A DNA stretch of 64,000 nucleotides from Acidobacteriota bacterium (GTDB lineage Bacteria > Acidobacteriota > Blastocatellia > UBA7656): assembly GCA_040754075.1 (NCBI GenBank), contig JBFMDH010000001.1, positions 1-64,000 on the forward strand. The letters are read 5' to 3'. The notes beneath the pieces were generated by a model, which was not told where the DNA came from, made no database searches, and saw only the letters and a program-made list of their open reading frames with translations. The translations under genes and the position numbers were made by a program. Shown here one piece after another: positions 1 through 64,000 of this stretch. The number at the start of each line of letters is the position of its first letter. Within the stretch, counting starts at the first letter, position 1.

Positions 1-124
1 TTGATCGCGTCTATTCACGAAGTTGGCTTGGGTTGTGGAATACCATCCAACTCAAGCTCATCAGCTATCAGTTGCGTCACAGCGGCATCCTTGCTGCCTG
101 ATTCAACTCAATACTCAGGTTTAC
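1..124. other. left-edge non-coding sequence
   Basis: No gene is visible in these 124 bases. They lie downstream of the minus-strand regulator that ends at 125. I see no hairpin with a T-run, so no terminator is called. Confidence 0.4.
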
Positions 125-1483
125 TTACAAGGTGTGATGAGTGACATAAGTGAGTTGCACGGGGACGCCGCCGTTGACTTTTACTTTTATTAAAACCTGA
201 TAGTAAGCCGGGAGTTTCGGATTATTCGAGTCGCCGCTGGTATTCAACCGCGCAATCAATTCTTTGATGTATTCGGGATTGGAAACATATTCGGCGGCTG
301 CCTGCGTGCCATAAGTGGTGATGCCCGCCAATATCATTAAACGATTTTTTGAATCGAGACCTTTTAAATAACTGATGACGGCATAATCTTCGGAAATCTG
401 GCTGCGCGACAGCCCTTCCTGTTTGGCGACGTAATATTTCTGCTCGCCTGCTTTGGGTTTGAGATTGGTGATGCCGTAACTGGCATTGCCCTGTTCATCG
501 CGCAAGACACCGAAAACGAAATCCTGTTGTTGCGGCAGGTCGCGCAGCAGATTGTTTTCGGCAGGCGAACCGAGGATGACCAGATTCCCGGCTTTCAAAT
601 CATCCCAGGTCATCAGCAAACTGCGTTTGACGCGAAAGCTGTGTCGGGCTTTCGAGAAAAAATCTGCCAGCGCATAAACGCCCATCACTTCACCGATGCC
701 TGTGTAATGTTCGGTGATGATTTGATTGTCCGGCGAGGTGGGCTTTTCGCCATCTTTGCTGTCAGTGGTAAACGGGTTCAACAATCTCATGCCGGTTTCG
801 GCAGTCCCTGTAAAACGGGTGTTGCTGAATGACACCAGAATGGGTTGAGTGGAATATAGAAAGTCACTCCACAACGGCGCTGCCGCTTTCATTTCAACCA
901 TATCATCAGCTCGTGATAACGCCGGGTCGCTCAACTGAGTCACTTCCGAGCGATAATAAAAGGTTGTAAAGGCAAACCACAACGCCAGCAAGCTGATGCC
1001 GATCAATGCCAGGTAAACCCAGCGTGACGGTTTCCCGAATTTGCCCTGCGAAATGATTTCAGCGGGTTTGCTATTATCGATATGCGAAGCCGGTTCCGGT
1101 GGCAGGGTTCTCTCCTGGGCGTCTTCGACAATGGGTTCCAAGGTGATCGGTTTGGCAGTGGTAAAGACCGGAATATATCCGCCTTTGGGTAGTTCGATAA
1201 TGACCGCGTCATCTTTGCCTTCGTTGGCGTAATATTCCTGCAACTTGGAACGTAAACGACTTGCCTGCACTCGTACGACCGAATCATTACGCGAATCATA
1301 TTTGCTGTTGCGCCCAAAGACCTCTGTGGCAATGGTATATTCTTTAAGCTGAGTATCCTGATTTTCTACGGTTTTGGTGACTACAAAACGCAAAAACGAC
1401 TTGAGGCTCTCAGACCCATGCAGGGTTTGGCTCTCCAGTAGTTTGCCAAGTTCAGCCAACTTGGCCTCTTTTGAGATTTCCAT
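125..1483 (-). CDS. membrane-anchored winged-helix transcriptional regulator
   Basis: This looks like an OmpR/ToxR-style regulator tethered to the membrane. The first ~120 residues carry the winged-helix signature seen in many acidobacterial proteins: LKEYTIATEVFGR, then RVQASRLRSKLQEYY as the likely recognition-helix region, and ELPKGGYIPVF as the wing. A single hydrophobic segment (WVYLALIGISLLALWFAF) about 155 residues in precedes a ~275-residue C-terminal domain of unknown fold, presumably periplasmic. The start is uncertain. ATG at 1483 is used here; GTG at 1495 has an upstream AGGTGG, and TTG at 1516 is the longest form. The gene is divergent from the TonB-dependent receptor across a 0.4-kb gap, so it may regulate the sugar locus. 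That link rests on position only. Confidence 0.75.
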   Translation of the reverse strand: MEISKEAKLAELGKLLESQTLHGSESLKSFLRFVVTKTVENQDTQLKEYTIATEVFGRNSKYDSRNDSVVRVQASRLRSKLQEYYANEGKDDAVIIELPKGGYIPVFTTAKPITLEPIVEDAQERTLPPEPASHIDNSKPAEIISQGKFGKPSRWVYLALIGISLLALWFAFTTFYYRSEVTQLSDPALSRADDMVEMKAAAPLWSDFLYSTQPILVSFSNTRFTGTAETGMRLLNPFTTDSKDGEKPTSPDNQIITEHYTGIGEVMGVYALADFFSKARHSFRVKRSLLMTWDDLKAGNLVILGSPAENNLLRDLPQQQDFVFGVLRDEQGNASYGITNLKPKAGEQKYYVAKQEGLSRSQISEDYAVISYLKGLDSKNRLMILAGITTYGTQAAAEYVSNPEYIKELIARLNTSGDSNNPKLPAYYQVLIKVKVNGGVPVQLTYVTHHTL

Positions 1484-1919
1484 TTTGGGTAACACGTTAC
1501 TTACCACCTGTAACAACCTGCGTAAATGGTTTGATTAACTGAGATTTTTTCAAGTAACGGGATTATACGCCCAGTAACTACCGAAACCAACCTCTACTTG
1601 AATAAAATGTAAAGGCGTTAAAATTTTGCCTATTTCATCGTCAATCCGGTATTCGGATTGTAATTCGGTAACGAACTTATAATTTTAATTATTAGAGTAG
1701 GCAAAAGCACCGTAACCTGGTTTTCTAAAAGGCAGGTTATCGATAATGAAATTATTAAGCTTTGTGATCTTCTGCAAAGCTCTCTAACAGTAAATCAATT
1801 TTTTTGTAGTCAATGTCAATATAGTCCGCAGTGCAGGGTTTGAGAAAGTCCTCAAGCGTTGACTTTGTGGAATGTGTTGATTGTATCGCTCACTTTAACG
1901 TTAAAGAGGCTAAACCAAT
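1484..1919. promoter_or_regulatory. divergent intergenic region between regulator and TonB receptor
   Basis: This AT-rich gap of about 0.4 kb separates two divergent genes and must hold both promoters. A weak candidate for the receptor is TTGACT at 1858-1863 followed 17 bp later by TGTATC. AAAGAGG a few bases before the ATG at 1920 can serve as its ribosome binding site. No strong palindromic operator stands out. Confidence 0.35.
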
Positions 1920-4900
1920 ATGATAAAAAATCGGCAAATAAGCTCACTCAACCTGTGGGTCGGCATCATCGCTTTATTACTTGCCGCTTTCGCTTTTCCG
2001 GTTGCTGCCCAAACCAACAAAGCCACGATTGTCGGGACGATTACCGATAAAAATGGCGCTGTGGTATCGGGCGCAACAGTTACCATCACCAACGTCAAAA
2101 CCAATATTGAACGTCAGGTTAAGACCACTGACGAGGGCACCTACACGGTGCCTTTGCTCGACGTTGGCGAATACCGTGTAACCATCAGCGCACAGGGATT
2201 CAAAGAAGCCAAGCTCGAAGGCGTGACCTTGCAGGTCGGCGACCGCCTTCCGCTCGATGTGACTTTAGACCCCAGCGGCGCAGCCGAATCGGTGACGATT
2301 ACGGCGGGCGCAACTATTGTGCAATCGGAATCCAGCGAACGCGGCAGCGTCATCACCGGACGCGAAGTCACAGAACTTCCGCTTACCGGCAGAAACTTCA
2401 CGCAACTGGCAACGCTCACACCAGGCGTTTCCCGCGTCACCATCGGCACCCTCTCGGACGCCCGCGCCAACAATAACGGCGACCCCAATGCCGGCGGTCA
2501 AGGTCCGGGCGGCGGCGATTCGCGCGGCTCAACCGAATCGGCGCGTTTCTCGCGCTCAGGCGGCGCGGTCATCTCGGCAAACGGTCAACGTCCGACCAAC
2601 AATAATTTCTCAGTCGATGGCGTGGACAATAACGAACCGCAATTTGGCACCATCGGCGTTTTCGTCAACCCCGATGCCATCGCCGAATTCAAAGTTTCAA
2701 CCAGCGTTCCGCAAGCTGAAGTCGGGCGCGCATCGGGCGCAGTGATTAATACGGTCGTCAAATCGGGAACCAACGAATTTCACGGCTCGCTCTATTACTA
2801 CGGTTCAAACTCGGAACTCAACGCCTATCACCCGATTCTCAAACGCAATCGCAACGAAGCGATGATTCGCGGCGACCGCGTGTTGCCGGTGAAAGCCGTG
2901 CAACAGACGCACGAATACGGCGGCACTTTTGGCGGACCGATTTTCAAAAACCGCACTTTCTTCTTTTTTGATTATCTCGGCGCGCGTAACAATTTTCCGA
3001 CGCCGCTGGCATCGACTGTGCCGACCGAAAAAGTTCGCGTCGGCGATTTTTCGGAATACACCACGCCCGTCCTCAATCCGCTCACCGGGCAACCGTTCCC
3101 GAATAATCGAATTCCTGCAAATCTCCTCAGTCCGAATGCGCAGAAATTCTTTAACCTTTTCCCGTTGCCGACCGCCGCGAACATCATCAATCCGAGTCAG
3201 GGAACGAATAATTTCTTCTCGACTCGTAAAGTGCGCGAACTGGTGGATAATTACGGCATCAAAGTTGACCATCGCTTGGGTGACAACGATAGTTTGCAGG
3301 GACGTTACAATCATCAGGACTATCAAAACCTGCGCGATTCATTCTTCAGCACGGTTCCGGCGGGATTCGGCGCTGGTGAAGAGACCGGCGATACCCGTCA
3401 GGTGGTGGTCAGCGAAACCCATCAATTCAACCCGTCAATGCTCAATGAATTCCGCTTTGGCTTCACCAAAATCGACATCGGTATTTTAAATTGCGGTGTC
3501 GGCGGCGCGTGTGGTTTCAGCGAAAACTTCACGCAAGAGATTGGCGTTCCCAATGTCAACAACGGCACCTTCGAGCAATCGGGTTCGGTACTGGTTGGCG
3601 GATTCGGCAACGGCTTCGTTGAATTCGCCGGTGATGGCGGACCCTTCATCGTCAATAGTAAAAATCCTTACTTTGCCGATTCTCTGACCATCATCAAAGG
3701 CAGCCATAACTACAAACTCGGCGGCGAATTGCGCTTGCGTTATTTGACAACCATTGACGGCGGACGCACAGGCGGTCTCAAAGGCAATCTCGCTTATGCA
3801 GATAATGGCCCGGCAACTGGCGCCAATCCGAATTGCCCTGCGGGTTCCGGCACAGCAGCGGCTTGCTTTGTTGACGCCAACGGTATCGCTTTTGGCGGCT
3901 CCGGCAACGCCCTTGCCAATATGCTGCTCAGAAACGTCGCGGCGCTGCAAACCTTCAGAGGTTCAGTACCCGGCGGCGCTTTTGAATTGCGCTCGCAAGA
4001 GTGGGGGCTTTTCGTTCAGGACGATTGGAAAGTCAATGACCGCCTGACCGTCAATCTCGGTCTGCGTTATGACCTCTTCCCGTCGGCAACCGAAGCTCAG
4101 GGTCGTTTAGGTAATTTCGATCTGGCAACCGGTCAGATTCGTCAAGCGACAGGCAGCGATGATCGCATCATTAAAACCGATAAAAATAATTTCGGCCCGC
4201 GCATCGGTTTCGCTTATGCGCTCAACCCCGAAAAAACTATGGTGCTGCGCGGCGGTTACGGATTGCTCTACACCTTAGACGCCACCGACAGACCGCCGCT
4301 GGTGCAGAATCCGCCATTTACCAATAGCGTAACCTACAATAACGCTTTCGATAGCTCGACGCCGCGTAGCGTCTTCAATTTCGAGACCGGTCCGCCGAAT
4401 GTGCAGACCACAGACCCCAACAACATTCCCAATAACGTTGTGGTCTTCCTGGTTGACCCGAAACAAAAGACGGCTTATGTGCATCAATTCAACGTCGGCT
4501 ATCAATATCAATTTGCCAAAGACTGGGCATTTGATGTGGGCTATGTTCGCAACCGCTCCAAGAATCTGCTTGCCACCCGCGATATTGGCGGCGGCGGCTT
4601 GGCAATTGCGAAAAACTCCAAAGGACAATTTCTCCCGGCAACTGCTTATGAGAATCGTTCGGAAGCCGATTATGATGCTTTGCAATCGCAACTTCGCAAA
4701 CGTTTCTCAAGCTACATTCAAGGGCAAGTCTCCTATACCTGGAGCCACAACATTGATGATTCAACGGGGGTGTTTCAAGGTATAGGTGAAGGTCGCGGTT
4801 CACGCGGCGGCCCGCAAAATCCTTTCTGCCTGGAATGCGAGCGCGGCAATTCATCGCTCGATGTGCGCCACCTGCTTTCCGCAGACGCCTTGATTGATGT

Positions 4901-5396
4901 GCCGTTTGGCAAAGGCAAGAAGTATTTCACCGAAGGGGTCGCTGAAAAAATCCTTGGCGGCTATCAACTCGGGGTGATTTTGCTGGCGCGCAGCGGCTAT
5001 CCGTTCAGCGTCGTTGACGGTAATAATGGCAGCACGCGGGCATCGCTTATCGGCAATCCGTTCGCCAATACCGGAACCCGTTTTCTGAATGCGGCGGCAT
5101 TTACCGGCGGCGACATTTCGGTAACCAATGCGGCGGGCAGCACCATTCGTTTCGGCAGTCTCGGACGCAATACCTTCACGGGTCCGCATATTGTCCGTTG
5201 GGATATGTCATTGGTGAAGAATACGACGATAACCGAAAGGGTAACTTTCCAATTCGGTATTGACGCGCAAAACGTCTTCAATTCGTCAATCTTCACTGTG
5301 CCGAATAATAACTTCCGCGATACGGGCGCTTTTGGTCGTTTCGATGCAGCCTTCCCCGGTCGCGTCATTCAATACAAAGCGAAAGTTATTTTTTAG
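1920..5396 (+). CDS. Oar-like TonB-dependent receptor with carboxypeptidase-regulatory N-domain
   Basis: Outer-membrane beta-barrel receptor of 1158 residues. A signal peptide (about residues 1-31, ending PVAAQ) is followed by a carboxypeptidase-regulatory-like domain (about 35-120; GTITDKNGAVVSGATVTITN). A plug domain follows, with the NGQRPTNNNFSVDGVDNN and AVINTVVKSGTNEFHGS blocks typical of Oar/TonB receptors. The long barrel ends in KVIF, a C-terminal aromatic as expected for BAM-dependent insertion. Proteins of this type are highly expanded in Acidobacteriota and are often linked to oligosaccharide uptake, playing the role SusC plays in Bacteroidota. The three GH13 enzymes and sugar transporter downstream suggest a maltodextrin-like substrate, but that is inference. 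No SusD-like partner is seen. Confidence 0.9.
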   Translation: MIKNRQISSLNLWVGIIALLLAAFAFPVAAQTNKATIVGTITDKNGAVVSGATVTITNVKTNIERQVKTTDEGTYTVPLLDVGEYRVTISAQGFKEAKLEGVTLQVGDRLPLDVTLDPSGAAESVTITAGATIVQSESSERGSVITGREVTELPLTGRNFTQLATLTPGVSRVTIGTLSDARANNNGDPNAGGQGPGGGDSRGSTESARFSRSGGAVISANGQRPTNNNFSVDGVDNNEPQFGTIGVFVNPDAIAEFKVSTSVPQAEVGRASGAVINTVVKSGTNEFHGSLYYYGSNSELNAYHPILKRNRNEAMIRGDRVLPVKAVQQTHEYGGTFGGPIFKNRTFFFFDYLGARNNFPTPLASTVPTEKVRVGDFSEYTTPVLNPLTGQPFPNNRIPANLLSPNAQKFFNLFPLPTAANIINPSQGTNNFFSTRKVRELVDNYGIKVDHRLGDNDSLQGRYNHQDYQNLRDSFFSTVPAGFGAGEETGDTRQVVVSETHQFNPSMLNEFRFGFTKIDIGILNCGVGGACGFSENFTQEIGVPNVNNGTFEQSGSVLVGGFGNGFVEFAGDGGPFIVNSKNPYFADSLTIIKGSHNYKLGGELRLRYLTTIDGGRTGGLKGNLAYADNGPATGANPNCPAGSGTAAACFVDANGIAFGGSGNALANMLLRNVAALQTFRGSVPGGAFELRSQEWGLFVQDDWKVNDRLTVNLGLRYDLFPSATEAQGRLGNFDLATGQIRQATGSDDRIIKTDKNNFGPRIGFAYALNPEKTMVLRGGYGLLYTLDATDRPPLVQNPPFTNSVTYNNAFDSSTPRSVFNFETGPPNVQTTDPNNIPNNVVVFLVDPKQKTAYVHQFNVGYQYQFAKDWAFDVGYVRNRSKNLLATRDIGGGGLAIAKNSKGQFLPATAYENRSEADYDALQSQLRKRFSSYIQGQVSYTWSHNIDDSTGVFQGIGEGRGSRGGPQNPFCLECERGNSSLDVRHLLSADALIDVPFGKGKKYFTEGVAEKILGGYQLGVILLARSGYPFSVVDGNNGSTRASLIGNPFANTGTRFLNAAAFTGGDISVTNAAGSTIRFGSLGRNTFTGPHIVRWDMSLVKNTTITERVTFQFGIDAQNVFNSSIFTVPNNNFRDTGAFGRFDAAFPGRVIQYKAKVIF

Positions 5397-5467
5397 TTTT
5401 TAGCCCGTAGTTCTTAGTCCCTGGGATTGCAAGCGAACGCAAGCGACTACGGACTACGGACTAAAAA
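5397..5467. repeat. inverted heptamer-array element 1
   Basis: The left arm (about 5397-5420) reads TTTTTAGCCCGTAGTTC and onwards. The right arm (5445-5467) is the reverse complement of TAGTCCG-type 7-mers. The two arms can fold into a long imperfect hairpin just after the receptor stop codon. It belongs to the family with words like GTCCGTA/GTCGGTA, also seen at 8931, 30703 and 45390. Confidence 0.7.
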
Positions 5468-5509
5468 TGGTTATGAGCAAACAGCAGTTTTGATTATTGC
5501 TTTTTGAGC

Positions 5510-5540
5510 GACCGGGTGGAAAAACCGCCCGGTCTTTTTT
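5510..5540 (+). terminator. rho-independent terminator after the TonB receptor
   Basis: A 10-bp stem (GACCGGGTGG with CCGCCCGGTC, one G-T wobble) encloses an AAAAA loop and is followed by six T. It lies between the receptor and the next gene. A TTG-start reading of the next gene would run through this stem, which argues for the later ATG at 5564. Confidence 0.85.
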
Positions 5541-5563
5541 ATGATGAATCGACTCGGCAAAAT

Positions 5564-7093
5564 ATGAATCCCCGCAATCTGCAAATCATTTTATTCATCC
5601 TCGTTGGTGCGTTTTCAGCGACCGCACAAAGTTCTGCCGAGCGTTCCCACGTCGAACGCTTCAGTTCGATCAAAGACCGCGCCGAACGCGACGAAAGCGA
5701 AGCCGTAGAAAAACTCAAAGCCAATCCCCAAGATGCCGCCGCCTGGAATCTTAAAGCCAATGCCCGAATGCGACTCGGCAAATATACGGAGGCGCTCGAC
5801 GACATACGCCGCGCTGTCGCCCTCGACGGCGCGAACGCCGATTACCAGGCGAGTCTCGGTTATGTGCTCTTCAAACTCGGTCGCCCGGCAGAAGCGCTTG
5901 CCGCCGAACGCGCGGCGCTGAAACTTGATGACAAAAATTTCACCGCCAACTATCAACTCGGAAGATTTTTGCTCACAAGCGGCGACGCCAAAGCTTTACC
6001 GGAAGCCGTCGCTTTACTGAAACGCGCCCTTGAAATCGACCCGCGCCGTTCAGAACTTAGGTTTGATTTAATCACTGCCTACCGATTGCTTGGCGATCAA
6101 CCGAATGCCATTGCGCAACTCAATCTTTTGCAGGATGCCCGACCCGCCGACCCGCGCGTGATTTATGCCGATGGGTTACTCGCCTCAGATAGAAATGATT
6201 TGCGCGCGGCGATTGCCAGCTTTCAACAGGCTTTGGCAAAAGACCCGACATTGTTTGGCGCGTGGCAGGATTTAGGGCTGGCATTCATTCGTCAAAATAA
6301 ATGGCAGGAAGCCTCGGAAACCTTCGGTGAACTCACGAAACGCCATTCCGATTCCGTCGAAGCCGCCTATCTTTACGCGCTCGCTTTGTACAACACCGGG
6401 CGTTTTGCAGAAGCCGAACGCGAAGCGCGTCGCGCTTTGAGAATTGATGCGGGCGCATCAGCGGCTCACACCCTGCTTGGCATCATCCTCGCTTCGCGCG
6501 GCGGCGCAGACCTTGAAGCCATCGAATCGCTCACGCAAGCGACGGCTTTGGACGTGAACAGTTTTGACGCCAATTTCTATTTAGGTCGCGTGCAATACGC
6601 AACGCGTGATTATGCGGGCGCGGTAAAATCCCTGCGCGTTGCCGTCAACCTCAATCCCAAACATTCTGAGAGCCGGTTCTTTTTAGGCACCGCGCTTGAA
6701 GCCAACGGCGAATCCGAAGCGGCGTTTAAAGAGTATGAAGAACTCGCAAAACTCGCGCCCGATTCCGCGCAAGGTCAGATGGGACTCGGCGCATTGCTCG
6801 TCAGGCAAGGGAAACTTGACGAAGCCATCGCCACTTTAAAAAAAGCCACAGAACTTGATGTGAAACTCTTTGAAGCGCACTGGGCGCTCGGTCGCGCATT
6901 GATTTTAAAAGAACGATATACGGATGCCATCAATGCTTTGCAAAATGCCGTCGCGCTGTTACCCGACAGACCTGACGCCCATTTTCAACTCGGTCAAGCC
7001 CTGCAACGCGCCGGTCGCAAAGAAGAAGCCGCCCGCGAATTTGAAACCGTCAAGCGATTGAACGAAGAGTTCCGCACACGGACGAAACAATGA
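5564..7093 (+). CDS. exported TPR-repeat protein
   Basis: A tetratricopeptide-repeat protein of about 509 residues. It starts with a signal peptide (MNPRNLQIILFILVGAFSATAQ) and then carries roughly a dozen 34-residue TPR units, for example AAWNLKANARMRLGKYTEAL and repeated ALEIDP/ALAKDP-type helix ends. TPR arrays are protein-interaction scaffolds, so no catalytic role is implied. The ATG at 5564 is chosen because the in-frame TTG 60 bases earlier lies before a terminator hairpin and because 5564 opens a clean signal peptide. The stop codon overlaps the ATG of the next TPR gene by four bases (ATGA), so the two are probably translated together. Acidobacteria often place such genes next to Oar receptors. 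Confidence 0.85.
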   Translation: MNPRNLQIILFILVGAFSATAQSSAERSHVERFSSIKDRAERDESEAVEKLKANPQDAAAWNLKANARMRLGKYTEALDDIRRAVALDGANADYQASLGYVLFKLGRPAEALAAERAALKLDDKNFTANYQLGRFLLTSGDAKALPEAVALLKRALEIDPRRSELRFDLITAYRLLGDQPNAIAQLNLLQDARPADPRVIYADGLLASDRNDLRAAIASFQQALAKDPTLFGAWQDLGLAFIRQNKWQEASETFGELTKRHSDSVEAAYLYALALYNTGRFAEAEREARRALRIDAGASAAHTLLGIILASRGGADLEAIESLTQATALDVNSFDANFYLGRVQYATRDYAGAVKSLRVAVNLNPKHSESRFFLGTALEANGESEAAFKEYEELAKLAPDSAQGQMGLGALLVRQGKLDEAIATLKKATELDVKLFEAHWALGRALILKERYTDAINALQNAVALLPDRPDAHFQLGQALQRAGRKEEAAREFETVKRLNEEFRTRTKQ

Positions 7094-8931
7094 GAAGGCA
7101 AAAGACAAAAGGCAAAAGGCAAAAGGCAAAAATCAGGTTTGGCAGCGCGCATCCGCACGGCTTGCTGTTGCTTTGCATAAAACTGCTTAAAGGCGATTAC
7201 CTGAAATTGATTAAGGTACAGTTGCAATCCCAGGCGGCAGAGCGACAAACTGCCGAAACGCCGCGCCGAAATTTTATTAAAGCGCGATTGCCATTCATCA
7301 CTTTTGCTTTTTGCCTTTTGCCTTTTGTCTTTTGCCTTTTTTCCATCAATGTCTTTGCGCAAAAAACAACTCGAAAACCGGTAGCGCCAAAAGCCTCGGC
7401 AAAACCGAATCAATTGCCGCAGGCGACGCAACAACTCATTGAACAAACCATCGCGCTGTTGCAAGCCAACCGTCTTGCCGAAGCCGAAGTCGCAGCGCGT
7501 CAGGTGGTCGCCGCTGCGCCGCGCTCTGCCGTCACTCATAATCTTTTGGGTGTGGTGCTCAATCAAGCGGGGCGACGCGATGAAGCGCAGGCGGAGTTCA
7601 ATGCGGCGATTGCCATCGACCCGAATTTTGCAAGCGCCCGCAATAATCTTGGAAGACTTTTTGCCGAGCAGGGTAAAACTCAAGAAGCCATCGCCGAATT
7701 TGAACGGGTGCTCAGCATCGAACCGGCGCACGCGCAGGCTAATTACAACCTCGGCGCGCTCTATGCCGATGCCGGCGATTTCGTAAAAGCCGCCGCGCGT
7801 TTTTCGGAAGCTCGTAAAGCCGACCCGCAAGACGCGCAACTCGCGCTGGCTTTCGTCAATGTTGCTTATCGCGCAGGTCGCGCCGCAGAAGCCGACGCGG
7901 CGGCAGATGTCGTCGAGCGGGTTGCCGCTAAAGATGCACGTGGTTTATTTACGCTGGCGACTGTGCTGGCGCAAAATGAGCAGTACGAACGCGCCGCCAA
8001 ACTTTTCGCCCGCGTCAATGAAATGCGCCCGCGCACCTTTGAAGTTCTCTACAATCTCGGCGTCGCGCTTTATCAATTAAACCAGTATGAAGAGGCTGCT
8101 AAATTTTTAGCAGAAGCCGCAGACCTCAACCCCGAACTGCCGGAAACTCATTTTCGCCTGGGACTGATTGCCAGTGAACGTAACGACCACGCCAACGCCG
8201 TTATGGAATTCAAACACGCGACCGAGCGCGACGCGAACAATGCGATTTATCACAATATGCTGGGGCGCGAATATTTTCGGGTTGGTTTTTGGGAAGGCGC
8301 GGTTGACGAATACAGCAAAGCGATGGCGATTGACCCGAAAAATCCCGCTTATGTGATGGCGCGGGCGAATGCCTTGTATCGCAAAGGCGAGTGGTTGCCA
8401 TCGGTCGAAGATTTTGAATTCGCCTCAAGGCTCGACCCCGGTATCAAAGACATCGAATACATTCTCGGTTACGGGCATCGCGCCGCCGGAAGTTTTGAAA
8501 AGGCGCGCGGCTATCTCGAAAAGTTTGTCGCCAAAAATCCCAATCACGTTGATGCGCTTGCGAGCCTCGGTTATGTGGCGATTGAGCAGGGCAGGTTTGA
8601 AGAAGCCGAAGCGCCACTCAAGCGCGCCTTGCAACTTGCGCCCGACAATGTGCCGGTGCTCTATGATTTTGCGCGCCTTGCCATCAAAGAGCGCAATTAT
8701 GAACAAGCGGTAATCAGGCTCGAAAAAGTTTTGCAGAAAAATCCGACGCACACGCAGGCGCATTATCAACTGTTTCTCGCCTATTCGCGTTTGAAACAAA
8801 CCGATAAAGCGCAGGTCGAGTTAGGCGAATTTCGCCGCCTTGAAGCTCTGGAAAAACAGGTCAAACAGGAGCGTATACTGGATGAAAAAATTCGCACCCA
8901 GCAGATGCTCGGACAACCGCAACAACAGTAG
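7090..8931 (+). CDS. TPR-repeat protein with repeat-derived N-terminus
   Basis: A second large TPR protein (613 residues as drawn), coupled to the first by an ATGA overlap. From about residue 105 it consists of some 12-14 TPR units (AVTHNLLGVVLNQAGRRDEA, HAQANYNLGALYADAG and similar). The N-terminal 90 residues are odd. Residues 2-14 (RRQKTKGKRQKAK) come from a tandem GCAAAAG array. Residues around 73-86 (FAFCLLPFVFCLFS) form a hydrophobic core encoded by the inverted copy of that array, followed by FAQ, which looks like a signal-peptidase site. If translation begins at 7090 the signal core is unusually far from the N-terminus, so a later start is possible, although no strong alternative ribosome site is visible. 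Confidence 0.8.
   Translation: MRRQKTKGKRQKAKIRFGSAHPHGLLLLCIKLLKGDYLKLIKVQLQSQAAERQTAETPRRNFIKARLPFITFAFCLLPFVFCLFSINVFAQKTTRKPVAPKASAKPNQLPQATQQLIEQTIALLQANRLAEAEVAARQVVAAAPRSAVTHNLLGVVLNQAGRRDEAQAEFNAAIAIDPNFASARNNLGRLFAEQGKTQEAIAEFERVLSIEPAHAQANYNLGALYADAGDFVKAAARFSEARKADPQDAQLALAFVNVAYRAGRAAEADAAADVVERVAAKDARGLFTLATVLAQNEQYERAAKLFARVNEMRPRTFEVLYNLGVALYQLNQYEEAAKFLAEAADLNPELPETHFRLGLIASERNDHANAVMEFKHATERDANNAIYHNMLGREYFRVGFWEGAVDEYSKAMAIDPKNPAYVMARANALYRKGEWLPSVEDFEFASRLDPGIKDIEYILGYGHRAAGSFEKARGYLEKFVAKNPNHVDALASLGYVAIEQGRFEEAEAPLKRALQLAPDNVPVLYDFARLAIKERNYEQAVIRLEKVLQKNPTHTQAHYQLFLAYSRLKQTDKAQVELGEFRRLEALEKQVKQERILDEKIRTQQMLGQPQQQ
7094..7342. repeat. inverted heptamer-array element 2 (GCAAAAG word), inside a CDS
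   Basis: The left arm 7094-7132 is a tandem GCAAAAG array (units GCAAAAG, ACAAAAG, GCAAAAG, GCAAAAG). The right arm 7301-7342 is its reverse complement (CTTTTGC-type units). The roughly 170-bp spacer and both arms are read in frame as the N-terminus of the TPR protein that starts at 7090. Confidence 0.8.
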
Positions 8932-9128
8932 CCGGTGGTCGGTAGTCAGTAGCCGGTGGCAAAAAGATTACGGCGGTTTTAATGGAGTGAAAGCAGTGTT
9001 TACAAAATCAAAAGTTTGGTTAGTTGGCTGGTTATTTTTATCATCAATTCTAACTGCTTGTACACAACCAGAATTAGTGGATGACGCAACTACCACTAAC
9101 CACTGGCTACCGACTACCGGCTACCGAC
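8931..9128. repeat. inverted heptamer-array element 3 (GTCGGTA/GCCGGTG words)
   Basis: The left arm 8931-8960 reads GCCGGTG, GTCGGTA, GTCAGTA, GCCGGTG. The right arm 9085-9128 reads the reverse complement (GTCGGTA, GCCGGTA, GTCGGTA, GCCAGTG on the minus strand). The spacer carries the ribosome site, start and lipoprotein signal of the downstream GH13 gene, and the right arm is translated as part of that protein. Confidence 0.75.
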
Positions 9129-10951
9129 AGCATGCGCCGGAAGTTTTGAAAGTCGAGCCGCCGAACTGGTGGGCGCAGTCTTCGATTAATCCTGTGCGAC
9201 TCTTAGTTCGCGGGAAAAATTTTGCGGGTGCGACGGTTGAATCACCAGACGAAGATTTGCGGACGAGTGATGTCAAAGTGAGCGCGTCGGGAACTTATCT
9301 TTTCGTCGATGTGCAGATTGATGCCAGTGCGCAAGCGGGTGCGCGAACGTTGAAAATCACCACGCCCAGTGGCACAACCGATTTCAAGTTTGAAATTTTG
9401 CAACCGCTGGCGCGTGAAGGGCGCTTTCAAGGTTTCACGCCTGCGGATGTCATCTACTTAATCATGCCCGACCGCTTCAGCGATGGTGACCGGTCGAACA
9501 ACGACCCGCAGGAATCGCGCGGTCTGTACTTGCGCGAAAACGCGCGCGCCTATCACGGCGGCGATTTACAGGGCGTGATTGACCGCTTGCCCTATCTTAA
9601 AGATTTGGGCGTGACAGCTATCTGGATGACGCCGGTTTATGACAATAGCAATCGCGCCAAAGATTTTGATTGGGGCAAAAACGTCACGGACTATCACGGC
9701 TATGGCGCGGTGGATTTCTACCGCGTCGAAGAACATTTCGGCACGCTGGAAAAATTTAAAGAATTAGTAGACCGTGCCCACGCGCTTGGACTCAAAGTGA
9801 TTCAAGACCAGGTCGCCAATCACACGGGACCTGACCACATCTGGACTACTGACACACCGACGCCGACGTGGTTGAACGGCACGCTTTTGAGTCACCCGAA
9901 TAATGTCTGGGACATTAAATCAACGACGCAGGAAAACCCTGACCGCGAGCGTTTTGAAGCGACGATTCGCGGGTGGTTCGCTAACACGTTGCCCGATCTC
10001 AATCAGGATGATGGCGAGTGTTCGCGCTACTTGATTCAAAATGCCGCGTGGTGGGTTTCCAGTACGGGTGTTGACGGCATTCGTCAGGACACCTTCCCAT
10101 ATGTCGGGCGCAAATTCTGGAGCGAGTGGAATCAGGCGCTCCAAACCGAGTTTCCCGACCTCACAGTGGTTGGCGAAGTTTTTGATGGTCGCCCCGAAGT
10201 CACTTCGTTTTTTCAAGGCGGGGTGGCGCGCTTTGATGGCATAGACACGCGCCTGCATACGGTCTTCGATTTTCCGAGTTACTTTGCGATGCGCGATGTC
10301 TTCATTCGCCATCAACCGATGAGCCGCCTGAGCGACATTTTGAATCAGGATGCGCTCTATGTGAATGCCCGCGTACTTGTGCCGTTTATCGGCAATCACG
10401 ATGTCAAACGTTTTATGGGTGAAGACGGAGCGAGTTTTGAAGCCTTGAAAAATGCTTTTACGTTTTTACTGACGATGCGCGGCACGCCACAAATTTATTA
10501 TGGCGATGAGATTGGTTTGAAAGGCGGCGATGACCCGGATAATCGCCGCGATTTTCCCGGCGGCTTTGCCGGTGATGCAAGAAACGCTTTTGCGGATGAA
10601 GGGCGAACCAAAAAAGAGCGCAAGCTCCTGAAACACGTCCGCAATCTGTTGCGGGCGCGGGCTGAAAATGCTGCCTTGCGTGTGGGGGAAACGAAAATTT
10701 TATCGGCAAATGAACATTCTCTGGTGATGATGCGACAAGCAGGAAACGATTGCGCGATTGTGGCTTTTAATAATTCCAATAAAGCCACAGAAATTGAAGT
10801 GACGTTACCGAAAACCGCAAATTCAGCGACCCGCTGGATAGCGGCATTTTCTGATGCGCGCCGCTGGCAAGGACGCGCAATGCGAGATAAACTTAGAGTG
10901 CCATTACAGCCATCAAGCGCAATTGTTTTAATCGAGAGCAAAAGAAGGTAG
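8996..10951 (+). CDS. GH13 cyclomaltodextrinase/neopullulanase-like lipoprotein
   Basis: Glycoside hydrolase family 13 enzyme that should cleave alpha-1,4 links in maltodextrins or cyclodextrins. GTG at 8996 is preferred because GGAG lies 8 bases upstream and a lipoprotein signal follows at once (VFTKSKVWLVGWLFLSSILTAC, here quoted only as VFTKSKVW...SILTAC). The lipidated Cys would anchor it in the envelope. An Ig-like cyclomaltodextrinase N-domain (VEPPNWWAQSSINPVRLLV) precedes the TIM barrel. All four conserved regions are present: DQVANH, GVDGIRQDTF (nucleophile D365), VVGEVFDG (acid/base E394) and FIGNHDVKRF (D469). About 15 residues after the lipid Cys are encoded by a heptamer repeat. 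It is paralogous to the enzyme at 13980. Confidence 0.88.
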   Translation: MFTKSKVWLVGWLFLSSILTACTQPELVDDATTTNHWLPTTGYRQHAPEVLKVEPPNWWAQSSINPVRLLVRGKNFAGATVESPDEDLRTSDVKVSASGTYLFVDVQIDASAQAGARTLKITTPSGTTDFKFEILQPLAREGRFQGFTPADVIYLIMPDRFSDGDRSNNDPQESRGLYLRENARAYHGGDLQGVIDRLPYLKDLGVTAIWMTPVYDNSNRAKDFDWGKNVTDYHGYGAVDFYRVEEHFGTLEKFKELVDRAHALGLKVIQDQVANHTGPDHIWTTDTPTPTWLNGTLLSHPNNVWDIKSTTQENPDRERFEATIRGWFANTLPDLNQDDGECSRYLIQNAAWWVSSTGVDGIRQDTFPYVGRKFWSEWNQALQTEFPDLTVVGEVFDGRPEVTSFFQGGVARFDGIDTRLHTVFDFPSYFAMRDVFIRHQPMSRLSDILNQDALYVNARVLVPFIGNHDVKRFMGEDGASFEALKNAFTFLLTMRGTPQIYYGDEIGLKGGDDPDNRRDFPGGFAGDARNAFADEGRTKKERKLLKHVRNLLRARAENAALRVGETKILSANEHSLVMMRQAGNDCAIVAFNNSNKATEIEVTLPKTANSATRWIAAFSDARRWQGRAMRDKLRVPLQPSSAIVLIESKRR

Positions 10952-11004
10952 CTGCGATTTATTTCTGTAGATAGCTTCTTTTGTTCGCCGGTTCGCTGCC
11001 CTTT

Positions 11005-11484
11005 CACCGCAGAGGCGCAGAGAACGCAGAGGAGGCGCAGAGAAGATGCGGATCAATGATGTGACTTGGGCAATCATCGGAGCGGCAATAGAAGTACATC
11101 GTTCGCTTGGCCCCGGATTATTGGAATCTGCATACGAAGAATGTCTGTGTCGGGAACTGGATTTACAGGGCATCAGCTTTAAACGGCAACTGCCGGTTCC
11201 GCTTGAATACAAAGGCGTCAGACTCGACAAAGGCTATCAACTCGATATGCTTGTTGAAAACGCAGTTGTCGTTGAAGTGAAGTCGGTTGATGCACTGCAC
11301 TCGGTTTTTGAAGCGCAGACTTTGACTTATATGCGACTTGGTGGTTGGAAAGTGGGGTTGCTTTTAACTTCAATGTGGAAATTTTGAAGGAAGGCGGCAT
11401 CCGTCGCCTGGTTCTCAATCTTGAGGAAGATGGCGAGCCAAAGAGAGAGGGATAGTCTCTGTGTTCTCTGCGTCTCTGCGGTTA
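11005..11484. repeat. inverted CGCAGAG-array pair bracketing the GxxExxY gene
   Basis: The left arm 11005-11044 holds repeated CGCAGAG units spaced 8-11 nt apart. The right arm 11455-11484 holds the inverse (TCTCTGCG units). The arms lie just before the start and just after the ancestral stop of the GxxExxY reading frame, so gene and arms look like one unit. Confidence 0.75.
11046..11455 (+). pseudogene. GxxExxY family protein, frameshifted near the C-terminus
   Basis: The family name comes from the motif [11 protein letters not shown], seen near residue 22. The core ([35 protein letters not shown]) matches this small family of unknown function, whose E-V-K strand resembles a PD-(D/E)XK nuclease fold. 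The open frame stops at 11387 after LLLTSMWKF. One base earlier in phase, from about 11363, the sequence continues as [19 protein letters not shown] and ends at TAG 11453-11455, the normal family ending. One A therefore appears to be missing (CTTTTAACTTC where CTTTTAAACTTC would restore the frame). It could be a decaying gene, a sequencing error or, less likely, programmed -1 frameshifting. It sits inside inverted CGCAGAG arrays. Confidence 0.8.
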
Positions 11485-11556
11485 ATGAGCATTGTGCAGA
11501 AGACGCTTTGGCTTAACTTAGAAATTGGTTTTTAAGAAATCATCCTGGAGAAAATT

Positions 11557-13857
11557 ATGAATGCCGTAGCAAAATTCAACTCTCGCACTCCAAATAAACG
11601 CCAAGTGCTTATGCTTTCCAGTATTGCCATTTTTGGCATTCTTTTGCCCCTTAACCTGGTCAGTAGCAATGCAGGCAATTTGAATCAGCCCGCTGCCAAT
11701 GACCCCGGCTCAATTGCCAGCTTCAATGACGAAATCGCCAAAACTTACGATTTCAAATGGGGCAAAGATAAACCGTTTTTGCCGAGCCTGGCGAAATCCG
11801 CGACCGGTGGGTTTATCGACCCCGCAGCATTTTACACCGCCGATTATTGCGCCAAATGTCATAAAGCTGCACATCAGGAATGGCGCGAAACCGCGCATGC
11901 CAATGCATTCCGCGCACCCTTTTACAAGAAAAATGTTGAACTGTTAATCAACACCAAAGGCATCGAATATTCGCGCCATTGCGAAGGTTGTCACAATCCG
12001 ATTGCCTTGTTTTCCGGGTCGCTGACGGCGAATTCCAAGATTGACCGGTCGTTTGATGAAGACGGCATTACCTGTTCAACCTGCCATTCGATTCAAAGCC
12101 TGCAACCGACCACCGGACTCGGCAGTTACGTGATGGGTATTCCGGCGGTGATGGTTGATGAAGCGGGGAACCCGGTGACCCGAGCCGTCAAAGACGAAGA
12201 AATCATGAAACGCCCCGACCTGCATAGAAAAGCGGTGATGAAAGATTTCTACAAGACGCCGGAATTTTGCGGCGCGTGTCACAAAGCGGCGTTGCCGAAA
12301 ATTTTAAACGAGTACAAATGGTTGCGCGCTTTTTCGGTTTATGACGAGTGGCAACAGTCTTCGTGGTCAAAACAATCGCCGCTGCCGTTTTACAAAAAAG
12401 ATAAAGTCTCGACCTGTCAGGATTGCCATATGCCGAAAGTTGACGCGCCCGGCGATTACGGCGCGAAAGACGGCAAACTCGCCTCGCATCGCTGGCTCGG
12501 CGCTAACACGGCGATTCCTGAGTTCTATGGCTACAAAGACCAGATGCAAAAAGTCACCGCCTATTTGCAGGATAATCTCTTCAACATCGACTTCTTCGGC
12601 ATACGCAAAGGCGCGGATTCGCCCGCGACCGATGACGGGCTGGTTGCACCACTGGATAAGCAGAATTTCAATATCAAAGCCGGTGACACAGTGACCCTGA
12701 GTCTGGTCATTCAAAACAAAGGCATCGGACACAGCTTGGTTCCCGAACAACGCGATTTTTATGAATCGTGGGTTGAACTCGAAGTGCGCGATGGCGAAGG
12801 TAATAAAATTTGCCACAGTGGTTATTTGAAACCCGATGGTTATCTGGATGACAAAGCGCACAGCTACACCAATCGTTTAGTAGGCGAGCAAGGCGAATTT
12901 TTCAATTTGCATCAAGTCTGGGCGGGTCGCGCGCGGGCTTTCGATAACACGATTATGCCGGGGCAATCCGACCTGGTGCGTTATCAATTCACCATTCCGA
13001 AAACCGCTAAAGGTCATTTGCAAGTCGTCGTCAAAATCAACTATCGCCGCTTCAATCGCCGGTTCACCGACTGGGTGTTGGGCAAGAGCGTCGATTATCC
13101 GGTTGTTGAAATGGCGCAGAAAGTCGCGGTGATCAATTTCGGAGCTAACAGCGCGAAACCTGTGGATGATAAAGACTGGATGCGCTGGAACAATTATGGC
13201 GTCGCTTTGCTCAACCAACGGCAATATGCCAGAGCCATTCGCGCCTTTACGAAAGTCGCGGAACTGCGCCCCGATTATTCCGATGCCTACATCAATATCG
13301 CGATTGCCAACTTCATGTATCAGAAATTTGACATCGCCTTGAAATCGCTCGACAAAGCCTTGCAGTTGGAACCGACAAGCATGCGCGCATTGTTTTATCA
13401 ATCGCAGATTTATCGCGAGCAAGGCAAACTCGATGTGGCAATCGAGGGCTTCAAAAAAGTGCTGGCGGTTTACCCGCGCGTGAGACAAGCGCGCACCGAA
13501 CTCGGCTCGACCTATTATCAGTTGAAGAAATTCGATCTGGCGCGCGCTGAATTTGAAGCCTTGCAGGAACTCGACCCCGATGATTTGTCTGCGCATTACA
13601 ACCTGATGCGCATTTATCAGCGACTCGGAATGCGTAAACAGGCGAGCGAACAGGCGTCCTATTTTACCGACCGCAAAGACGACCCGAACGCTTCGAGTTA
13701 TGCGCATGACTTTTTGAAGAAACACCCGGAAGTGTCAAGCGAAAGCGTACCCTATCATTCGCATATTGATGCGGGACCGGAAGTCGCCGAACAACCGGTG
13801 AGAAAACCTGCGAAAAAAGCAGTCAGCAAATCGGCGCTCACCGGACAGCGCAATTAA
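11557..13857 (+). CDS. five-haem cytochrome c / TPR fusion protein
   Basis: Exported multihaem c-type cytochrome of 766 residues. An N-terminal hydrophobic segment (about 17-37) is the export signal or anchor. Five CxxCH haem sites follow: CAKCH (C98), CEGCH (C142), CSTCH (C173), CGACH (C238) and CQDCH (C287). The arrangement resembles the cytochrome c554/c-prime-like multihaem family. Residues about 350-510 form a beta-rich domain (GIGHSLVPEQRDFYESWVEL). TPR repeats occupy about 540-690, and a Lys/Ala-rich tail ends the protein. It probably acts in periplasmic electron transfer, with the TPRs binding a partner. Nothing in the flanking carbohydrate genes explains the substrate. CTGGAG upstream is a good ribosome site. 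Confidence 0.85.
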   Translation: MNAVAKFNSRTPNKRQVLMLSSIAIFGILLPLNLVSSNAGNLNQPAANDPGSIASFNDEIAKTYDFKWGKDKPFLPSLAKSATGGFIDPAAFYTADYCAKCHKAAHQEWRETAHANAFRAPFYKKNVELLINTKGIEYSRHCEGCHNPIALFSGSLTANSKIDRSFDEDGITCSTCHSIQSLQPTTGLGSYVMGIPAVMVDEAGNPVTRAVKDEEIMKRPDLHRKAVMKDFYKTPEFCGACHKAALPKILNEYKWLRAFSVYDEWQQSSWSKQSPLPFYKKDKVSTCQDCHMPKVDAPGDYGAKDGKLASHRWLGANTAIPEFYGYKDQMQKVTAYLQDNLFNIDFFGIRKGADSPATDDGLVAPLDKQNFNIKAGDTVTLSLVIQNKGIGHSLVPEQRDFYESWVELEVRDGEGNKICHSGYLKPDGYLDDKAHSYTNRLVGEQGEFFNLHQVWAGRARAFDNTIMPGQSDLVRYQFTIPKTAKGHLQVVVKINYRRFNRRFTDWVLGKSVDYPVVEMAQKVAVINFGANSAKPVDDKDWMRWNNYGVALLNQRQYARAIRAFTKVAELRPDYSDAYINIAIANFMYQKFDIALKSLDKALQLEPTSMRALFYQSQIYREQGKLDVAIEGFKKVLAVYPRVRQARTELGSTYYQLKKFDLARAEFEALQELDPDDLSAHYNLMRIYQRLGMRKQASEQASYFTDRKDDPNASSYAHDFLKKHPEVSSESVPYHSHIDAGPEVAEQPVRKPAKKAVSKSALTGQRN

Positions 13858-13870
13858 GCGATTTGAAATA

Positions 13871-13951
13871 TAGCAAAGGGCACAGGTTCTCATAGACAGC
13901 AATAGAATGTGTGTCATTTCATCGCTTCGATAAAACCTGTGCCCTTTGCTA
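13871..13951. repeat. perfect 18-bp inverted repeat
   Basis: TAGCAAAGGGCACAGGTT at 13871-13888 is repeated as its exact reverse complement at 13934-13951, with 45 bp between. It fills the gap between the cytochrome gene and the second GH13 gene. There is no T-run on the plus strand, so it is not a standard terminator. It has the layout of the heptamer elements but lacks tandem units. Confidence 0.75.
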
Positions 13952-13979
13952 AAAACGTTCACCTATTCACTGAAATTTT

Positions 13980-15896
13980 ATGCGAACCATTAAAAGATTC
14001 CTGCTCTCCTTTGCCATCGTTGTCGCTATCAACTTATCTGCTCTCGCCGAGTCACCCACAGTCACCAAAGTTGAGCCGCCGGGTTGGTGGGCGCGACACA
14101 CCATCAATCCTGTGCGCCTGCTCGTGCGCGGCACGAATTTAAAAGGCGCGAAGGTGACCTCAAGCGATGCCAGTGTTCGCGTCATCGGTATTCCCAAGGT
14201 CAACGAACGCGGAACCTATTTGTTCATTGATGTGAGACTCGCGCCAACCGCTAAACCCGGCGTGCGCAATTTGAAAGTCACTACTGCGAGTGGCGCAAGC
14301 GATTTTAAATTCGAGATACTCCCTCAACTTGGCTCCCAGAGCCGGTTTCAAGGCATCGACAAAGATGATGTCATCTATTTAATCATGCCTGACCGCTTCA
14401 CTAACGGCGACCCGGCAAATGATGACCCTGCGGAATCGAAAGGACTGTTTAACCGTCAGGAGCCGCGTTATTATCACGGCGGCGATTTGCAGGGCATCAT
14501 CAACCGCCTGCCTTATCTCAAAGATTTGGGGGTGACGGCATTGTGGCTGAACCCCTGGTACGACAACAACGACGGGCTGAATTTTGTTGAGACTTACGAG
14601 GGCAAGCCGATGGCTGATTATCACGGCTACGGGGCGATTGATTATTACGGCGTTGAAGAACATTTTGGCGACCTCGCGAAACTTCGCGAACTCGTTGATG
14701 AAGCGCACAAACTTGGAATCAAAATCATTCAAGACCAGGTTGCCAATCACACGGGACCTTATCACCCCTGGGTGAAAGACAGCCCGACGCCCACCTGGTA
14801 CAACGGCACCAAAGAAAATCACATCAACGAAACCTGGCAGACCTGGGTGCTCAAAGATAAGTATGCAACTCAAGATGCCCTGCGCCCGATTCTCGACGGT
14901 TGGTTTTTGGATATTCTGCCGGATATGAATCAGAACGACCCTGAAGCGAAGCGTTACCTCATTCAAAATACCCTCTGGTGGATTGGCGTGACGGGAATGG
15001 ATGCCATTCGTCAGGACACCTTGCCGTATGTGCATCGTTCGTTTTGGCGCGATTGGATGGCGGCAATCAAAAAGCAATATCCCAAGGTCAATGTCATCGG
15101 CGAAACCTTTGACGGCAATCCCGCGCAGGTAGCGTTTTTTCAAGGCGGCAAAAAATACTGGGACGGCATTGATTCAGGGATTGATACGGAATTCGATTTC
15201 CCTTTGCACCTGGCGATTCGCGCGGCGTTTGCGCGAGGCGAATCGATTAAGAATTTACCGCAGGTCATCGCTCACGATTTCCTCTATCCCAATCCGGACA
15301 TCCTGGTGCCGTTTATCGGGCTTCACGATATGCAGCGCTTTATGGGCGAACCCGGCGCGACGACCCAGGGCTTGATGCTGGCGCAGACTTTTTTGATGAC
15401 GACGCGCGGCATTCCCTTGATTTATTACGGTGATGAAATCGCCCTACCGGGCGCGAACGACCCGGATAATCGGCGCGATTTTCCCGGCGGTTTTGCGGGT
15501 GATGCGCGCAACGCATTTACAGAGCAGGGAAGAACCAAAGACGAGAATGAGGTTTTTAATCATCTACGCAAAGTGACGAAGTTGCGCCATGAGCTTGAAC
15601 CATTAAGACAGGGGAAACTCGTGACTCTGAGTTTTACCGATGATTATTACGCCTTTGCGCGAGTGAGCGAAAAAGGCAACGTGGTGGTAGCGATTAATAA
15701 CGCCAATCGTTCAAGCAAAGTTGAAGCCGATTTGACCGGTTTGAAGATTGCCAACGGCGTGATGTTCACCGACCGCCTGGGAGTTGTGACCGATGTGCGC
15801 GTCGAAAACGGCAAGTTGACATTCGTACTGCCTGCGCGTTCGGCGAGTATTTTCACAGTGAGCGGAGACAGAGCGAAATATTCTTCAGAAAAATAA
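13980..15896 (+). CDS. secreted GH13 cyclomaltodextrinase/neopullulanase-like enzyme
   Basis: Paralogue of the lipoprotein GH13 at 8996, with the same layout: a signal peptide (MRTIKRFLLSFAIVVAINL...ALAE), an Ig-like N-domain (VEPPGWWARHTINPVRLLV) and a GH13 barrel with a C-terminal beta domain. Conserved regions are DQVANH, GMDAIRQDTL (nucleophile D346), VIGETFDG (acid/base E375) and FIGLHDMQRF (D450). The usual Asn of the NHD motif in region IV is Leu448 here, while His449 and Asp450 remain, so activity is probably kept but subsite binding may differ. It lacks a lipobox, so it should be soluble in the periplasm or secreted, unlike its lipidated paralogue. It probably acts on alpha-glucan oligosaccharides. 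Confidence 0.9.
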   Translation: MRTIKRFLLSFAIVVAINLSALAESPTVTKVEPPGWWARHTINPVRLLVRGTNLKGAKVTSSDASVRVIGIPKVNERGTYLFIDVRLAPTAKPGVRNLKVTTASGASDFKFEILPQLGSQSRFQGIDKDDVIYLIMPDRFTNGDPANDDPAESKGLFNRQEPRYYHGGDLQGIINRLPYLKDLGVTALWLNPWYDNNDGLNFVETYEGKPMADYHGYGAIDYYGVEEHFGDLAKLRELVDEAHKLGIKIIQDQVANHTGPYHPWVKDSPTPTWYNGTKENHINETWQTWVLKDKYATQDALRPILDGWFLDILPDMNQNDPEAKRYLIQNTLWWIGVTGMDAIRQDTLPYVHRSFWRDWMAAIKKQYPKVNVIGETFDGNPAQVAFFQGGKKYWDGIDSGIDTEFDFPLHLAIRAAFARGESIKNLPQVIAHDFLYPNPDILVPFIGLHDMQRFMGEPGATTQGLMLAQTFLMTTRGIPLIYYGDEIALPGANDPDNRRDFPGGFAGDARNAFTEQGRTKDENEVFNHLRKVTKLRHELEPLRQGKLVTLSFTDDYYAFARVSEKGNVVVAINNANRSSKVEADLTGLKIANGVMFTDRLGVVTDVRVENGKLTFVLPARSASIFTVSGDRAKYSSEK

Positions 15897-15900
15897 TTTA

Positions 15901-15930
15901 CCGTTGAGAAGGCGGTCTCTGACCGCCGCT
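15901..15930 (+). repeat. REP-like palindrome 1, upstream of RAYT
   Basis: CCGTTGAGAAGGCGGTCTCT followed by GACCGCC. The GGCGGTC/GACCGCC pair forms the stem, and the CCGTTGAG head matches the inverted copies downstream of the transposase gene. Confidence 0.75.
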
Positions 15931-15941
15931 GTTGGGAAGCA

Positions 15942-16505
15942 ATGAAATTTGAGAGTTCACAAAACGACAATATGTTTCAATATATCACTGTTGTGACAAA
16001 CAACCGCGTCAAAGTTTTTCACAACCCTCGAGCTTGCCAATTTCTGATTGATGCCATCAATAATGCGCGGGAGAAATATCCGTTTAAACTTATTGGGTAT
16101 GTGGTTATGCCCGACCACCTGCATATGATTGCTAACCCATTAGAGCAAAATATTGAAGCAGTCTTGAAACAAATCAAAGGCATAGCGGCTCACGACATAA
16201 TTGCCTGGTTACGTGCAGAAGGACATGAGCGATCTCTCGAAAAGTTGAAATTGCATAATCCGAAGAAACGCGCCCATCAATACGCTTTGTGGTTAAAAAA
16301 GTTTTTCCCTGTTGAACTGTGGAGCGCCAAATTTGTCCAGCAAAAGCTGCAATATATGCATAACAATCCTGTACGTGCTGGATTTTGTAAGCATCCCGCC
16401 GAATGGATGTGGTCAAGTTATCGAGCATATTTTCCGCATGAGCTGGGGAGCGTACCTTTAGAAAATGATTGGCAAGCGTATTGGAAAGATGATCCGAAGG
16501 TTTGA
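15942..16505 (+). CDS. REP-associated tyrosine transposase (RAYT, Y1/HUH family)
   Basis: A 187-residue Y1 transposase-like protein of the IS200/IS605 superfamily. The HUH metal-binding motif is HLH at residues 59-61 within VVMPDHLHMI, and the likely catalytic tyrosine is Y138 in QKLQYMHNNPVRAG. The C-terminal EWMWSSYRAY is also typical. RAYTs nick single-stranded REP palindromes and are domesticated single-copy genes in many genomes. The gene is flanked by one REP upstream and at least three downstream with opposite or same orientation, which is the expected BIME arrangement. It interrupts the GH13 gene series. Start ATG 15942 follows GGGAAG. Confidence 0.9.
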   Translation: MKFESSQNDNMFQYITVVTNNRVKVFHNPRACQFLIDAINNAREKYPFKLIGYVVMPDHLHMIANPLEQNIEAVLKQIKGIAAHDIIAWLRAEGHERSLEKLKLHNPKKRAHQYALWLKKFFPVELWSAKFVQQKLQYMHNNPVRAGFCKHPAEWMWSSYRAYFPHELGSVPLENDWQAYWKDDPKV

Positions 16506-16508
16506 ATG

Positions 16509-16630
16509 GCGCGGTCGAAGACCGCTTGCTCAACGGTGAGCCATATTATTGTTGGATAGCGCGGTCAGAGACCGCTTGCTCAACGGAAGAAATTTTCGTT
16601 GAAGTTGAATAGGTAGTCTCCGACCACCGT
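16509..16630 (+). repeat. REP-like palindromes 2-4, downstream of RAYT
   Basis: Two close copies lie at 16509-16536 and 16559-16586 (stem GCGGTC/GACCGC, tail CTTGCTCAACGG), inverted relative to REP 1. A diverged copy at 16597-16630 (CGTTGAA, then GTAGTCTCCGACCACC) lies in the REP 1 orientation. Together with REP 1 they bracket the transposase. Confidence 0.75.
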
Positions 16631-16665
16631 TCTGGCATGGCTTCTAATCGTTGTTGTGAAATCTG

Positions 16666-17388
16666 ATGGAACTGAAAACCAAAACTTTTGCGGAACAAAT
16701 CGCCCTCGTCACCGGTGGCGGTACAGGCATTGGTCGCGCCTTTACCCAAGTGTTAGCCACATCAGGTGTGCGCGTCATCATTGCGTCGCGGCGCAAAGCG
16801 GTGCTTGAACAGACCGCCGATGAGATTAACGTGAAACTCGGAATTGAGCGCGTCTTTCCTCACGCCTTTGATGTACGCGATTTTGAACAGACAACCAATC
16901 TCGTGCATGTGGCGATGGAACGTTTCGGGGCGATTGATATTCTCATCAATAACTGCGGGCTGGCGGTTCCCGAAACCGTGGATGCCATCACTGATGAAGG
17001 TTGGGATACGGTGATGGAAACCAATCTGCGCGGCGCAATGCGGCTCATTCGCGCGGTCTTGCCGAATATGATTGCCGAAGATTTCGGCGACATCATCAAT
17101 GTCGCTTCGCAAGCCGCCAAACATGGTTACGCCGATGTGCCGTCGTACTGCGCTTCAAAATTCGGGCTGTTGGGTTTTGCCGAATCGGTGCGTGACCACA
17201 TTCGTAAAATCGAAGCCAACATTCGCATTTTTAATTTCTGCCCCGGGTTGGTTGATGTTGAAACGCCGGTTACGGAGCCGCCACGCGGCGGCTTCATTCA
17301 CGTTGCAAACCTGGCAAAAGCCTTGATGTTCGTCTTGTCTTTAGACCGTAACGTTGTGATTGAAGATTTGAATTTATATGCGCGTTAG
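16666..17388 (+). CDS. SDR family oxidoreductase
   Basis: Short-chain dehydrogenase/reductase of 240 residues, cytoplasmic and NAD(P)-dependent. The cofactor motif TGGGTGIGRAF is near residue 17. NNCGLA replaces the classical NNAG. The catalytic Ser lies in NVASQAAKHG and the catalytic Tyr/Lys in YCASK. An Arg-rich stretch after the second beta strand (ASRRK) suggests a preference for NADPH. The substrate cannot be told from sequence. It lies upstream of a sugar transporter and an amylase, separated by a heptamer element, so co-transcription is possible but unproven. Confidence 0.88.
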   Translation: MELKTKTFAEQIALVTGGGTGIGRAFTQVLATSGVRVIIASRRKAVLEQTADEINVKLGIERVFPHAFDVRDFEQTTNLVHVAMERFGAIDILINNCGLAVPETVDAITDEGWDTVMETNLRGAMRLIRAVLPNMIAEDFGDIINVASQAAKHGYADVPSYCASKFGLLGFAESVRDHIRKIEANIRIFNFCPGLVDVETPVTEPPRGGFIHVANLAKALMFVLSLDRNVVIEDLNLYAR

Positions 17389-17535
17389 CAGTCTGGAGTC
17401 GCGAGTCTTGAGTCGAGAGTCCGAAAGCCTTTGACTCGCTTATCTTGAAGCGTTGTGATGTCTAACCATTATTCAGGCAGTTCAGCCTCTGCCCTTTTGA
17501 CTCCAGACTCTGGACTCCCGACTCCAGACTTTTTT
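17389..17535. repeat. inverted heptamer-array element (GTCNNGA word)
   Basis: The left arm 17389-17428 reads GTCTGGA, GTCGCGA, GTCTTGA, GTCGAGA, GTCCGAA. The right arm 17498-17535 is the reverse complement (GTCTGGA, GTCGGGA, GTCCAGA, GTCTGGA). It fills nearly all of the SDR-MFS gap. Confidence 0.8.
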
Positions 17536-17550
17536 AAAGGAAAATATTTA

Positions 17551-18954
17551 ATGGAAAAACCGCGTTTAAGTTTCTGGCAAATCTGGAACATGAGTTTCGG
17601 ATTTCTCGGCATTCAATTCGGCTGGGGCTTGCAGCTTGCCAATATGAGCGCCATTTATACGAAGCTCGGAGCAAACCCCGATGAGATTCCTATCCTATGG
17701 CTGGCGGGACCGGTCACCGGCTTAATCGTCCAGCCGATTATCGGTTCAATGAGCGACCGCACCTGGAACCGTTTGGGTCGTCGCCGTCCATACTTTTTGG
17801 TTGGAGCAATTCTTGCCAGCATCGCGCTATTTTTCATGCCGGATTCGCCGGTGCTATGGTTTGCCGCAAGTTTGCTGTGGATTTTAGATGCCAGCATCAA
17901 CGTCAGCATGGAACCCTTTCGCGCCTTCGTTGCCGACAAGTTGAATGAAGACCAACGAACGACGGGCTTTGTGATGCAAAGCTTTTTCATCGGCATCGGC
18001 GCGACTTTGGCAAATGCGCTGCCTTATATTTTCAGAAATCTGGGTGTCACCGGTACAACGGCGAGCGGCGTGCCTTTGACGGTGCAATACTCTTTCAAAA
18101 TCGGCGCGGCGGCTTTTCTGCTTGCCGTATTGTGGACAGTCTTCACCTCGAAAGAGTATCCGCCGGAAAATATGGAAGCGTTCGAGCAAATGAAGCGCGA
18201 ACGTAAAGGCATAGCGGCAGGATTTGCGGAAATCACCCATGCAGTGCGCGAGATGCCGCAAACCATGAAGCAACTCGCCGTTGTGCAAATCTTCACCTGG
18301 CTCGGATTGTTTTGTATGTGGATGTTCTTCGGACTGACGACCGCCTATCACATCTTCAATGCGCCGAGTGAAAAATCCGAATTGTTTGATAGAGGGACGG
18401 AATGGGGCGGCATCGCTTTTGCCGTTTATTCGCTGGTTTGTTTCGTAGTCGCTTTTGCTTTGCCCAAGCTGGCAGCCATAACCAGCCGCAAAACGGTACA
18501 TGCGATTTCGCTCATCTGTGGTGGCGTTGGATTGCTTTCGACTTATCTGATTCACAATCAATACCTCTTATTGTTGACGATGGTTGGCGTGGGCATCGCG
18601 TGGGCTTCGATTCTCTCCATGCCGTATGCCATTTTGTCTGGCGCTTTGCCGGCGGCGCGCATGGGCGTTTATATGGGCATTTTTAACTTCTTCATCGTCA
18701 TTCCCGAAATTATCGCATCGCTCACCTTTCAACCCTTGGTGAAAAATGTCTTCGGCAATAATCCGCTCTACGTGGTGATGCTCGGCGGCGCAAGCCTTCT
18801 GGTTGCGGCGCTATTGGTTTCCCGTGTGCGTGACGTGGTTGATCAGGATGTGCCGGAAGCCGCGGTCATTCGCGCCGATGCGCAGGAGGCACTGGGCGTG
18901 CAGGAATCCGCCCAACCGGTTCCCAGCACCGGGTTGATTGACCGGGATGAATAG
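17551..18954 (+). CDS. MFS sugar transporter (SLC45/GPH-like)
   Basis: Inner-membrane transporter of about 467 residues with around 12 hydrophobic segments. The loop 2-3 signature [15 protein letters not shown] and the opening [18 protein letters not shown] match the SLC45/sucrose-maltose symporter branch of the major facilitator superfamily. ATG at 17551 is preferred over the longer frame: AAAGGA lies about 10 bases upstream, and residues upstream of it would be encoded by the heptamer repeat. The stop lies 13 bases before the next GH13 start, so the two are very probably co-transcribed. This fits uptake of maltose-like products of the GH13 enzymes, an inference from context. Confidence 0.88.
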
Positions 18955-18967
18955 AAAGGTGATGCGC

Positions 18968-20386
18968 ATGAAAGTTCGGCTAATATCCACGCTTCTATTT
19001 TTATTATTTTTTACCACTATGATAATTGGCACCACTTGGACACACGCGCATTCGATTCGCGCCGGGTTTCAAGCGCGCGATGTCGCGAAAGAGCGGGCGC
19101 GCGCGTCAACCGGTTGGGTACGCGATGCAGTGATCTATGAAATTTTCACGCGCAATTTTTCTGCGGAAGGGAATTTCAATGGCATCACCGCAAAGCTCGA
19201 CCATCTGCAAAACCTCGGCGTCACGGTGTTGTGGCTCATGCCGATTCATCCGACGGGCGGGCTTAATAAAAAGGGAAGTATCGGCAGTCCTTACGCGGTG
19301 CGCGATTATTATGCGATTCATCCCGATTACGGCTCGCAAGAAGATTTCAAGCGGTTAGTGAGCGAAACCCATAAACGCGGCATGAAAATCATCATCGACA
19401 TTGTTGCCAACCATACGGCATGGGACAGCGTGCTCATGAAGCAGGCGGAATTTTATAAGCGCGACGCGCAGGGCAAAACCCTTTCGCCATACGATTGGTC
19501 GGATGTTGCCTGGCTCAATTATGACAACCCGAAAGTTCGCGAGTATATGATGGACATGCTCAAATACTGGATTCGCGAATTTGACCTTGATGGGTTTCGT
19601 TGTGATGTAGCGTGGCTGGTGCCGACGGATTTCTGGGAAAAGGCGCGCGTGGAACTCGAAAAAATCAAACCCGAACTGATTATGATTTCCGAGGCGACTT
19701 ATCCTGAACACCTGGTCAAAGCCTTTGATATGGATTACGCCTGGCCGTTTTTTCATACGCTGGAAGATGTGCTGACGGGAAGAAGTACAGCGACCGAGGT
19801 TCGCAAAAACTGGGAAGCGGAGCGCGCGCGTTATCCGCAAGGCGCGTTGCGTATGCGGTTCATTGATGACCATGACGAACGCCGCGCGCTGGCAGAATTC
19901 GGCAGAGCGGCGACGCTTGCCGGTTCGGTACTATTTTTCACGATGGACGGCGTGCCGCTTCTCTATAACGGCATGGAGGTCGGCGACACCACAGAATCGC
20001 GAGCGCCTGCTCTGTTTGAACGACTGCCGATTTTCTGGAAAAACGCCGAACATCGCCCGGAAATTCCGCGCTTTTATAAACAAATCATTGCCTTGAGAAA
20101 AGCCCATCCGGCATTGCGAAGTGGCGAAACTCTCTGGCTTCGCAATGCCGCTGAAGCGCGGGTGGTGACTTATGTGAGGCATCTCGGCGATGAAGAAATT
20201 TTAGTTGCCATCAATTTGTCGAATCAATCATTCACCGGACAGGTTGAAGTTGGCAACGCTTCATCGTTTACTGAAATCACCCCGAACATCAGTGGCGAGG
20301 CGCAGGTGAAAACAAAGGTTGTGGGACTTCCGGCGCTGGCGCTTGAGCCGTGGGGTTGGCGGGTCTTTCTTCGTAAGACGAGGTGA
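18968..20386 (+). CDS. exported GH13 alpha-amylase family enzyme
   Basis: Smaller GH13 protein without the Ig-like N-domain of the other two. A signal peptide (MKVRLISTLLFLLFFTTMI and on) leads into the barrel (WVRDAVIYEIFTRNFS). Catalytic residues are visible: IDIVANH, DLDGFRCDVAW (D213), MISEATYP (E242) and FIDDHDERRA (D303, with DHD replacing NHD). A short C-terminal beta domain ends the protein. ATG 18968 is used; ATG 18962 (two residues longer) is equally possible, as both follow GAAAGG. It is probably co-transcribed with the MFS transporter. It likely makes short maltooligosaccharides in the envelope, but specificity cannot be assigned. Confidence 0.88.
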   Translation: MKVRLISTLLFLLFFTTMIIGTTWTHAHSIRAGFQARDVAKERARASTGWVRDAVIYEIFTRNFSAEGNFNGITAKLDHLQNLGVTVLWLMPIHPTGGLNKKGSIGSPYAVRDYYAIHPDYGSQEDFKRLVSETHKRGMKIIIDIVANHTAWDSVLMKQAEFYKRDAQGKTLSPYDWSDVAWLNYDNPKVREYMMDMLKYWIREFDLDGFRCDVAWLVPTDFWEKARVELEKIKPELIMISEATYPEHLVKAFDMDYAWPFFHTLEDVLTGRSTATEVRKNWEAERARYPQGALRMRFIDDHDERRALAEFGRAATLAGSVLFFTMDGVPLLYNGMEVGDTTESRAPALFERLPIFWKNAEHRPEIPRFYKQIIALRKAHPALRSGETLWLRNAAEARVVTYVRHLGDEEILVAINLSNQSFTGQVEVGNASSFTEITPNISGEAQVKTKVVGLPALALEPWGWRVFLRKTR

Positions 20387-20545
20387 CGAGAGAAGAGGTG
20401 AAGAGGTGAAGGGGTGAGTTTCGGTTATTGAATTTCCAGGCAATTTATATTTTGCTCGAATTTTTCAAGCACGATGAAAGTATAGCCTATCACCTTTTCA
20501 CCCCTTCACCCCTTCACCCCTTCATTCTTCTTCACCGCTTCATCC
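20378..20545. repeat. inverted octamer-array element (GAAGGGGT word)
   Basis: The left arm 20378-20418 carries AGAGGTGA and AGGGGTGA units, the first of which overlap the stop of the GH13 gene. The right arm 20486-20545 is the inverse (ACCCCTTC units). It separates convergent genes and could act as a bidirectional hairpin. Confidence 0.7.
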
Positions 20546-20547
20546 GA

Positions 20548-21069
20548 TTATTTTTTAGCCTTTTTATCTTTAGGTTTCGCCGGGTTTTCATTGTGAACCT
20601 TCAAGGGTTCAGGGTTTTCGGCTTTCTTAGCTTCGGGTTTGGGTTCCGGCTCTTGACTGGTGGCTGATGGTGAAGCGGCAACCACCGGCGCAGTCATCGT
20701 GCCAACGCCGTCGCCCAGTTTTTTCACTGCGGCGCTCAACTCTTCAGCAGACATTTCGAGGGCGCGGTCAATATCTTCCTGGTCGCGCAAATCGACGGTC
20801 AGTCCGCTGCGCATCACGATGGTGACGCTGCGACGACCATCAGGCCACGAAGCGCGGGTGACCTGTGCGACATCACTGCTTGCGGGAAAAGTTTTCACTT
20901 CGCTTTTAATTCCGGTTTCGCTTTCGGCGACCATCATGGTCGAGCCGTCTTGGCGCACTTCGGGTTCGGCTGATTTATAAGTCGGCGCGGTTTCTTCTCC
21001 GGGTTTTTTCGCGCAGGCAGCAGCCGTTATCAAAGCCGCAATCATAAAAATAAATATCGCTCGTTTCAT
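20548..21069 (-). CDS. small lipoprotein of unknown function
   Basis: About 173 residues. The start at 21069 opens a lipoprotein signal (MKRAIFIFMIAALITAAAC) whose Cys would be lipidated. The middle part (WPDGRRSVTIVMRSGLTVDL, then REEDID-like acidic helix) has no family I recognise. The C-terminus is a low-complexity Pro/Glu/Lys tail ending in KKAKK, likely disordered. It lies downstream of the LolA-like lipoprotein and MMPL exporter on the same strand, across a 100-base gap, so a shared envelope role is possible but not shown. Confidence 0.7.
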   Translation of the reverse strand: MKRAIFIFMIAALITAAACAKKPGEETAPTYKSAEPEVRQDGSTMMVAESETGIKSEVKTFPASSDVAQVTRASWPDGRRSVTIVMRSGLTVDLRDQEDIDRALEMSAEELSAAVKKLGDGVGTMTAPVVAASPSATSQEPEPKPEAKKAENPEPLKVHNENPAKPKDKKAKK

Positions 21070-21171
21070 TAATCGAATTCCTCTGTTGTATAAAATAAAA
21101 ATACGCGAGCCGTAAAACTCGCGCATCTATTGAACCATTTCAGGTGTGGGTTTTTCAAACCGAGATAAAAC

Positions 21172-22059
21172 TCATTTCATGGTCAGCTTTTTCAAATTCT
21201 CCCGTGTAAAAATCTGCGGACTCAAATTCTGGTCATATCTCACCTCTTTGATTTCGAGGTCGAGTTTCTTTTTTCGCGCCAGATTATCAATGGCATAGTG
21301 CATCTGTGTCCAATGACCGTTGACCTGTTCATTTTTGGTGATGCTGACGCGGCGCTGGAGTTCGTTTTTGTTATTGTAAAATTCGGCGGCAAGCGTCGTA
21401 TAGTTGCTCTTATCCACCCAGGTGACCAGTCGCGCAAATTTAGATTCAGCGCCGGGTTTCAGAGTCCCTTCAAGTTTGTAAACGGGTGTTGCATCAAGCG
21501 TTTCTTCGCCCAGCAGGCGGAAGCTGTATTTTTCGGTTTGCCCGTCAATCATCTCCTGCGCCGTCAGACCAAAGAGCGAATCTTCATTAGTTGCGCCTTT
21601 GGCGGTAACGAAACTGTTGCTGCTTTGCATATATCGTATGCCTTCGATTTCGCCTTGTGGGGAGACGATAATCAAGGCGCTGCGGTCGCGTTCTTCGGCG
21701 GGCGCGGTGAAATTGATGAGCATCATGCGCTGGTTATCGCTTTCGCGTTTACGGGAAATTTCCAGTTGCACGTTTTGAGTTTGCCCATCCGCTTCTTCAA
21801 TTTTAACCGCCATCTTCACCCAGCGGTCGCGGCTGTTATCGAGGGCGCGGTTTTGTTGGATGATGCGCTCGCCTTCGGCTGCGGCGTTGGGAATCATGGG
21901 CGCGGATGAGGCGGCGCTGATGTCGGTTTTGCTGGCGGCATGTTCACCGCAGGCGGAAAGCAGAATTGCCGATACACAGCATAAAAAAAATAAAGCCACA
22001 CGCCGGTTGAATGGCTTGGTATTGGCGAGTGGTCTGTTAAGAAACGAGTGATTGTTCAT
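21172..22059 (-). CDS. outer membrane lipoprotein-sorting-like (LolA fold) lipoprotein
   Basis: A 295-residue protein with a lipoprotein signal ending LLSAC. The core (DRWVKMAVKIEEADGQTQNV, TAPAEERDRSALIIVSP, TLKPGAESKFARLVTWVD) matches the LolA-like 'outer membrane lipoprotein-sorting' family often found beside MMPL/RND exporters. These proteins probably carry a lipid or lipoprotein on a half-barrel. The start codon overlaps the MMPL stop by four bases (ATGA), showing translational coupling. The two therefore likely form one lipid-export system. The cargo is unknown. Confidence 0.82.
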   Translation of the reverse strand: MNNHSFLNRPLANTKPFNRRVALFFLCCVSAILLSACGEHAASKTDISAASSAPMIPNAAAEGERIIQQNRALDNSRDRWVKMAVKIEEADGQTQNVQLEISRKRESDNQRMMLINFTAPAEERDRSALIIVSPQGEIEGIRYMQSSNSFVTAKGATNEDSLFGLTAQEMIDGQTEKYSFRLLGEETLDATPVYKLEGTLKPGAESKFARLVTWVDKSNYTTLAAEFYNNKNELQRRVSITKNEQVNGHWTQMHYAIDNLARKKKLDLEIKEVRYDQNLSPQIFTRENLKKLTMK

Positions 22060-24473
22060 TGAACTTTTTCAACCTCTGATTGAGATGCTGCCCGCTTATG
22101 TAGTTGCTCATTGGCTGCCCTGGGGTTGCCAAGCGCCGCGCTGCGAAAAAGTTTAGTTTCTATGAGCGCCGGTAGAAATATCAAATCTGCCACCAGACAT
22201 GCAAATACCGTAAGCGCCCAGAGCAAGCCGACGATGCGCACCGGGTAAAATTCCGATAATAAAAAAATCAAAAAAGCGACGATAAGCATGAGATTGGCAA
22301 GCGTCATGGGTTTGCCGGTTCTCAGCATGGTAAGCCACATCGCCCAGCCTTCGGCAGAATTTTCACGAATGATTTTTTCTTCATTTCCCGATGAATTCGA
22401 GGTGACAGATTTTCTTTCGGCAAGGCTTTGACGGAAGCGGCGAATCATATGTACGGCATTATCAACGGCAAGTCCAAGCACGGAACTGGCAATTAAACTG
22501 GTGGTGATGTCGAGGGTAATTCCTGTCCAGCCAAGAAAGCCGAAAAAACCGGCAATCGGCAACAGGTTGGGAATGAGCGCCAAAAGTCCCGTCGCAAAAG
22601 AACGAAACAACAGAACCATCATGAAATAAATGGTCACCAATGCAATGCTCAGGCTGGATGCCTGCGACGCAGCGATGGCATCCGAAGCATCATTGAGCAA
22701 AATGAATGCGCCGGTCACCCGCGCTTGCAGCGTCGGCGGCAAGTTGGTCGCGAGCCACCCATTCATCGCTTCGGTAAAGGTATGCAGTTCTTTGGAGCCG
22801 AAGAGATTGGTTCGCAACACCACAGCGGCTTTGGAAAAATCACGGGTGACCAGTTTGTTGATGGCTTCATCCTGGGAAAGATAGTTGTCGAAAATCGAGG
22901 CTAACCGTTTGGGTTCTCCGGGAATGGCAAAGCGTTTTTCCTGCGCGGTGCCCGGCAAGTTGGCATTGAATTTTTTAATGATGTCAGCAACCGAAACCGC
23001 CGCGTCGATGCCTTCCTGTTGCAAAGCGAAGGCTTCGATGGCTTCAAGTTTTTCGGCAAATTCAGGCGTCTTTACGGCGTTTGGTTCACCGCTGACGACA
23101 ATTTGCAAGACCGATGCGCCGGCAAGTTCGGTGTGCAATTTAACCGCAGTTTGCGAGATGTCGCTTTCACGCGGGAAGACTTTGAGAAAATCGGTATTGA
23201 CGCGCATGCGATAAATGCCCGCGCCAATCAGTAGCGTGGCAGCGAGCGCAATCACTACGATTGCCTGTTTGCGAAAGAGGATGAGCGCGGTGATGTGTTT
23301 AAGCATCCCGTTCATCCAGGTCGCGTAATCTTTTTGATGAACGTCGGCGCGACCCAATGCCTGTTGTGAAAGCAGAGAGAGCATTGCCGGAATGAAGGTA
23401 AGCGTCAGCAGCAACATAAAAGCGACGCCTGCGGCTTGAAAGAGTCCCATATCTTTAACCGCCGGCACCGGGCTTGCAGTGAGCGCCGCAAAGCCTGCAA
23501 CCGTCGTGGTGCCGGAAACTAAAACTGCGGGAGTGATGAATTGACAACCGGTGTACCACGAGGCGTTTTGCGCGGCTTTATCGGCGTTGCTGTGAATCTC
23601 GGACATCGAGAGGCGATATTGATTCAATATATGAAAAATGTAAGAACTGCCGACCGCCATCAACACCGTCGGCAAGGCGATGGTTGCAAGATTGAATGGC
23701 TTGCCGGCAAGCGCCATCAGCCCAACCGTCCAGGTGAGTCCGATGCCAAGCGTCAGCATCGGCAACAGGGCTCCCCAGAAACTGCGAAATGCGCCGAAAA
23801 ACACCATAAAACAGAGCACGGCGGCAATCGGCGAAAATAGCGAGATGTCGCGCACCATGCTCGATACGCCTTTGGCGTCCATCAGCGGCAAACCGGCAAT
23901 CCATAAATCGCCACGCGACTCGTTCTTGACTAAACGTTCGATGGTTTCAGAAACCGCGTGACGCTCTTTAGCAGGCAAGCGTTTCAGAAAGACATTGATA
24001 GCGGCGGTGCGCCCGTCTTTGGAAATATAGTTTTTGGCATACAGCGGGTCAGAGGTGACCATTACTTTGAGTTGCTGGAGTTGTTCGGTGGTGGCATTCG
24101 CGGGAAGAATTTTATCAATGATGATGCCATCGCTGTCGCTTTGAATTGTCGAAGCGTTCGATAAACTGGCGGCTGAGGTGACATTGGGCTGCGCTGCAAA
24201 GAGGTTGGTCAAATAATCGAGCCGCGCTTTGGTTTCACTGGTAAAAATATCGTTGGATTCAAGCGCGACGATGAGGACATCTTCGCTGCCGAAAGTCGCC
24301 AGGGTCTCTTTAAAGAAATTCAACGCCTCATCATTGCGCGCCAGGGTTTCCGGCGAGCCGTTGAATTTGATGCCGCGCACGCCGAGCGCCACCGCGAAGA
24401 TGGCAGTGAGGACAAGCGTCAACGCGATAATCAATTTCGGATGATGGACGACATAAGAGGTGAATTTATTCAT
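22056..24473 (-). CDS. MMPL/RND superfamily exporter
   Basis: Inner-membrane transporter of 805 residues with the duplicated RND plan: one TM helix, a large periplasmic loop and five more helices, repeated twice. Visible landmarks are the N-terminal helix LIIALTLVLTAIFAVALGVRGIKF, quoted here only in part as LIIALTLVLTAIFAV, the central block LPTVLMAVGSSYIFHILNQY and the second-half block SVLGLAVDNAVHMIRRFRQS. The acidic/His residues in those TM4-like helices are probable proton-relay sites. It resembles hopanoid/lipid exporters more than drug efflux pumps (about 1000 residues), and no membrane-fusion or TolC-like partner is nearby. It is coupled to the LolA-like lipoprotein. Confidence 0.87.
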   Translation of the reverse strand: MNKFTSYVVHHPKLIIALTLVLTAIFAVALGVRGIKFNGSPETLARNDEALNFFKETLATFGSEDVLIVALESNDIFTSETKARLDYLTNLFAAQPNVTSAASLSNASTIQSDSDGIIIDKILPANATTEQLQQLKVMVTSDPLYAKNYISKDGRTAAINVFLKRLPAKERHAVSETIERLVKNESRGDLWIAGLPLMDAKGVSSMVRDISLFSPIAAVLCFMVFFGAFRSFWGALLPMLTLGIGLTWTVGLMALAGKPFNLATIALPTVLMAVGSSYIFHILNQYRLSMSEIHSNADKAAQNASWYTGCQFITPAVLVSGTTTVAGFAALTASPVPAVKDMGLFQAAGVAFMLLLTLTFIPAMLSLLSQQALGRADVHQKDYATWMNGMLKHITALILFRKQAIVVIALAATLLIGAGIYRMRVNTDFLKVFPRESDISQTAVKLHTELAGASVLQIVVSGEPNAVKTPEFAEKLEAIEAFALQQEGIDAAVSVADIIKKFNANLPGTAQEKRFAIPGEPKRLASIFDNYLSQDEAINKLVTRDFSKAAVVLRTNLFGSKELHTFTEAMNGWLATNLPPTLQARVTGAFILLNDASDAIAASQASSLSIALVTIYFMMVLLFRSFATGLLALIPNLLPIAGFFGFLGWTGITLDITTSLIASSVLGLAVDNAVHMIRRFRQSLAERKSVTSNSSGNEEKIIRENSAEGWAMWLTMLRTGKPMTLANLMLIVAFLIFLLSEFYPVRIVGLLWALTVFACLVADLIFLPALIETKLFRSAALGNPRAANEQLHKRAASQSEVEKVQ

Positions 24474-24624
24474 TGATGAATGCGTTAAATATGGATTTGC
24501 GGTTTTGGACTATAAGCCAGTCAAACGAATGGCGTCAAACCTGTAGCTTGCTTGCGAGGCGTTGCTCGCATCTTTTATGCTTGGTGCACCTTTTCTATAA
24601 CCTGACTGAATGGGATGAGTCGCT

Positions 24625-26601
24625 ATGTTGAACGTAGGAGATGAAATCAGCGATTACCGGTTAATCAGACGACTTGGTGAAGGACAGTTCGGTGAAGTGT
24701 GGTTAGCTGAAAAAGATAATCAGCAGTTCGCGCTGAAATTTCCCAAAGCCAAAGTCAAACTTCACGAGATTGAAAAAGAGGTCGTGCTGTGGTTACTCGC
24801 CAGAGGGCATCGCAATGTATTGCCGGTCGAAGGCATTGATATGCACGATGAACGGGTTTTTATCATTAGCGAATTTGCGCCTGATGGCTCACTTGAAGAT
24901 TGGCTTAGAAGACATGACGGCAAAGCCCCTTCGTTTGAAACAGCGATTGAAATGATGATGGGCATACTTGATGGCTTGGCATACCTGCACAAACGAAAAA
25001 TCATTCATCGGGACATCAAACCGGCAAATGTTTTGTTAAGCGGCAACACCCCACGCATCACTGATTTTGGCATTTCCAAATTTCTGCTTTCTGAGACCGA
25101 GAGCAATATGATTAAAGGCTCACCCGCTTATATGTCGCCCGAAGCTTGGAAGGGAGAGCGCAACGAACAGACCGATTTATGGTCGGCATCTGTGATGTTT
25201 TATGAAATGTTGTGCGGCAAACGACCTTTTTCCGGCAGAGGTCACTATGAAGTGATGTACTCAATTTGTAATCATGACCCACATCCCCTTCCAAGTTGGC
25301 TACCTGCATCGCTGAGAGATTTTATTGAAACAGCATTGAAGAAAGAGCCAAATGCGCGATACCTAACGGCGAAGTTCTTGCGGACTGAGTTACAAAATAT
25401 TCATGCAGGTATAATGAAAAAAAACGGAGAGACAACAGGAAGCGTTGATGAATGGGAAAAGCGTAGACTGCGTGATGGATTTGTTTTGATACCGGCGGGT
25501 GAATTTATGATGGGTGCTGACGCTAGTAAAGATAATGAGCGACCAGTACATCCTGTGAAAATCACCAAGCCGTTTGAGATGGGTAAGTATCAAGTGACGC
25601 AAGAGTTGTGGCAAGCGGTTATGGGTAATAATCCAAGTTATTTCAAAGGCGAAGCGAATCTGCCGGTTGAAAGTGTATCTTGGGAAGATGTACAGGTGTT
25701 TATTGAGAAGTTGAACGCGAAAAATGATGGCTACGTTTATCGCTTACCAACAGAAGCAGAGTGGGAATATGCGTGCCGGGCAGGACGTTCGGAGCATCTT
25801 ACAGAGAAATTATCTGAAGTAGCTTGGTATGAGGATAACTCATATGAAAAGACCCATCCTGTTGGGCAGAAAAAACCGAACGACTGGGGGTTGTATGATA
25901 TGCAAGGAAATGTGTGGGAATGGTGTCATGATTGGTACTCAGATGATTATTATAGACAGAGTCCAACCATAGATCCTATAGGAAAGGGAGAAGGATCATC
26001 CCGCGTTATACGTGGAGGCGCTTGGGGCTACGGAGTGTCAAGCTTGCGGCCAACAAGTCGTGGGTGTATTCCCCCTTCTATAGGTCCCTATGATATTGGC
26101 TTTCGCCTTGTGAGAAATTTTAGAAAAGAGCAAGGTTTTAAAATGTCTAAAACAAGTAAAGTAGATAGTAGAAACAAAGATAAAGGGCGACGTGGTGGTG
26201 TGCAGATCGTTCAGGATTTTGTTGCAACCCTTAATACTATATCTGGTATCACAGTACGGTCTAGAACCGAATCTCGCAATGTATTTGATGTGACCGGTCA
26301 AATGGATGCCTTGTTGTACATCAAAGGACGGTCAGAAGAGCCTTACAGGTGGGGTGTAACAGCAAATGTAATTAAGCGACTTGAGAAACAGAAACGGAAA
26401 TGGTTTGTCATCCTCTTATATGAAACTGCGCATACCGGTTTTCTTCTGTCTGCAACTGACGTTCTTAGTTACTGTAGGAATACCTGGCCGTTGGGAGGGG
26501 ACGGAGATTATAAACCTGCAACTGGATCATACCTCAGCAGGAATAAGCCATTTGGTACTTTTAGTGAGTTCCTGAATGATTTGAGAGAGCAAACTCGCTA
26601 A
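24625..26601 (+). CDS. Ser/Thr kinase - FGE/C-lectin-fold - unknown C-domain fusion
   Basis: A three-part protein of 658 residues. Residues 10-265 are a Hanks-type kinase with the G-loop GEGQFGEVWLAEK, Lys38 (FALKFP), HRDIKPAN (D130) and DFG (D147), all intact. Residues 285-510 are a formylglycine-generating-enzyme/sulfatase-modifying fold (PAGEFMMG, LPTEAEWEYACRAG, MQGNVWEWCHDWY, RVIRGGAWGYG). The Cys expected after RGGxW in true FGE is absent, so a binding or C-type-lectin role is more likely. Residues 511-658 are a separate domain I do not recognise, with a core KWFVILLYETAHTGFLLSA and YLSRNKPFGTFSEFL. No TM helix is seen. From about 25.4 kb the DNA is AT-richer than the kinase part, suggesting later fusion. 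Confidence 0.85.
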   Translation: MLNVGDEISDYRLIRRLGEGQFGEVWLAEKDNQQFALKFPKAKVKLHEIEKEVVLWLLARGHRNVLPVEGIDMHDERVFIISEFAPDGSLEDWLRRHDGKAPSFETAIEMMMGILDGLAYLHKRKIIHRDIKPANVLLSGNTPRITDFGISKFLLSETESNMIKGSPAYMSPEAWKGERNEQTDLWSASVMFYEMLCGKRPFSGRGHYEVMYSICNHDPHPLPSWLPASLRDFIETALKKEPNARYLTAKFLRTELQNIHAGIMKKNGETTGSVDEWEKRRLRDGFVLIPAGEFMMGADASKDNERPVHPVKITKPFEMGKYQVTQELWQAVMGNNPSYFKGEANLPVESVSWEDVQVFIEKLNAKNDGYVYRLPTEAEWEYACRAGRSEHLTEKLSEVAWYEDNSYEKTHPVGQKKPNDWGLYDMQGNVWEWCHDWYSDDYYRQSPTIDPIGKGEGSSRVIRGGAWGYGVSSLRPTSRGCIPPSIGPYDIGFRLVRNFRKEQGFKMSKTSKVDSRNKDKGRRGGVQIVQDFVATLNTISGITVRSRTESRNVFDVTGQMDALLYIKGRSEEPYRWGVTANVIKRLEKQKRKWFVILLYETAHTGFLLSATDVLSYCRNTWPLGGDGDYKPATGSYLSRNKPFGTFSEFLNDLREQTR

Positions 26602-26745
26602 CCCATGTTTAATTCTGTAGAGGAACAGCAGTATAGAAGGTAGTTAGAGATAAATGAAAATTGATAAATTACCATTTTGATGTGTGAACACCTCAGTAAT
26701 CAATAACCACTTCTTTCGTTTTGAGTTTTATAAGAGGATAAGGCG

Positions 26746-26976
26746 ATGACGAAAAATGTTGATGTAGCAGATGTCCAGAATGATTTGGCAGGCATCTTGT
26801 CGCTGCTTAACAAAGGCACGGAAATTATTTTGACGTCCAATGATAAACCGGTTGCCCGTTTAGTGCCGCTTAACTCAGCCGAAACCCAACGCATTGCCGG
26901 GCTTCACGAAGGCACTGCCTGGACAAGCGATGATTTTGCTGATCCCTTGCCTGATGAAATCTGGACAGAAGGCTAA
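26746..26976 (+). CDS. Phd/YefM-type antitoxin
   Basis: A 76-residue antitoxin. The N-terminal half (VADVQNDLAGILSLLNKGTE, TSNDKPVARLVPL) matches the Phd/YefM DNA-binding fold. The acidic C-terminal tail (SDDFADPLPDEIW) would wrap the toxin. Its TAA stop shares an A with the ATG of the PIN toxin, the usual coupled arrangement. GGATAAGG precedes the start. Confidence 0.88.
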   Translation: MTKNVDVADVQNDLAGILSLLNKGTEIILTSNDKPVARLVPLNSAETQRIAGLHEGTAWTSDDFADPLPDEIWTEG

Positions 26977-27362
26977 TGAAGATTCTTTTAGATACGCACA
27001 CCTTTATCTGGTGGGATAGTAGCAAAGGACGCTTGTCTGCTGATGCCTTAGCCCTGTGTATGGATATTTCCAATACGCTTTTGCTCAGTATGGCGAGCGT
27101 TTGGGAGATGCAAATCAAAATTCAACTCGGCAAATTGAACCTGGCTTTGCCGCTGGAAAAAATAATCAAAGATCAGCAACAACTTAACAATTTACAACTC
27201 CTGCCGATTGAACTTTCCCATGTTTTGGCTCACGAAAAATTGCCCTTCCACCACAAAGACCCATTTGACCGGATGCTTATCGCGCAAGCGATAGCTGAAG
27301 ACATTGTTATTCTCAGCGACGATTCGATTTTTACAACCTATTCTATAAAAGTGAGATGGTAA
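26976..27362 (+). CDS. PIN-domain toxin (VapC-like)
   Basis: A 128-residue PIN ribonuclease. The acidic metal-binding set is complete: D6 (LLDTHTFIWW), E44 (SVWEMQIK), D98 (HKDPFDRML) and D115/D116 (ILSDDSIF). It is paired with a Phd/YefM-like antitoxin, a common mixed type II toxin-antitoxin arrangement. It would cleave RNA (typically tRNA or rRNA) when freed from the antitoxin. Unlike the locus at 52.6-53.2 kb, this toxin is intact. Confidence 0.9.
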   Translation: MKILLDTHTFIWWDSSKGRLSADALALCMDISNTLLLSMASVWEMQIKIQLGKLNLALPLEKIIKDQQQLNNLQLLPIELSHVLAHEKLPFHHKDPFDRMLIAQAIAEDIVILSDDSIFTTYSIKVRW

Positions 27363-27388
27363 GGTCAGATTTGCAAAAGTGCTTATTC

Positions 27389-27417
27389 TTGAGTGGCATT
27401 TTTGCTTTTGTTATACT
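27389..27417 (+). promoter_or_regulatory. sigma-70 type promoter for the clpA-like gene
   Basis: TTGAGT (27389-27394), a 17-bp spacer and TATACT (27412-27417) lie 82 bases before the start codon of the Clp ATPase gene. Both boxes are close to consensus at ideal spacing. Confidence 0.6.
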
Positions 27418-27498
27418 GGAAAGCGTAAAGTAAATGGCATTGCAATTGCGATGCAGGCTGAGTGAGCGTTGCTTCCCCACGCAGAAAGAAGTTAATAC

Positions 27499-29778
27499 AT
27501 GCTTGATTTAGAAATTTTCACCGATAAAATTGCTGACAGCGGTCGCCGCTTGATTCGTAAAGCCTACGATGAAGCCAAATCGCGCGACCATAATCAAATC
27601 GCTCCTGAACACTTGCTGATTTCGATAGCCGAGATTGAAAGACCGTTTTTCAATGAAGTCATGCAAAGCCTCAATCTCGACCCGCAGGTTGTCTTGCAGG
27701 CTCTCGATACCAAACTCAGCCAACGCGATTACATTGGACGTGGGATAAAGATGTCTGAATCCTTCAGGACACTATTATCAAACGCCCTTAAACATTCGCA
27801 TGAACGCGGTCGCCGCCTCATCGAATCCACAGACCTCTTTGTCGCTATTTTCAAAGATACCCACGGTTATCCTGTTGAACTATTGAAGCGTTTAGGGGCT
27901 GACCGGGAGATGGTCATGCAAAAAATACAAACCCGCGTGCGTTCTCATGAAGAGAAAGAGGAAAAATATCGTCGCCGTTATGAATTGCCGCCCTATCTCA
28001 AACATTTCGGCGTCAGTCTCAATAAACTCGCCCGGCAAGACAAATTGCCGCCGGTCATCGGACGCAATGAAGAGATTCGTCAGATGATTGAAATCCTCTG
28101 TCACCGTGAACGCGCTAATTCACCGATGCTCGTCGGTGAAGCCGGAGTCGGCAAAACCGCTGTGGTTGAGGGGCTAGCGCGCAAGATTGAACTCGAACCG
28201 GAAACCGTTCCGGCGCGTCTTAGAAACGCACATGTCGTGCAGTTGCAGATGTCCGGTATTGTTGCAGGCACCATGTTGCGCGGGATGTTTGAAGAACGCA
28301 TTCAAGGCATCATCAACGAAGTCAAAGAACGCGACAACCTGATTCTTTTCATTGACGAAGCCCATACCATCATTGGCGCAGGTTCGGCTCTGGGAGCCAG
28401 TTCCGACGCCGCCAACATGTTCAAAAGCGCCCTGGCGCGCGGCGAAATTCGCATCATCGGCGCAACTACGATGACCGAATACAAAGAATATATTTCCGAA
28501 GATGAAGCTCTGGCGCGACGGTTCCGTCTGGTCAAAGTTGATGAACCGTCGGTTGAAGATACGCGAAAAATTCTTGCGGGCATTCGTCCGCGCATCGAGC
28601 GCAATTACTCGGTGACGATTTCCGATGAAGCCATTGAAACCGCTCTGGAAATGGCACCGCGTTATATTCGCAATCTCCACTTGCCGGATAAAGTGATTGG
28701 CTGGTTGGATACCGCTGCGGTGAAGGTTGAAATCAATCAACCCTATCAACCGGAAGTGCGTTCCGAACACATCATTGACGTCATCAGTCAGGAATCGCGC
28801 ATTCCCCGGGATATGATTTTTCGCGATACCAACGACCGCTTCACAGGCATGGAAGAAGCCTTGTCATCACGGGTCATCGGTCAACGCAATTCCATCAGAG
28901 CGGTCACCCAACGCTTACGATTGAACAAGGGTCCGCTTAAAGAAAACTTTTACAAGCCCGATGGCGTGCTGTTGTTTTTAGGACCGACCGGCGTCGGTAA
29001 AACCGAACTTGCGAAAGCCGTCGCTGAATTTATGTTTGGCGAAGACAACAAAATGGTGCGCATCGATATGTCCGAATATCAGGACGGCACCATCGCCATT
29101 GAAAAATTGATTGGTATGCCGCGCGGTATTGTGGGCAGCGAACGCGGCGGCATCTTGACTGAACGCTTGCGCGATAACCCGTACACCGTTCTGCTACTGG
29201 ATGAAATTGAAAAGGCTTCGCCTTACCTGCTCAATCTTTTCCTACAGGCTTTCGATGAAGGCTGGCTGACCGACGGGCGCGGCAAAAAAGTTTATCTTTC
29301 GGATGCGATTATCATCATGACCTCAAATCTTGGGTCGGAGAATTTCAAAAAGTATATGAAGCCACTCGGCTTTGGCAGAAAATCGCTTGCTGATGTTGAA
29401 CAGATCAGCCGCGAAGTGATTAAAGCCGCCGAAGACCGCTTCTCGCCGGAATTCCGCAACCGCATAGATGAAATCGTCGTCTTTGCGCCGCTAACCAAAG
29501 ATGAAGTGAAACAAATCGCTGAACTTTATTTGAGCAAAATCAAACGCCAGATGCTCAGGCAAGGGAAGAAAGTTGAACTGAGTGGAACCGCGCTTGATTA
29601 CCTCGTTGAAAAAGGCTTCAGCCCGGCATATGGGGCGCGCTTCCTCAAACGCACGATTGATGAATTGGTCAAACTGCCGATCACCACGCGCTGGAAAGAC
29701 GCCAACGATTTTTACGTCGATTTCGTAGATGAAGAACTTAAAATCATCGTCAACGATGCCTTTGCTCTGGTTGAATAA
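27499..29778 (+). CDS. ClpA/ClpC-like AAA+ unfoldase
   Basis: Hsp100 ATPase of 759 residues, the length of ClpA. It has a Clp-N double repeat (residues about 5-145), a first AAA+ module with Walker A GEAGVGKT (about 213) and Walker B ILFIDEAHT, and a second module with GPTGVGKT (about 494) and VLLLDEIEKA. There is no ClpB coiled-coil M-domain between them. An LGF tripeptide at about 622 sits where the ClpP-docking (I/V/L)GF loop lies in ClpA, ClpC and ClpX, so it likely feeds a ClpP protease encoded elsewhere. It has its own promoter and a strong terminator. Confidence 0.9.
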   Translation: MLDLEIFTDKIADSGRRLIRKAYDEAKSRDHNQIAPEHLLISIAEIERPFFNEVMQSLNLDPQVVLQALDTKLSQRDYIGRGIKMSESFRTLLSNALKHSHERGRRLIESTDLFVAIFKDTHGYPVELLKRLGADREMVMQKIQTRVRSHEEKEEKYRRRYELPPYLKHFGVSLNKLARQDKLPPVIGRNEEIRQMIEILCHRERANSPMLVGEAGVGKTAVVEGLARKIELEPETVPARLRNAHVVQLQMSGIVAGTMLRGMFEERIQGIINEVKERDNLILFIDEAHTIIGAGSALGASSDAANMFKSALARGEIRIIGATTMTEYKEYISEDEALARRFRLVKVDEPSVEDTRKILAGIRPRIERNYSVTISDEAIETALEMAPRYIRNLHLPDKVIGWLDTAAVKVEINQPYQPEVRSEHIIDVISQESRIPRDMIFRDTNDRFTGMEEALSSRVIGQRNSIRAVTQRLRLNKGPLKENFYKPDGVLLFLGPTGVGKTELAKAVAEFMFGEDNKMVRIDMSEYQDGTIAIEKLIGMPRGIVGSERGGILTERLRDNPYTVLLLDEIEKASPYLLNLFLQAFDEGWLTDGRGKKVYLSDAIIIMTSNLGSENFKKYMKPLGFGRKSLADVEQISREVIKAAEDRFSPEFRNRIDEIVVFAPLTKDEVKQIAELYLSKIKRQMLRQGKKVELSGTALDYLVEKGFSPAYGARFLKRTIDELVKLPITTRWKDANDFYVDFVDEELKIIVNDAFALVE

Positions 29779-29812
29779 GCGAGACACTTGCCATCGGAAA
29801 TTTAAGAAAACC

Positions 29813-29844
29813 AAAGGCGCGAATTTAGCTCGCGCCTTTTTTTT
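29813..29844 (+). terminator. rho-independent terminator after the Clp ATPase
   Basis: A 10-bp stem (AAAGGCGCGA with TCGCGCCTTT), a 7-base loop and a run of eight T. Confidence 0.92.
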
Positions 29845-29858
29845 GTTCGCCAGGCGAA

Positions 29859-29867
29859 TGCTATAAT
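29859..29867 (+). promoter_or_regulatory. extended -10 promoter
   Basis: TGCTATAAT is a perfect TGnTATAAT extended -10. It lies immediately after the Clp terminator and 40 bases before the GTG start at 29907. No good -35 box is seen, as is usual for extended -10 promoters. Confidence 0.55.
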
Positions 29868-29906
29868 TTGTCGAACCATAACGAGTTTTTGCCCAAAGGA
29901 GAATTC

Positions 29907-30701
29907 GTGAAAATTGCAACGTTTTTCATTGTTTTATTCACATCCATTTTTTCTCTCCCCATATTAATTCAGGCACAGGGAGAAAATGATAAAGCCAAAG
30001 CCGAAGCCTTGATACGCGATGCCATCAAGGTGCGCGGCGGCGCAGCCTATTTAAAAATTCGCACCCTCATCGGTCGCGGGCAATATACGGCATTTGAAAA
30101 AGGAGTGTCGGGTATACCGACGGAATTTGTTGATTACATCGTTTACCCAGACCGCGAGCGCACGGAATTCGGCAAAGGCGACAGCAAATATATTCAAACC
30201 AATTTCGGCGATGAGGGCTGGATTTATGACGGGGCGCAAAAGATGATTCGGGCGCAGACCGAAGAACAGGTTAAAGCGTTCAGAGTCAATCTGCGCCACG
30301 ATTTGGATGCCATCTTAAAATACGCCTGGCAGGAAACCGGCGCCGAACTGGTTTATGTCGGCAGGCGCGAAATCTGGCGCAATCAATTTTCCGAAGCCGT
30401 GCGCATCAATTATAGTGACGGGCTTTCGGTGACTTTGTATTTCGATACGCGCACGAAGTTCCCGTTGATGAGCGAATATCGAACGCAACAAAAGGATGAA
30501 GACGGCAACACCCGCATCATTGATAATCAGGTGCGTTTCGCCCGCTGGATTAATTACAATGGCGTGCAATTTTCTACCACCCAGGATGTTTATCGCAACG
30601 GCGTACAAGCGGCGCGGGTGTTTTATGATTCGGTCAGTTTCGATGCGCAGGTTCCCGATAAACTTTTTGCCAAACCCAATAATATTAAAGAAGTGAAATA
30701 G
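29907..30701 (+). CDS. exported LolA-like protein of unknown function
   Basis: About 264 residues. GTG 29907 is chosen because AAAGGAG lies six bases upstream and a signal peptide (VKIATFFIVLFTSIFSLP...AQ) follows. The mature part (AIKVRGGAAYLKIRTLIGRG, EGWIYDGAQKMIRAQTEEQV, LYFDTRTKFPLMSEY) has the alternating beta-strand pattern of LolA/outer-membrane lipoprotein-sorting-like exported proteins common in Acidobacteriota. No catalytic motif is seen. It is followed by a heptamer element and then the M15-like gene. Confidence 0.75.
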   Translation: MKIATFFIVLFTSIFSLPILIQAQGENDKAKAEALIRDAIKVRGGAAYLKIRTLIGRGQYTAFEKGVSGIPTEFVDYIVYPDRERTEFGKGDSKYIQTNFGDEGWIYDGAQKMIRAQTEEQVKAFRVNLRHDLDAILKYAWQETGAELVYVGRREIWRNQFSEAVRINYSDGLSVTLYFDTRTKFPLMSEYRTQQKDEDGNTRIIDNQVRFARWINYNGVQFSTTQDVYRNGVQAARVFYDSVSFDAQVPDKLFAKPNNIKEVK

Positions 30702-30702
30702 A

Positions 30703-30826
30703 AAGTCAGTAGTCAGTAGTCCGTAGCCTTCTGATTTTGAGATGTGTTGTTATTATCACAAAACAAATCATAAATGATGAAAAATCAATTACCGACTACC
30801 GACTACTGACTACCGACCACGGACTA
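30703..30826. repeat. inverted heptamer-array element (GTCAGTA/GTCCGTA words)
   Basis: The left arm 30703-30728 reads GTCAGTA, GTCAGTA, GTCCGTA. The right arm 30791-30826 is the inverse (GTCCGTG, GTCGGTA, GTCAGTA, GTCGGTA on the minus strand). The right arm ends exactly at the start codon of the next gene. Confidence 0.8.
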
Positions 30827-31564
30827 ATGACCAAATTATCTGATATTGCCGCAATGCTTCATTCACCCGTCGAAAAACGTTTGTTTGCCGAATACGGCGC
30901 GATATTCATAACTCGGGCTACCCCACCGCCGACCATTATTTTTACCGATGCCGATGCCGTCGATAATTTTCAGATAACGCTCGATACCCGTAAAGCAACA
31001 TTCGGTGAATACGAAATCGAGTTGCAGCGTGAAGCTTGCGACGCGCTGCTGGCTGCCGCCTACGAAGCTGCGCAAACGGGATTAACCATTTCGGCGCGCG
31101 CTGCAGACGCCGGGCGCAGGTCTTATGCCGACACCGTTGGTCTGTGGTTAAGAAATGTGGGTCGCGGACTTGAGCACTGGCTGAAATTGGAAAAGCTTGA
31201 TGCGAATCACGTCGCAGCGATTCAATCGCTTTCGCCAGCAGAACAAGTCAGTGTGATTTTAGAATTGGAAGACCGTGAGCAAATTTATTTCGGCACCTTC
31301 TTTGATAAATCGATTCTTTATTCAGTCGCGGCACCCGGCGCTTCACAACATCTATCCATGCTGGCTTTCGATGTGATGGAATATCAGGACAGTGAAGTCG
31401 AGCGGAGGTTAAACGCCCAGGGTTGGTTTCGTACAGTGGTCAATGATTTGCCACATTTCACTTACCTGGGACATGCAGAAAAAGCGTTACCCGAACTTGG
31501 GTTGCATAAAGTTTCCCGCCTATATGGTGAATCGAATTTCAGTTTTTGGATTCCCGCATTGTGA
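30827..31564 (+). CDS. peptidase M15 (D-Ala-D-Ala carboxypeptidase)-like protein
   Basis: 245 residues from ATG 30827; upstream in-frame residues would be encoded by the heptamer element. The sequence keeps the M15/VanY pattern: an Arg-Ser-Tyr loop (AGRRSYAD, near residue 97), then SQHLSMLAFD giving zinc ligands H175 and D182 with the family's 7-residue spacing, and PHFTYLG giving the third ligand H210. The catalytic Glu three residues before the last His is Asp (D207). The Gly of the usual SxHxxGxAxD motif is also replaced. It may be a variant enzyme or inactive. No signal peptide is visible, which is odd for a peptidoglycan enzyme. Confidence 0.65.
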   Translation: MTKLSDIAAMLHSPVEKRLFAEYGAIFITRATPPPTIIFTDADAVDNFQITLDTRKATFGEYEIELQREACDALLAAAYEAAQTGLTISARAADAGRRSYADTVGLWLRNVGRGLEHWLKLEKLDANHVAAIQSLSPAEQVSVILELEDREQIYFGTFFDKSILYSVAAPGASQHLSMLAFDVMEYQDSEVERRLNAQGWFRTVVNDLPHFTYLGHAEKALPELGLHKVSRLYGESNFSFWIPAL

Positions 31565-31603
31565 TGGTTGAGTAATGAAGCAAGGGTCGAGGATTTGAGG
31601 GAT

Positions 31604-31634
31604 GAGAAAGAAAGCGCCACTCGGTTGCGGCGCT
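31604..31634 (-). terminator. probable terminator for the 31646 gene
   Basis: Read on the minus strand: AGCGCC, a 10-base loop and GGCGCT, followed by the T-rich TTCTTTCTC. It lies just beyond the stop of the exported protein. The stem is only six pairs. Confidence 0.5.
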
Positions 31635-31645
31635 CTCTGGTGATT

Positions 31646-32335
31646 TCAATTCTTAATCGGTTGATTACCGTTTTCAACCTGCACGCCATTTACATACTTG
31701 TTGGTGGTTTGGGGAGTGGTATCGCCTGCGTTTACCCTTTGCAGGATTTGCAGAATTTCCGCAAACAGGGTTTGGTTTTCAGTTGCATTTCTTTTAATGG
31801 TTCCCGCATCCATCACCAATTTTCCCTGAAGGCTTTGCAAGGTGAGAATCAATTGCGATTGATTGCCTTTTTTGGATACATCAACCAGATAGCGCGGTAC
31901 CTGGTCGTCCGAAAAACGGGTAATCAGGGGTTTGGTTTGACCGACGGATTCATCGCTTGCCGCAAACTTTAAAGCCGCTTGAAAAATCGCTTCCAACACG
32001 GGCATTTCGCGAAGCGCAACCTGGTCTGTGGTGTATTGCCCATATTCGTCTGAAATCAGAATCGTAAAGTTTCCCGGTCGCTCGGTGATGGGTGCCATAT
32101 AGAAACTGGCTCCCGTAGGCGGTTTACCTTTTTTGGCGTGCATCTTTTGCAGTTGCTCTTCGGTTAAAGGTTTTTCGGGTTTTTTGGCGGGCAATGGTTG
32201 CCTGGGCGCGGGCGGAGATTTCGGTTGCAGTGGGGGAGTTTGTGATGGCCCATTTTCCTGTGCCCAGATATTGCAAGCCATAAGCGTTGTGAAAATAACT
32301 AAGCAAAATAATCTAATAAAATACTTAGGATGCAT
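31646..32335 (-). CDS. exported protein of unknown function, proline-rich N-region
   Basis: 229 residues with a signal peptide (MHPKYFIRLFCLVIFTTLM...IWAQ). A Pro/Lys-rich linker (PPLQPKSPPAPRQPLPAKKP) is followed by a roughly 140-residue domain (GASFYMAPITERPGNFTILI, RYLVDVSKKGNQSQLILTL). I recognise no family. It is last in the minus-strand run that includes the flippase and glycosyltransferase. It could belong to that unit, but there is a 60-base gap and no overlap. Confidence 0.65.
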   Translation of the reverse strand: MHPKYFIRLFCLVIFTTLMACNIWAQENGPSQTPPLQPKSPPAPRQPLPAKKPEKPLTEEQLQKMHAKKGKPPTGASFYMAPITERPGNFTILISDEYGQYTTDQVALREMPVLEAIFQAALKFAASDESVGQTKPLITRFSDDQVPRYLVDVSKKGNQSQLILTLQSLQGKLVMDAGTIKRNATENQTLFAEILQILQRVNAGDTTPQTTNKYVNGVQVENGNQPIKN

Positions 32336-32396
32336 TTAAAACCTCATTCAATAAATTCGTTGATTAAAAACGTCCAAACTTTTTTCGGGTTGCATT

Positions 32397-33413
32397 TTAT
32401 GTTTTTGAAATTTCAAGGACTTCTTCGTTTACAGCCAGGTCATTACTGCCATCTTTATCAATCTCCGGCGCGGCACTGCCCTTTAGGACATAAATGATGC
32501 CGCCGGGTAAACTCGTCGCCACCATCACGCCCAGCCAGAGTAATCCAAGAGTGGCGGCTTGCGGTTCGGTTGCGCCTACGGATTCAAAAAATATTTTATA
32601 AGAATATTCGCGCCACCCCGTACCGGCTACCGATAGCGGATTCATGCTGATTAAGCTGATTGCCGGAATAAACACCATGAAATCAAACCAGCCATTGGTG
32701 GTATGCAAATCAATCGATTGCGCGACCAGAATATTGGCATAGACACCGCCGATTTGAATGATTAACGAAAGCAGTAAAGCGAAGGTTAAAACTTTTCCCT
32801 GCCCGCGGTAAGCATTAACGGAATTGAACAGGCTTTCAACCTTTTCATCCACGCTTTTCATTTTTGTCAGGCTGAGCAACCGATGCAGCAAGTTATAGGT
32901 CGGGCGATAAAAGATCGCCAGATTGGCAAACGCAAAGGCAATCATAATGAGCAGGAAAATCGGCGCCAGCGCAATGCCGTTGATGCTGGTTCCGGCGTAG
33001 GCTGCAATGACGGTTGCCATGATTAACAAAGCGCCCATTCCCAAATCTCTATCCAGAAAAACCGAGGCTGTGGAATGGCTCAGTCGGCGCGCTTCTTTAT
33101 GCAAATAGTAAATACGCACGGCATCGCCGCCAATCGCCGTCGGCAAGAAGAGATTGAAATACATGCCGAGAAAATAGAGGGATAGAATTTTCGGAAAGCC
33201 GATTTTGAGTCCAAGTGGTTTGAGTAATATAAACCAGCGGTAGGCGCTTAAACCTTGTACGACGAAATAGGATAAGACCGCAAAAATGAAGTAAAGTGGA
33301 TGGGCATTTTGTAAGGTTTCCCAGAGCGTTTTCGCGCCAACTTTACGAGCGATAAAAAAGAGGATGCCGAAACTGACGACAAACTTTAACACCGTAATAA
33401 CGGTTTTTTTCAT
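32397..33413 (-). CDS. lysylphosphatidylglycerol synthase TM-like / flippase-like membrane protein
   Basis: A 338-residue integral membrane protein with about eight hydrophobic helices. The blocks SYFVVQGLSAYRWFILLKPLG, quoted in part as SYFVVQGLSAYRW, plus LFLPTAIGGDAVRIYYLHKE and VFLDRDLGMGALL are diagnostic of the UPF0104/LPG-synthase TM family (AglD/MprF-type flippase domain). Members are linked to lipid or glycolipid movement across the membrane. It starts eight bases after the ArnT-like glycosyltransferase gene, so they are probably co-transcribed and may act in one lipid-linked sugar pathway. Confidence 0.87.
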   Translation of the reverse strand: MKKTVITVLKFVVSFGILFFIARKVGAKTLWETLQNAHPLYFIFAVLSYFVVQGLSAYRWFILLKPLGLKIGFPKILSLYFLGMYFNLFLPTAIGGDAVRIYYLHKEARRLSHSTASVFLDRDLGMGALLIMATVIAAYAGTSINGIALAPIFLLIMIAFAFANLAIFYRPTYNLLHRLLSLTKMKSVDEKVESLFNSVNAYRGQGKVLTFALLLSLIIQIGGVYANILVAQSIDLHTTNGWFDFMVFIPAISLISMNPLSVAGTGWREYSYKIFFESVGATEPQAATLGLLWLGVMVATSLPGGIIYVLKGSAAPEIDKDGSNDLAVNEEVLEISKT

Positions 33414-33421
33414 TAAAAGAG

Positions 33422-35158
33422 TTACTCCGATTTATTCGTAATCAATACCACTTGGGGCAAGTCTCTTTGGTTAAACAGAGTCCTTAACTTTACTTGAAAA
33501 ACCGGACGTGTCGCAAGAGTTCGTGTGGGAGTAGTAAAGCGCCCTTTTAAGGCTTCGTAGTGGTCTTGGCTGATGATGCAATAGACTTCCGGGTGATTTG
33601 CCAACGCCTGGATTAACTCATCCGGTTGATAGTATTCAAAAATCGGTTTCTGTAAATAAAACACCATGCTTGGCGAGGCGACGGCGTAATAACCGACCTG
33701 AGCATCCGGGCTGGCTTCGGTCTTAATCACCTCGCACAACGCGCGCACCGGCTTGTAACGTTCAAAATCGGGAAGCGTCCATAAAACAAAAATCCAATTC
33801 AACACCACGAAAGTCATCGCCAAGCTAGCAACCGAGGCAAACGGGTTTTTACGGATAGCCATCAAGCTAATCGTTAAGCCGCCGAGCAGCGCGATTAAAG
33901 CAATGGCGAATTCACCTGCCAGTTGGTATTCCGGTGCTGCATTGCCAATGACATAAAACAACAGCATGCCGAGCAGCGCAACGAAAATGCCAAGCGCCAT
34001 GATGAGGCGTTGATAAACAATGGCATTGACCTTTTCTGTAGATAAAAAATTAGCGATGACAATGCCGACAAGGCTTGCCGCCGCCGTATAGATTGGCGAG
34101 ATATAGAGGTCTTCTTTGTTGCTCGACAGCGAATAAAAGCCGACGATGACCGCAATCCAGATGATCAGTAAAGCGGTTTGCGGATGTTGATTGGCATAAA
34201 TTTTCAATCGCTCAAAAAGCGCGGGCTGATTGGTGAGATGAATTGCGGTTGCCGCTTTTTTCCAATACCGTTCGCCAAATCTTTTTAATAAAAAAAATAT
34301 TTTTGCAAGCACGGGAAAGAATAAAAAGAATGACCACGGGAACAGATCGCCGAGCATGACCGGCAGGTAAAAAAAATAACCGCGTCGCGGACCCCAGATA
34401 GGCTCTGTGTAACGCGAGAGATTATCTTTGAGCAGAAATGTTTTGATATAAACCAAGCCGTGTTCAAAATAGATTGCCGCGTACCACGGCAAGACAATCG
34501 CTGCGACAATCAACACTCCTGACGGCAAATATATTGCGCGGATTTTTTTGAGTTGTCCGGTGATGGTTAAATAAATCGTAAACGCAATGGCGGGAAGCAA
34601 AAGTGCGACGGGACCTTTCGTCAGGACGCCAAGCCCTGCTGAAACATACATCAACATCAGAAAAAGTTTTCGACGTTCGGGATATTTTTCCGCGAGCGCA
34701 AAAAACAGCAAGGTCAGCCCCATAAACATAGCAATATAGACATCGATGATGATGCGCCGCGAAAACATCACAAAGCGCGGCAGGGTGGCAAGGGCGATTG
34801 CTGCAAAGAGTCCCGCTTGGCTGGAATGCGCCGCGCGCCCCAGAAAAAATGCGGTCAAAATCATTGCCAGCGCGCCCAAAGCCAGAGGTAACCGCTCGGT
34901 TGCTTCCGAAACCCCGAACAGTTTATAAAATGCCGCGACCACCCAGTAACAGAGCGGTGGTTTATTAAATCGCGGTTTGAAATTGAAACTGGGATTGAGG
35001 TAATCACCCGCGGCAATCATCTCTCGCGGGGTCTCGGCATAAAAGGCTTCGTTGGCATCCCACAAAGATGACGCGCCGAGTTTGATGAAATAAGGCGCGA
35101 TTGCCAGCACTAAAATGATGAGCAGGATGGATGGCTTCGTGGTTAAAAGAATTTTCAT
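33422..35158 (-). CDS. ArnT-like family 39/83 glycosyltransferase
   Basis: Integral membrane transferase of about 578 residues with 11-13 predicted helices. The N-terminal loop SSLWDANEAFYAETPREM contains the acidic residues that are catalytic in PMT/ArnT enzymes, and RFNKPPLCYW is the second family block. Such enzymes move a sugar from a polyprenyl-phosphate carrier to lipid or protein on the outer face of the inner membrane. ATG 35158 is used: the in-frame TTG at 35185 falls in the terminator stem upstream. The acceptor is unknown. It neighbours a flippase-like gene. Confidence 0.87.
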   Translation of the reverse strand: MKILLTTKPSILLIILVLAIAPYFIKLGASSLWDANEAFYAETPREMIAAGDYLNPSFNFKPRFNKPPLCYWVVAAFYKLFGVSEATERLPLALGALAMILTAFFLGRAAHSSQAGLFAAIALATLPRFVMFSRRIIIDVYIAMFMGLTLLFFALAEKYPERRKLFLMLMYVSAGLGVLTKGPVALLLPAIAFTIYLTITGQLKKIRAIYLPSGVLIVAAIVLPWYAAIYFEHGLVYIKTFLLKDNLSRYTEPIWGPRRGYFFYLPVMLGDLFPWSFFLFFPVLAKIFFLLKRFGERYWKKAATAIHLTNQPALFERLKIYANQHPQTALLIIWIAVIVGFYSLSSNKEDLYISPIYTAAASLVGIVIANFLSTEKVNAIVYQRLIMALGIFVALLGMLLFYVIGNAAPEYQLAGEFAIALIALLGGLTISLMAIRKNPFASVASLAMTFVVLNWIFVLWTLPDFERYKPVRALCEVIKTEASPDAQVGYYAVASPSMVFYLQKPIFEYYQPDELIQALANHPEVYCIISQDHYEALKGRFTTPTRTLATRPVFQVKLRTLFNQRDLPQVVLITNKSE

Positions 35159-35183
35159 CAGGGCAATATTGAGCAATGATTTC

Positions 35184-35217
35184 AAAAGGCAGTCAGGAGT
35201 TTGCCTGACTGCCTTTT
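35184..35217. terminator. bidirectional terminator between HtrA-like and ArnT-like genes
   Basis: A perfect 14-bp stem (AAAAGGCAGTCAGG with CCTGACTGCCTTTT) has a 6-base loop. The T-rich 3' side (CCTTTTG) works on either strand. It ends the sigma/anti-sigma/HtrA-like unit. Confidence 0.85.
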
Positions 35218-35233
35218 GAAAATCAATGACAGC

Positions 35234-36910
35234 TTATTGACCTTTGATGGTGATCGAGAGGGATTGTTGCTTGCGGAAAACTTTCAAAGTTTTATTGCCT
35301 TGAGGGCTGGCGAATTGTGATTTCAGTTCAGCGCAGGTCACGACCTTTTTAGAAGTGCCAAGCAATATATCAGGGGTTTTCAGTCCTGCAGTGTCAGCCG
35401 AGCTGCCTTTCACCACTTCAATCACGTAAAGGGTGCGCGCCATCGGTGAGGGAATCCCCCAACTGGCAGCCAACTGCGGCGTCAGTACACGTGCCGTAAA
35501 TCCCGCATTGAAGCTACAGGTTTGTGCCGCCTGCATATTCTTTACATTACTCGGATCAGGAACATTTGAAATTTGATTGCCGGTATAGCCAAGGGCGCGC
35601 AGGCGATCAAACAACTGATTGAATTCCAATTGCAGTTCTCTCAGTGCTTCGGTTTTTTCCTGTGAATTGGGAGATGCAGAATAGCTCCTCAATTGTGCCC
35701 CCAATTCTTCGCGGCGTCTCAACAGTTCATCAATTTGCGCGGCTTCGGATTTTGCCTGCACGGTTGGTTCCCAAAGCATTAACTCAAAACTTTGTTCGCT
35801 CAGGGGTCGTGCGCCGAGTTCAACATTTAGCTCCAGCGGTTTCTGTTGACGAAACATTCGCAATTTGACTCTGCTGCCTGATGGCGAAGAAGCGAGCAAC
35901 TGGCTTAGATCGCCGGTACTGATGACATTGAAATCATTAAACCCGACGATGACATCATCGGGCAAAATGCCGCCGCTTGCCGCAGGGCTGCCCGCGGTCA
36001 CTTCTTTTACCACCACGCCGGCTTTGACTTCAGCGCCAAGTGCCGCTTTTTCCTGTGAAGAAAGTTGAAAAGGACTGACGCCTTTGACGCCCAGCCATCC
36101 CGAAGGGACGCTGTCTTTTTTATCAATCACGCGCTTGGCGATGGTCGAGCGAATCAATTCGATAGGAAAAAGGTAAGCGCGTCCGACGCCCGCATACTGC
36201 GCCAGACCGACGAGTTGATCGTCAACGCTGGTCACCACCGCGCTATCGTTACGCGAAAACAGCTTGGCTGAACGCACCGTCATGATGCCGCGAACTTTGG
36301 TGTACGGGCTGGTGGTATCGATTTCGCCATTCAACGATTTGATTAATGGCGAAAGGGCAATCGGCGCTTGTGGATTACTGGTTGGCAGAGGTTGAGTTAC
36401 ATCGGTGCTGAGAATTTTGACGAGTTTCCCTTGTTTGATTTCCGCAGGTGCAGTAGAGGGCGCGATTTTTAACGATGGCGCTTGCAAAACGGCAAAACCC
36501 GAAGGGCTATCCAGCCCGATAAAGGTCGCGGGAAGACTTGTGCCTTCGCCGGTAATGATCGTAATGTTTTGCTCTTTATCGAGTGGGTCAAGGTTGACGA
36601 GCCGCGTCACGATATGACCGGTTTCATCAATCACTGCGCCCGTAGTGATATTATAAGAATACTGCGGCATCGAATCCGGCACGGCTACTTTGTTATTGTT
36701 GCCTCTGTAGCGTTGCAATAATTTATTGACATCGATTTTATGAACCACATAAACCACCCAGGGTTTGATCGGTTGCGTGGTGTTTTGTTGAAATTGAATC
36801 ACCACCTGCCCGTTTTCGGTCTGCGTCGTGGCGGGCGCGGACTTTTCTTGAGCGAAAGCCATCGCGGCTGTAGACAGAATGATATTAATAAGGAAAAACT
36901 TCTTGATCAT
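35234..36910 (-). CDS. degenerate HtrA-like protein with two PDZ domains
   Basis: About 558 residues with a signal peptide (MIKKFFLINIILSTAAMAFAQ, start 36910). Residues about 80-270 follow the trypsin-like HtrA layout (TTGAVIDETGHIVTRLVN, FIGLDSPSGFAVLQAP), but the catalytic His position (usually NAHV/NYHV) reads RLVN, the Asp motif is lost and no GNSGGP active-site Ser is present. It is therefore probably not a protease. The first PDZ domain is at about 280-370 (SGWLGVKGVSPFQL, AASGGILPDDVIVGFND). The second is at the C-terminus (GSSADTAGLKTPDILLG). Between them lies a Glu-rich helical stretch. It follows the anti-sigma gene by 42 bases, suggesting a sensor or scaffold in envelope stress. 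Confidence 0.83.
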   Translation of the reverse strand: MIKKFFLINIILSTAAMAFAQEKSAPATTQTENGQVVIQFQQNTTQPIKPWVVYVVHKIDVNKLLQRYRGNNNKVAVPDSMPQYSYNITTGAVIDETGHIVTRLVNLDPLDKEQNITIITGEGTSLPATFIGLDSPSGFAVLQAPSLKIAPSTAPAEIKQGKLVKILSTDVTQPLPTSNPQAPIALSPLIKSLNGEIDTTSPYTKVRGIMTVRSAKLFSRNDSAVVTSVDDQLVGLAQYAGVGRAYLFPIELIRSTIAKRVIDKKDSVPSGWLGVKGVSPFQLSSQEKAALGAEVKAGVVVKEVTAGSPAASGGILPDDVIVGFNDFNVISTGDLSQLLASSPSGSRVKLRMFRQQKPLELNVELGARPLSEQSFELMLWEPTVQAKSEAAQIDELLRRREELGAQLRSYSASPNSQEKTEALRELQLEFNQLFDRLRALGYTGNQISNVPDPSNVKNMQAAQTCSFNAGFTARVLTPQLAASWGIPSPMARTLYVIEVVKGSSADTAGLKTPDILLGTSKKVVTCAELKSQFASPQGNKTLKVFRKQQSLSITIKGQ

Positions 36911-36952
36911 TGCTTGATAAATCCAGACTGCTTTTTGGTACAAATATCCTGA

Positions 36953-37648
36953 CTAAAAAGAGACCACACGAACCGGTGTCGCGGCTTCTGAACGCATATA
37001 AATGCGGTCTTGCGCGCCTACGCTGTAGGGACGAATCGGACGCTCGGAAACTCTGCCCGCAGGTCCCGTGACAATAATCGTCGGCATATCGAAATCATCA
37101 GCGATTTCTTCTCTGACATTCGGTGTATAGCGTCTAACGGCTCCCGGCTTGTTTAAAGAAATCAGCCCCGCCGGAATATTGTTTCGGGAAGAACCCATCG
37201 TTTCAACATCAGGAACGAATGACTGGTCGTCGTTACCTCTAGACAGCACAAGAGGGTTGACCTTGAGTCCTTCCGTGTTGGCTGCAACCGCCGTCAATGC
37301 ATTCGGCGAAGTGACCGCAAAAGCCCCAGCATATTGAGCAACAAAAACCCCGATTGTCAGCACCGCCGCAGCCGTGCCAAAGCGTAAGTAATTTGCCGGG
37401 GTAAACCAGGCAAATGTCGGCTGAGTTTTTCTCTCTTCGAGTCGCGCTTTGAGTTGTGCCTGAAAATTCGCAGGCACAGTTATCCCCGGCATTGCACTAA
37501 GCAACTGTCTGAGACTCAGGCGCTCATCGGCAAACCCATGACACGTCGGACACGATTCGAGGTGCGTGGTTACCTCAAAGGGAAGCAAATCAGGGGTATC
37601 TGCTTCGTCAATCTGTTTTTGAATACGCTTGCAATTCATCATAACCAT
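36953..37648 (-). CDS. zinc-finger anti-sigma factor
   Basis: About 231 residues. The N-terminal zf-HC2/ZAS motif HLESCPTCHGF supplies the H-x3-C-x2-C zinc site that clamps an ECF sigma factor. One TM helix follows (FGTAAAVLTIGVFVAQYAG), then a periplasmic tail of about 110 residues ending VRVVSF. Several in-frame starts are close together (ATG 37648, 37642, 37639); the first is used. It lies 57 bases downstream of the sigma gene on the same strand, the classical sigma/anti-sigma order. The signal releasing the sigma factor is unknown. Confidence 0.85.
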   Translation of the reverse strand: MVMMNCKRIQKQIDEADTPDLLPFEVTTHLESCPTCHGFADERLSLRQLLSAMPGITVPANFQAQLKARLEERKTQPTFAWFTPANYLRFGTAAAVLTIGVFVAQYAGAFAVTSPNALTAVAANTEGLKVNPLVLSRGNDDQSFVPDVETMGSSRNNIPAGLISLNKPGAVRRYTPNVREEIADDFDMPTIIVTGPAGRVSERPIRPYSVGAQDRIYMRSEAATPVRVVSF

Positions 37649-37705
37649 TCTCACTTCAATCCAAATCAAAAAGCGATGAGGTCTTCATCCACTTTTTTGA
37701 GCGGC

Positions 37706-38344
37706 TCACAAATAGGCGCTCAGTTTTTCTTTCAAAAGATTGCGGGCGCGATTGATGCGCGATTTTACAGTTCCTTCGGATAAATTCAAAGTTTCGGCGA
37801 TGCGGTCATAACTGAACCCTTCGACATCGCGCAAAACAATTGCCGCGCGATATTTTTCCGGTAATGATTTGATGGCGCGGGCGACCGCTTTACGTCGTTC
37901 ATCATCAATCATGCTTTCATCTTGTAAAGGCTTTTCATCTTGCGGGTCGAGTTCAATCGGGTCGCCATTGTCATCATTGAAGGGGGTGAAGAAAGAAACG
38001 AATCTGCGTCGGGTTCGTCGCCTCAGTTCGCTGATTGCCAGATTGGTCGCAATCCGATAAATGTACGTCGAAAAACTGTAATTGGCTTCGTACCGCGAAG
38101 CACTGGTATAAATTCTGATAAAGGTCTCTTGCGATAATTCTACTGCGCGTTCGTAATCATCTATCATGCGATAGATAAAATTGGTTATCGGATTTTTATA
38201 GCGGCGGACAATCTCCTGAAACGCAAATTCATCACCATCTCGCACAGCCGCAATTAACTCGTGGTCGCTGGCTGATTCGATTGATCGCGTCCCGCTTATT
38301 TCTATCGCCTGAACTTCTTGTGTGACTGTGGCCATCCAGCCCAT
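37706..38344 (-). CDS. ECF RNA polymerase sigma factor (RpoE-like)
   Basis: 212 residues. Region 2 (FAFQEIVRRYKNPITNFIYR, ELSQETFIRIY, FSTYIYRIATNLAISELRR) binds core polymerase and the -10 element. Region 4 (LPEKYRAAIVLRDVEGFSYD, LNLSEGTVKSRINRARNLL) is the helix-turn-helix for the -35. A roughly 35-residue acidic linker (FNDDNGDPIELDPQDE) lies between them. It heads the sigma/anti-sigma/HtrA-like unit and is probably autoregulated. Confidence 0.93.
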   Translation of the reverse strand: MGWMATVTQEVQAIEISGTRSIESASDHELIAAVRDGDEFAFQEIVRRYKNPITNFIYRMIDDYERAVELSQETFIRIYTSASRYEANYSFSTYIYRIATNLAISELRRRTRRRFVSFFTPFNDDNGDPIELDPQDEKPLQDESMIDDERRKAVARAIKSLPEKYRAAIVLRDVEGFSYDRIAETLNLSEGTVKSRINRARNLLKEKLSAYL

Positions 38345-38376
38345 CGTTGCCTCGTAAATGATGTTTACCCTCCTGC

Positions 38377-38417
38377 ATTATACAATTTGTCTCACGCCCG
38401 ATTAAACCCAAAGTTCC
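38377..38417 (-). promoter_or_regulatory. candidate promoter of the sigma-factor operon
   Basis: On the minus strand GGAACTT (38417-38411) matches the -35 of RpoE-type ECF sigma factors, followed about 16 bp later by GAGAC. TATAAT (38382-38377) gives a possible housekeeping -10. Either or both could drive the operon; the ECF-like box would fit autoregulation. Confidence 0.4.
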
Positions 38418-38435
38418 CGAAATGTTCGATTTGGC

Positions 38436-38803
38436 TTGGTGTGGAAACGTATTAAGAGTTGCGCTAATGATTTACTGGAAGTATCGAATCATCTTGCAGG
38501 CGCAAATTTTACGGGCTTGAACCCTCATCGAAGTCTCGCGCTTGTTTATCGCAGAGGTTTAAGAAGCACAGCATCGGCTCACCCTGAAAAAAGGCGATTC
38601 GAGCAATCGGACTATGCTCTCAAAGCGGCGCAGCGCCTTTGCTCAAGTTAGAGATGGCGAGTAGGTAAGGTTGTTCCGATTAAGAGGTATTAGTAACGAA
38701 AGTACCCAGAGGGTCAATCAACTTGACCGGATAGCTTTGTCGAGGATGACCTGTTCAGGTCAACTCATCGCAGTTTTTGACAGAATTTGTGCCAACTCAT
38801 AAA
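38436..38803. other. intergenic region without a convincing gene
   Basis: The divergent gap between the sigma operon and the pilin operon spans about 560 bp. A 71-codon open frame at 38436-38651 has no recognisable motif or ribosome site, and I do not call it. The 3' end holds a sigma-54-type promoter, listed separately. Confidence 0.4.
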
Positions 38804-38819
38804 TGGCATACTGATTGCT
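38804..38819 (+). promoter_or_regulatory. sigma-54 (RpoN) type promoter of the pseudopilin operon
   Basis: TGGCATACTGATTGCT matches the -24/-12 consensus TGGCAC-N5-TTGCW. The invariant GG and GC are exactly 10 bases apart. It lies about 90 bases before the first prepilin gene. RpoN-dependent pilin transcription is established for type IV pili in other bacteria. An activator-binding site was not identified. Confidence 0.55.
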
Positions 38820-38907
38820 AAAAACTAATTGCTAAAAGATAGACAGGTGGTTGGCTCATCGTCTTTGAATTTCCGCAATCTGGCATGAGGAAAAAGGGAA
38901 TGTACCT

Positions 38908-39492
38908 ATGAAAAGTTGGACTTCAAATCGGCAAACCGGATTTACGGTTCTCGAAACAGCAGTGGTCATCTTGATTATTGGTCTTGTAGCGGCTTTCGCG
39001 ACTCCCCAAATAAACTACGCGATTAAGGAATACCGGCTCAATGCCGCATCGAGTCAATTTATGGATGCGATTAATAAAGCCAAGATGCAGGCTATATCGG
39101 AAAGTAACCAGGCAGGTATAGCCGTCGATATAAACGGGCGACGTATGGGGGTAGTGACTTACAAAGATGATGGCGTCACCGTCGAGAGCATCGTCTTTGT
39201 GCCCTTGCCGGAAGGAATTAATTTTCAGCGACCAACCGGAGTGACGGCTGCGCCGGATGGCGTTACCGGCTCCGGCGTCGTGTCTTTTCCACTGACGGAC
39301 GGCTATTACATTCAGAATTTCAATACGCGCGGTTTTCCGGTGGTGGCATCAGGCACGGATGTGGTTTCGATGTTCTTTGGCAACGGGAAAAATTACAAGG
39401 CGATTACCATATCAAGCGTAGGGGGCGTTCGCTCATACCGACTTGAGAATGCTAAATGGGTAAACACGCGGAGCGGAACAACAACCAATTAG
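38908..39492 (+). CDS. GspH/FimT-type prepilin-like protein
   Basis: 194 residues. The prepilin peptidase site GFTVLE, followed by the hydrophobic helix TAVVILIIGLVAAFATPQ, begins about residue 11; cleavage would be after Gly with Glu+5 present. The C-terminal beta domain (KAKMQAISESNQAGIAVDIN, VVSMFFGNGKNYKAITIS) fits minor pseudopilins of the GspH/FimT family. It is the first gene of a four-gene set with PilV-, PilW- and PilX-like proteins, which together prime type IV pilus assembly. Confidence 0.88.
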   Translation: MKSWTSNRQTGFTVLETAVVILIIGLVAAFATPQINYAIKEYRLNAASSQFMDAINKAKMQAISESNQAGIAVDINGRRMGVVTYKDDGVTVESIVFVPLPEGINFQRPTGVTAAPDGVTGSGVVSFPLTDGYYIQNFNTRGFPVVASGTDVVSMFFGNGKNYKAITISSVGGVRSYRLENAKWVNTRSGTTTN

Positions 39493-39529
39493 ACGAAATA
39501 TTAACTGGCATTTGCTTGAGGTGACGAAC

Positions 39530-40003
39530 ATGGAAACGAACAGCAATAATGAAAGCGGATTTACCTTGATTGAGGTGACGATTGCCTCGCTGATCACTTT
39601 GATGGGATTGATATTTTTGGCAGGGCTGTTTACGCTTGCCATCTCGCAAAACCGTCTGGTCAAACAATACACCTCCACAACATTATTGGCGCAAGAAAAA
39701 ATTGAAGAGTTAAACGCGGTTGAAAACAACGATAATCGATTAAAGCCGGGCGGCAATCTGACGACCGCGGCAACCGCCAATGGCATCAATTACTATGATT
39801 CCGTCTATGTTGATGATTCAGGGCAGGTGACGACTATCATTCCACAAGGACAAGCTCCCAACTATAAAAGATACTGGTTAATCCAAAGCGATCCGCAATT
39901 GAAAAACTCGGTCATCATTTCGGTTCGCGTGGTTTCGATGCAACCCGGACGAAACCTCAAGAAATTTGAAGAGACCACCCTGGCAACGGTGCGATCATGG
40001 TAA
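39530..40003 (+). CDS. PilV-like minor prepilin
   Basis: 157 residues from ATG 39530, which has GAGGTG six bases upstream. The prepilin motif GFTLIEVTIASLITLMGLIF is near the N-terminus, followed by LLAQEKIEELNAVE, typical of PilV/GspI minor pilins. The beta domain is short. The gene overlaps the longest frame of the next gene, showing tight operon packing. Confidence 0.85.
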   Translation: METNSNNESGFTLIEVTIASLITLMGLIFLAGLFTLAISQNRLVKQYTSTTLLAQEKIEELNAVENNDNRLKPGGNLTTAATANGINYYDSVYVDDSGQVTTIIPQGQAPNYKRYWLIQSDPQLKNSVIISVRVVSMQPGRNLKKFEETTLATVRSW

Positions 40004-40014
40004 AGGGGAAGCGT

Positions 40015-41076
40015 ATGACAGACAAAGTGATAAACACGAAGATCAAAGATGAAGGCGGCTTCTCGCTATTGGAAGTAGTGGTGGCGATGTTGCTAACCAT
40101 CGGGCTGATGGGACTGGTGTTTAGTTTGACTGGCAGAAATCAGCAGATTTTTGTTACCGAATCGAGTGTCGTGGATATGAATCAAAACATCAGGACGGCA
40201 ACCGACCTGTTGACCCGCGATATTCAATCTTCGGGAGTTGGGTTGCCGGTCACTTACGGCAATTTCGCATCCATTTTTTATACGGATGGAGCCAATGGCG
40301 CACCCGATTCCATTTTGATGCTCAACGGCGATCCGTTTTCGCCGGTTGCGGATGTCGATGAACGGGCTGCCGGCAGCGCGGAATTCTTTTTATTTATGCC
40401 TAACGATGTCATTGTCACCGGCAGCGGCAGTAATCAGCAATTTTCTTACGTTGATCGCACCGGGAGTTCTAAACCCATCTACCTGGATTATGAAACCGAC
40501 CCGTATAAAAGACGCTACATTGTCTATGATGAAACCCAGGCAATGATTCTTGACCTGACCAAAGATGGTCAAACTGTAGGCAATGGCGCGACCGAACGCA
40601 TCAACATTCAACATAACCCGACCAGTTACTTGAATCCGCCAAGTGTGTTCGGAACCGTGGTGGGAACCGGCGAGCCGAACTATGAAAAAGCGAAACTCGC
40701 GGTTCTCGGAAGCACGCTTGGCTATCGGCTCAATACGGTAACCGGAGAGTTGGAAAGAACTGAAGATTTGGTGAAATGGTATCCGGTGGCGCGCGGCATC
40801 ATCAACTTTCAAATCGAATATCGTGTGGTGTTGAAAAACGCCAGCGATACCGTGGAAGAAAAAGTCACCAATGTTCCCGGCGATGGAACGGATGCGACGG
40901 CAGGCGGAACACTCACCTCGCGCAGAGATATACGCTCGGTGATTATTACGATACAAGCGGAGACGCCTGATATACCGCGCGGCAACAAGAGCTACCGGCA
41001 AGTCACGCATAAATTTGAAGTCGCGCCGCGCAACTTGAATCTGGTAAACAACAACAATCTTAGCGTGGATCAATAG
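40015..41076 (+). CDS. PilW-like minor prepilin
   Basis: 353 residues from ATG 40015 (AAAGGGGA just upstream). The prepilin site GGFSLLEVVVAMLLTIGLMG is followed by DMNQNIRTATDLLTRDIQSSGVG, here cited as DLLTRDIQSSGVG, the usual PilW/GspJ start of the globular domain. The rest (RRDIRSVIITIQAETP) is beta-rich. It is the third gene of the operon and probably part of the initiating pilus tip. Confidence 0.87.
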   Translation: MTDKVINTKIKDEGGFSLLEVVVAMLLTIGLMGLVFSLTGRNQQIFVTESSVVDMNQNIRTATDLLTRDIQSSGVGLPVTYGNFASIFYTDGANGAPDSILMLNGDPFSPVADVDERAAGSAEFFLFMPNDVIVTGSGSNQQFSYVDRTGSSKPIYLDYETDPYKRRYIVYDETQAMILDLTKDGQTVGNGATERINIQHNPTSYLNPPSVFGTVVGTGEPNYEKAKLAVLGSTLGYRLNTVTGELERTEDLVKWYPVARGIINFQIEYRVVLKNASDTVEEKVTNVPGDGTDATAGGTLTSRRDIRSVIITIQAETPDIPRGNKSYRQVTHKFEVAPRNLNLVNNNNLSVDQ

Positions 41077-41083
41077 AGGGAAT

Positions 41084-43117
41084 ATGACGAGACAGAATCA
41101 TTCAAATTACGGAAGCGAACGCGGAATGGCGTTGATTACTGCGCTGTTGATGTCGGCAATTCTGTTGGCTTTAGGAATGGCGGTCGTGATGTCGGCGACA
41201 ACCGACACCATCATCACCAAAAGTCAGCGTTTAGGCGAACAATCATTTTTTGCTGCCGATGCCGGCGTTGCCATTGCGCGTCGGGCTTTGGCGGAAGCCC
41301 TTCAGGAAGAGGTCGAGAAAATTCAAGCGGGAACCGCCCCGTTCTTTGATAGCGTTGATGAAACGCCTCAGTCAGGCGAATTCCCGGATATTCAGGTGGT
41401 TCCCAACCCGGTGACCAATTCCAACCATCAATTTTACGCGAATGTAAAAGCCAGAGCCGAACAGCTTGCCCGAGTTACAGCGCGCGATCAGATGATGAAA
41501 GACCTCAATGGCTCGGAATTCACGTTTAACTTTTTGCCGTTTTCCGGCACCGTGACGCTCAGAAAAGAAGCCGGGATCGCCGACCGCGCGACGGAAACCA
41601 TCAGGTTGCGTTATGGATTGGAGATTACCGGAAAGACCGATGCCGGCGGCAAAGCTGCGCTGGTGGAGACCGGATTCATCTCGCTGAACATCAATCTGGT
41701 CAATAACACTGTGCCTTCATCGACTCGCGATTTCGCGTTTTCGGGATTTGGAACCTTTTATGATGACGGCGATTCCATCGCTGCGGCGGCGCTTGCCACA
41801 GGTATCTATTCAGGTCCCGTGCATACCAACACCCATTACAGTTTCCGTTCTTCAAACAGCGTTACTTTTCGCAATGTGGTCTCTCAGGTTGACGATTACA
41901 TTCGTATGAACAGCACCAGTTTTGCGAGCGGACATCGAAGCGTACCGACAACCGATATTACCGGCATAGACATCAGCGCCGAAGGTTATAAGCGGGTCGC
42001 CAGAGTGCCGCTGCCGGAAAATAATTTTTCGCAGGAATACGCCGTGATTAACTCGACCGGCGTGTTAGACCTCAATGCCGATGGGACGCCGGTTGACCCG
42101 CCGGGAGTCATACCGGTTGACAATCAGGGAGACCCGATTCCCGTATTTGACAATGACGGACGGGTGAATGTTCATGTGCTCAAAGCCAACCTGCGAACCG
42201 CATCCAATACGCAACCAACCATCACCGGCAATAACCTGGCTTCCGGTGTTTATGTTTCATCGGCTGATGGCAGCACGATTACCGGCGCAGGGATTTATGT
42301 GGAAGGCAATGCCGACGATGTTCAGCTTTATGCGCTCAATGGCGATCAATATTATGTCGTCAAACAAGGCAGCAATACGACCACCATCAAGGTCAGCGCC
42401 TCGTTAAACCAAACGACCATTACCAAAGGTTCAAATTCAACGACCTTCACGGGAATCCCTATGGATAAATCTGACCCGAATAATATAAAACCGGGGGTAT
42501 CGTTTTTTGTAGACGGCAGCATCGTCAGTTTGCGTGGCGGCAAAGACGGTTCGACCAACCGACGGGCGCTCGCTTCAGGCTCAAGAGTGACCATCACAGC
42601 GCAACGTCACATCACCTTGACCGGAGATATAAAATTCACCGACCCGGTGGTTGATTCCTTTGGCAACCCGGTTTCCAATATCTCGAGCGCGCAAAATGTC
42701 CTTGGCATCTTCACCAATGATGGCAACGTCTATACCAAGCCGAACTCGCAATATGTCAGCGGTCCTGGTCTGAGCATGGAAGTCAATGCGGCGGTGGCGG
42801 CTTTCAACAGCAAAACCAGCAATGACGGCGGACAAATCGAAGGCTCATTCACTTATGCCAGTGGCAGCACCACGCCGGGGAATAACGATGTGTTCGTGTT
42901 GATCGGTTCGCGTGTGCAATCGAAAGCCAATCTGACGAACTACAAAAAAGTAAACCGCTTTTTTGATGTGCGGTTTTCGGGTGGCAAGTTTGCTCCGCCA
43001 TTTTATCCGGGAACTTCATATGAATTGAACAATGAGGAGTTGCCCGGCGATGTCGCGATTTCTGTCATTGATGACCCACGGGCGACCGGGATGACCTGGT
43101 TTCGCGAAAATAAGTAA
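41084..43117 (+). CDS. PilX-like pilus assembly protein, extended
   Basis: 677 residues, much longer than typical PilX (about 200). The N-terminus has the PilX_N hydrophobic block ERGMALITALLMSAILLALG followed by DTIITKSQRLGEQSFFAADA, whose SFFAADAG is a common signature. It lacks a classical GFxxxE cleavage motif, with Glu only upstream. The long C-terminal part is Ser/Thr/Asn/Gly-rich and may fold as a beta-helix or adhesin-like tip domain (TITGNNLASGVYVSSADGST). It starts eight bases after the PilW-like stop and closes the operon. A surface-exposed tip role is inferred. Confidence 0.83.
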   Translation: MTRQNHSNYGSERGMALITALLMSAILLALGMAVVMSATTDTIITKSQRLGEQSFFAADAGVAIARRALAEALQEEVEKIQAGTAPFFDSVDETPQSGEFPDIQVVPNPVTNSNHQFYANVKARAEQLARVTARDQMMKDLNGSEFTFNFLPFSGTVTLRKEAGIADRATETIRLRYGLEITGKTDAGGKAALVETGFISLNINLVNNTVPSSTRDFAFSGFGTFYDDGDSIAAAALATGIYSGPVHTNTHYSFRSSNSVTFRNVVSQVDDYIRMNSTSFASGHRSVPTTDITGIDISAEGYKRVARVPLPENNFSQEYAVINSTGVLDLNADGTPVDPPGVIPVDNQGDPIPVFDNDGRVNVHVLKANLRTASNTQPTITGNNLASGVYVSSADGSTITGAGIYVEGNADDVQLYALNGDQYYVVKQGSNTTTIKVSASLNQTTITKGSNSTTFTGIPMDKSDPNNIKPGVSFFVDGSIVSLRGGKDGSTNRRALASGSRVTITAQRHITLTGDIKFTDPVVDSFGNPVSNISSAQNVLGIFTNDGNVYTKPNSQYVSGPGLSMEVNAAVAAFNSKTSNDGGQIEGSFTYASGSTTPGNNDVFVLIGSRVQSKANLTNYKKVNRFFDVRFSGGKFAPPFYPGTSYELNNEELPGDVAISVIDDPRATGMTWFRENK

Positions 43118-43412
43118 AAGTAGCTGGAAGCGCACCATTGGTGTTTAGCGATTGTGGGCTTCCGCAGTTTGCGTTTAGCCGTTTAATCACCTGATGAAGG
43201 GGGTATGCGTATCGGCTTGCCACGTTAAGGCAATACGAAAAGAAGCCTGCTCATTCCGACTCACTTGAAATCAGATAAAGCGCCGTCAGGGAACCTTGAA
43301 ACCGGGTTTTCGGATGGCGTAGTTTTTTTCTGATGAGAGAGGGTTGCCGATAAGCGAAAATTTCCCGCCGGATATTTAATTGCCTAATTGCCGTGTTGAT
43401 GCACCGAACTAT
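43118..43412. other. intergenic region without a convincing gene
   Basis: The gap between the pilin operon and the yceD-fab operon is about 400 bp. The only sizeable open frame (43251-43490, minus) overlaps a good plus-strand promoter and has no motif, so it is not called. No terminator with a T-run is seen after the pilin genes. Confidence 0.4.
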
Positions 43413-43441
43413 TTGACAAAAGAGAAGTCGCTTATAATAAT
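43413..43441 (+). promoter_or_regulatory. sigma-70 promoter of the yceD-rpmF-fab operon
   Basis: A perfect TTGACA (43413-43418), a 17-bp spacer and AATAAT (43436-43441) lie 78 bases before yceD. An overlapping TATAAT at 43433 would give a too-short spacer of 14. Confidence 0.65.
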
Positions 43442-43518
43442 GAATGTCTTTTGCGTGAAGCGGTTTTTTGCTTGATGGGAAGCATGACACAAGGCACGCG
43501 GGCAGTTTTTGTTAGCCT

Positions 43519-44040
43519 ATGGAACTCAACATCAGTCAGATTGATGAGCGAGATGGACTGAACCTCACCCATCGATATACGGAAGGGGAAATCGGTTTAG
43601 TTGGAAACGACGGCAAACTCGTTGGTCGAACCGCTGTCAATCTTCAAGCCACACGCGAAGGTGAAGAAGTTTTGTTGCGCGGCAGCGTGCAGGCAAATGT
43701 GCAGTTTGAATGCGACAGATGCCTCGTGGAGATGACGGTTCCGGTCACTCAGAGTTTCGATTTGCTTTATCTTCCGGCAAGCCACCGCAATGCGCGCGAA
43801 GAACATGAATTAAAAGCAGATGATCTTTCAATCGCCTATTATCAGGGGCACTTGATTAATTTAGATGACCTTGTGCGCGAACAGATTGAACTGACGCTGC
43901 CCATGACCCGGATTTGCCGCGAAAACTGTCAGGGGCTTTGCACCGAGTGCGGAGCCAATTTGAATGAAGGCAAATGTAATTGCGGCAATCAGCAGATAGA
44001 CCCGCGATGGGCTGCGCTCAAGGGCTTGAAAACAAATTAA
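43519..44040 (+). CDS. yceD: YceD/DUF177 family protein
   Basis: 173 residues. The pattern LLRGSVQANVQFECDRCLVE, MTVPV and the Cys-rich end LCRENCQGLCTECGANL...CNC, here seen as CRENCQGLCTECGAN, matches DUF177, a family with paired CxxC zinc sites. E. coli YceD is tied to 23S rRNA processing or accumulation. It sits directly upstream of rpmF, an order conserved across many bacteria. It heads the operon behind a strong promoter. Confidence 0.9.
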   Translation: MELNISQIDERDGLNLTHRYTEGEIGLVGNDGKLVGRTAVNLQATREGEEVLLRGSVQANVQFECDRCLVEMTVPVTQSFDLLYLPASHRNAREEHELKADDLSIAYYQGHLINLDDLVREQIELTLPMTRICRENCQGLCTECGANLNEGKCNCGNQQIDPRWAALKGLKTN

Positions 44041-44055
44041 GGAGTTTTATTTACC

Positions 44056-44244
44056 ATGCCAAATCCGAAACGCAAACATTCAAAATCGCGTACCGGCAAT
44101 CGCCGCGCGCATGATTTTTTAGCTACACCTGCCATTAATGCCTGTACACAATGCGGGGCTGCCGTAATGCAACACCGCGTCTGCCAGAAATGCGGTTTCT
44201 ATCGCGGTCGTAAAGTCATGGAAGTCAAAGAAGACAACCGCTAG
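44056..44244 (+). CDS. rpmF: 50S ribosomal protein L32
   Basis: 62 residues, the usual length. MPNPKRKHSKSRTGNRRAH is the basic N-terminus; CTQCGAAVMQHRVCQKCGFY supplies the four-Cys zinc ribbon, so this is the zinc-binding (C+) form. It follows yceD by 15 bases and has AAGGAG upstream. Location: large ribosomal subunit. Confidence 0.97.
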   Translation: MPNPKRKHSKSRTGNRRAHDFLATPAINACTQCGAAVMQHRVCQKCGFYRGRKVMEVKEDNR

Positions 44245-44249
44245 TTTTA

Positions 44250-44375
44250 ATTGCGGATTGCGAAATGCGGATTGCGGATTGATGAAGAAATCGTTCAATT
44301 CCTAATCGGCAAAACACAATCAAAAGGTAAATGCGAAATTTCAAATTGCACAATCAAAATCTGCAATCCGCAATC
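44250..44375. repeat. inverted heptamer-array element (GGATTGC word)
   Basis: The left arm 44250-44281 reads ATTGCGG, ATTGCGA, AATGCGG, ATTGCGG. The right arm about 44330-44375 is its diverged inverse (ATTGCGG, ATTGCAG, then decaying units on the minus strand). It fills the rpmF-plsX gap. Confidence 0.72.
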
Positions 44376-44386
44376 GAAAGGTTGGA

Positions 44387-45391
44387 ATGCTGAAAATCGC
44401 TGTTGATGCTATGGGAGGCGATTATGCTCCCGCAAGCGAAGTCGAGGGTGCCATTCAGGCGGTGCGTGAACTCGACGCGAGCGTCATTCTGGTCGGACAA
44501 ATCGAAAAAATCCAAAGCGAACTCGCAAAACATCGCGCCGCTCAGGACGCAGTTTGGGATGAATCGAAGATTGAAATCGTTGATGCGCGTGAAGTCATCA
44601 CCATGAACGACCCGGTTGCACAGGCGTTTCGTCGCAAACGTGATAGCTCGATTCGCGTCGCCGCCACTCTGGTACAGGAAGGCAAAGCCCACGCACTGGT
44701 CAGCGCCGGCAATACCGGCGCAGTGATGATGACCGCGAAACTGATTATCGGGTCGCTTTCCAAAGTTGATCGCCCGGCGCTTGCAACCGTGTTACCCACT
44801 TATGATCGCGCCGGTGCGGTGTTACTCGATGTCGGTGCCAATGCCGAATGCAAACCGAAACACCTTTATGAATTCGCGGTGATGGGGTCGCTCTATTCGA
44901 GCGCCATCCTCGGCGTTGAAAATCCCCGCGTCGGCGTTCTCTCAATCGGTGAAGAAGAAGAGAAGGGCAACGACCTCACCAAAGAAGCCGCAAAACTGCT
45001 GAAAGATTCCCGGCTCAATTTTATTGGCAATGTCGAAGGTCGTGACCTTTACAACAATCAGGCTGATGTTATTGTCTGTGATGGATTCACCGGCAATGTG
45101 GCTTTGAAGGTCAGCGAAGGCGTCGTCGAATTCATCATGAGCTTTTTTAAGAAGGCGATGGCGGCGTCGGAAGCGAATGCTGCGATGGCTTCCAATCCGG
45201 TATTTGCCAGTTTGCGCAAGCGCCTTGATTATTCCGAATATGGCGGCGCGCCGCTTCTCGGCATCAAGAGCGCAACGGTGATTTGTCACGGGCGTTCCAA
45301 TGCCAAAGCCATCCGCAATGCGATTGCCGTGGCGCGCGATTATTCGGTTGGTAAAGTTAGTGAAAGGATTGAAGAGCAGTTGACAACCTAG
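44387..45391 (+). CDS. plsX: phosphate acyltransferase PlsX
   Basis: 334 residues. It converts acyl-ACP to acyl-phosphate for phospholipid synthesis at the membrane. MLKIAVDAMGGDYAPASEVE is the hallmark N-terminus, with further blocks ALVSAGNTGAVMMTAKLIIG and NVEGRDLYNNQADVIVCDGF, both typical of PlsX. It is flanked by two heptamer elements inside an otherwise standard rpmF-plsX-fabD order. The weak ribosome site AAAGG lies 9 bases before the ATG. Confidence 0.95.
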   Translation: MLKIAVDAMGGDYAPASEVEGAIQAVRELDASVILVGQIEKIQSELAKHRAAQDAVWDESKIEIVDAREVITMNDPVAQAFRRKRDSSIRVAATLVQEGKAHALVSAGNTGAVMMTAKLIIGSLSKVDRPALATVLPTYDRAGAVLLDVGANAECKPKHLYEFAVMGSLYSSAILGVENPRVGVLSIGEEEEKGNDLTKEAAKLLKDSRLNFIGNVEGRDLYNNQADVIVCDGFTGNVALKVSEGVVEFIMSFFKKAMAASEANAAMASNPVFASLRKRLDYSEYGGAPLLGIKSATVICHGRSNAKAIRNAIAVARDYSVGKVSERIEEQLTT

Positions 45392-45483
45392 TCCGTAGCC
45401 CGTAGTCCATCGTCCGTAGCATCTGACAAATACGACGCTAAGGACAACAGACTACGAATAACTACGGACTACGGACTACGGAC
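45390..45483. repeat. inverted heptamer-array element (GTCCGTA word)
   Basis: The left arm 45390-45421 reads AGTCCGT, AGCCCGT, AGTCCAT, CGTCCGT. The right arm 45444-45483 is the inverse (GTCCGTA three times, then decayed units on the minus strand). It fills the plsX-fabD gap and ends two bases before the fabD start. Confidence 0.82.
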
Positions 45484-45485
45484 GA

Positions 45486-46418
45486 ATGATCAAAGTTGCA
45501 TTTATCTTTCCGGGACAAGGGTCGCAAACCGTCGGCATGGGTAAAGAATTAGCTGACGCTTTGCCGGTTGCGCGAAAAGTTTTTGATGAAGCCGATGCGG
45601 CGCTCGGCGAAGCGCTCTCAACCCTTTGTTTTGAAGGTCCCGAAGAAACCTTGAAATTAACTGCGAATACCCAACCGGCGATTTTGACAACTTCGATTGC
45701 GGCGCTTCGCGCCTTGGAAGCGCGCGGCATTCACCCGGATTTTGTCGCCGGTCATTCGCTGGGTGAATATAGCGCACTGGTTGCCGCAGGCGGTTTGAAT
45801 TTTGCAGACGCCGTGCGCATTGTCAGGCAGCGCGGCGAGTTTATGCAGGAGGCTGTGCCCGCGGGTGAAGGGGCGATGGCGGCGCTGATTGGCGGCGATG
45901 TTGCAAGCGTCGAATCGCTTTGCGAAGCGGTGGCGAGTTTAGGTGTTTGCCAGCCGGCAAATATCAATTCGCCAAGTCAAATTGTCATTGCCGGGAATAA
46001 AGCCGCGGTTGAACGCGCGGTTGAACTCGCCAAAGATAAAGGCTTTCGTCGCGCTGTGCTGCTTGCCGTCAGCGCGCCGTTTCATTGTCAGTTGATGAAA
46101 CCGGCGGCAGAAAAATTGCAGCCGGTGCTTGAGGCGACAACTTTTGCCGATTTGCAAACGCCGCTGGTGACCAACGTGGATGCGCGAATCATTGCCACGG
46201 GGACAGCGGCGCGGGATAGTTTATGCAGGCAGGTGGCATCGCCTGTGCGTTGGAGTGATTCCGTCAGATTATTACTTGAAGAGGGCGTCGGTGTTTTTGT
46301 TGAAGTCGGCGCCGGAAAAGTTTTGTCAGGACTGGTGCGCAACCTCAGCAAAGAGTGTAAGGTTTTCAATGTAGAGAACCTTGAATCACTCGAAGCGACG
46401 GTTGCTGCTTTACAATAG
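45486..46418 (+). CDS. fabD: malonyl-CoA:ACP transacylase FabD
   Basis: 310 residues. It loads malonyl groups onto ACP for fatty-acid synthesis in the cytoplasm. IFPGQGSQTVGMGKE is the oxyanion-hole region, GHSLGEYSAL holds the catalytic Ser91 and APFH holds His200. The protein has the standard length. No clear Shine-Dalgarno site is seen, because the start codon abuts the heptamer element and ACGGACGA precedes it. It is followed by acpP and fabF. Confidence 0.95.
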   Translation: MIKVAFIFPGQGSQTVGMGKELADALPVARKVFDEADAALGEALSTLCFEGPEETLKLTANTQPAILTTSIAALRALEARGIHPDFVAGHSLGEYSALVAAGGLNFADAVRIVRQRGEFMQEAVPAGEGAMAALIGGDVASVESLCEAVASLGVCQPANINSPSQIVIAGNKAAVERAVELAKDKGFRRAVLLAVSAPFHCQLMKPAAEKLQPVLEATTFADLQTPLVTNVDARIIATGTAARDSLCRQVASPVRWSDSVRLLLEEGVGVFVEVGAGKVLSGLVRNLSKECKVFNVENLESLEATVAALQ

Positions 46419-46494
46419 CCCAAAGCGATTTGCTGATTTTGCAGGATTAGCTTATCGTTCAAATTGAAATCATAATTTTAGGAGGAGCTAGGAA

Positions 46495-46734
46495 ATGGAA
46501 GGTTCCGTTGAAGAGAGAGTAAAACAGATTATCGTTGATGAACTTGGTGTAGATGAAGGTGAAGTGACCCTGAACGCTCGCTTTATTGATGACCTGGGCG
46601 CGGATTCGCTCGACACGGTCGAGTTAGTGATGCGTTTTGAAGAAGAATTCGATATTGAAATACCCGACGAAGACGCTGAAAAAATCACCAGTGTTCGTGA
46701 CGCGGTTGATTATATTGGCAAGCACTCCAAGTAG
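46495..46734 (+). CDS. acpP: acyl carrier protein
   Basis: 79 residues. The phosphopantetheine attachment motif [12 protein letters not shown] gives Ser38. The protein is acidic throughout and of normal length. AGGAGG lies nine bases before the start. It lies between fabD and fabF as in many bacteria. Confidence 0.97.
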
Positions 46735-46793
46735 TGCCAATTGAGGCGTGCCACTAAACGTTGGCGCACGCTTCTCGATTTGGAGGTGATACC

Positions 46794-48035
46794 TTGAACC
46801 GTCGTGTAGTAGTCACAGGTATCGGTTTGGTTTGCGGAGCAGGCAACACGAAGGAAGATGTATGGGCGACTTTGCTGGCGGGTAAAAGTCAGGTCGGTCC
46901 CATTACGCGATTTGACACTTCGGCTTTTCCTGTGCGCATTGCCAGTGAAGTGAAAAATTTTGATCCTCTGAAATTCGTTGAGAAAAAAGAGGTCAAAAAG
47001 ATGGACGTGTTTATTCACTATGCAATTGCCGCAGCGCAAGAGGCGATGGATGATTCGGGATTGAAAATTAACACCGATAACGCCGCGCGGGTCGGAACCT
47101 ATATCGGTTCAGGCATCGGCGGATTCGGAGTCATTGAACGCGAACACGAAAAATATCTCAAAGGCGGGCCCGGTCGTATCTCGCCCTTTTTTATTGTCGC
47201 GTCAATCGTCAATCTCGCATCCGGTCAGGTTTCCATTCGTTTTGGCGCAAAGGGACCGAACTCGGCAACCTGTACGGCTTGTTCATCGGGAGCACACGCC
47301 ATTGGCGATAGCTTCAGAATTATTCAACGAGGCGATGCCGATGCCATGATTTGCGGCGGCGCGGAAGGCGCGATCACGCCGATGGGCGTTGGCGGATTCG
47401 CTTCGATGCGGGCATTGTCGGAACGCAACGCCGAGCCGGAACGCGCCAGCCGTCCGTTTGACGGCAACCGTGATGGCTTTGTGATTGGCGAAGGCGCGGG
47501 GATGTTGATTTTGGAAGAACTCGAACATGCGCGCGCGCGTGGCGCAAAGATTTATGCTGAACTGGTTGGTTACGGCATGACGTCTGACGCTTATCACATC
47601 ACCCAACCTTGCGAAGATGGTGATGGCGCGATTCGTGTGATGCAAACCACCATCAAAGACGCCGGCATCGAACCCCAGCAAATCGGTTACATCAACGCCC
47701 ACGGCACATCGACCTATTACAACGATAAAATTGAAACGATGGCAATCAAAAAAGTTTTCGGCGACGCCGCTTATTCGATTCCCATCAGTTCAACCAAATC
47801 GGTTATGGGGCATTTGCTCGGTGCGGCGGGCGGTGTGGAGGCGGGCGTCCTGGCGCTTGCCGTTCACAATCAAACTGCGCCGCCGACAACCAATTACGAA
47901 CAGCCTGACCCGGAATGCGATCTCGATTATGTGCCGAACACGCCACGCAAAACCGACATCGCTTATGCGCTTTCCAACTCATTCGGTTTCGGGGGCACCA
48001 ATGCCGCGCTCCTGATGAAGCGTTACCCCGAATAA
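46794..48035 (+). CDS. fabF: beta-ketoacyl-ACP synthase II
   Basis: About 413 residues. It extends acyl-ACP by condensation with malonyl-ACP. The catalytic Cys is in CTACSSGAHAIG, with the two His in INAHGTSTYYND and KSVMGHLLGAAGG. TTG at 46794 is preferred: GGAGGTGAT lies just upstream and NRRVVVTGIG is the normal N-terminus, while the longer ATG form adds 11 unrelated residues. It is the last gene of the operon, and a short hairpin follows. Confidence 0.95.
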   Translation: MNRRVVVTGIGLVCGAGNTKEDVWATLLAGKSQVGPITRFDTSAFPVRIASEVKNFDPLKFVEKKEVKKMDVFIHYAIAAAQEAMDDSGLKINTDNAARVGTYIGSGIGGFGVIEREHEKYLKGGPGRISPFFIVASIVNLASGQVSIRFGAKGPNSATCTACSSGAHAIGDSFRIIQRGDADAMICGGAEGAITPMGVGGFASMRALSERNAEPERASRPFDGNRDGFVIGEGAGMLILEELEHARARGAKIYAELVGYGMTSDAYHITQPCEDGDGAIRVMQTTIKDAGIEPQQIGYINAHGTSTYYNDKIETMAIKKVFGDAAYSIPISSTKSVMGHLLGAAGGVEAGVLALAVHNQTAPPTTNYEQPDPECDLDYVPNTPRKTDIAYALSNSFGFGGTNAALLMKRYPE

Positions 48036-48061
48036 ATTCGCAGGCACTTGCGGGTATAACG

Positions 48062-48090
48062 CTCTGCCGACAGGCAGAGATTTCATTTTC
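48062..48090 (+). terminator. probable terminator after fabF
   Basis: CTCTGCC, a GACA loop and GGCAGAG form a 7-bp stem followed by the T-rich ATTTCATTTTC. It is 27 bases past the fabF stop. Confidence 0.5.
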
Positions 48091-48195
48091 GTTTACCGGC
48101 GGACAAAGATGCTGATGACTTAACCAAATCATCGGCATCATTGACCGCCTTTCAACGAGTAGATAAAGGCTTATTAAAAATCAAAGGGAAGAGTC

Positions 48196-48981
48196 ATGAA
48201 CATCGTTGTTTGTTTGAAACAGGTTCCGAAAAAGGATTCGATTTTACGCATTGCAGCGGATGGCAAATGGATTGATGACCGCGACCTCAGTTATGAAATG
48301 AGCGAAGCCGATTCTTACGCGCTGGAAGAAGCCTTGCGTCAAAAAGAGAAAATCGGCAGCGGTGAAGTCATCGTTATCGCCTTGGGTCCCGAACGGGTAC
48401 GCCAGTCCATCAAAGAGGCGCTCGCGAAAGGCGCAGACCGCGCCATTCATCTGTTCGATGATACCTTCAATGCGGCGACTGATGCCGAAGGCGTCGCCAC
48501 GGCGCTTGCCGCGGCTTTAAAGAATGAAAAGGTTGACCTCGTGCTCACAGGCTTGCAATCCGACGATTACGGTTTCGCGCAGGTCGGCTTGATTCTTGCC
48601 GAAAAAATGGGTCTTTCGAGCGCCACCATCGTTATGGAAGTGCAGCCTCATGGCGATAAAGTTCGCGTCAAACGCGAACTCGAAAGCGGCTGGTTCCAGT
48701 GGGTCACGATCCCAACGCCGGCGCTACTCACCATTCAATCGGGCATCAATCAACTGCGCTACGCGACCCTCAAAGGCATTATGGCAGCGAAGAAAAAAGA
48801 GCTTCGCGAAGTCAAAGCCGCTGACCTCGGTTTATCTGCCGATGATTTAAAAGCCCGTCAGACCATCGAAAAAGCCTATTTACCGGTGAAATCCAAACAG
48901 ACGGAAATCATCGAAGGCAAACCGTCTGAGGCGGCTGCCAAGTTGGTCGAGAAACTGAAATTCGAGGCGAGAGTTTTATAG
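48196..48981 (+). CDS. etfB: electron transfer flavoprotein beta subunit
   Basis: 261 residues. MNIVVCLKQVPKKDS, SEADSYALEEALR and LVLTGLQSDDYGFAQVGLI are EtfB landmarks; the protein binds AMP and pairs with EtfA. The heterodimer takes electrons from acyl-CoA dehydrogenases and passes them to ETF-quinone oxidoreductase. AAAGGGAAG precedes the ATG. A heptamer element separates it from etfA. Confidence 0.93.
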   Translation: MNIVVCLKQVPKKDSILRIAADGKWIDDRDLSYEMSEADSYALEEALRQKEKIGSGEVIVIALGPERVRQSIKEALAKGADRAIHLFDDTFNAATDAEGVATALAAALKNEKVDLVLTGLQSDDYGFAQVGLILAEKMGLSSATIVMEVQPHGDKVRVKRELESGWFQWVTIPTPALLTIQSGINQLRYATLKGIMAAKKKELREVKAADLGLSADDLKARQTIEKAYLPVKSKQTEIIEGKPSEAAAKLVEKLKFEARVL

Positions 48982-48983
48982 AT

Positions 48984-49062
48984 TAGGATACGGGATACAG
49001 GATTCAGGATTCAGCTAAGCTCAAAATAACTGAATCCTGAATCCTGTATCCTGAATCCTGGA
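48984..49062. repeat. inverted heptamer-array element (GGATTCA word)
   Basis: The left arm 48984-49014 reads GGATACG, GGATACA, GGATTCA, GGATTCA. The right arm about 49029-49062 is the inverse (TGAATCC, TGAATCC, TGTATCC, TGAATCC). It lies between etfB and etfA, and its right end runs into the etfA ribosome site GGAGGAAGG. Confidence 0.82.
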
Positions 49063-49070
49063 GGAAGGTA

Positions 49071-50054
49071 ATGAGCGAAGGCATTTTACTTTTTATTGAA
49101 CAACGCGATGGCGCTTTGAATCGCACATCGCTTGAAGCGCTGGTTGCCGCGCAAAAAATTGCCGCTGAGACCGGCGATAAAATTTCTGCGGTGGTTTTAG
49201 GTCAAGGCGTTGCCAATGTGGCAAGCGAATTTGCTACGCGCAAACTTGAAACCGTTTATACAGTCGAAGACGACAAGCTTGCGACCTATACGCCTGATGC
49301 TTATGTCGGCGCGTTAAAACAGGTCGTCGAAAAACTCAACCCGAAATTTGTGATGTTCAGCCACACCTACCGGGTGCGCGATTTCGCGCCGCGCCTTTCT
49401 GCCGTGCTTGGTAAATCGTTCGTCACCGATTGCATTGATTTTCGCGTTGAAGGCGGTGAAGTGGTTTTCATCCGTCAGATTTTTCAAGGCAAAATCAACA
49501 CGGACGTTCGCCTGAGTGCCGATGCGCCGATTTTCGCTTCGTTTCAAGCGGGTTCCTATCGCGCCGATTTAGCCGAAGCCGGAAGCGCAAAGGTCGAAGC
49601 CTTGACGGTTGATTTATCGGGCGTTGAAGTGCGCACCATAACCGAAGCGCCGTTTCAGGAAGCCAAGGCTGCCGTTGACCTCACGCAAGCGCCGCTCATC
49701 GTGGCTGTCGGGCGCGGCATTAAAGAGAAAGACAACCTTAAAATTATCGAAGACCTCGCCGCCGCGATGGGCGCGGAGGTTGCCGCTTCGCGTCCGATTT
49801 GCGATAACGAATGGTTGCCGATGGACAGACAAATCGGCAGTTCCGGTCAAACCGTTGCGCCGAAACTTTATTTAGCAGTTGGCATATCGGGCGCGATTCA
49901 ACACGTCGTCGGCATGAAAAATTCGCAGACCATCGTGGCGATTAACAAAGACGCCGAAGCGCCGATTTTCGACATCGCCGATTATGGCATCGTTGGTGAT
50001 TTGTTCGAGATTGTTCCGGCGCTCACCGAAGAAGTGAAAAAAGCCAAAGGTTGA
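49071..50054 (+). CDS. etfA: electron transfer flavoprotein alpha subunit
   Basis: 327 residues. The C-terminal FAD-binding region reads GSSGQTVAPKLYLAVGISGA, then QHVVGMKNSQTIVAINKD and FDIADYGIVGD, classic EtfA. The N-terminal domain pairs with EtfB. GGAGGAAGG before the ATG is a strong ribosome site at the edge of the heptamer element. Its natural acceptor, ETF-QO, is encoded 9.5 kb downstream at 59616. Confidence 0.94.
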   Translation: MSEGILLFIEQRDGALNRTSLEALVAAQKIAAETGDKISAVVLGQGVANVASEFATRKLETVYTVEDDKLATYTPDAYVGALKQVVEKLNPKFVMFSHTYRVRDFAPRLSAVLGKSFVTDCIDFRVEGGEVVFIRQIFQGKINTDVRLSADAPIFASFQAGSYRADLAEAGSAKVEALTVDLSGVEVRTITEAPFQEAKAAVDLTQAPLIVAVGRGIKEKDNLKIIEDLAAAMGAEVAASRPICDNEWLPMDRQIGSSGQTVAPKLYLAVGISGAIQHVVGMKNSQTIVAINKDAEAPIFDIADYGIVGDLFEIVPALTEEVKKAKG

Positions 50055-50099
50055 TGACCGGACGACGAGTTCGTTGAAAAGTTCGCGGCAGCTTTGATT

Positions 50100-50149
50100 G
50101 GCGCATCTTTGGTGTGCGTTGACTTGTCAATGCACACTAAAGATGCGCC
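50100..50149. terminator. 24-bp hairpin between convergent etfA and amidase genes
   Basis: GGCGCATCTTTGGTGTGCGT and on (50100-50123) pairs with 50126-50149 over 24 bp with two G-U wobbles and a 2-base loop. It lacks a T-run. It lies between convergent genes, so a bidirectional termination or mRNA-end role is likely. Confidence 0.55.
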
Positions 50150-50167
50150 GAATTTTCCTCACCTCAC

Positions 50168-51724
50168 TTAGAATTTACCTGCATAAATCGGCGGACGTTT
50201 TTTCGTCCAGGGACGTGCTGCTTCAAGTTCATAAGCCAGTTGCAAAAGCGTCGCTTCGCCACCACGCCAGGCGGCAAACTGACTGCCGATGGGCAAGCCA
50301 GTTGCCGTCCAGTAAAGCGGCACGGACATCGCCGTCGTCCCGGCTGCATTATGCAAAGGGGTGTAGCCAACCGTATCGAGCACACGACTCATCAAGGTGT
50401 TAAATTCCACAGTCGGGCTATGATGACCGAGTTTATAAGGCGGCAGGCGCAAAACCGGGGACAAAATCACATCATAACTTTGAAACATTTTTTCAAGCAC
50501 TGTGGTTGCCGCAGTGAATTCTTGAATCGCTTTTTGCCAGCAATTTTGCACGCCGCGACGTTTTGCGAGTTCCGCAAGTCCCAACGTCCACGGTTCGAGG
50601 TAATCTTCAGGCTTGGCGTCTTTGCCGAACCACTCGGCGACCATCTTCTCGTATTCGACAGTGCCCGATGCCCAAAGTCCGATAAACCCGTCGATGAACG
50701 CTTCGCCATTGAGATCGAGTTTCGCTTCTTCAATTTTATGTCCGAGTCGGTCGCAGAGTTTCGCTGTAGAGGTGATGGCATTCTGCACTTCCGGGTCAGG
50801 CGCTTTACCGTTTAAAGCTTGCGTGACCAGGGCGATTTTCAAGCGTTTCTTTGATGGCGCGGAAACAAACCCGACCGCCGGTAAGTTGGCAATATTTTTA
50901 TTTTCAACGACGCTTAAAAAAGCCGCTGTGTCGCGCACCGAACGACTCAGGCAGAGGTTGGACGAGATGTTTAAAACTTCCAAACCGCCGCCTCTTGAGG
51001 GACTGTTGCCGAGTTCTCGATTGCGCGAAGGCTTCAACCCGAACACGCCGCATTGACTTGCGGGAATGCGAATCGAGCCGCCGCCATCGCTGGCGTGCGC
51101 AAACGGCACGAACCCAGCCGCAACCGCTGCCGCCGTTCCGCCGCTCGACCCGCCCGTGGTGTAGGCAGGATTCCAGGGGTTGCGACTTGCGCCGTACAGA
51201 ACCGGTTCCGTGGTGTCGATGAGTCCCATCTCCGGCGAACTCGTCACCCCTGTGATAATCATTCCCGCCTGCTCCATCGCCTCAACCAGAGGCGAACTGA
51301 CTTTCGCAGCCTTACCGTTTTTCTCAATTAATCTGGCGAACATTCGCGAACCGTTGGTGATACTTGCGTCTTTGTAGGCGATGAGGTTTTTCAGCATCGT
51401 CGGCACCCCGGCAAACCTTCCCTCACCAGCGCCGCGACGCGCCCGGTCGCGGGCTTTTTCAATATCAAAGAGTTTTGGCAAGACGGCATTGAGTTTCGGA
51501 TTGAGGCGCTCGACATGGCGTAGCGCGTCTTCGACGAGTTCAAGCGGTGAGACCTGTTTTTTGCGCACCAGTTCAGCCAGTCCCAGCCCGTCGAAACTCG
51601 CGAATTCCGAAAGTTTCAATTTGGTTTGAGCGGCGCTTGCCTTGACCACCAACAGCGAAGTGTTTGCCGCAGCCATTGAAAAGAGGGCGGCTTGTTTGAT
51701 GAAGTCTCTGCGCGTTTTGTCCAT
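50168..51724 (-). CDS. Tat-exported amidase (amidase signature family)
   Basis: 518 residues. The start has a twin-arginine signal ([20 protein letters not shown]). The Ser-cisSer-Lys triad is visible: Lys in [12 protein letters not shown], cis-Ser and nucleophile Ser in the block [14 protein letters not shown] plus [13 protein letters not shown]. Length fits the family. Members hydrolyse varied amides; the substrate is not predictable. It is convergent with etfA. Confidence 0.92.
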
Positions 51725-51833
51725 ACAAAATCCTTTTTAATTATTCGATTGATGTTTGGTGATTAAAATTTTTGCTCTGCTCTTGGTGAAGGGAGAATAG
51801 TCGTTTGTAATGCCGGTTGACAAGGCTACGGAT

Positions 51834-52523
51834 TTATTTCCACTCAATTTCTACACTTTCATATTTTTCCGTGCCGAGATTTTTTAGAACATGACGCTTG
51901 AGGGGTTCGTGCCAGTTGAAGTCGCCGACCGCGAAACTTTTGGTTTTGGCTTTGCGGTTGTTGTTTTCAATTGCAAGTTCTCCACTGGTAACCGAAACGC
52001 TGAGGCGCGGCAAAACGTGCGCGTGCGCAGCGATGGTTTGACCGGGTTCGATGATGAGGCGATAGACGCGCACTCGTTCGTTTTCCAAAATCAGGGTGTG
52101 ACCGGCGGTTTTTTCGAGAGCGGCTTCCTGCATTGCCGCTTTGGAAACTTTACCGAAAGGCGCGAGAATTTCCGCATCAATAAATCTGAGCGGGGTGTCG
52201 CCGACATTGGTGATGCGATGTGTATAGCCGCCTTTGGCAAAACTCGTCCTGCCGGTTTCCATCGTCGTGAAAACTGCCTCCCGTTGACCGACGGTTTCGG
52301 TTTTGAGTTTCCCGCCGCCGACATTCACCGGCACATTATCGAGGTCGTGCGTATGAAAGAGCGTGGCGTCGCCAATTTTCACCATTGCATCAATCACCCG
52401 CACATAGGGATTTTCAAACATCACTTTATGACGCGGTTCTTTCCCGACCGGCACCGATTGCTGCACAGGAATGAGCAAGCCGACAACGAATAAAAATAGT
52501 TTGGCGATTAAGGGGTTTTTCAT
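51834..52523 (-). CDS. exported double-cupin-like protein
   Basis: 229 residues with an N-terminal signal (KLFLFVVGLLIPVQQS). Two related beta-rich halves are visible: ENPYVRVIDAMVKIGDATLF with HTHDLDN, and ENERVRVYRLIIEPGQTIAA with HAHVLPRLSV. The HxH pairs resemble cupin metal ligands. No enzyme family is recognised. It lies 110 bases upstream of the amidase on the same strand. Confidence 0.72.
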   Translation of the reverse strand: MKNPLIAKLFLFVVGLLIPVQQSVPVGKEPRHKVMFENPYVRVIDAMVKIGDATLFHTHDLDNVPVNVGGGKLKTETVGQREAVFTTMETGRTSFAKGGYTHRITNVGDTPLRFIDAEILAPFGKVSKAAMQEAALEKTAGHTLILENERVRVYRLIIEPGQTIAAHAHVLPRLSVSVTSGELAIENNNRKAKTKSFAVGDFNWHEPLKRHVLKNLGTEKYESVEIEWK

Positions 52524-52562
52524 AGGCGAATGACTTGTTTTTAGTTGATGACTTTTGAAAAC

Positions 52563-52985
52563 TTATGAATCGTTCGCAATCTCATTCAATAACTCAATTG
52601 CTGAGAGAATGCGAACTCCTTCATGTTGTTTCAAATCTAAAAGGTGACTATCGCCGGAAACAATCGCTTCGCAGTTTGCGACAAGCGCACAAGCTAAAAC
52701 CGCATCATCATCCGGGTCAGCCAAAATAACAGGTTCTATCTCATGAGGTTTAACCACAATCGCTAGCGCCGCATATCCTAAAACCAATTCGTGCGCTGTA
52801 ACATTCGCAATTGTGAGTCTCTCGGCAAATTTTTCACGATTCAACACTTCTTCCAGCTCTTCAAGTAAAACGGCGCTGGTGAATAATTCTATTTTTCCGT
52901 TACGGGCAGCATCCAAAACTTGTCGGGGAGCGCCGCGCTAGAACAAACCGGAAATGATGATATTGGTATCGGCTACGATTCGCAT
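52563..52985 (-). pseudogene. PIN-domain toxin interrupted by an amber codon
   Basis: From ATG 52985 the frame reads MRIVADTNIIISGLF, then TAG (52940-52938), then RGAPRQVLDAARNGKIELFT and on to the stop at 52563. The usual family sequence has a Trp (TGG) at the stop position (GLFWRGAP), so a single G-to-A change explains it. The rest (ILADPDDDAVLACALVANCE, IVSGDSHLLDL) keeps the PIN acidic residues. Only a 117-residue fragment starting at Met 52916 lacks the stop, and it would miss the first catalytic Asp. The gene lies four bases after an intact antitoxin gene. It is a dead toxin unless the amber codon is read through or miscalled. Confidence 0.85.
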
Positions 52986-52989
52986 TGAA

Positions 52990-53220
52990 TTAACGCTTTG
53001 ATTGGCGAACGGCAGCAATTTCTGCTTCGACTTCGGCTGCTGTAAGCGGCGGCGTATCTAAATCCGCCAAACGCTCAGCCGCCGCAAAGAGGTTGTCAAC
53101 GCGACGACGTTGGAGTTCGGCGCGAATCAAGGCTTCAATGGATTCGGCAGTCAGCAAGCCGTTAGCTTCCGCCTCACGAGCTAAATTATCAGGCAAAATA
53201 ACCGTCAATTCAGATGACAT
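52990..53220 (-). CDS. antitoxin partner of the broken PIN toxin
   Basis: About 76 residues from ATG 53220 (GGAG eight bases upstream). The start MSSELTVILPDNLAREAEAN and AELQRRRVDNLFAAAERL suggest a short ribbon-helix-helix-like or VapB-type antitoxin with a helical C-terminus (AEVEAEIAAVRQS). Immediately downstream is the PIN gene carrying a stop codon. The antitoxin itself looks intact. Confidence 0.75.
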   Translation of the reverse strand: MSSELTVILPDNLAREAEANGLLTAESIEALIRAELQRRRVDNLFAAAERLADLDTPPLTAAEVEAEIAAVRQSKR

Positions 53221-53422
53221 AGTGATTACTCCATTTTGAAATTCAATCATAATCTCATCCAAATCGAATCACAACTTTGCTTAATAAGCATTTAGCGTAG
53301 GGAAGCAACCTCACAAAACCTGAGCAATGCTTATAAAAATTCCTGATTGAAAGCGTATCACAACCAATAACTAAAAAGTTGCAGAATAAAAATTAGGAGA
53401 ACGGCTTGTTTAATCCACCCCC

Positions 53423-56400
53423 TCAAATAATTCTCCGTGAACGAATTAATTGTTCACGAAGGTAGTATGCTCCTGATGAAGCTGTTTCCACGATAGCATC
53501 AAGCAGCACAAAACAAGACTGATGCATAGCCCTTGATAGCGCCCCAGTTTCATCTACCTGTAAAAATCGCCGGATAGCTCCCTCTAGATAGTATGCAGTG
53601 TTCACCCCTGAAAACAATTGAGTCCCTGTAATTTCTGCCTGGTGTTTTGCTAGGATTTGAATGCCAGTCTCGAAGAAAATTTTAGGAAAGTGATACATAA
53701 GCGAAGCCATCGCCTCAAAGACATCAGCATTTTTTCCTGCATTATTTACAAATTCGAGAATTAATTCTTTTCCCAGAGCAATGTCTTGATTTTCATAATC
53801 TAATTTTTGCCATGGGGCATCAGCGCATAACATACCTCGAATTAATTTTCGACTGCCCTCTTGTCGTCCATAGTCAGAGCGATGCTGCACAGTTTCATTC
53901 GCAATAGTTTGAACTTTTTTAGAAAACTGGTTCCAAAACTCCCAGTACACTTCCTTCTTTTGAGACCTTTCTGTTATGAACGCGATATTCATCAGCAAAT
54001 GGTCAATAAATTCAGGGGCAGTATCACAGCCTTCTCGCAATTGTTCGATAAATGACTGAATAACTGGTTCAGGTAGCTCAAGCAAATAACTGGCAAATCT
54101 ATTTGTGAAAGGTATTCTCAATTCATAGTGAATGTGAATATCATCTTGGGCTCGGTCGGAATAGTGCTTTCTTAACGACGTTTCTGTAATAAAAAAGAGT
54201 GTGAGCATTCGAGACAACAGCACCACATGACTAGGTTCTATTGAACCATCTGGAATCATTAAAGAAGGATTCAATATGAACCACGGGCTATAAGAAAGGA
54301 AGTCTATTTTGTCTATACCATCTGTAGTAAGCGATAAGTCTCCGTTTGCAAGTTGCTCACGAAAACTATTTAGCCATACCCTCAAGTTGGCATCATAAGT
54401 TTCTCCATCGGTATCTGGCGAAAAGTACGCCTCTCTTCTTTGATGAGAATGTTCTACTTCTAATCGTGCATACTCAATTATTCCAAGAATGCATCTTTGG
54501 GCGAATTCAGGGTCTCTTTGCCAAAGATATTCTCTAATGCCATTTGCAATTGCTTGTCTGACCTTCTCATTCGCATGAGTAAGAGCAGTAGCTATGATTG
54601 TTTTGACCAAAAGTTTTTCTTCACCATCTTCAGTATGATCCAGCAAAATCGGTAATAGAGACGCGGCTACGGCTGCACCATCAAGATCAGTTTTGTCTGC
54701 TGCCACAAATTGATCTTGTGTATCTGCATTCGACACAACTGTCTGCAAAATAAATTTCACACACCAGTGTGCATCTTCCTCACTCATCTCATTTGAATGA
54801 TCTCGCAGAAACACTGCTGCTGCCTTAACGATACCGCTATAGTGCATTCTTGCTAAATTATTCCCTGAACCATTCTCAAGTATTTCTAGAAGATTCTTCG
54901 CCTCTGTAAGCGCTTCATCCCAATTAACAAAATATTCTCTATCCAAAGCTTCGCGCCCAAAAATCTTTTCCGACCACAAATATAATTGGGAGAACCGGTT
55001 CATTAATGCTGTTTTTGCCTGTGTTTCTTGTTGTATCTCTTCTAAATCGGCTTCCAAGTTTTTTGGCTTAAAGGTAATCAGAGAATTCTCTTTATCTTCT
55101 TCTGCTTCCCATCCTCGACTATCAATTCGATGAAAACGAAATCGCCAAGCGTCTCCTTGTGGAGCTTTAGAGCGAAGCTCATCTATTACTGCAAACGCCT
55201 CCTGCCTCAAATCTAAAAATTGAAGACGGATAATTAAAGTTTCTAAATGTTCTCTTCGCCAAGGACGTAATGCTGCTTTGCGCCTTTCTTCCGCATAAAG
55301 ATCGGCAAACGGGCGCTGAAATCCAGATGCAAACCAATTGATCTCATTGCCCCCACGCTCATGAACGATGCGTTCTATGTCCAAGTCATATAGCTCAGGC
55401 GTTCGTAAGAGCGGTAGTGCAGCTTTCCAAAGTTTATTTGGAAAACCTGTTGCTACAGAAACTAACACCGCTGTAGGCATTACCGAATTGCTGTTACGCA
55501 GGATGTAATCAAACAAATATTCCAAAATTTTTGGTGACTCGGAATACTCAGCGAGATTGATCAGATAGTTCTCCAATGCCATTAAAGCCGATTGGAGTAA
55601 ATAAGGAAGCACAGAATGACCGCGATAACCTACCCACAAACGCCCTGAGCAATATTGTTTAACTGCTGTCTGGTCGTCTAGTTGAATTTCTATTTGCTTG
55701 GCGCTGACGTCCTCTTCTTTTATAAGCATCGGTGAGTAACGATTATGAGAATCCAAAGTAGAACGGGCGTATTTTTCTGCCGTAAGGTTAAGTAGTTGAA
55801 TTATGAAATCTATTCCTTTCCGTGGGTGAAAACGTAAAAGGTGTTGAAACGGTCCTTTGGCTCCGCTCGCTGGAAAAAATTCATTTCTATAGAGATGGAG
55901 ACCAAAATATTCTTCCACCCCTAAGTGCATCCCTCTCCAAGCTGTATCCTCGTTTTGAGATTCGGCAACTAACCATTCGTGAAAAGCAAATTTAATCAGG
56001 GTGTCAGGAATTTGTTTGCATAAAAAAACCGTTTCAATACTTTCTAACGCAACCTTACAAAATTCTTGAACATAGTGGGGGCGGCGTTGTTCATCGTTGG
56101 TTTTAAACACATCCGTATTTAGTAATTCGTTAAACTCGTTCTCTATAGCTGAAACAGTTCTGATAATAACTCTTATTACTTTCTTGCGATTGCCATCATC
56201 TCGATATGAATCTTTAAAATAATTAAGCAGGTAAAGTCCTAAAAGACCTGCTTCGCGGGCAATTGCTGGTAAATCCTCCTCAAGATGAATGGAAGAAGCC
56301 CATTCATCAAGTACCGCTATTATATGTGGCACTAATGATGTTGAAACGCTTTCTCTATTCTCAAATAGAAAGCGAATAACTGCATCCCACCCATGTCCAA

Positions 56401-58576
56401 ATGGCTTGAGGAATAAGGTATCCAATACATTTTGTGCTTTATTGCTGCCTGACAACTGCTTGATTAAATCTTGATCGGGGGTTTTGCAGGATATACGAAG
56501 AATAAAACAGAATCGCTTTAAGAGTTCGCCTTCACTTTCTAAAAGCTGATCTCTTAGTTCTTCAAGAAAACTATCTGGAGTTTGACCCAATAGCACGGCA
56601 GAAATAGTTTCATCTTGCCAGTATCTTTGAATTTCATGACTTTTAAGGATGGCAAAAATGAGATCATTGACGTTGTCGCTATATTTCAATCTCTGATGTA
56701 GCCATAAACGGAATGCTCGATTTATAGCAGGTTCATCACCTATTGCATCAAGAAACTTAGCCATATTTCCAGAGGTTTGTTGGTAGGCGTGTTCAATATA
56801 TCGTTCAAGCGCCCAGTCTTCCAGAACGTCATGCGCCGGACTAACTAATCCATTGGTCGCACGGCGTATTAAGTTATCTTCTTCAAGCTTTAGCAAGGTT
56901 TCGGAATCAAAATTTTCTTCGGGAACTCCATAAACCATTTGCTTTGCTCTTAATACGGCAACCTCAATAAAAACCTGTTTTCTTTTTAACGGCAGTCCTT
57001 CAGTTCGTATCTGTTCTCTTGCAATAATATTTCTCCAAACAGCTTCTCGGAATTCTTTTTCACCATCTCCACTTGAAAATTCTATTCCTGTCTCTGAGAC
57101 TCTATATGCCAATTCTGCAATAAATGGATTCTTGAGTAATGGACTCAATGAGGAGTTCTCAGCAATTGTCTTTAGTGGCTCAATTTTTTCGCAAAGCTGC
57201 TGGACTTCATGATCATCGAAGTTATCAATTGTTATTGAAGAATGAGTGACGCCAGATGGTTGAAGAAAATTAAACATTACCTGTTGATACGCATAATCAC
57301 GACCTGTCGCAATGATAGTCCAGCCTAGATGTTTATTGAGAAAATGAAGTAAATCAGTAAATGCCGTTGAATGCTCCAATTCAAGTAGTTTTTCAATAGA
57401 CTCAATCAGTAAATATCTTTTGGGCATCAAAGCAAAACCAGCTTCAATATCTCCAATGGAGTTTTCCAAACCCATGGACGAAAACACATTATCAAGGTGA
57501 GCTTTATCAAGGTCTTCTGTACGAAGGCAAAATACTGGATTACGATCAGCCATATATTCGGAAAACTCTCGAACGACACTGGATTTCCCGCACCCACGCG
57601 CACCTGAAATAAATACAAATTTTGAGCTTTCGCTCGCCTCAAGCAACCGCGACAAAATCGCTGGTCTCTTAATGTGTACCCCGCCAATATCCATTCTGAT
57701 GCCATCAATGATGTATTCCCCATGTTCTTTAATTCTTTTTAGATCAGATTCCCATTTCTGGTTTTTTCTTGTATCAAATAAATTACGGATGTCCTGTGGT
57801 AAGGTTTCTAAAGTAATGGTTCCTGCATTCTGATTGGCTGATTGGACAGCATCAAGAATTCTTGACCAAAGGGGTAGAGGATTTTCATGAGAATACTGAG
57901 CAATTAACGATTGGATAAGAGACAAAGTGTTTCCAGATTCTAAATCTAGGTCATATCCAAGTAAGTGAAAAGATTTCAAAAACTCCCAAAGCTGTTTATC
58001 CGAGATAGCAATGTTGCCATTTGCTTTATTCAAAAGTGACCTAAAAACTTTTAGCTTTGCTCTTTTGGGGTCACTACTGAAATAATCTGTATTTACTTTG
58101 TTCAGAAATTCTATTTCATCTTCAGAGTGTCTTGCCCATTCTAACAGCGGGCGCACATTGTTGATATCTGTAGAGCTTAAAGGTCCCGTGATAAGGGCTA
58201 AAACATCATTGGTTGCATTGAAAACATTTGAATCATTAAAGTCATTCCAAGCTGCTTGAATAACTGTACAAAAAGTTTCGTTTCCCTCATTGATACTAAT
58301 GTCATGTTTTATTTGACCTAGCAACTTTGCTTCATTTTGTGTTTTAGAATCCTTCGTAAAGACAATAAAGTCGTCAGTATTAAAACCTGCATAACGACCT
58401 TGTAGTTTAAGCTTAGTAATTGACCAAGGTGGTAGGCCGGGTGACACTCGTCCTGTTAGCATTAAGACCGTAAACGCTGCTTGAATTCGCGTTTCAAAAT
58501 TCGAGCCTCCGCCTCCGGTAGAAAACGGATTGCTTTGTTGTGTTGGTGAGTTGATCATTTCATTCCGACTTGTCAT
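53423..58576 (-). CDS. nuclease-STAND-like NTPase, candidate Avs-type anti-phage protein
   Basis: A single 1717-residue protein. Residues about 20-165 look like a Cap4/Mrr-type PD-(D/E)XK nuclease: a Gly-rich start, SNFETR (E28), FNTDDF (D68/D69) and LGQIKHD (Q88, K90), with ALITGPLSSTDI after it. Residues about 300-520 are a P-loop NTPase with Walker A SGARGCGKSS (K331), a Walker-B-like RYLLIESIEKLL and IIATGRDYAY as sensor strand. Some 1150 mostly helical residues follow without obvious repeats. Nuclease, NTPase and long helical sensor in that order is the plan of Avs/STAND immune proteins, which detect conserved phage proteins and then cut DNA. The DNA is AT-richer than neighbours, and broken TA and Rpn genes flank it. 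The specific Avs class is not assignable by eye. Confidence 0.75.
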   Translation of the reverse strand: MTSRNEMINSPTQQSNPFSTGGGGSNFETRIQAAFTVLMLTGRVSPGLPPWSITKLKLQGRYAGFNTDDFIVFTKDSKTQNEAKLLGQIKHDISINEGNETFCTVIQAAWNDFNDSNVFNATNDVLALITGPLSSTDINNVRPLLEWARHSEDEIEFLNKVNTDYFSSDPKRAKLKVFRSLLNKANGNIAISDKQLWEFLKSFHLLGYDLDLESGNTLSLIQSLIAQYSHENPLPLWSRILDAVQSANQNAGTITLETLPQDIRNLFDTRKNQKWESDLKRIKEHGEYIIDGIRMDIGGVHIKRPAILSRLLEASESSKFVFISGARGCGKSSVVREFSEYMADRNPVFCLRTEDLDKAHLDNVFSSMGLENSIGDIEAGFALMPKRYLLIESIEKLLELEHSTAFTDLLHFLNKHLGWTIIATGRDYAYQQVMFNFLQPSGVTHSSITIDNFDDHEVQQLCEKIEPLKTIAENSSLSPLLKNPFIAELAYRVSETGIEFSSGDGEKEFREAVWRNIIAREQIRTEGLPLKRKQVFIEVAVLRAKQMVYGVPEENFDSETLLKLEEDNLIRRATNGLVSPAHDVLEDWALERYIEHAYQQTSGNMAKFLDAIGDEPAINRAFRLWLHQRLKYSDNVNDLIFAILKSHEIQRYWQDETISAVLLGQTPDSFLEELRDQLLESEGELLKRFCFILRISCKTPDQDLIKQLSGSNKAQNVLDTLFLKPFGHGWDAVIRFLFENRESVSTSLVPHIIAVLDEWASSIHLEEDLPAIAREAGLLGLYLLNYFKDSYRDDGNRKKVIRVIIRTVSAIENEFNELLNTDVFKTNDEQRRPHYVQEFCKVALESIETVFLCKQIPDTLIKFAFHEWLVAESQNEDTAWRGMHLGVEEYFGLHLYRNEFFPASGAKGPFQHLLRFHPRKGIDFIIQLLNLTAEKYARSTLDSHNRYSPMLIKEEDVSAKQIEIQLDDQTAVKQYCSGRLWVGYRGHSVLPYLLQSALMALENYLINLAEYSESPKILEYLFDYILRNSNSVMPTAVLVSVATGFPNKLWKAALPLLRTPELYDLDIERIVHERGGNEINWFASGFQRPFADLYAEERRKAALRPWRREHLETLIIRLQFLDLRQEAFAVIDELRSKAPQGDAWRFRFHRIDSRGWEAEEDKENSLITFKPKNLEADLEEIQQETQAKTALMNRFSQLYLWSEKIFGREALDREYFVNWDEALTEAKNLLEILENGSGNNLARMHYSGIVKAAAVFLRDHSNEMSEEDAHWCVKFILQTVVSNADTQDQFVAADKTDLDGAAVAASLLPILLDHTEDGEEKLLVKTIIATALTHANEKVRQAIANGIREYLWQRDPEFAQRCILGIIEYARLEVEHSHQRREAYFSPDTDGETYDANLRVWLNSFREQLANGDLSLTTDGIDKIDFLSYSPWFILNPSLMIPDGSIEPSHVVLLSRMLTLFFITETSLRKHYSDRAQDDIHIHYELRIPFTNRFASYLLELPEPVIQSFIEQLREGCDTAPEFIDHLLMNIAFITERSQKKEVYWEFWNQFSKKVQTIANETVQHRSDYGRQEGSRKLIRGMLCADAPWQKLDYENQDIALGKELILEFVNNAGKNADVFEAMASLMYHFPKIFFETGIQILAKHQAEITGTQLFSGVNTAYYLEGAIRRFLQVDETGALSRAMHQSCFVLLDAIVETASSGAYYLREQLIRSRRII

Positions 58577-58713
58577 TTGCAGGTTGAGCGGATAATCTCA
58601 ACGCTTTCCAAAGGCACGATTTTATTACTCGGTTCAGCGGTTGTTATAGGCAATTAGTCGGTTCGGCGTCAATCGGTTTTGTCTGAATTTGCGGTTGCAT
58701 CATTATCACTTCA

Positions 58714-59535
58714 ATGCGTTACGATACGGTCATTAAAAAGATATTTCAGGGATTGCCGCGAAAGCTTCTGCAAATTCTTACCGGAAGCGAAGCCGAAGCG
58801 TTACTCACGGTCGAGTATCCTTCCGTACAGATGCGGCGTCCCGATTTTGTCGCGCGACTGAGGGATGGGCGCATCCTCCATCTGGAATTTCAAAGTCATA
58901 ATGATGCGGAAATGCGCTGGCGAATGCTGGAGTATTATTTGCTCATTCGCACACTGTTCGGGCAACCGCCATTTCAGGTAGTCATCTATTTGGGCAAAGA
59001 GTTGATGAATTTTTCGACAAGGGTCAGAGATAACCGGTTGTCATATCGCTATGATGCGATTGATGTACGCGAGATTGATAGCGAGGTGTTACTGGCAAGC
59101 GATTCGGTCGAGGATAACTTGCTCTCGATTCTTTGCCATAATGGCAGCAGCGTGCAAAGCATTCGCAAAATTCTCAGAAATGCAAAATCTCTGCCTGAGA
59201 AAAAGTTTTTGGATAATGTGGAGAAGTTGCTGATATTATCAGGACTGAGAAATGTCGAAGAAGTCGTCATCAGGGAGGTAAAACGAATGCCGGTGGCAAT
59301 CGATTTAATGGAAAATAAAGTCATTCGCAAATATTTTGAACAAGGCGAACAATCAGGCATGCGTAAGGGGGTACAAAAAGGCGAAGCCGCGATGGTGCGT
59401 TATATGCTCGAAGCGCGTTTTGGTAAATTGCCGAATTGGGCAAAAGAAAAAATCGAAAGCGCAAATAAAACCACCCTGAAAAAATGGGGCGTGAGACTGT
59501 TGAAAGCCAAAACCCTCGAAGAAGTGTTGCTATAG
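58714..59535 (+). CDS. Rpn family nuclease / PD-(D/E)XK transposase-like protein
   Basis: 273 residues. RRPDFVARLRDGRILHLEFQ gives the PD...ExQ nuclease core, early in the protein, as in Rpn (recombination-promoting nuclease)/DUF4351 proteins. The region YRYDAIDVREIDSEVLLAS and the Gln/Gly-rich EQSGMRKGVQKGEAAMVRYM leading to a C-terminal helical DUF4351-like domain also fit. These proteins promote RecA-independent recombination and often sit in mobile or defence regions. It is divergent from the Avs-like gene, 137 bases away. Confidence 0.87.
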   Translation: MRYDTVIKKIFQGLPRKLLQILTGSEAEALLTVEYPSVQMRRPDFVARLRDGRILHLEFQSHNDAEMRWRMLEYYLLIRTLFGQPPFQVVIYLGKELMNFSTRVRDNRLSYRYDAIDVREIDSEVLLASDSVEDNLLSILCHNGSSVQSIRKILRNAKSLPEKKFLDNVEKLLILSGLRNVEEVVIREVKRMPVAIDLMENKVIRKYFEQGEQSGMRKGVQKGEAAMVRYMLEARFGKLPNWAKEKIESANKTTLKKWGVRLLKAKTLEEVLL

Positions 59536-59615
59536 AATTTGCCTGTGTATCAATGGATGGTCATAACTTTAAGTAGGTAATGTTCGGAGTGAAATTCTTG
59601 TCGAGTTGAAAGGTT

Positions 59616-61283
59616 ATGGAGAGAGAAATATTGGAAATGGATGTTCTGCTCGTGGGAGCGGGACCGGCGAATTTATCCTGCGCTTTGCACCTCACCAATT
59701 TAATCGCAAAGCATAATGAAAATGCCAAACAAACGGGCGGCAAAAAACTCGATGAAATCAATATCGCGGTCATCGAAAAAGCCGCAGAAATCGGCGCGCA
59801 TCAATTGTCGGGCGCGGTGCTTGACCCCATATCTTTGCGCGAACTGGTTCCCGATTTTGAAAAAGATGCGCCGCTTGAAGCGCCGGTAGGCAGTGAAAAT
59901 GTCTACTTTCTCACCGAAAAAGGCAAAATTCCACTACCCATCCTGCCGCCGCCTCTACAAAATCATGGCAACTTCGTCATCTCGCTCAATAAATTCGCGC
60001 GCTGGCTCGGCGAAAAATGCGAAGCCGCCGGGGTCAACATCTTTCCGGAATTTCCCGGCTGGGAAATGCTCTACGAAGGTGACGCGGTCATCGGCGTGCG
60101 CACCGGCGATAAAGGCTTGGACAAGACCGGCAATCCCAAAGGCAATTTTGAACCCGGCGTTGACATCGTCGCCAAAGTCACCGTTTTAGGCGAAGGCGTG
60201 CGCGGTTCGCTCACCAAACAACTGGTGAGCCGTTTGAAACTCGATGCGGGCAATGACCCGCAGGTCTATTCTGTCGGCGTCAAAGAATTGTGGGAAGTGC
60301 CCGATGACCGCTTTCCCGCAGGCTCGGTGATTCACACAATGGGCTGGCCGCTCGATTCACACACCTTTGGCGGTTCTTGGGTGTACGGCATGAAAGACCG
60401 CATCATCAACATCGGTCTGGCAGTCGGACTCGATTACCGCGACCCGCGCATTGACCCGCATCACGAATTTCAAAAATTCAAAACTCATCCGTTGATTGCC
60501 GAACTTTTGAAAGATGGCAAGATGATTCGCTACGGCGCAAAAGCGATGCCGGTGGGCGGTTGGTACACCATACCGAAACTCACATCGGATGGGGTGATGA
60601 TTGTTGGCGATTCGGGCGCGACCTTGAACGGCGAACGCTTGAAAGGCATTCACACGGCGATTAAGTCTGGCATGCTGGCGGCGGAAACGATTTTTGAGGC
60701 GCTCGTTGCCGATGATTATTCGGACAAGCTGTTAAGTAAATATGAAACGAATCTGAAATCGAGTTATATCGGCAAAGAGCTTTATAAATCGCGCAATTTC
60801 CATCAAGGATTCGATAAAGGTCGCAATATGGGGCTGTTCATTGCAGGGCTTTCGACGATTACCGGCGGGCGTTTTCCCGGTCGCATCGCGATTACTGCCG
60901 GTCATCAACACCTTGTGCAAATCAATGGCAAGCCGCAGGGCGACCGTTACAGCGATTTGAAATACGATGACAAACTGACGTTTGCCAAACTCACAGATGT
61001 TTATTATTCGAGCACCCAGCATCACGAAGACCAGCCCTGTCATTTGAAAGTTCTCGATACCAACATCTGCGTTGACCGCTGCACCAAAGAGTTCGGCAAC
61101 CCCTGTCAAAATTTCTGTCCCGCGAGTGTCTATGAAATGACCGGCGATAATGATAGTCGCCGCTTGCAAATCAACTTTTCCAACTGTGTGCATTGCAAGA
61201 CCTGCGACATTATGGATCCCTATCAAATCATCAACTGGGTGCCTCCCGAAGGCGGCGGCGGTCCCAATTATCGCAATATGTGA
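59616..61283 (+). CDS. electron transfer flavoprotein-ubiquinone oxidoreductase
   Basis: 555 residues, the expected length. The FAD-binding GAGPANLSCAL follows the N-terminus, and the enzyme passes electrons from EtfAB to the membrane quinone pool. The C-terminal 4Fe-4S domain has CVDRCTKEFGNPCQNFCPA and FSNCVHCKTCDIMDPYQIIN, quoted in parts, with ligand Cys residues in CxxC-type spacing. ATG 59616 matches family N-termini (REILEMDVLLVGAG), although GAAAGG is only two bases away; ATG 59637 is a shorter alternative. It is the functional partner of etfBA at 48-50 kb. Confidence 0.95.
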   Translation: MEREILEMDVLLVGAGPANLSCALHLTNLIAKHNENAKQTGGKKLDEINIAVIEKAAEIGAHQLSGAVLDPISLRELVPDFEKDAPLEAPVGSENVYFLTEKGKIPLPILPPPLQNHGNFVISLNKFARWLGEKCEAAGVNIFPEFPGWEMLYEGDAVIGVRTGDKGLDKTGNPKGNFEPGVDIVAKVTVLGEGVRGSLTKQLVSRLKLDAGNDPQVYSVGVKELWEVPDDRFPAGSVIHTMGWPLDSHTFGGSWVYGMKDRIINIGLAVGLDYRDPRIDPHHEFQKFKTHPLIAELLKDGKMIRYGAKAMPVGGWYTIPKLTSDGVMIVGDSGATLNGERLKGIHTAIKSGMLAAETIFEALVADDYSDKLLSKYETNLKSSYIGKELYKSRNFHQGFDKGRNMGLFIAGLSTITGGRFPGRIAITAGHQHLVQINGKPQGDRYSDLKYDDKLTFAKLTDVYYSSTQHHEDQPCHLKVLDTNICVDRCTKEFGNPCQNFCPASVYEMTGDNDSRRLQINFSNCVHCKTCDIMDPYQIINWVPPEGGGGPNYRNM

Positions 61284-62390
61284 AGCGCCCATTTGCGGTT
61301 GATGAGAAATTTGAATTGCAAGCTCACCCGGCGCAGGCGGGATAAGCGAAACCCTGTCGTCGGGTAGCCTGCAATCTCTTTTGCCAATAGTCCACCATAG
61401 AGAAATCATCCCCGGTTGTCGTATTGATACGACAGCCTTGAGTGCATATTAATCCATCGTTTCGCCCGGTTTCATTTGCGCGCATTCAATGCCTGACAAA
61501 TTTTCTCTCTGGTTTCCTGCCCGCATCGCTTTGAATGAGCCTCTGACTTTTTCATCACAATGCACCACCCGATAAATTCAACACTGGCAAACCGTCGCCA
61601 ACGACTGCTGAAAAGCAGTCGTTGAAATGATTGATGAACAGTAGAAAATTTTTTGCATCGTTTTTTTTTGCTTTTGCGTCTTTGAGTGACAGGGTGAGGC
61701 AAAAGCGGATTTTGGAATTCATCTTTCTTGAATACGCTGAGCGCCTTCATTCCCGTCGCTTTTGTGTAGTGGGATATGAATAATTTCTTTGAACCGTTCT
61801 AACGCGCCGGTGAGAGCGTTGTGTGGGGATTACATTTCTTTCCCTTGACTTCAAGCGATTCTCTCATCTGAATGCCCTGTAAAAGCGGGCTGAAATAGAA
61901 CGTTTATTCCTCATCACTGTTAGCGATAGCTTGATTGACAACATCTTCATTCCTCGAAGTGCACCCTTTCCACCATCCGGCTTCGCTAAATGAACGGCAA
62001 GCGACCGTCAAACCTGTTAACGACGCAAACCTCCCAGACTCGCGTCCTCACTTGGTATTTGTAGACTTTGTAAACGCTGCATGGAAGGGGCGATTACCGC
62101 TCAATGGGTCATACTGATAAACCCTCTATGCAAAATCGCAAAGTTATCAGGAGATAAAGGCGATAAGAATTCATGGCGCTGCTTTCATTTGAAAGCGGTT
62201 TAACGGTGACGTGTCTTTATTTTCAGAACATTCGGGTTCGCCTTCATAACGAGAATCATTATGAAGCTTGCTGATTGCAGCAACCGCACATTGGGCAGAA
62301 TATGAGTAGACCCGCAGTAAGAAACTCATAACTCATAGCTTGCCTGTCACAAAAAACCTTAACCGATCCACTTTAATCAAGGAGGAAATT
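61284..62390. other. gene-poor region
   Basis: About 1.1 kb without a convincing gene. Two hairpins are visible: TGTCGTAT/ATACGACA at 61417-61434, and an 11-bp perfect stem CAACGACTGCT with GAAA loop at 61599-61624. Open frames of 60-92 codons (61472-61750 minus, 61935-62117 plus) have no motif, and their ribosome sites are poor. It may hold regulatory sequence for the gene pair downstream or be a gene remnant. Confidence 0.5.
61599..61624. other. perfect hairpin with GAAA tetraloop
   Basis: CAACGACTGCT, GAAA, AGCAGTCGTTG. Eleven perfect pairs and a stable GNRA-type loop, but no T-run follows on either strand. A terminator, processing site or the core of a small RNA are all possible. Confidence 0.5.
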
Positions 62391-63218
62391 ATGTCTGTTA
62401 CCTTAGAGATAGAAGATGGAAATCCCTGGTATCTGAGTCCCAATGTTTGGGTCGTGCCTGGCGATGACCCCGAAGGCCCGCCCGGACTTCCCATCGTTGG
62501 TATCAATGCTTACCTATGGGCAAGGGTACGCAATACCGGCAATACCAAAGTAGAAAATGCCACCGTGAGGTATTACTGGGCTAACCCCTCTGTAGGTTTT
62601 GATCGCACCACGGCAAATGCCATCGGCACATCCTTTGTGACCCTGGACCCCGGACAAACCGGTGATGTTCTCTGCTTGACTCCCTGGACGCCGGTTTATG
62701 TGAATCAAGGACATGAATGCATTCTCGCCGAAGCCTTTCACCCGACAGCAGACCCTTTGCCTGCCGTTGCCGCCTTTAATGTGCCGACGGATCGTCATGT
62801 GGCGCAGCGCAATTTGTCTGTGGTGATGGCATCGGCGAAAGGCTTTCACTTCGCGTTTGAAATTCATAACCCTGGTCGCAAGGAAAAGGTGTTTGCCATC
62901 AATGCCACCCAAGGAAAAATCGAAAGCCTGAGAAAGCTGCTCCCCTTGCTCGGACGCAATTTCAAACTGCCAGCCAAACAGGGCAAAGTCACCCGGCTGG
63001 GATTTGTTTCAGCCATGTGTCCTGACCTTGAAGAAGGCGGTCAAAGATCGCCCAGAATCAAAAGCCTGAAGGTGAAGCCCAATGGCAGAGCAGGCTACAG
63101 CTTGGTCGGTACGCTGGACGGCGGCGCGGCGCTCATCCATGTCGAGCAACTCGAACAGGAGCGCGTGGTCGGCGGCCTCAGTCTGCTGATTATTCACACG
63201 AAGGAGGAAAGAAAATGA
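62391..63218 (+). CDS. hypothetical protein with CARDB/Ig-like domain
   Basis: 275 residues from ATG 62391, chosen for AAGGAGG six bases upstream. The N-terminal part (GINAYLWARVRNTGNTKVEN, ATVRYYWANPSVGFD, TLDPGQTGDVLCLTPW) resembles a CARDB/APHP-type Ig fold built around the phrase 'RNTGNT'. The C-terminal third is basic and ends in HTKEERK. No signal peptide is seen. It overlaps the next gene by four bases (ATGA). The pair is preceded by a gene-poor kilobase. Confidence 0.75.
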   Translation: MSVTLEIEDGNPWYLSPNVWVVPGDDPEGPPGLPIVGINAYLWARVRNTGNTKVENATVRYYWANPSVGFDRTTANAIGTSFVTLDPGQTGDVLCLTPWTPVYVNQGHECILAEAFHPTADPLPAVAAFNVPTDRHVAQRNLSVVMASAKGFHFAFEIHNPGRKEKVFAINATQGKIESLRKLLPLLGRNFKLPAKQGKVTRLGFVSAMCPDLEEGGQRSPRIKSLKVKPNGRAGYSLVGTLDGGAALIHVEQLEQERVVGGLSLLIIHTKEERK

Positions 63219-64000
63219 GCATGATTACCGTTCCCAATCGTCCATTTTCCACTGACCGAATCACCGGATTGATGCTGCCCGATGGCATTTTTGAATCGAC
63301 TTTGGGCAAGCAGAGAATCAACGCCCAGTTCAAAAATGTCGGAGCCAGCACGGTCAATAATACACAAATCTATATTGAAAGCGTCTCCCATCCGGGTATT
63401 GTTTTTACCCCTACAACCTATCTTTTAAACACGCTCACCAGTGGTGCCGTGCGGGTATTTTCCTGGGAAGCTGATTTCAGCGCCGTGCCGCCCGGCGTGC
63501 ATTACATCAGTTTCATTTCTGAAAATGCTGCCGGTCGCAATCGCACCATCAAGAAGATTTTCGTCACTCGTGTGACCTTCGACCCCGCTACCAAAACCTT
63601 CAGCGCGCAAACTCCTGAAGGTGTCATCGAAGTGCAGTTTGAGGATTTAGTTGGACCGAAAACGGCTCCCTGTTGTTGCAAACGTCACCGCAAGCCGCCC
63701 AATCGCGAACGTAATTTCCTCAGCGTGCTCAGCGCGTTCACCGATCATCGTGACGATTTTGAATTTTGCCTGCCGGGGTATCTGCCTCACCGGTTCCGGG
63801 TTGGCGTTTCGCCCAACCCACCTTTCGCTGGGCAATACGGCGACCTGCCGTTTGAAGACCCCTGGTGGAAAATTATCCTTTGCATCATTGCGGCATTGCT
63901 GCTGATTGCGGCGGCGATAGCTGAAGCCGTCGATGGCAGCGGTGAAATTACGGTGTCCGGTGGTAGCAGTGACGGAGACAGCGGCGGCGATTGTTGTGGG
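63215..64000 (+). CDS. hypothetical protein with Ig-like domain, TM helix and Gly/Cys tail (partial)
   Basis: The frame is open from ATG 63215 to the last base (262 codons) and has no stop in the window. GAAGGAGGAA precedes it, and the ATG overlaps the upstream TGA. The first ~140 residues are Ig-like (QFKNVGASTVNNTQIYIESV, VPPGVHYISFISENAAGRNR), echoing the neighbour. CCCK follows a GPKTAP stretch. PWWKIILCIIAALLLIAAAI is a single TM segment, then AEAVDG and a Gly/Ser/Asp-rich stretch reaching CCG at the edge. The family is not recognised. Confidence 0.8.
   Translation, partial: MSMITVPNRPFSTDRITGLMLPDGIFESTLGKQRINAQFKNVGASTVNNTQIYIESVSHPGIVFTPTTYLLNTLTSGAVRVFSWEADFSAVPPGVHYISFISENAAGRNRTIKKIFVTRVTFDPATKTFSAQTPEGVIEVQFEDLVGPKTAPCCCKRHRKPPNRERNFLSVLSAFTDHRDDFEFCLPGYLPHRFRVGVSPNPPFAGQYGDLPFEDPWWKIILCIIAALLLIAAAIAEAVDGSGEITVSGGSSDGDSGGDCCG

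Follow-up and report, generated by a model that had tools for sequence, protein, structure and literature searches.

The paired arrays of short tandem words that recur in the window, the 64,000-nucleotide stretch of Acidobacteriota contig JBFMDH010000001.1 analyzed here, probably represent both ends of a small mobile element, widespread in bacteria, of the S23p or intervening-sequence type, or the remains of such an element. In its complete form, the element would span about 420–500 bp and consist of a left array of G-rich heptamers (approximately AGTNNYY), an ORF of the PF05635 family, and a right array with the word inverted. It appears to insert between genes with the ORF nearly always along the host operon, and the ORF would therefore be expressible from host transcripts. 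We infer that the S23p protein recognizes the tandem words at both ends; it may draw these ends close to each other and would also act in trans on copies devoid of the ORF, and the likeness of the two arms could be maintained by unit turnover between the arms or at each move. A parallel kind of element, with a different word grammar, encodes a PD-(D/E)XK protein (GxxExxY).

Paired Arrays in the Window

Table 1. Paired-array elements of the window and the gene enclosed by one of them.
Feature	Position	Strand	Word	Arms	Remarks
Element 1	5397-5467	.	TAGCCCG-like (left); CTACGGA (right)	5397-5422 + 5442-5467	left arm degenerate
Element 2	7095-7340	.	GGCAAAA	7095-7136 + 7300-7340	
Element 3	8928-9129	.	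GCCGGTA/GTCGGTA	8928-8959 + 9093-9129	
Element 4	10997-11491	.	(A)CCGCAGAG-type	10997-11042 + 11455-11491	second kind; encloses GxxExxY gene
GxxExxY protein gene	11046-11387	+			TIGR04256, 129.7 bits; PF13366 PDDEXK_3, 125.1 bits; cargo of element 4
Element 5	17390-17530	.	GAGTCTG	17390-17421 + 17499-17530	
Element 6	20371-20547	.	8-mer GAAGAGGT	20371-20417 + 20498-20547	
Element 7	30704-30831	.	GTCMGTA	30704-30725 + 30790-30831	
Element 8	44245-44379	.	GGATTGC	44245-44286 + 44340-44379	
Element 9	45391-45483	.	GTCCGTA	45391-45413 + 45461-45483	
Element 10	48985-49059	.	GGATTCA	48985-49017 + 49027-49059	spacer 9 nt

A preliminary description of this DNA listed ten places with one plan, and a left array with an inverted right array is indeed present at all ten. 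The arms are matched within each element, as was also claimed: the alignment of the left arm with the inverted right arm scores above all of 300 shuffles of the letters in the same arms in 10/10, and above the direct orientation in 10/10. Own-arm pairing exceeds every pairing with the arms of the other nine elements in seven cases; the three in which it is not the best (those at 8931, 30703, and 45390) all belong to the shared GTCSGTA group, and at 5397 it is best by a narrow margin (18 versus 17). By eye, the left arm at 5397 and the right arm at 44250 are degenerate. The word lengths other than seven are likewise found, an 8-mer at 20378 and words of 8 to 11 nt at 11005, the latter being an element of another kind with a GxxExxY ORF. 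This is the one window element with such an ORF, and an S23p ORF (PF05635/TIGR02436) is present in 0/10.

Element 1 begins immediately 3′ of the stop codon of ORF 1920-5396, and element 2 falls within the region encoding the N terminus of ORF 7090-8931, provided that translation starts at the first ATG. The left arm of element 3 overlaps a TAG stop at 8929-8931, and its right arm lies within an alpha-amylase-like ORF (8882-10951). Element 6 is placed between convergent genes. Element 8 is directly upstream of plsX, preceded by an ORF that is rpmF-like by eye, and element 9 overlaps the plsX stop with its left arm and directly precedes the fabD ATG at 45486 with its right arm. Five of these elements share their words with S23p loci of the same genome: elements 2 and 3 at distance 0 (loci L073 and L066), and, by eye, elements 5 and 6 (L068 and, for the 8-mer, L072) and element 8, whose word surrounds the S23p fragment of L078. 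A word related to that of element 8 is also seen by eye in the equivalent gap of genome G001.

The scan for inverted period-7 pairs proposed earlier was run on 464 kb of the same genome, sampled as 20 stretches, five chosen on earlier pattern hits and 15 placed blind. It recovered 29 inverted pairs and one direct pair from 105 arrays. Chance does not produce them, as an order-2 Markov resample contained 15 period-7 arrays and no pairs. At periods 5 and 8–15, there were at most four inverted pairs in the same 464 kb; period 6 gave 10 inverted and six direct pairs versus none and one in the resample, and period 4 was not above its resample. With looser settings (up to two mismatches, up to 700 bp), at least one pair was present in 9 of the 15 blind stretches. 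The claim that polarity is kept holds for the genome, in which the 5′ arm has more G than C in 30/32 pairs, but only partly for the window (7/10), where C exceeds G at 5397 and 45390 and the two are equal at 11005.

Cargo Proteins and Matched Arms

The longer spacers encode a four-helix-bundle protein of PF05635/TIGR02436, the '23S rRNA intervening-sequence protein' (S23p). Three cargo ORFs match at 135.9, 101, and 122.3 bits, and a separate scan gave 117.4 bits. Elements of the second kind, as at 11005, have words of 8–10 nt and encode the GxxExxY protein. The genome of the window has 14 S23p matches, 12 of them with inverted arms read by program (10 with 7-mers and two with 8-mers); a thirteenth (L067) has arms of ~9-mers by eye, and the fourteenth (L077) is ambiguous.

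The association extends to 139 distinct S23p loci from 18 bacterial groups, 126 with full flanks. Inverted arms (alignment of at least 14) flank 120 of these 126 loci, the score being at least 18 at 107 and below 14 at six, and the arms are periodic at 7–9 in 105. Shifted controls reached 14 at 6/112, 10/113, 4/112, and 13/110 positions, with 0, 0, 1, and 0 periodic cases. These controls were added because strict cross-pairing tests are weakened where words are shared: among 78 named S23p loci, 48 passed against mismatched flanks, and own-arm pairing was among the best three at 20 of the 32 GxxExxY loci, many of the losers having a word in common. Arms flank 31/32 GxxExxY loci, compared with 0/30 and 2/31 in controls, and matched arms were found in 20/20 S23p copies from three genomes, three of the 20 having been previously examined. 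Four duplicates (L078, L194, L202, and L211) were excluded from the 139- and 126-locus counts and from the word–protein correlation given below, and were included in the grammar, eight-word distance, G-U, and ORF co-orientation counts.

Six genomes without either protein contain no inverted pair of period 7–9 in 200 kb, compared with eight in 200 kb from six rich genomes, a thin test of dependence in that 7/10 stretches from the protein-rich genomes are without a period-7 pair. Period-7 arrays in the six protein-free genomes are near background (8 versus 6 in the resample).

The S23p ORF is under purifying selection in two pairs, the informative ones among five, with dN/dS values of 0.12 and 0.04; one very close pair gives 0.86, and two have no silent change. 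No transposase, integrase, or nuclease is found within the S23p element. Carriage by phages was searched for with one S23p query, which gave no match at E 1e-6 among 50,697 phage records. A BLAST search of 28 spacers against the 464 kb returned mainly nested arrays and short matches; its one true spacer relative is the S23p ORF itself (L048 versus L063, 69%), and copying of spacers between elements was rejected on this result. S23p genes with heptamer-type arms also occur in cas loci, in one case flanked by cas10 and cmr3 and in another by cas6 and cas4.

Word Grammar and Its Inheritance

The words were first described as sharing no sequence, which is largely wrong, since they obey a common grammar across phyla, about AGTNNYY, with 3.64 bits versus a permuted-letter mean of 2.24 and maximum of 2.28 in 20 runs. 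Words nevertheless differ among elements of one genome, and word distance rises as S23p identity falls (Mantel r −0.27; 0/1999 permutations), a correlation that could arise from joint inheritance alone. Plain copying is no explanation of arms that stay matched despite a drifting word.

The words of the ORF-less elements in the genome of the window are close to those of its own S23p loci. In 18 of 27, the word is at most one letter from one of the host's own S23p words, and the mean distance is 1.00 versus 1.94, with 0/2000 random word sets as close; for the eight program-read S23p words alone, it is 1.44 versus 2.03 (13/1000). The words of the other nine small elements, including the commonest, CGTAGTC, are 2–3 letters from any own S23p word.

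Short size, an intergenic site, inverted ends, and non-autonomous copies are characteristics of REPIN/RAYT and MITE elements, in which a fixed end sequence is tied to a transposase. The present elements have the same size range, location, inverted ends, and ORF-less copies, together with short edge repeats at two sites, and could be of this ordinary type, with a known transposase responsible for their mobility and S23p a passenger. This is very unlikely: the conserved terminal sequence of REPINs and MITEs is lacking and the words vary within one genome, the word follows the S23p lineage, and the arms go with one protein family at the 120 armed loci.

Occupied and Empty Sites

Comparison of related loci provides direct pairs of occupied and empty sites, and in cyanobacterial plasmids whole elements are inserted between stop and start codons. 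Loci L245 and L295 are occupied and L292, L293, and L296 empty at ~97% identity, with GTAA repeated at the edges. L318 is occupied and L322 and L323 are empty, with ATG repeated at the edges. Further pairs are L243/L244 (empty in L268-L270 and L272), L320/L322/L324 (empty in L318 and L323), and L319/L325 (empty in L321 and L326). By eye, the edge repeats of 3–4 bp are clear at two sites only, being absent or ambiguous elsewhere, and target loss at the other sites ranges from a few to ~41 nt. L294 is a remnant in which the right arm and the remainder of the ORF are gone, leaving the left arm with the 5′ portion of the ORF.

These sites bear on the proposal of the preliminary description that the arrays are generated, not copied, with hairpin extension and polymerase slippage creating inverted heptamer arrays de novo in place. 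Array length does turn over, the left arrays of L245 and L295 (~97% identical) differing by exactly two units (14 nt) and genomes G021 and G025 by changes of 14 and 30 nt inside arrays. As to origin, the proposal is largely wrong, in that the word is inherited with the internal ORF and occupied and empty sites occur in pairs. The gaps filled by ORF-bearing elements are an overlap or 3–13 nt in relatives, which, with the cross-phylum arm grammar and the near-background arrays of the protein-free genomes, largely refutes generation in place for these elements and makes it highly improbable as a general account. The preliminary description named, as a result that would refute it, relatives in which every element is an ordinary copy of a fixed sequence; for the ORF-bearing elements, this is largely what is seen. 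For the ORF-less ones in the window, the comparison covers presence and absence between genera at the plsX–fabD gap, the site of element 9, which is short and array-free by eye in G002, G005, and G031. Between G021 and G025, no fresh ORF-less insertion was found in 27 aligned blocks (94 kb summed with overlaps), and the 15 indels of at least 12 nt in these blocks are array-unit changes or other repeats.

The empty sites also weigh against a reading of the arrays as domesticated RNA hairpins, that is, operon-gap regulators retained by selection as RNase III sites or for control of translation or termination, with S23p as an RNA-binding partner and not a mobility protein. All ten window elements do have lower folding energies than first-order Markov shuffles (z between −2.1 and −6.7; −2.8 for element 1 and −6.7 for element 10), the S23p ORF is co-oriented with its neighbors in 74/81 tandem gaps, and RNase III cleaves the rRNA intervening sequence that contains an S23p ORF (PMC4990558). 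However, equivalent gaps are empty in relatives, and from one genus to another both the words and the occupancy of sites change. Arm mismatches show no G-U bias on either strand (364 versus 397, p 0.25), so that strand-specific RNA pairing is not supported, and a search of the window and of loci L245, L320, and L048 against Rfam gave no match. We therefore regard this explanation as unlikely.

Comparison with Known Systems

A 23S rRNA intervening sequence of 428 nt with an S23p (IVP) ORF of PF05635 has been described, in an account that mentions tandem heptamers preceding this ORF as well as a solved homologue that is a pentamer (PMC4990558). As described there, it resembles the present elements in its PF05635 protein, size, and terminal inverted repeats forming a stem. 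Unlike it, the elements examined here sit between protein genes and not in a 23S rRNA helix, and they have tandem arrays as both arms, many ORF-less relatives, and element-specific words. No paper linking heptamer repeats to S23p outside rRNA was found among the open-access papers searched.

Cyanobacterial heptamers of the STRR type were reportedly described by Mazel in 1990. The present arrays, being tandem intergenic heptamers, fall under the same definition of STRRs or heptamer SSRs, and cyanobacterial plasmid S23p elements end in STRR-type heptamers. These repeats and those of Nostoc PCC 7120 (PMC2408588) have similar words (ttgtcagttgtcag, attgcgaattg, and taggggtgtaggggt) and are intergenic, and the accounts compared do not describe them as ends of S23p elements. 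In Xanthomonas, intergenic GGGAATC heptamers include 70 and 75 cases of two nearby convergent arrays (PMC4692102), which are inverted pairs as in the present elements; unlike the varied words here, they have a single word, interpreted as a G-quadruplex-forming repeat, and the text of that paper has no mention of S23p, 'four helix', or 'intervening'. The TAACTGA repeats of Beggiatoaceae are also intergenic with period 7, and their patchy distribution suggests transfer (PMC4679880), but they are described as direct repeats near start codons, to which a translational regulator is proposed to bind.

The Avd protein of diversity-generating retroelements (DGRs) is a four-helix bundle stated to be homologous to PF05635 (PMC10053308), and among four scanned S23p proteins, one has a weak, below-cut-off match to bAvd (PF22296, E 9e-9). 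Together with the sense orientation of the ORF and two PF00078 genes in the source genome, this would be consistent with an Avd-like protein and a reverse transcriptase acting in trans to copy hairpin RNA into transcribed gaps. DGRs differ in having a reverse transcriptase, template, and variable repeat, none of which is found in the elements here. Moreover, PF00078 is detected in just 32 of 78 genomes of the class; it is absent from G036, G061, G077, G065, G073, G062, and G057, which have 17, 14, 14, 13, 13, 12, and 12 S23p genes, respectively, and a single weak match was obtained in each of two other S23p-rich genomes, G043 and G053. By this survey, a reverse transcriptase in trans seems not to be needed, and a retroelement of this kind is quite unlikely.

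Implications

In its widest form, the S23p mobile-element reading is tentative, and we consider it somewhat short of an even chance: there may be a multi-phylum class of elements, each ending in tandem arrays of a private, co-evolving heptamer read by its own four-helix-bundle protein, with the unrelated GxxExxY protein having adopted the same plan with a word grammar of its own and with most bacterial heptamers, STRRs included, being ends or remains of such elements. The model offers a testable origin of heptamers, which in many bacterial genomes are more common than any other longer tandem repeat; work cited in two of the above studies (PMC4679880 and PMC4692102) explains their abundance by polymerase slippage. 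It also offers a role for the S23p/IVP protein. The 18 PF05635 genes of cas loci, one between Cmr2 and Cmr3, are listed as a CRISPR-Cas-associated function (PMC3936711), and a search for immune retroelements recovered PF05635 more often than any other family (PMC10053308); the model would be a warning against guilt by association for such genes in cas or immune loci. Finally, the matched but drifting words would provide candidate pairs of protein and site, a natural series in which recognition could be worked out.

Inverted Heptamer Arrays in the Window

The preliminary description placed a left array of short words, a spacer, and an inverted right array at ten places in the window, with the word varying from place to place, and all ten are present. 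It also held that one word serves both arms of each element, which is borne out by an arm pair scoring above the best of 300 of its own shuffles and above the direct-orientation score in all ten. All pairings with foreign arms were beaten by the own arm pair in seven elements, and the other three belong to the shared GTCSGTA group. Words of lengths other than 7 nt are found in two of the ten.

In 464 kb, comprising the window and twenty 20-kb stretches (five sited on earlier pattern hits and fifteen placed blind), 105 period-7 arrays were found, with 29 inverted pairs and one direct pair at a pairing limit of 600 bp, and nine of the fifteen blind-placed stretches contain a pair. An order-2 Markov resample contained 15 period-7 arrays and no pairs. 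Period 6 gave 10 inverted and 6 direct pairs, and at periods 5 and 8 to 15 the inverted pairs numbered no more than four. Most pairs occupy intergenic gaps, with arms reaching stop and start regions, and a few lie inside or across predicted genes. G outnumbers C on the 5′ arm of 30 of 32 array pairs of the same genome; since a word followed by its reverse complement reads the same on both strands, the polarity is a property of the element, from outside to inside, and not of gene direction.

Two window elements were seen by eye to reach into reading frames. With the first ATG as start codon, the GGCAAAA element falls in coding sequence, its left array giving a basic stretch and its right array (TTTTGCC) a hydrophobic run, and these arms may have been turned into a signal peptide. 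In an alpha-amylase-like ORF, the stretch encoded by a right array separates the enzyme part from a lipobox-like segment.

Coordinates of the elements and related features
Position	Source	Feature
5397	Window	Array element
7094	Window	Array element
7090-7360	Window	GGCAAAA element
8882-10951	Window	Alpha-amylase-like ORF
8931-9129	Window	Element with translated right array
11005	Window	(A)CCGCAGAG-type words of 8 to 11 nt surrounding a gene
11046-11387	Window	Spacer encoding GxxExxY protein, 129.7 bits
17389	Window	Array element
20378	Window	8-mer element (GAAGAGGT)
30703	Window	Array element
44250	Window	Array element
45390	Window	Array element
48984	Window	Array element
around 3390-3460	L247, Anabaena sp. 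90	Right array translated as Cas4 N-terminus
879-1493	L271, Aulosira laxa plasmid2	204-aa gene
920-1164	L291, Dolichospermum UHCC 0315A	cas6-cas4 gap
1741-2169	L317, Picosynechococcus PCC 7003	S23p gene with arms
about 861.5-866.2 kb	L281, G021:C2	Nested arrays around S23p gene

Cargo Genes and Their Spread

In locus L048, the long spacer contains a gene for a four-helix-bundle protein that matches TIGR02436 at 117.4 bits; Pfam names the protein 23S_rRNA_IVP (PF05635), and it is called S23p here. The second cargo protein, GxxExxY, is PDDEXK_3 (PF13366). For the PF05635 family, 2GSC and 2RLD were the sole solved structures found. Profile matches in the same genome number 14 for TIGR02436 and 4 for GxxExxY. 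The array program placed 12 of the 14 between inverted arrays (7-mer in 10, 8-mer in 2), and L067 is a 13th by eye, with ~9-mers; L077 is without clear array arms, and L078 is an S23p gene fragment (29 bits) within GGATTGC arms. Among the GxxExxY genes, L079 is array-flanked by the program and the other three by flank alignment.

Of the 78 class genomes, 58 have a TIGR02436 match. The S23p of one class member, G049 (L098), is identical to that of L138, from a Blastocatellia bacterium, and the class is probably Blastocatellia (Acidobacteriota). The best 80 of at least 586 loci in named genomes, sorted by record title, fall into 18 groups from about 15 phyla, mostly from metagenome bins, for which single taxon assignments may be wrong. 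A strict mismatched-flank test was passed by 48 of the 78 named S23p loci with usable flanks, and many failures have words common to other loci. Matched arms were found in all 20 copies taken from three genomes, three of the copies being ones seen before. The final set has 139 distinct loci after removal of four duplicates. Across the 126 with full 250-nt flanks, the inverted-arm score is at least 14 in 120 and at least 18 in 107, with L077, L107, L110, L118, L119, and L193 below 14. Periodic arms occur in 105 (period 7 in 92, 8 in six, and 9 in seven); in controls shifted by 700 or 850 nt, 4 to 13 of 110 to 113 loci score at least 14 and at most one is periodic. G outnumbers C in the 5′ arm at 115 of 130 S23p loci. 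For GxxExxY, an inverted-arm score of at least 14 was reached by 31 of 32 usable loci (controls, 0/30 and 2/31), and 20 of the 32 came within the best three when set against mismatched flanks. In a 3.7-Mb genome, many nested AGTGGCG/AGTAGCG-class arrays cluster around a lone S23p gene (L281), as in its G025 counterpart.

Occupied and Empty Sites

In Trichormus and Scytonema plasmids, the S23p element sits between AAAAAGTAA and TAATTAACAAATAAWT-ATG, with GTAA repeated and no target lost; the same site is empty in three plasmids at about 97% identity, reading AAAAAGTAATTAACAAATAAWT-ATG. At this spot, Nostoc C052 retains a 132-nt remnant made up of the left array plus the beginning of the ORF. 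Paralogous operons on two plasmids of Nostoc ATCC 53789 carry the element in the second gap of one and the first gap of the other, each gap being empty in the counterpart; in the second gap, the inserted element sits at a TAATG overlap with ATG repeated. Some target is lost at the Calothrix integrase gap, the TraM gap, and the Aulosira gap. These sites can be read as insertions of entire elements that leave short repeats at the edges and in some cases remove target. In the rpmF-plsX-fabD region, arrays with the same or other words were seen by eye to adjoin plsX in relatives G001, G003, G004, and G006 and, further off, in G013, G015, and G027; the plsX-fabD gap is short and array-free, by eye, in G002, G005, and G031.

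A further gene lies between the integrase and hypothetical genes in Aulosira laxa (L271), where Calothrix has the S23p element; no array arms were seen around it by eye. Elements also occur in CRISPR-cas operons. In L317, an S23p gene with inverted GGAGAT-type arms lies between cas10 and cmr3, and a cas10-cmr3-type S23p arrangement in Pleurocapsa is listed as CRISPR-linked in the cited account (PMC3936711). The Dolichospermum operon L291 is 99% identical to L247 of Anabaena sp. 90 over shared parts and has another insertion in the same cas6-cas4 gap. The repeat that fills it is of another kind, GTTGGGTTGACGC..., and its ends, as judged by eye, are inverted and CAACCCAAC-like.

Word Grammar and ORF-Less Elements

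The elements had been described as sharing architecture without sequence, which is largely wrong: the words are not free. The consensus of 101 heptamers aligned by rotation is A-G-T-N-(G)-Y-Y at 3.64 bits, compared to a mean of 2.24 and a maximum of 2.28 bits in 20 runs of within-word letter permutation. The core is a tendency: AG or GG comes first in 94 of 100 words, and AGT or GGT in 59. Most GxxExxY words follow a different grammar (CRCAGAG- or CRGAT-like) and recur at a pitch of 8 to 10 or more. Word distance falls with rising protein identity (Mantel r −0.27, 0 of 1999 permutations), from a mean of 3.34 below 45% identity to 1.20 above 75% (15 pairs), and thus a word accompanies its ORF and drifts.

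The 27 ORF-less heptamer elements of the same genome lie at a mean distance of 1.00 from its ten S23p words (eight read by program and two by eye); random sets drawn from other genomes averaged 1.94, and 0 of 2000 came as close. When only the program-read words are used, the values are 1.44 and 2.03 (13 of 1000). Nine small-element words match an own S23p word exactly, 18 lie within one letter, and nine are farther, including the commonest, CGTAGTC. In 200 kb from six genomes with neither S23p nor GxxExxY, no inverted pairs of period 7-9 were found, versus eight, unevenly spread, in 200 kb from six rich genomes. In what is a small sample, words and genome comparison link the small elements to the protein-bearing ones.

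Selection and Possible Mechanism

In tandem gaps, the ORF is co-directed with its neighbors in 74 of 81 cases for S23p and 21 of 23 for GxxExxY; two named plasmid cases, L246 and L271, run against them. Since tandem gaps make up 81 of 111 S23p sites, about the tandem-pair share of the genome (253/330), the bias is in orientation and not in gap type. Over five ORF pairs, dN/dS is 0.12 and 0.04 in the two informative ones and 0.86 in a very close pair, and two pairs have no silent change.

Three described systems bear on these elements. The rRNA intervening sequences, which are cut by RNase III (PMC4990558), share the S23p ORF and the inverted ends around it, and three tandem heptamers lie upstream of the intervening-sequence ORF in a Coxiella study (PMC4990558). 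In Xanthomonas, GGGAATC arrays occur as 70 and 75 convergent pairs lying close together (PMC4692102), and the Nostoc PCC 7120 repeats ttgtcagttgtcag, attgcgaattg, and taggggtgtaggggt (PMC2408588) are the same kind of word as the S23p-element arms. The cited portions of these accounts draw no link joining the three systems.

About one in four aligned positions differs between the two arms, transversions account for 60% of these mismatches, and no G-U bias was found among them, which indicates that the word is kept rather than exact pairing. Such a pattern is more easily reconciled with protein sites than with an RNA stem under selection. Arms and ORF make up one discrete unit: it occurs in its entirety or is missing, its protein is under selection, it decays, and its words are close to those of the ORF-less copies. 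The S23p protein would read the word of its element, and the seven-base pitch with several repeats per end suggests an oligomer along each arm; the solved homologue is described as a homopentamer (PMC4990558). The sense orientation would suit a gene that depends on host read-through.

Follow-up and report, generated by a model that had tools for sequence, protein, structure and literature searches.

An Avs4-like gene with a different predicted nuclease effector in an Acidobacteriota genome

A single gene of 1717 codons in an Acidobacteriota genome very probably encodes a one-protein anti-phage abortive-infection system of the Avs (AVAST) kind, which belongs to a sister lineage of Avs4. The gene lies in a stretch of 64,000 nt (from here: the window; GenBank assembly GCA_040754075.1, contig JBFMDH010000001.1, positions 1 to 64,000). 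Judged by homology, its NTPase and sensor are Avs4-like and not new. The novelty appears to lie in the variant, in which this sister lineage carries another nuclease effector than EcAvs4.

The open reading frame is located on the minus strand, starts with ATG and is open throughout. The genome contains one copy of this Avs4-like gene. The following parts were assigned:

53423..58576, minus strand: Avs4-like gene, 1717 aa, with PD-(D/E)XK nuclease, STAND NTPase and large C-terminal sensor (PADLOC, NCBIfam and 8dgf matches)
57782..58576, minus strand: effector domain, residues 1-265; the border to the NTPase is approximate (Avs4 models start at 264-278; the domain is common to non-Avs4 proteins until ~267)
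58187..58525, minus strand: PD-(D/E)XK core, residues 18-130 (secondary-structure order in the AlphaFold model; Foldseek)
58493..58495, minus strand: E28, candidate catalytic residue (78/79 relatives)
58370..58375, minus strand: D68-D69, candidate metal-binding residues (79/79 relatives each)
58307..58315, minus strand: Q88-x-K90, candidate catalytic QxK (Q88 in 77/79, K90 in 78/79 relatives)
56777..57688, minus strand: STAND-type NTPase and winged-helix part, residues 297-600 (weak Pfam AAA_16 / nSTAND3; the 8dgf alignment starts at 297)
57581..57604, minus strand: Walker A GARGCGKS, residues 325-332, with K331 (alignment of relatives)
57398..57412, minus strand: Walker B LLIES, residues 389-393, with E392 in place of the D of EcAvs4 (alignment of relatives)
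56807..56833, minus strand: HDVLEDWAL motif, residues 582-590, end of the NTPase module (presumed MHD-like position; kept in relatives)
53426..56776, minus strand: C-terminal sensor, residues 601-1717 (aligns with EcAvs4 up to its final residues)

This arrangement is that of the Avs/AVAST superfamily, with an N-terminal effector, a central STAND NTPase with Walker A and B motifs and a C-terminal sensor in one protein, and layout and homology alike place the protein in this superfamily. An earlier note, made from the letters of the DNA, had proposed such a single-gene Avs-type plan; the domain matches, residues and fold described here bear it out.

Avs4 was the top match in every library searched (PADLOC, NCBIfam, PDB). 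The PADLOC Avs4 model (PDLC02169) matched residues 278-1711 with E=1.4e-196 and the NCBIfam model (NF041815) residues 264-1710 with E=1.5e-219. However, the score of 731.7 bits for the latter was only about half of the NCBI equivalog cut-off of 1500 bits. Using phmmer, residues 297-1710 aligned to EcAvs4 (PDB 8DGF; E=2e-98) at ~25% identity. The P-loop announced by the earlier note is intact (ISGARGCGKS, with K331), and the IESIEK Walker B that it named, at residues 391-396, aligns with VDSAEK in EcAvs4. All aligned clade members have E as the acidic residue of this motif; EcAvs4 and the two proteins closest to it have D. A motif of the form HDVxEDWAL is, with small changes, common to EcAvs4 and the aligned relatives. 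The last ~140 residues of the sensor are 60-62% identical within the clade of the window protein but only 15-25% identical to EcAvs4.

The suggestion of the earlier note that the protein may be a new class, considered here as a new class of STAND sensor, has to be given up, as residues ~264-1711 match Avs4 end to end and the Walker B is the Avs4 form with E for D. Assignment as a plain Avs4 was likewise rejected. The equivalog score, the effector and the tree position were all tested, and each of them departs from Avs4, so that we do not file the protein as an Avs4 equivalog. It shares with EcAvs4 a STAND NTPase and a whole sensor homologous over ~1430 residues, in a single gene with the effector at the N-terminus. 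It differs in the effector, which is unrelated at the profile level and ~100 residues longer, in the overall identity of ~25%, in the Walker B residue, in its separate clade and in the halved equivalog score. The most fitting description is an Avs4-like sister lineage whose predicted nuclease is of the Cap4/LmuA fold.

The effector domain is predicted to fold as a PD-(D/E)XK nuclease. An AlphaFold model built from the alignment of 79 relatives reached a mean pLDDT of 89.3 and a pTM of 0.83. Its core consists of a helix (18-40), three strands (52-57, 70-75, 82-90), a helix (100-113) and a further strand (125-130). The nuclease fold at residues 20-165, on which the earlier note had staked its reading, was looked for by AlphaFold and Foldseek and is present in the predicted structure. 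The catalytic residues it had guessed (E28, D68/69, QxK88-90) sit at the usual PD-(D/E)XK positions of this core and are kept in 77-79 of the 79 aligned relatives. In the Foldseek comparison the nearest solved structures were all defence nucleases: LmuA (9hr5, E=1.2e-5) and Avs3 (8dgc, E=1.3e-5), followed by Hachiman (8zue, E=1.8e-4) and Cap4 (6wan, E=3.6e-4). With TM-scores of ~0.5, the effector shares the fold class of LmuA, Avs3 and Cap4 but is not their close kin. The likeness to the Lamassu LmuA, Avs3 N-terminal and Cap4 nucleases lies in the PD-(D/E)XK fold (E ~1e-5 to 4e-4), whereas sequence identities are 9-13%, the sensors are others and the window domain has no Pfam match.

No model in Pfam, NCBIfam or PADLOC matched the effector domain of the window. 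As for the profile comparison with Avs and DUF4297 that the earlier note had advised, Avs4 was matched in PADLOC and NCBIfam, and the effector domain in 20 members had no Pfam match to the curated Cap4/DUF4297 family. PDB sequence searches with the effector, both single-sequence and profile, returned nothing meaningful; a match of the effector query to IFT139 (0.005) was dismissed as a repeat-region match. Against residues 1-205 of EcAvs4, the N-terminal nuclease of which we take to be Mrr-like, hhalign gave a probability of 0.1%, a weak negative given the single-sequence template. Among the PADLOC candidates, the N-terminal parts of PDC-M54A and DUF626_VIII match distant members of the window effector family, but the window protein itself is unmatched by them and their remaining parts differ.

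A profile search of genome contigs using a three-row effector alignment as query yielded 80 loci, while the full-length protein as query gave no match in the genome contigs. The effector was encoded on Avs4-like proteins of ~1700 aa at about 18 of the 80 loci, two of them split (L067, L133), and 49 loci encoded full-length members of a second architecture (from here: type B). Carriers of the Avs4-like form were found in cyanobacteria, Paenibacillus, Bacillus, a Nitrospirales, a Brocadiaceae, Desulfobacteraceae, Clostridia and gammaproteobacteria such as Aliivibrio fischeri. In a quick tree of NTPase plus sensor, with long branches outside the clade, the window protein fell into a clade of 16 with an SH-aLRT support of 100, and EcAvs4 and two relatives formed a separate clade of 3, also with a support of 100. 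The clade of 16 combines the effector with Avs4-like NTPase and sensor in at least six phyla, with members from Acidobacteriota, Cyanobacteriota, Nitrospirota, Bacillota, Planctomycetota, Desulfobacteraceae and gammaproteobacteria. With 61-62% identity across the full length, the closest protein comes from a Pyrinomonadaceae genome (L016, identical with L069) of the same class as that of the window. The distribution is patchy, with any match in 11 of the 396 genomes of the phylum sample. A family search of 339 genomes of the Microcoleus phylum gave no further Avs4, and the phage collection no match. Scanning was done for the surroundings of the relatives alone; their neighbours include Type I methyltransferase and specificity subunits, Type IV restriction and MADS proteins.

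The window effector family is also joined to other C-termini, including those of plasmid- and prophage-borne proteins; Avs proteins are known to exchange their effectors. A literature search, the coverage of which did not extend to key Avs papers, returned no paper on a window-type effector with Avs4. Several further combinations were seen. On a Haliscomenobacter plasmid (L031:3200-8173) an Avs4-like NTPase-sensor carries a trypsin-like front, which also matches the LmuA and Avs2 models; the gene adjoins those for a nucleotidyltransferase and a SLATT protein. Six more distant STAND proteins of ~1700-1800 aa (L020, L024, L032, L033, L039, L040) possess divergent forms of the window effector; some of their N-termini match PADLOC DUF626_VIII or PDC-M54A, and their sensors are mostly not alignable with Avs4. 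In Polynucleobacter, a 470-aa protein (L118:2237-3649) continues from a window-type nuclease domain into a region weakly similar to a Type II restriction enzyme model (E=0.006).

In type B, a nuclease about 45-58% identical to that of the window heads a protein of ~1180 aa, which occurs in many bacterial phyla and also in archaea (Methanosarcinales, Methanocalculus). All 56 full-length C-termini belong to one family, and none contains a Walker A motif. The C-terminus of ~900 aa is predicted to form an all-helical alpha-solenoid (pLDDT 88.6) that is HEAT-like in general terms only. Type B representatives, e.g. E. coli WP_044867624.1 and the Enterobacter protein (L087), thus share the nuclease domain with the window protein and differ by having no NTPase and a C-terminus unrelated to Avs4. 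The type B C-termini gave no match in Pfam, NCBIfam or PADLOC among the representatives scanned, and no sequence match in the PDB. Type B occurs in 7 of 5426 E. coli genomes, where it is annotated as 'hypothetical protein', and on six viral contigs. In the two E. coli regions read, it adjoins the tail-fibre genes of a lambdoid prophage, a position typical of prophage defence cargo, which makes type B a promising second family of candidate defence genes. It is likely an undescribed single-gene defence family. Type B loci include L087:7974-11522 (Enterobacter), L156:9007-12549 and L157:9007-12549 (E. coli), L035:7010-10573 (Shewanella plasmid) and L139:7983-11543 (Methanosarcinales). On a plasmid, type B adjoins Abi/superinfection-exclusion genes.

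In the window, the Avs4-like gene belongs to a segment with the following additional features:

50055..59615, strand not applicable: 9.56-kb insertion between etfA and etf-QO (these genes are adjacent in 4 genomes of the same family)
52563..53262, minus strand: PIN toxin ORF with an in-frame stop and presumed antitoxin (90 aa), a decayed TA pair (PIN_3 1.1e-13 from profile position 26; TIGR00305)
58714..59535, plus strand: Rpn-like nuclease gene, 273 aa, a weakly assigned, divergent neighbour (TIGR01784 E=9.7e-6, under its cut-off)

Besides the Avs4-like gene, the PIN pair and the Rpn-like gene, the insertion carries genes for an amidase and a cupin protein. In four genomes from the same family, fabF-etfB-etfA-etfQO form an unbroken row, with an etfA-etfQO gap of roughly 80-125 bp. 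The 9.56-kb segment is an acquired insertion, and these four relatives represent empty sites. Direct repeats at its ends were none of note (≤10 bp). A strong inverted repeat at 50100-50145, just past etfA at the left end of the insertion, resembles a terminator hairpin. The surroundings had been described correctly in the earlier note. The GC content is 38-42% at 53-59 kb compared with about 50% around it, as expected from the AT-richer DNA it reported, and the housekeeping genes on both sides are etfB/etfA and etf-QO. Its broken TA is accurate, as the toxin ORF is interrupted by an in-frame stop, and its Rpn nuclease was recovered, if weakly, as the Rpn-like ORF.

Avs1-4 possess nuclease effectors and mediate altruistic death, triggered by the terminase (Avs1-3) or the portal protein (Avs4) of the phage (PMC12931631, PMC12724215). 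By analogy with Avs4, which recognises the portal protein (PMC12724215), the C-terminal sensor (~600-1717) of the window protein would bind a phage packaging protein that is conserved and is produced inside the cell. Binding would free the STAND NTPase (297-600), which would oligomerise with ATP at K331 and gather the N-terminal PD-(D/E)XK domains (E28, D68/D69, Q88-x-K90) into an active form. The nucleases would then cut DNA indiscriminately and the cell would die before phage release. The portal is the somewhat favoured trigger, because the sensor aligns end to end with EcAvs4, the last ~140 residues excepted in identity. These residues, conserved in the clade and diverged from EcAvs4, imply that the phage ligand may differ from that of EcAvs4.

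It is possible, though rather doubtful, that the same machine with the same outcome recognises another phage protein in place of the portal, such as the large terminase or an early protein of unknown identity. The fully supported clade apart from EcAvs4, the clade-specific conservation of the diverged far C-terminus, the missed equivalog score and the precedent of Avs5, related proteins able to use another trigger (PMC12931631), would agree with this, but the sensor aligns with EcAvs4 over its entire length. Extending the non-portal trigger to a distinct Avs type, with an undescribed PD-(D/E)XK family that also heads the NTPase-free type B as a second unreported single-gene defence, makes a combined proposal that we regard as unlikely.

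For an Avs4-like abortive-infection gene we count the Avs4 homology, the near-invariant residues, the predicted defence-nuclease fold, the multi-phylum clade, the insertion in the etf operon, the AT-rich DNA, the restriction and MADS genes near the relatives and the published nuclease-driven death by Avs1-4 with the portal as Avs4 trigger; against it stand the ~25% identity, the missed equivalog cut-off, the diverged C-terminus, the TM-scores of ~0.5 and the Walker B E instead of D. The metabolic genes as immediate chromosomal flanks could be taken to indicate a STAND protein of stress-induced or developmental cell death or of DNA maintenance that shares the Avs plan by chance. This is very improbable in view of Avs4 as top match in every library, the patchy spread (11/396 genomes), the conserved operon split by the insertion and the reuse of the effector in plasmid- and prophage-borne proteins. 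An inactive copy decaying within a decayed island is harder still to credit: the adjoining PIN toxin has an in-frame stop and the ORFs of two relatives in other places (L067, L133) are split, but the gene has 1717 open codons, all catalytic and Walker residues and the length of its relatives.

The gene indicates that Avs4-type sensing is not bound to one nuclease, since a globally spread lineage carries a different effector. A search that relies on the EcAvs4 equivalog cut-off overlooks this lineage because Avs4-type sensing is paired there with a different effector. The lineage also allows one to ask cleanly whether the phage trigger goes with the sensor or with the lineage. Moreover, the trail of the effector ends at an uncharacterised family of nuclease-solenoid proteins, which is widespread and in E. 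coli has members borne on prophages.
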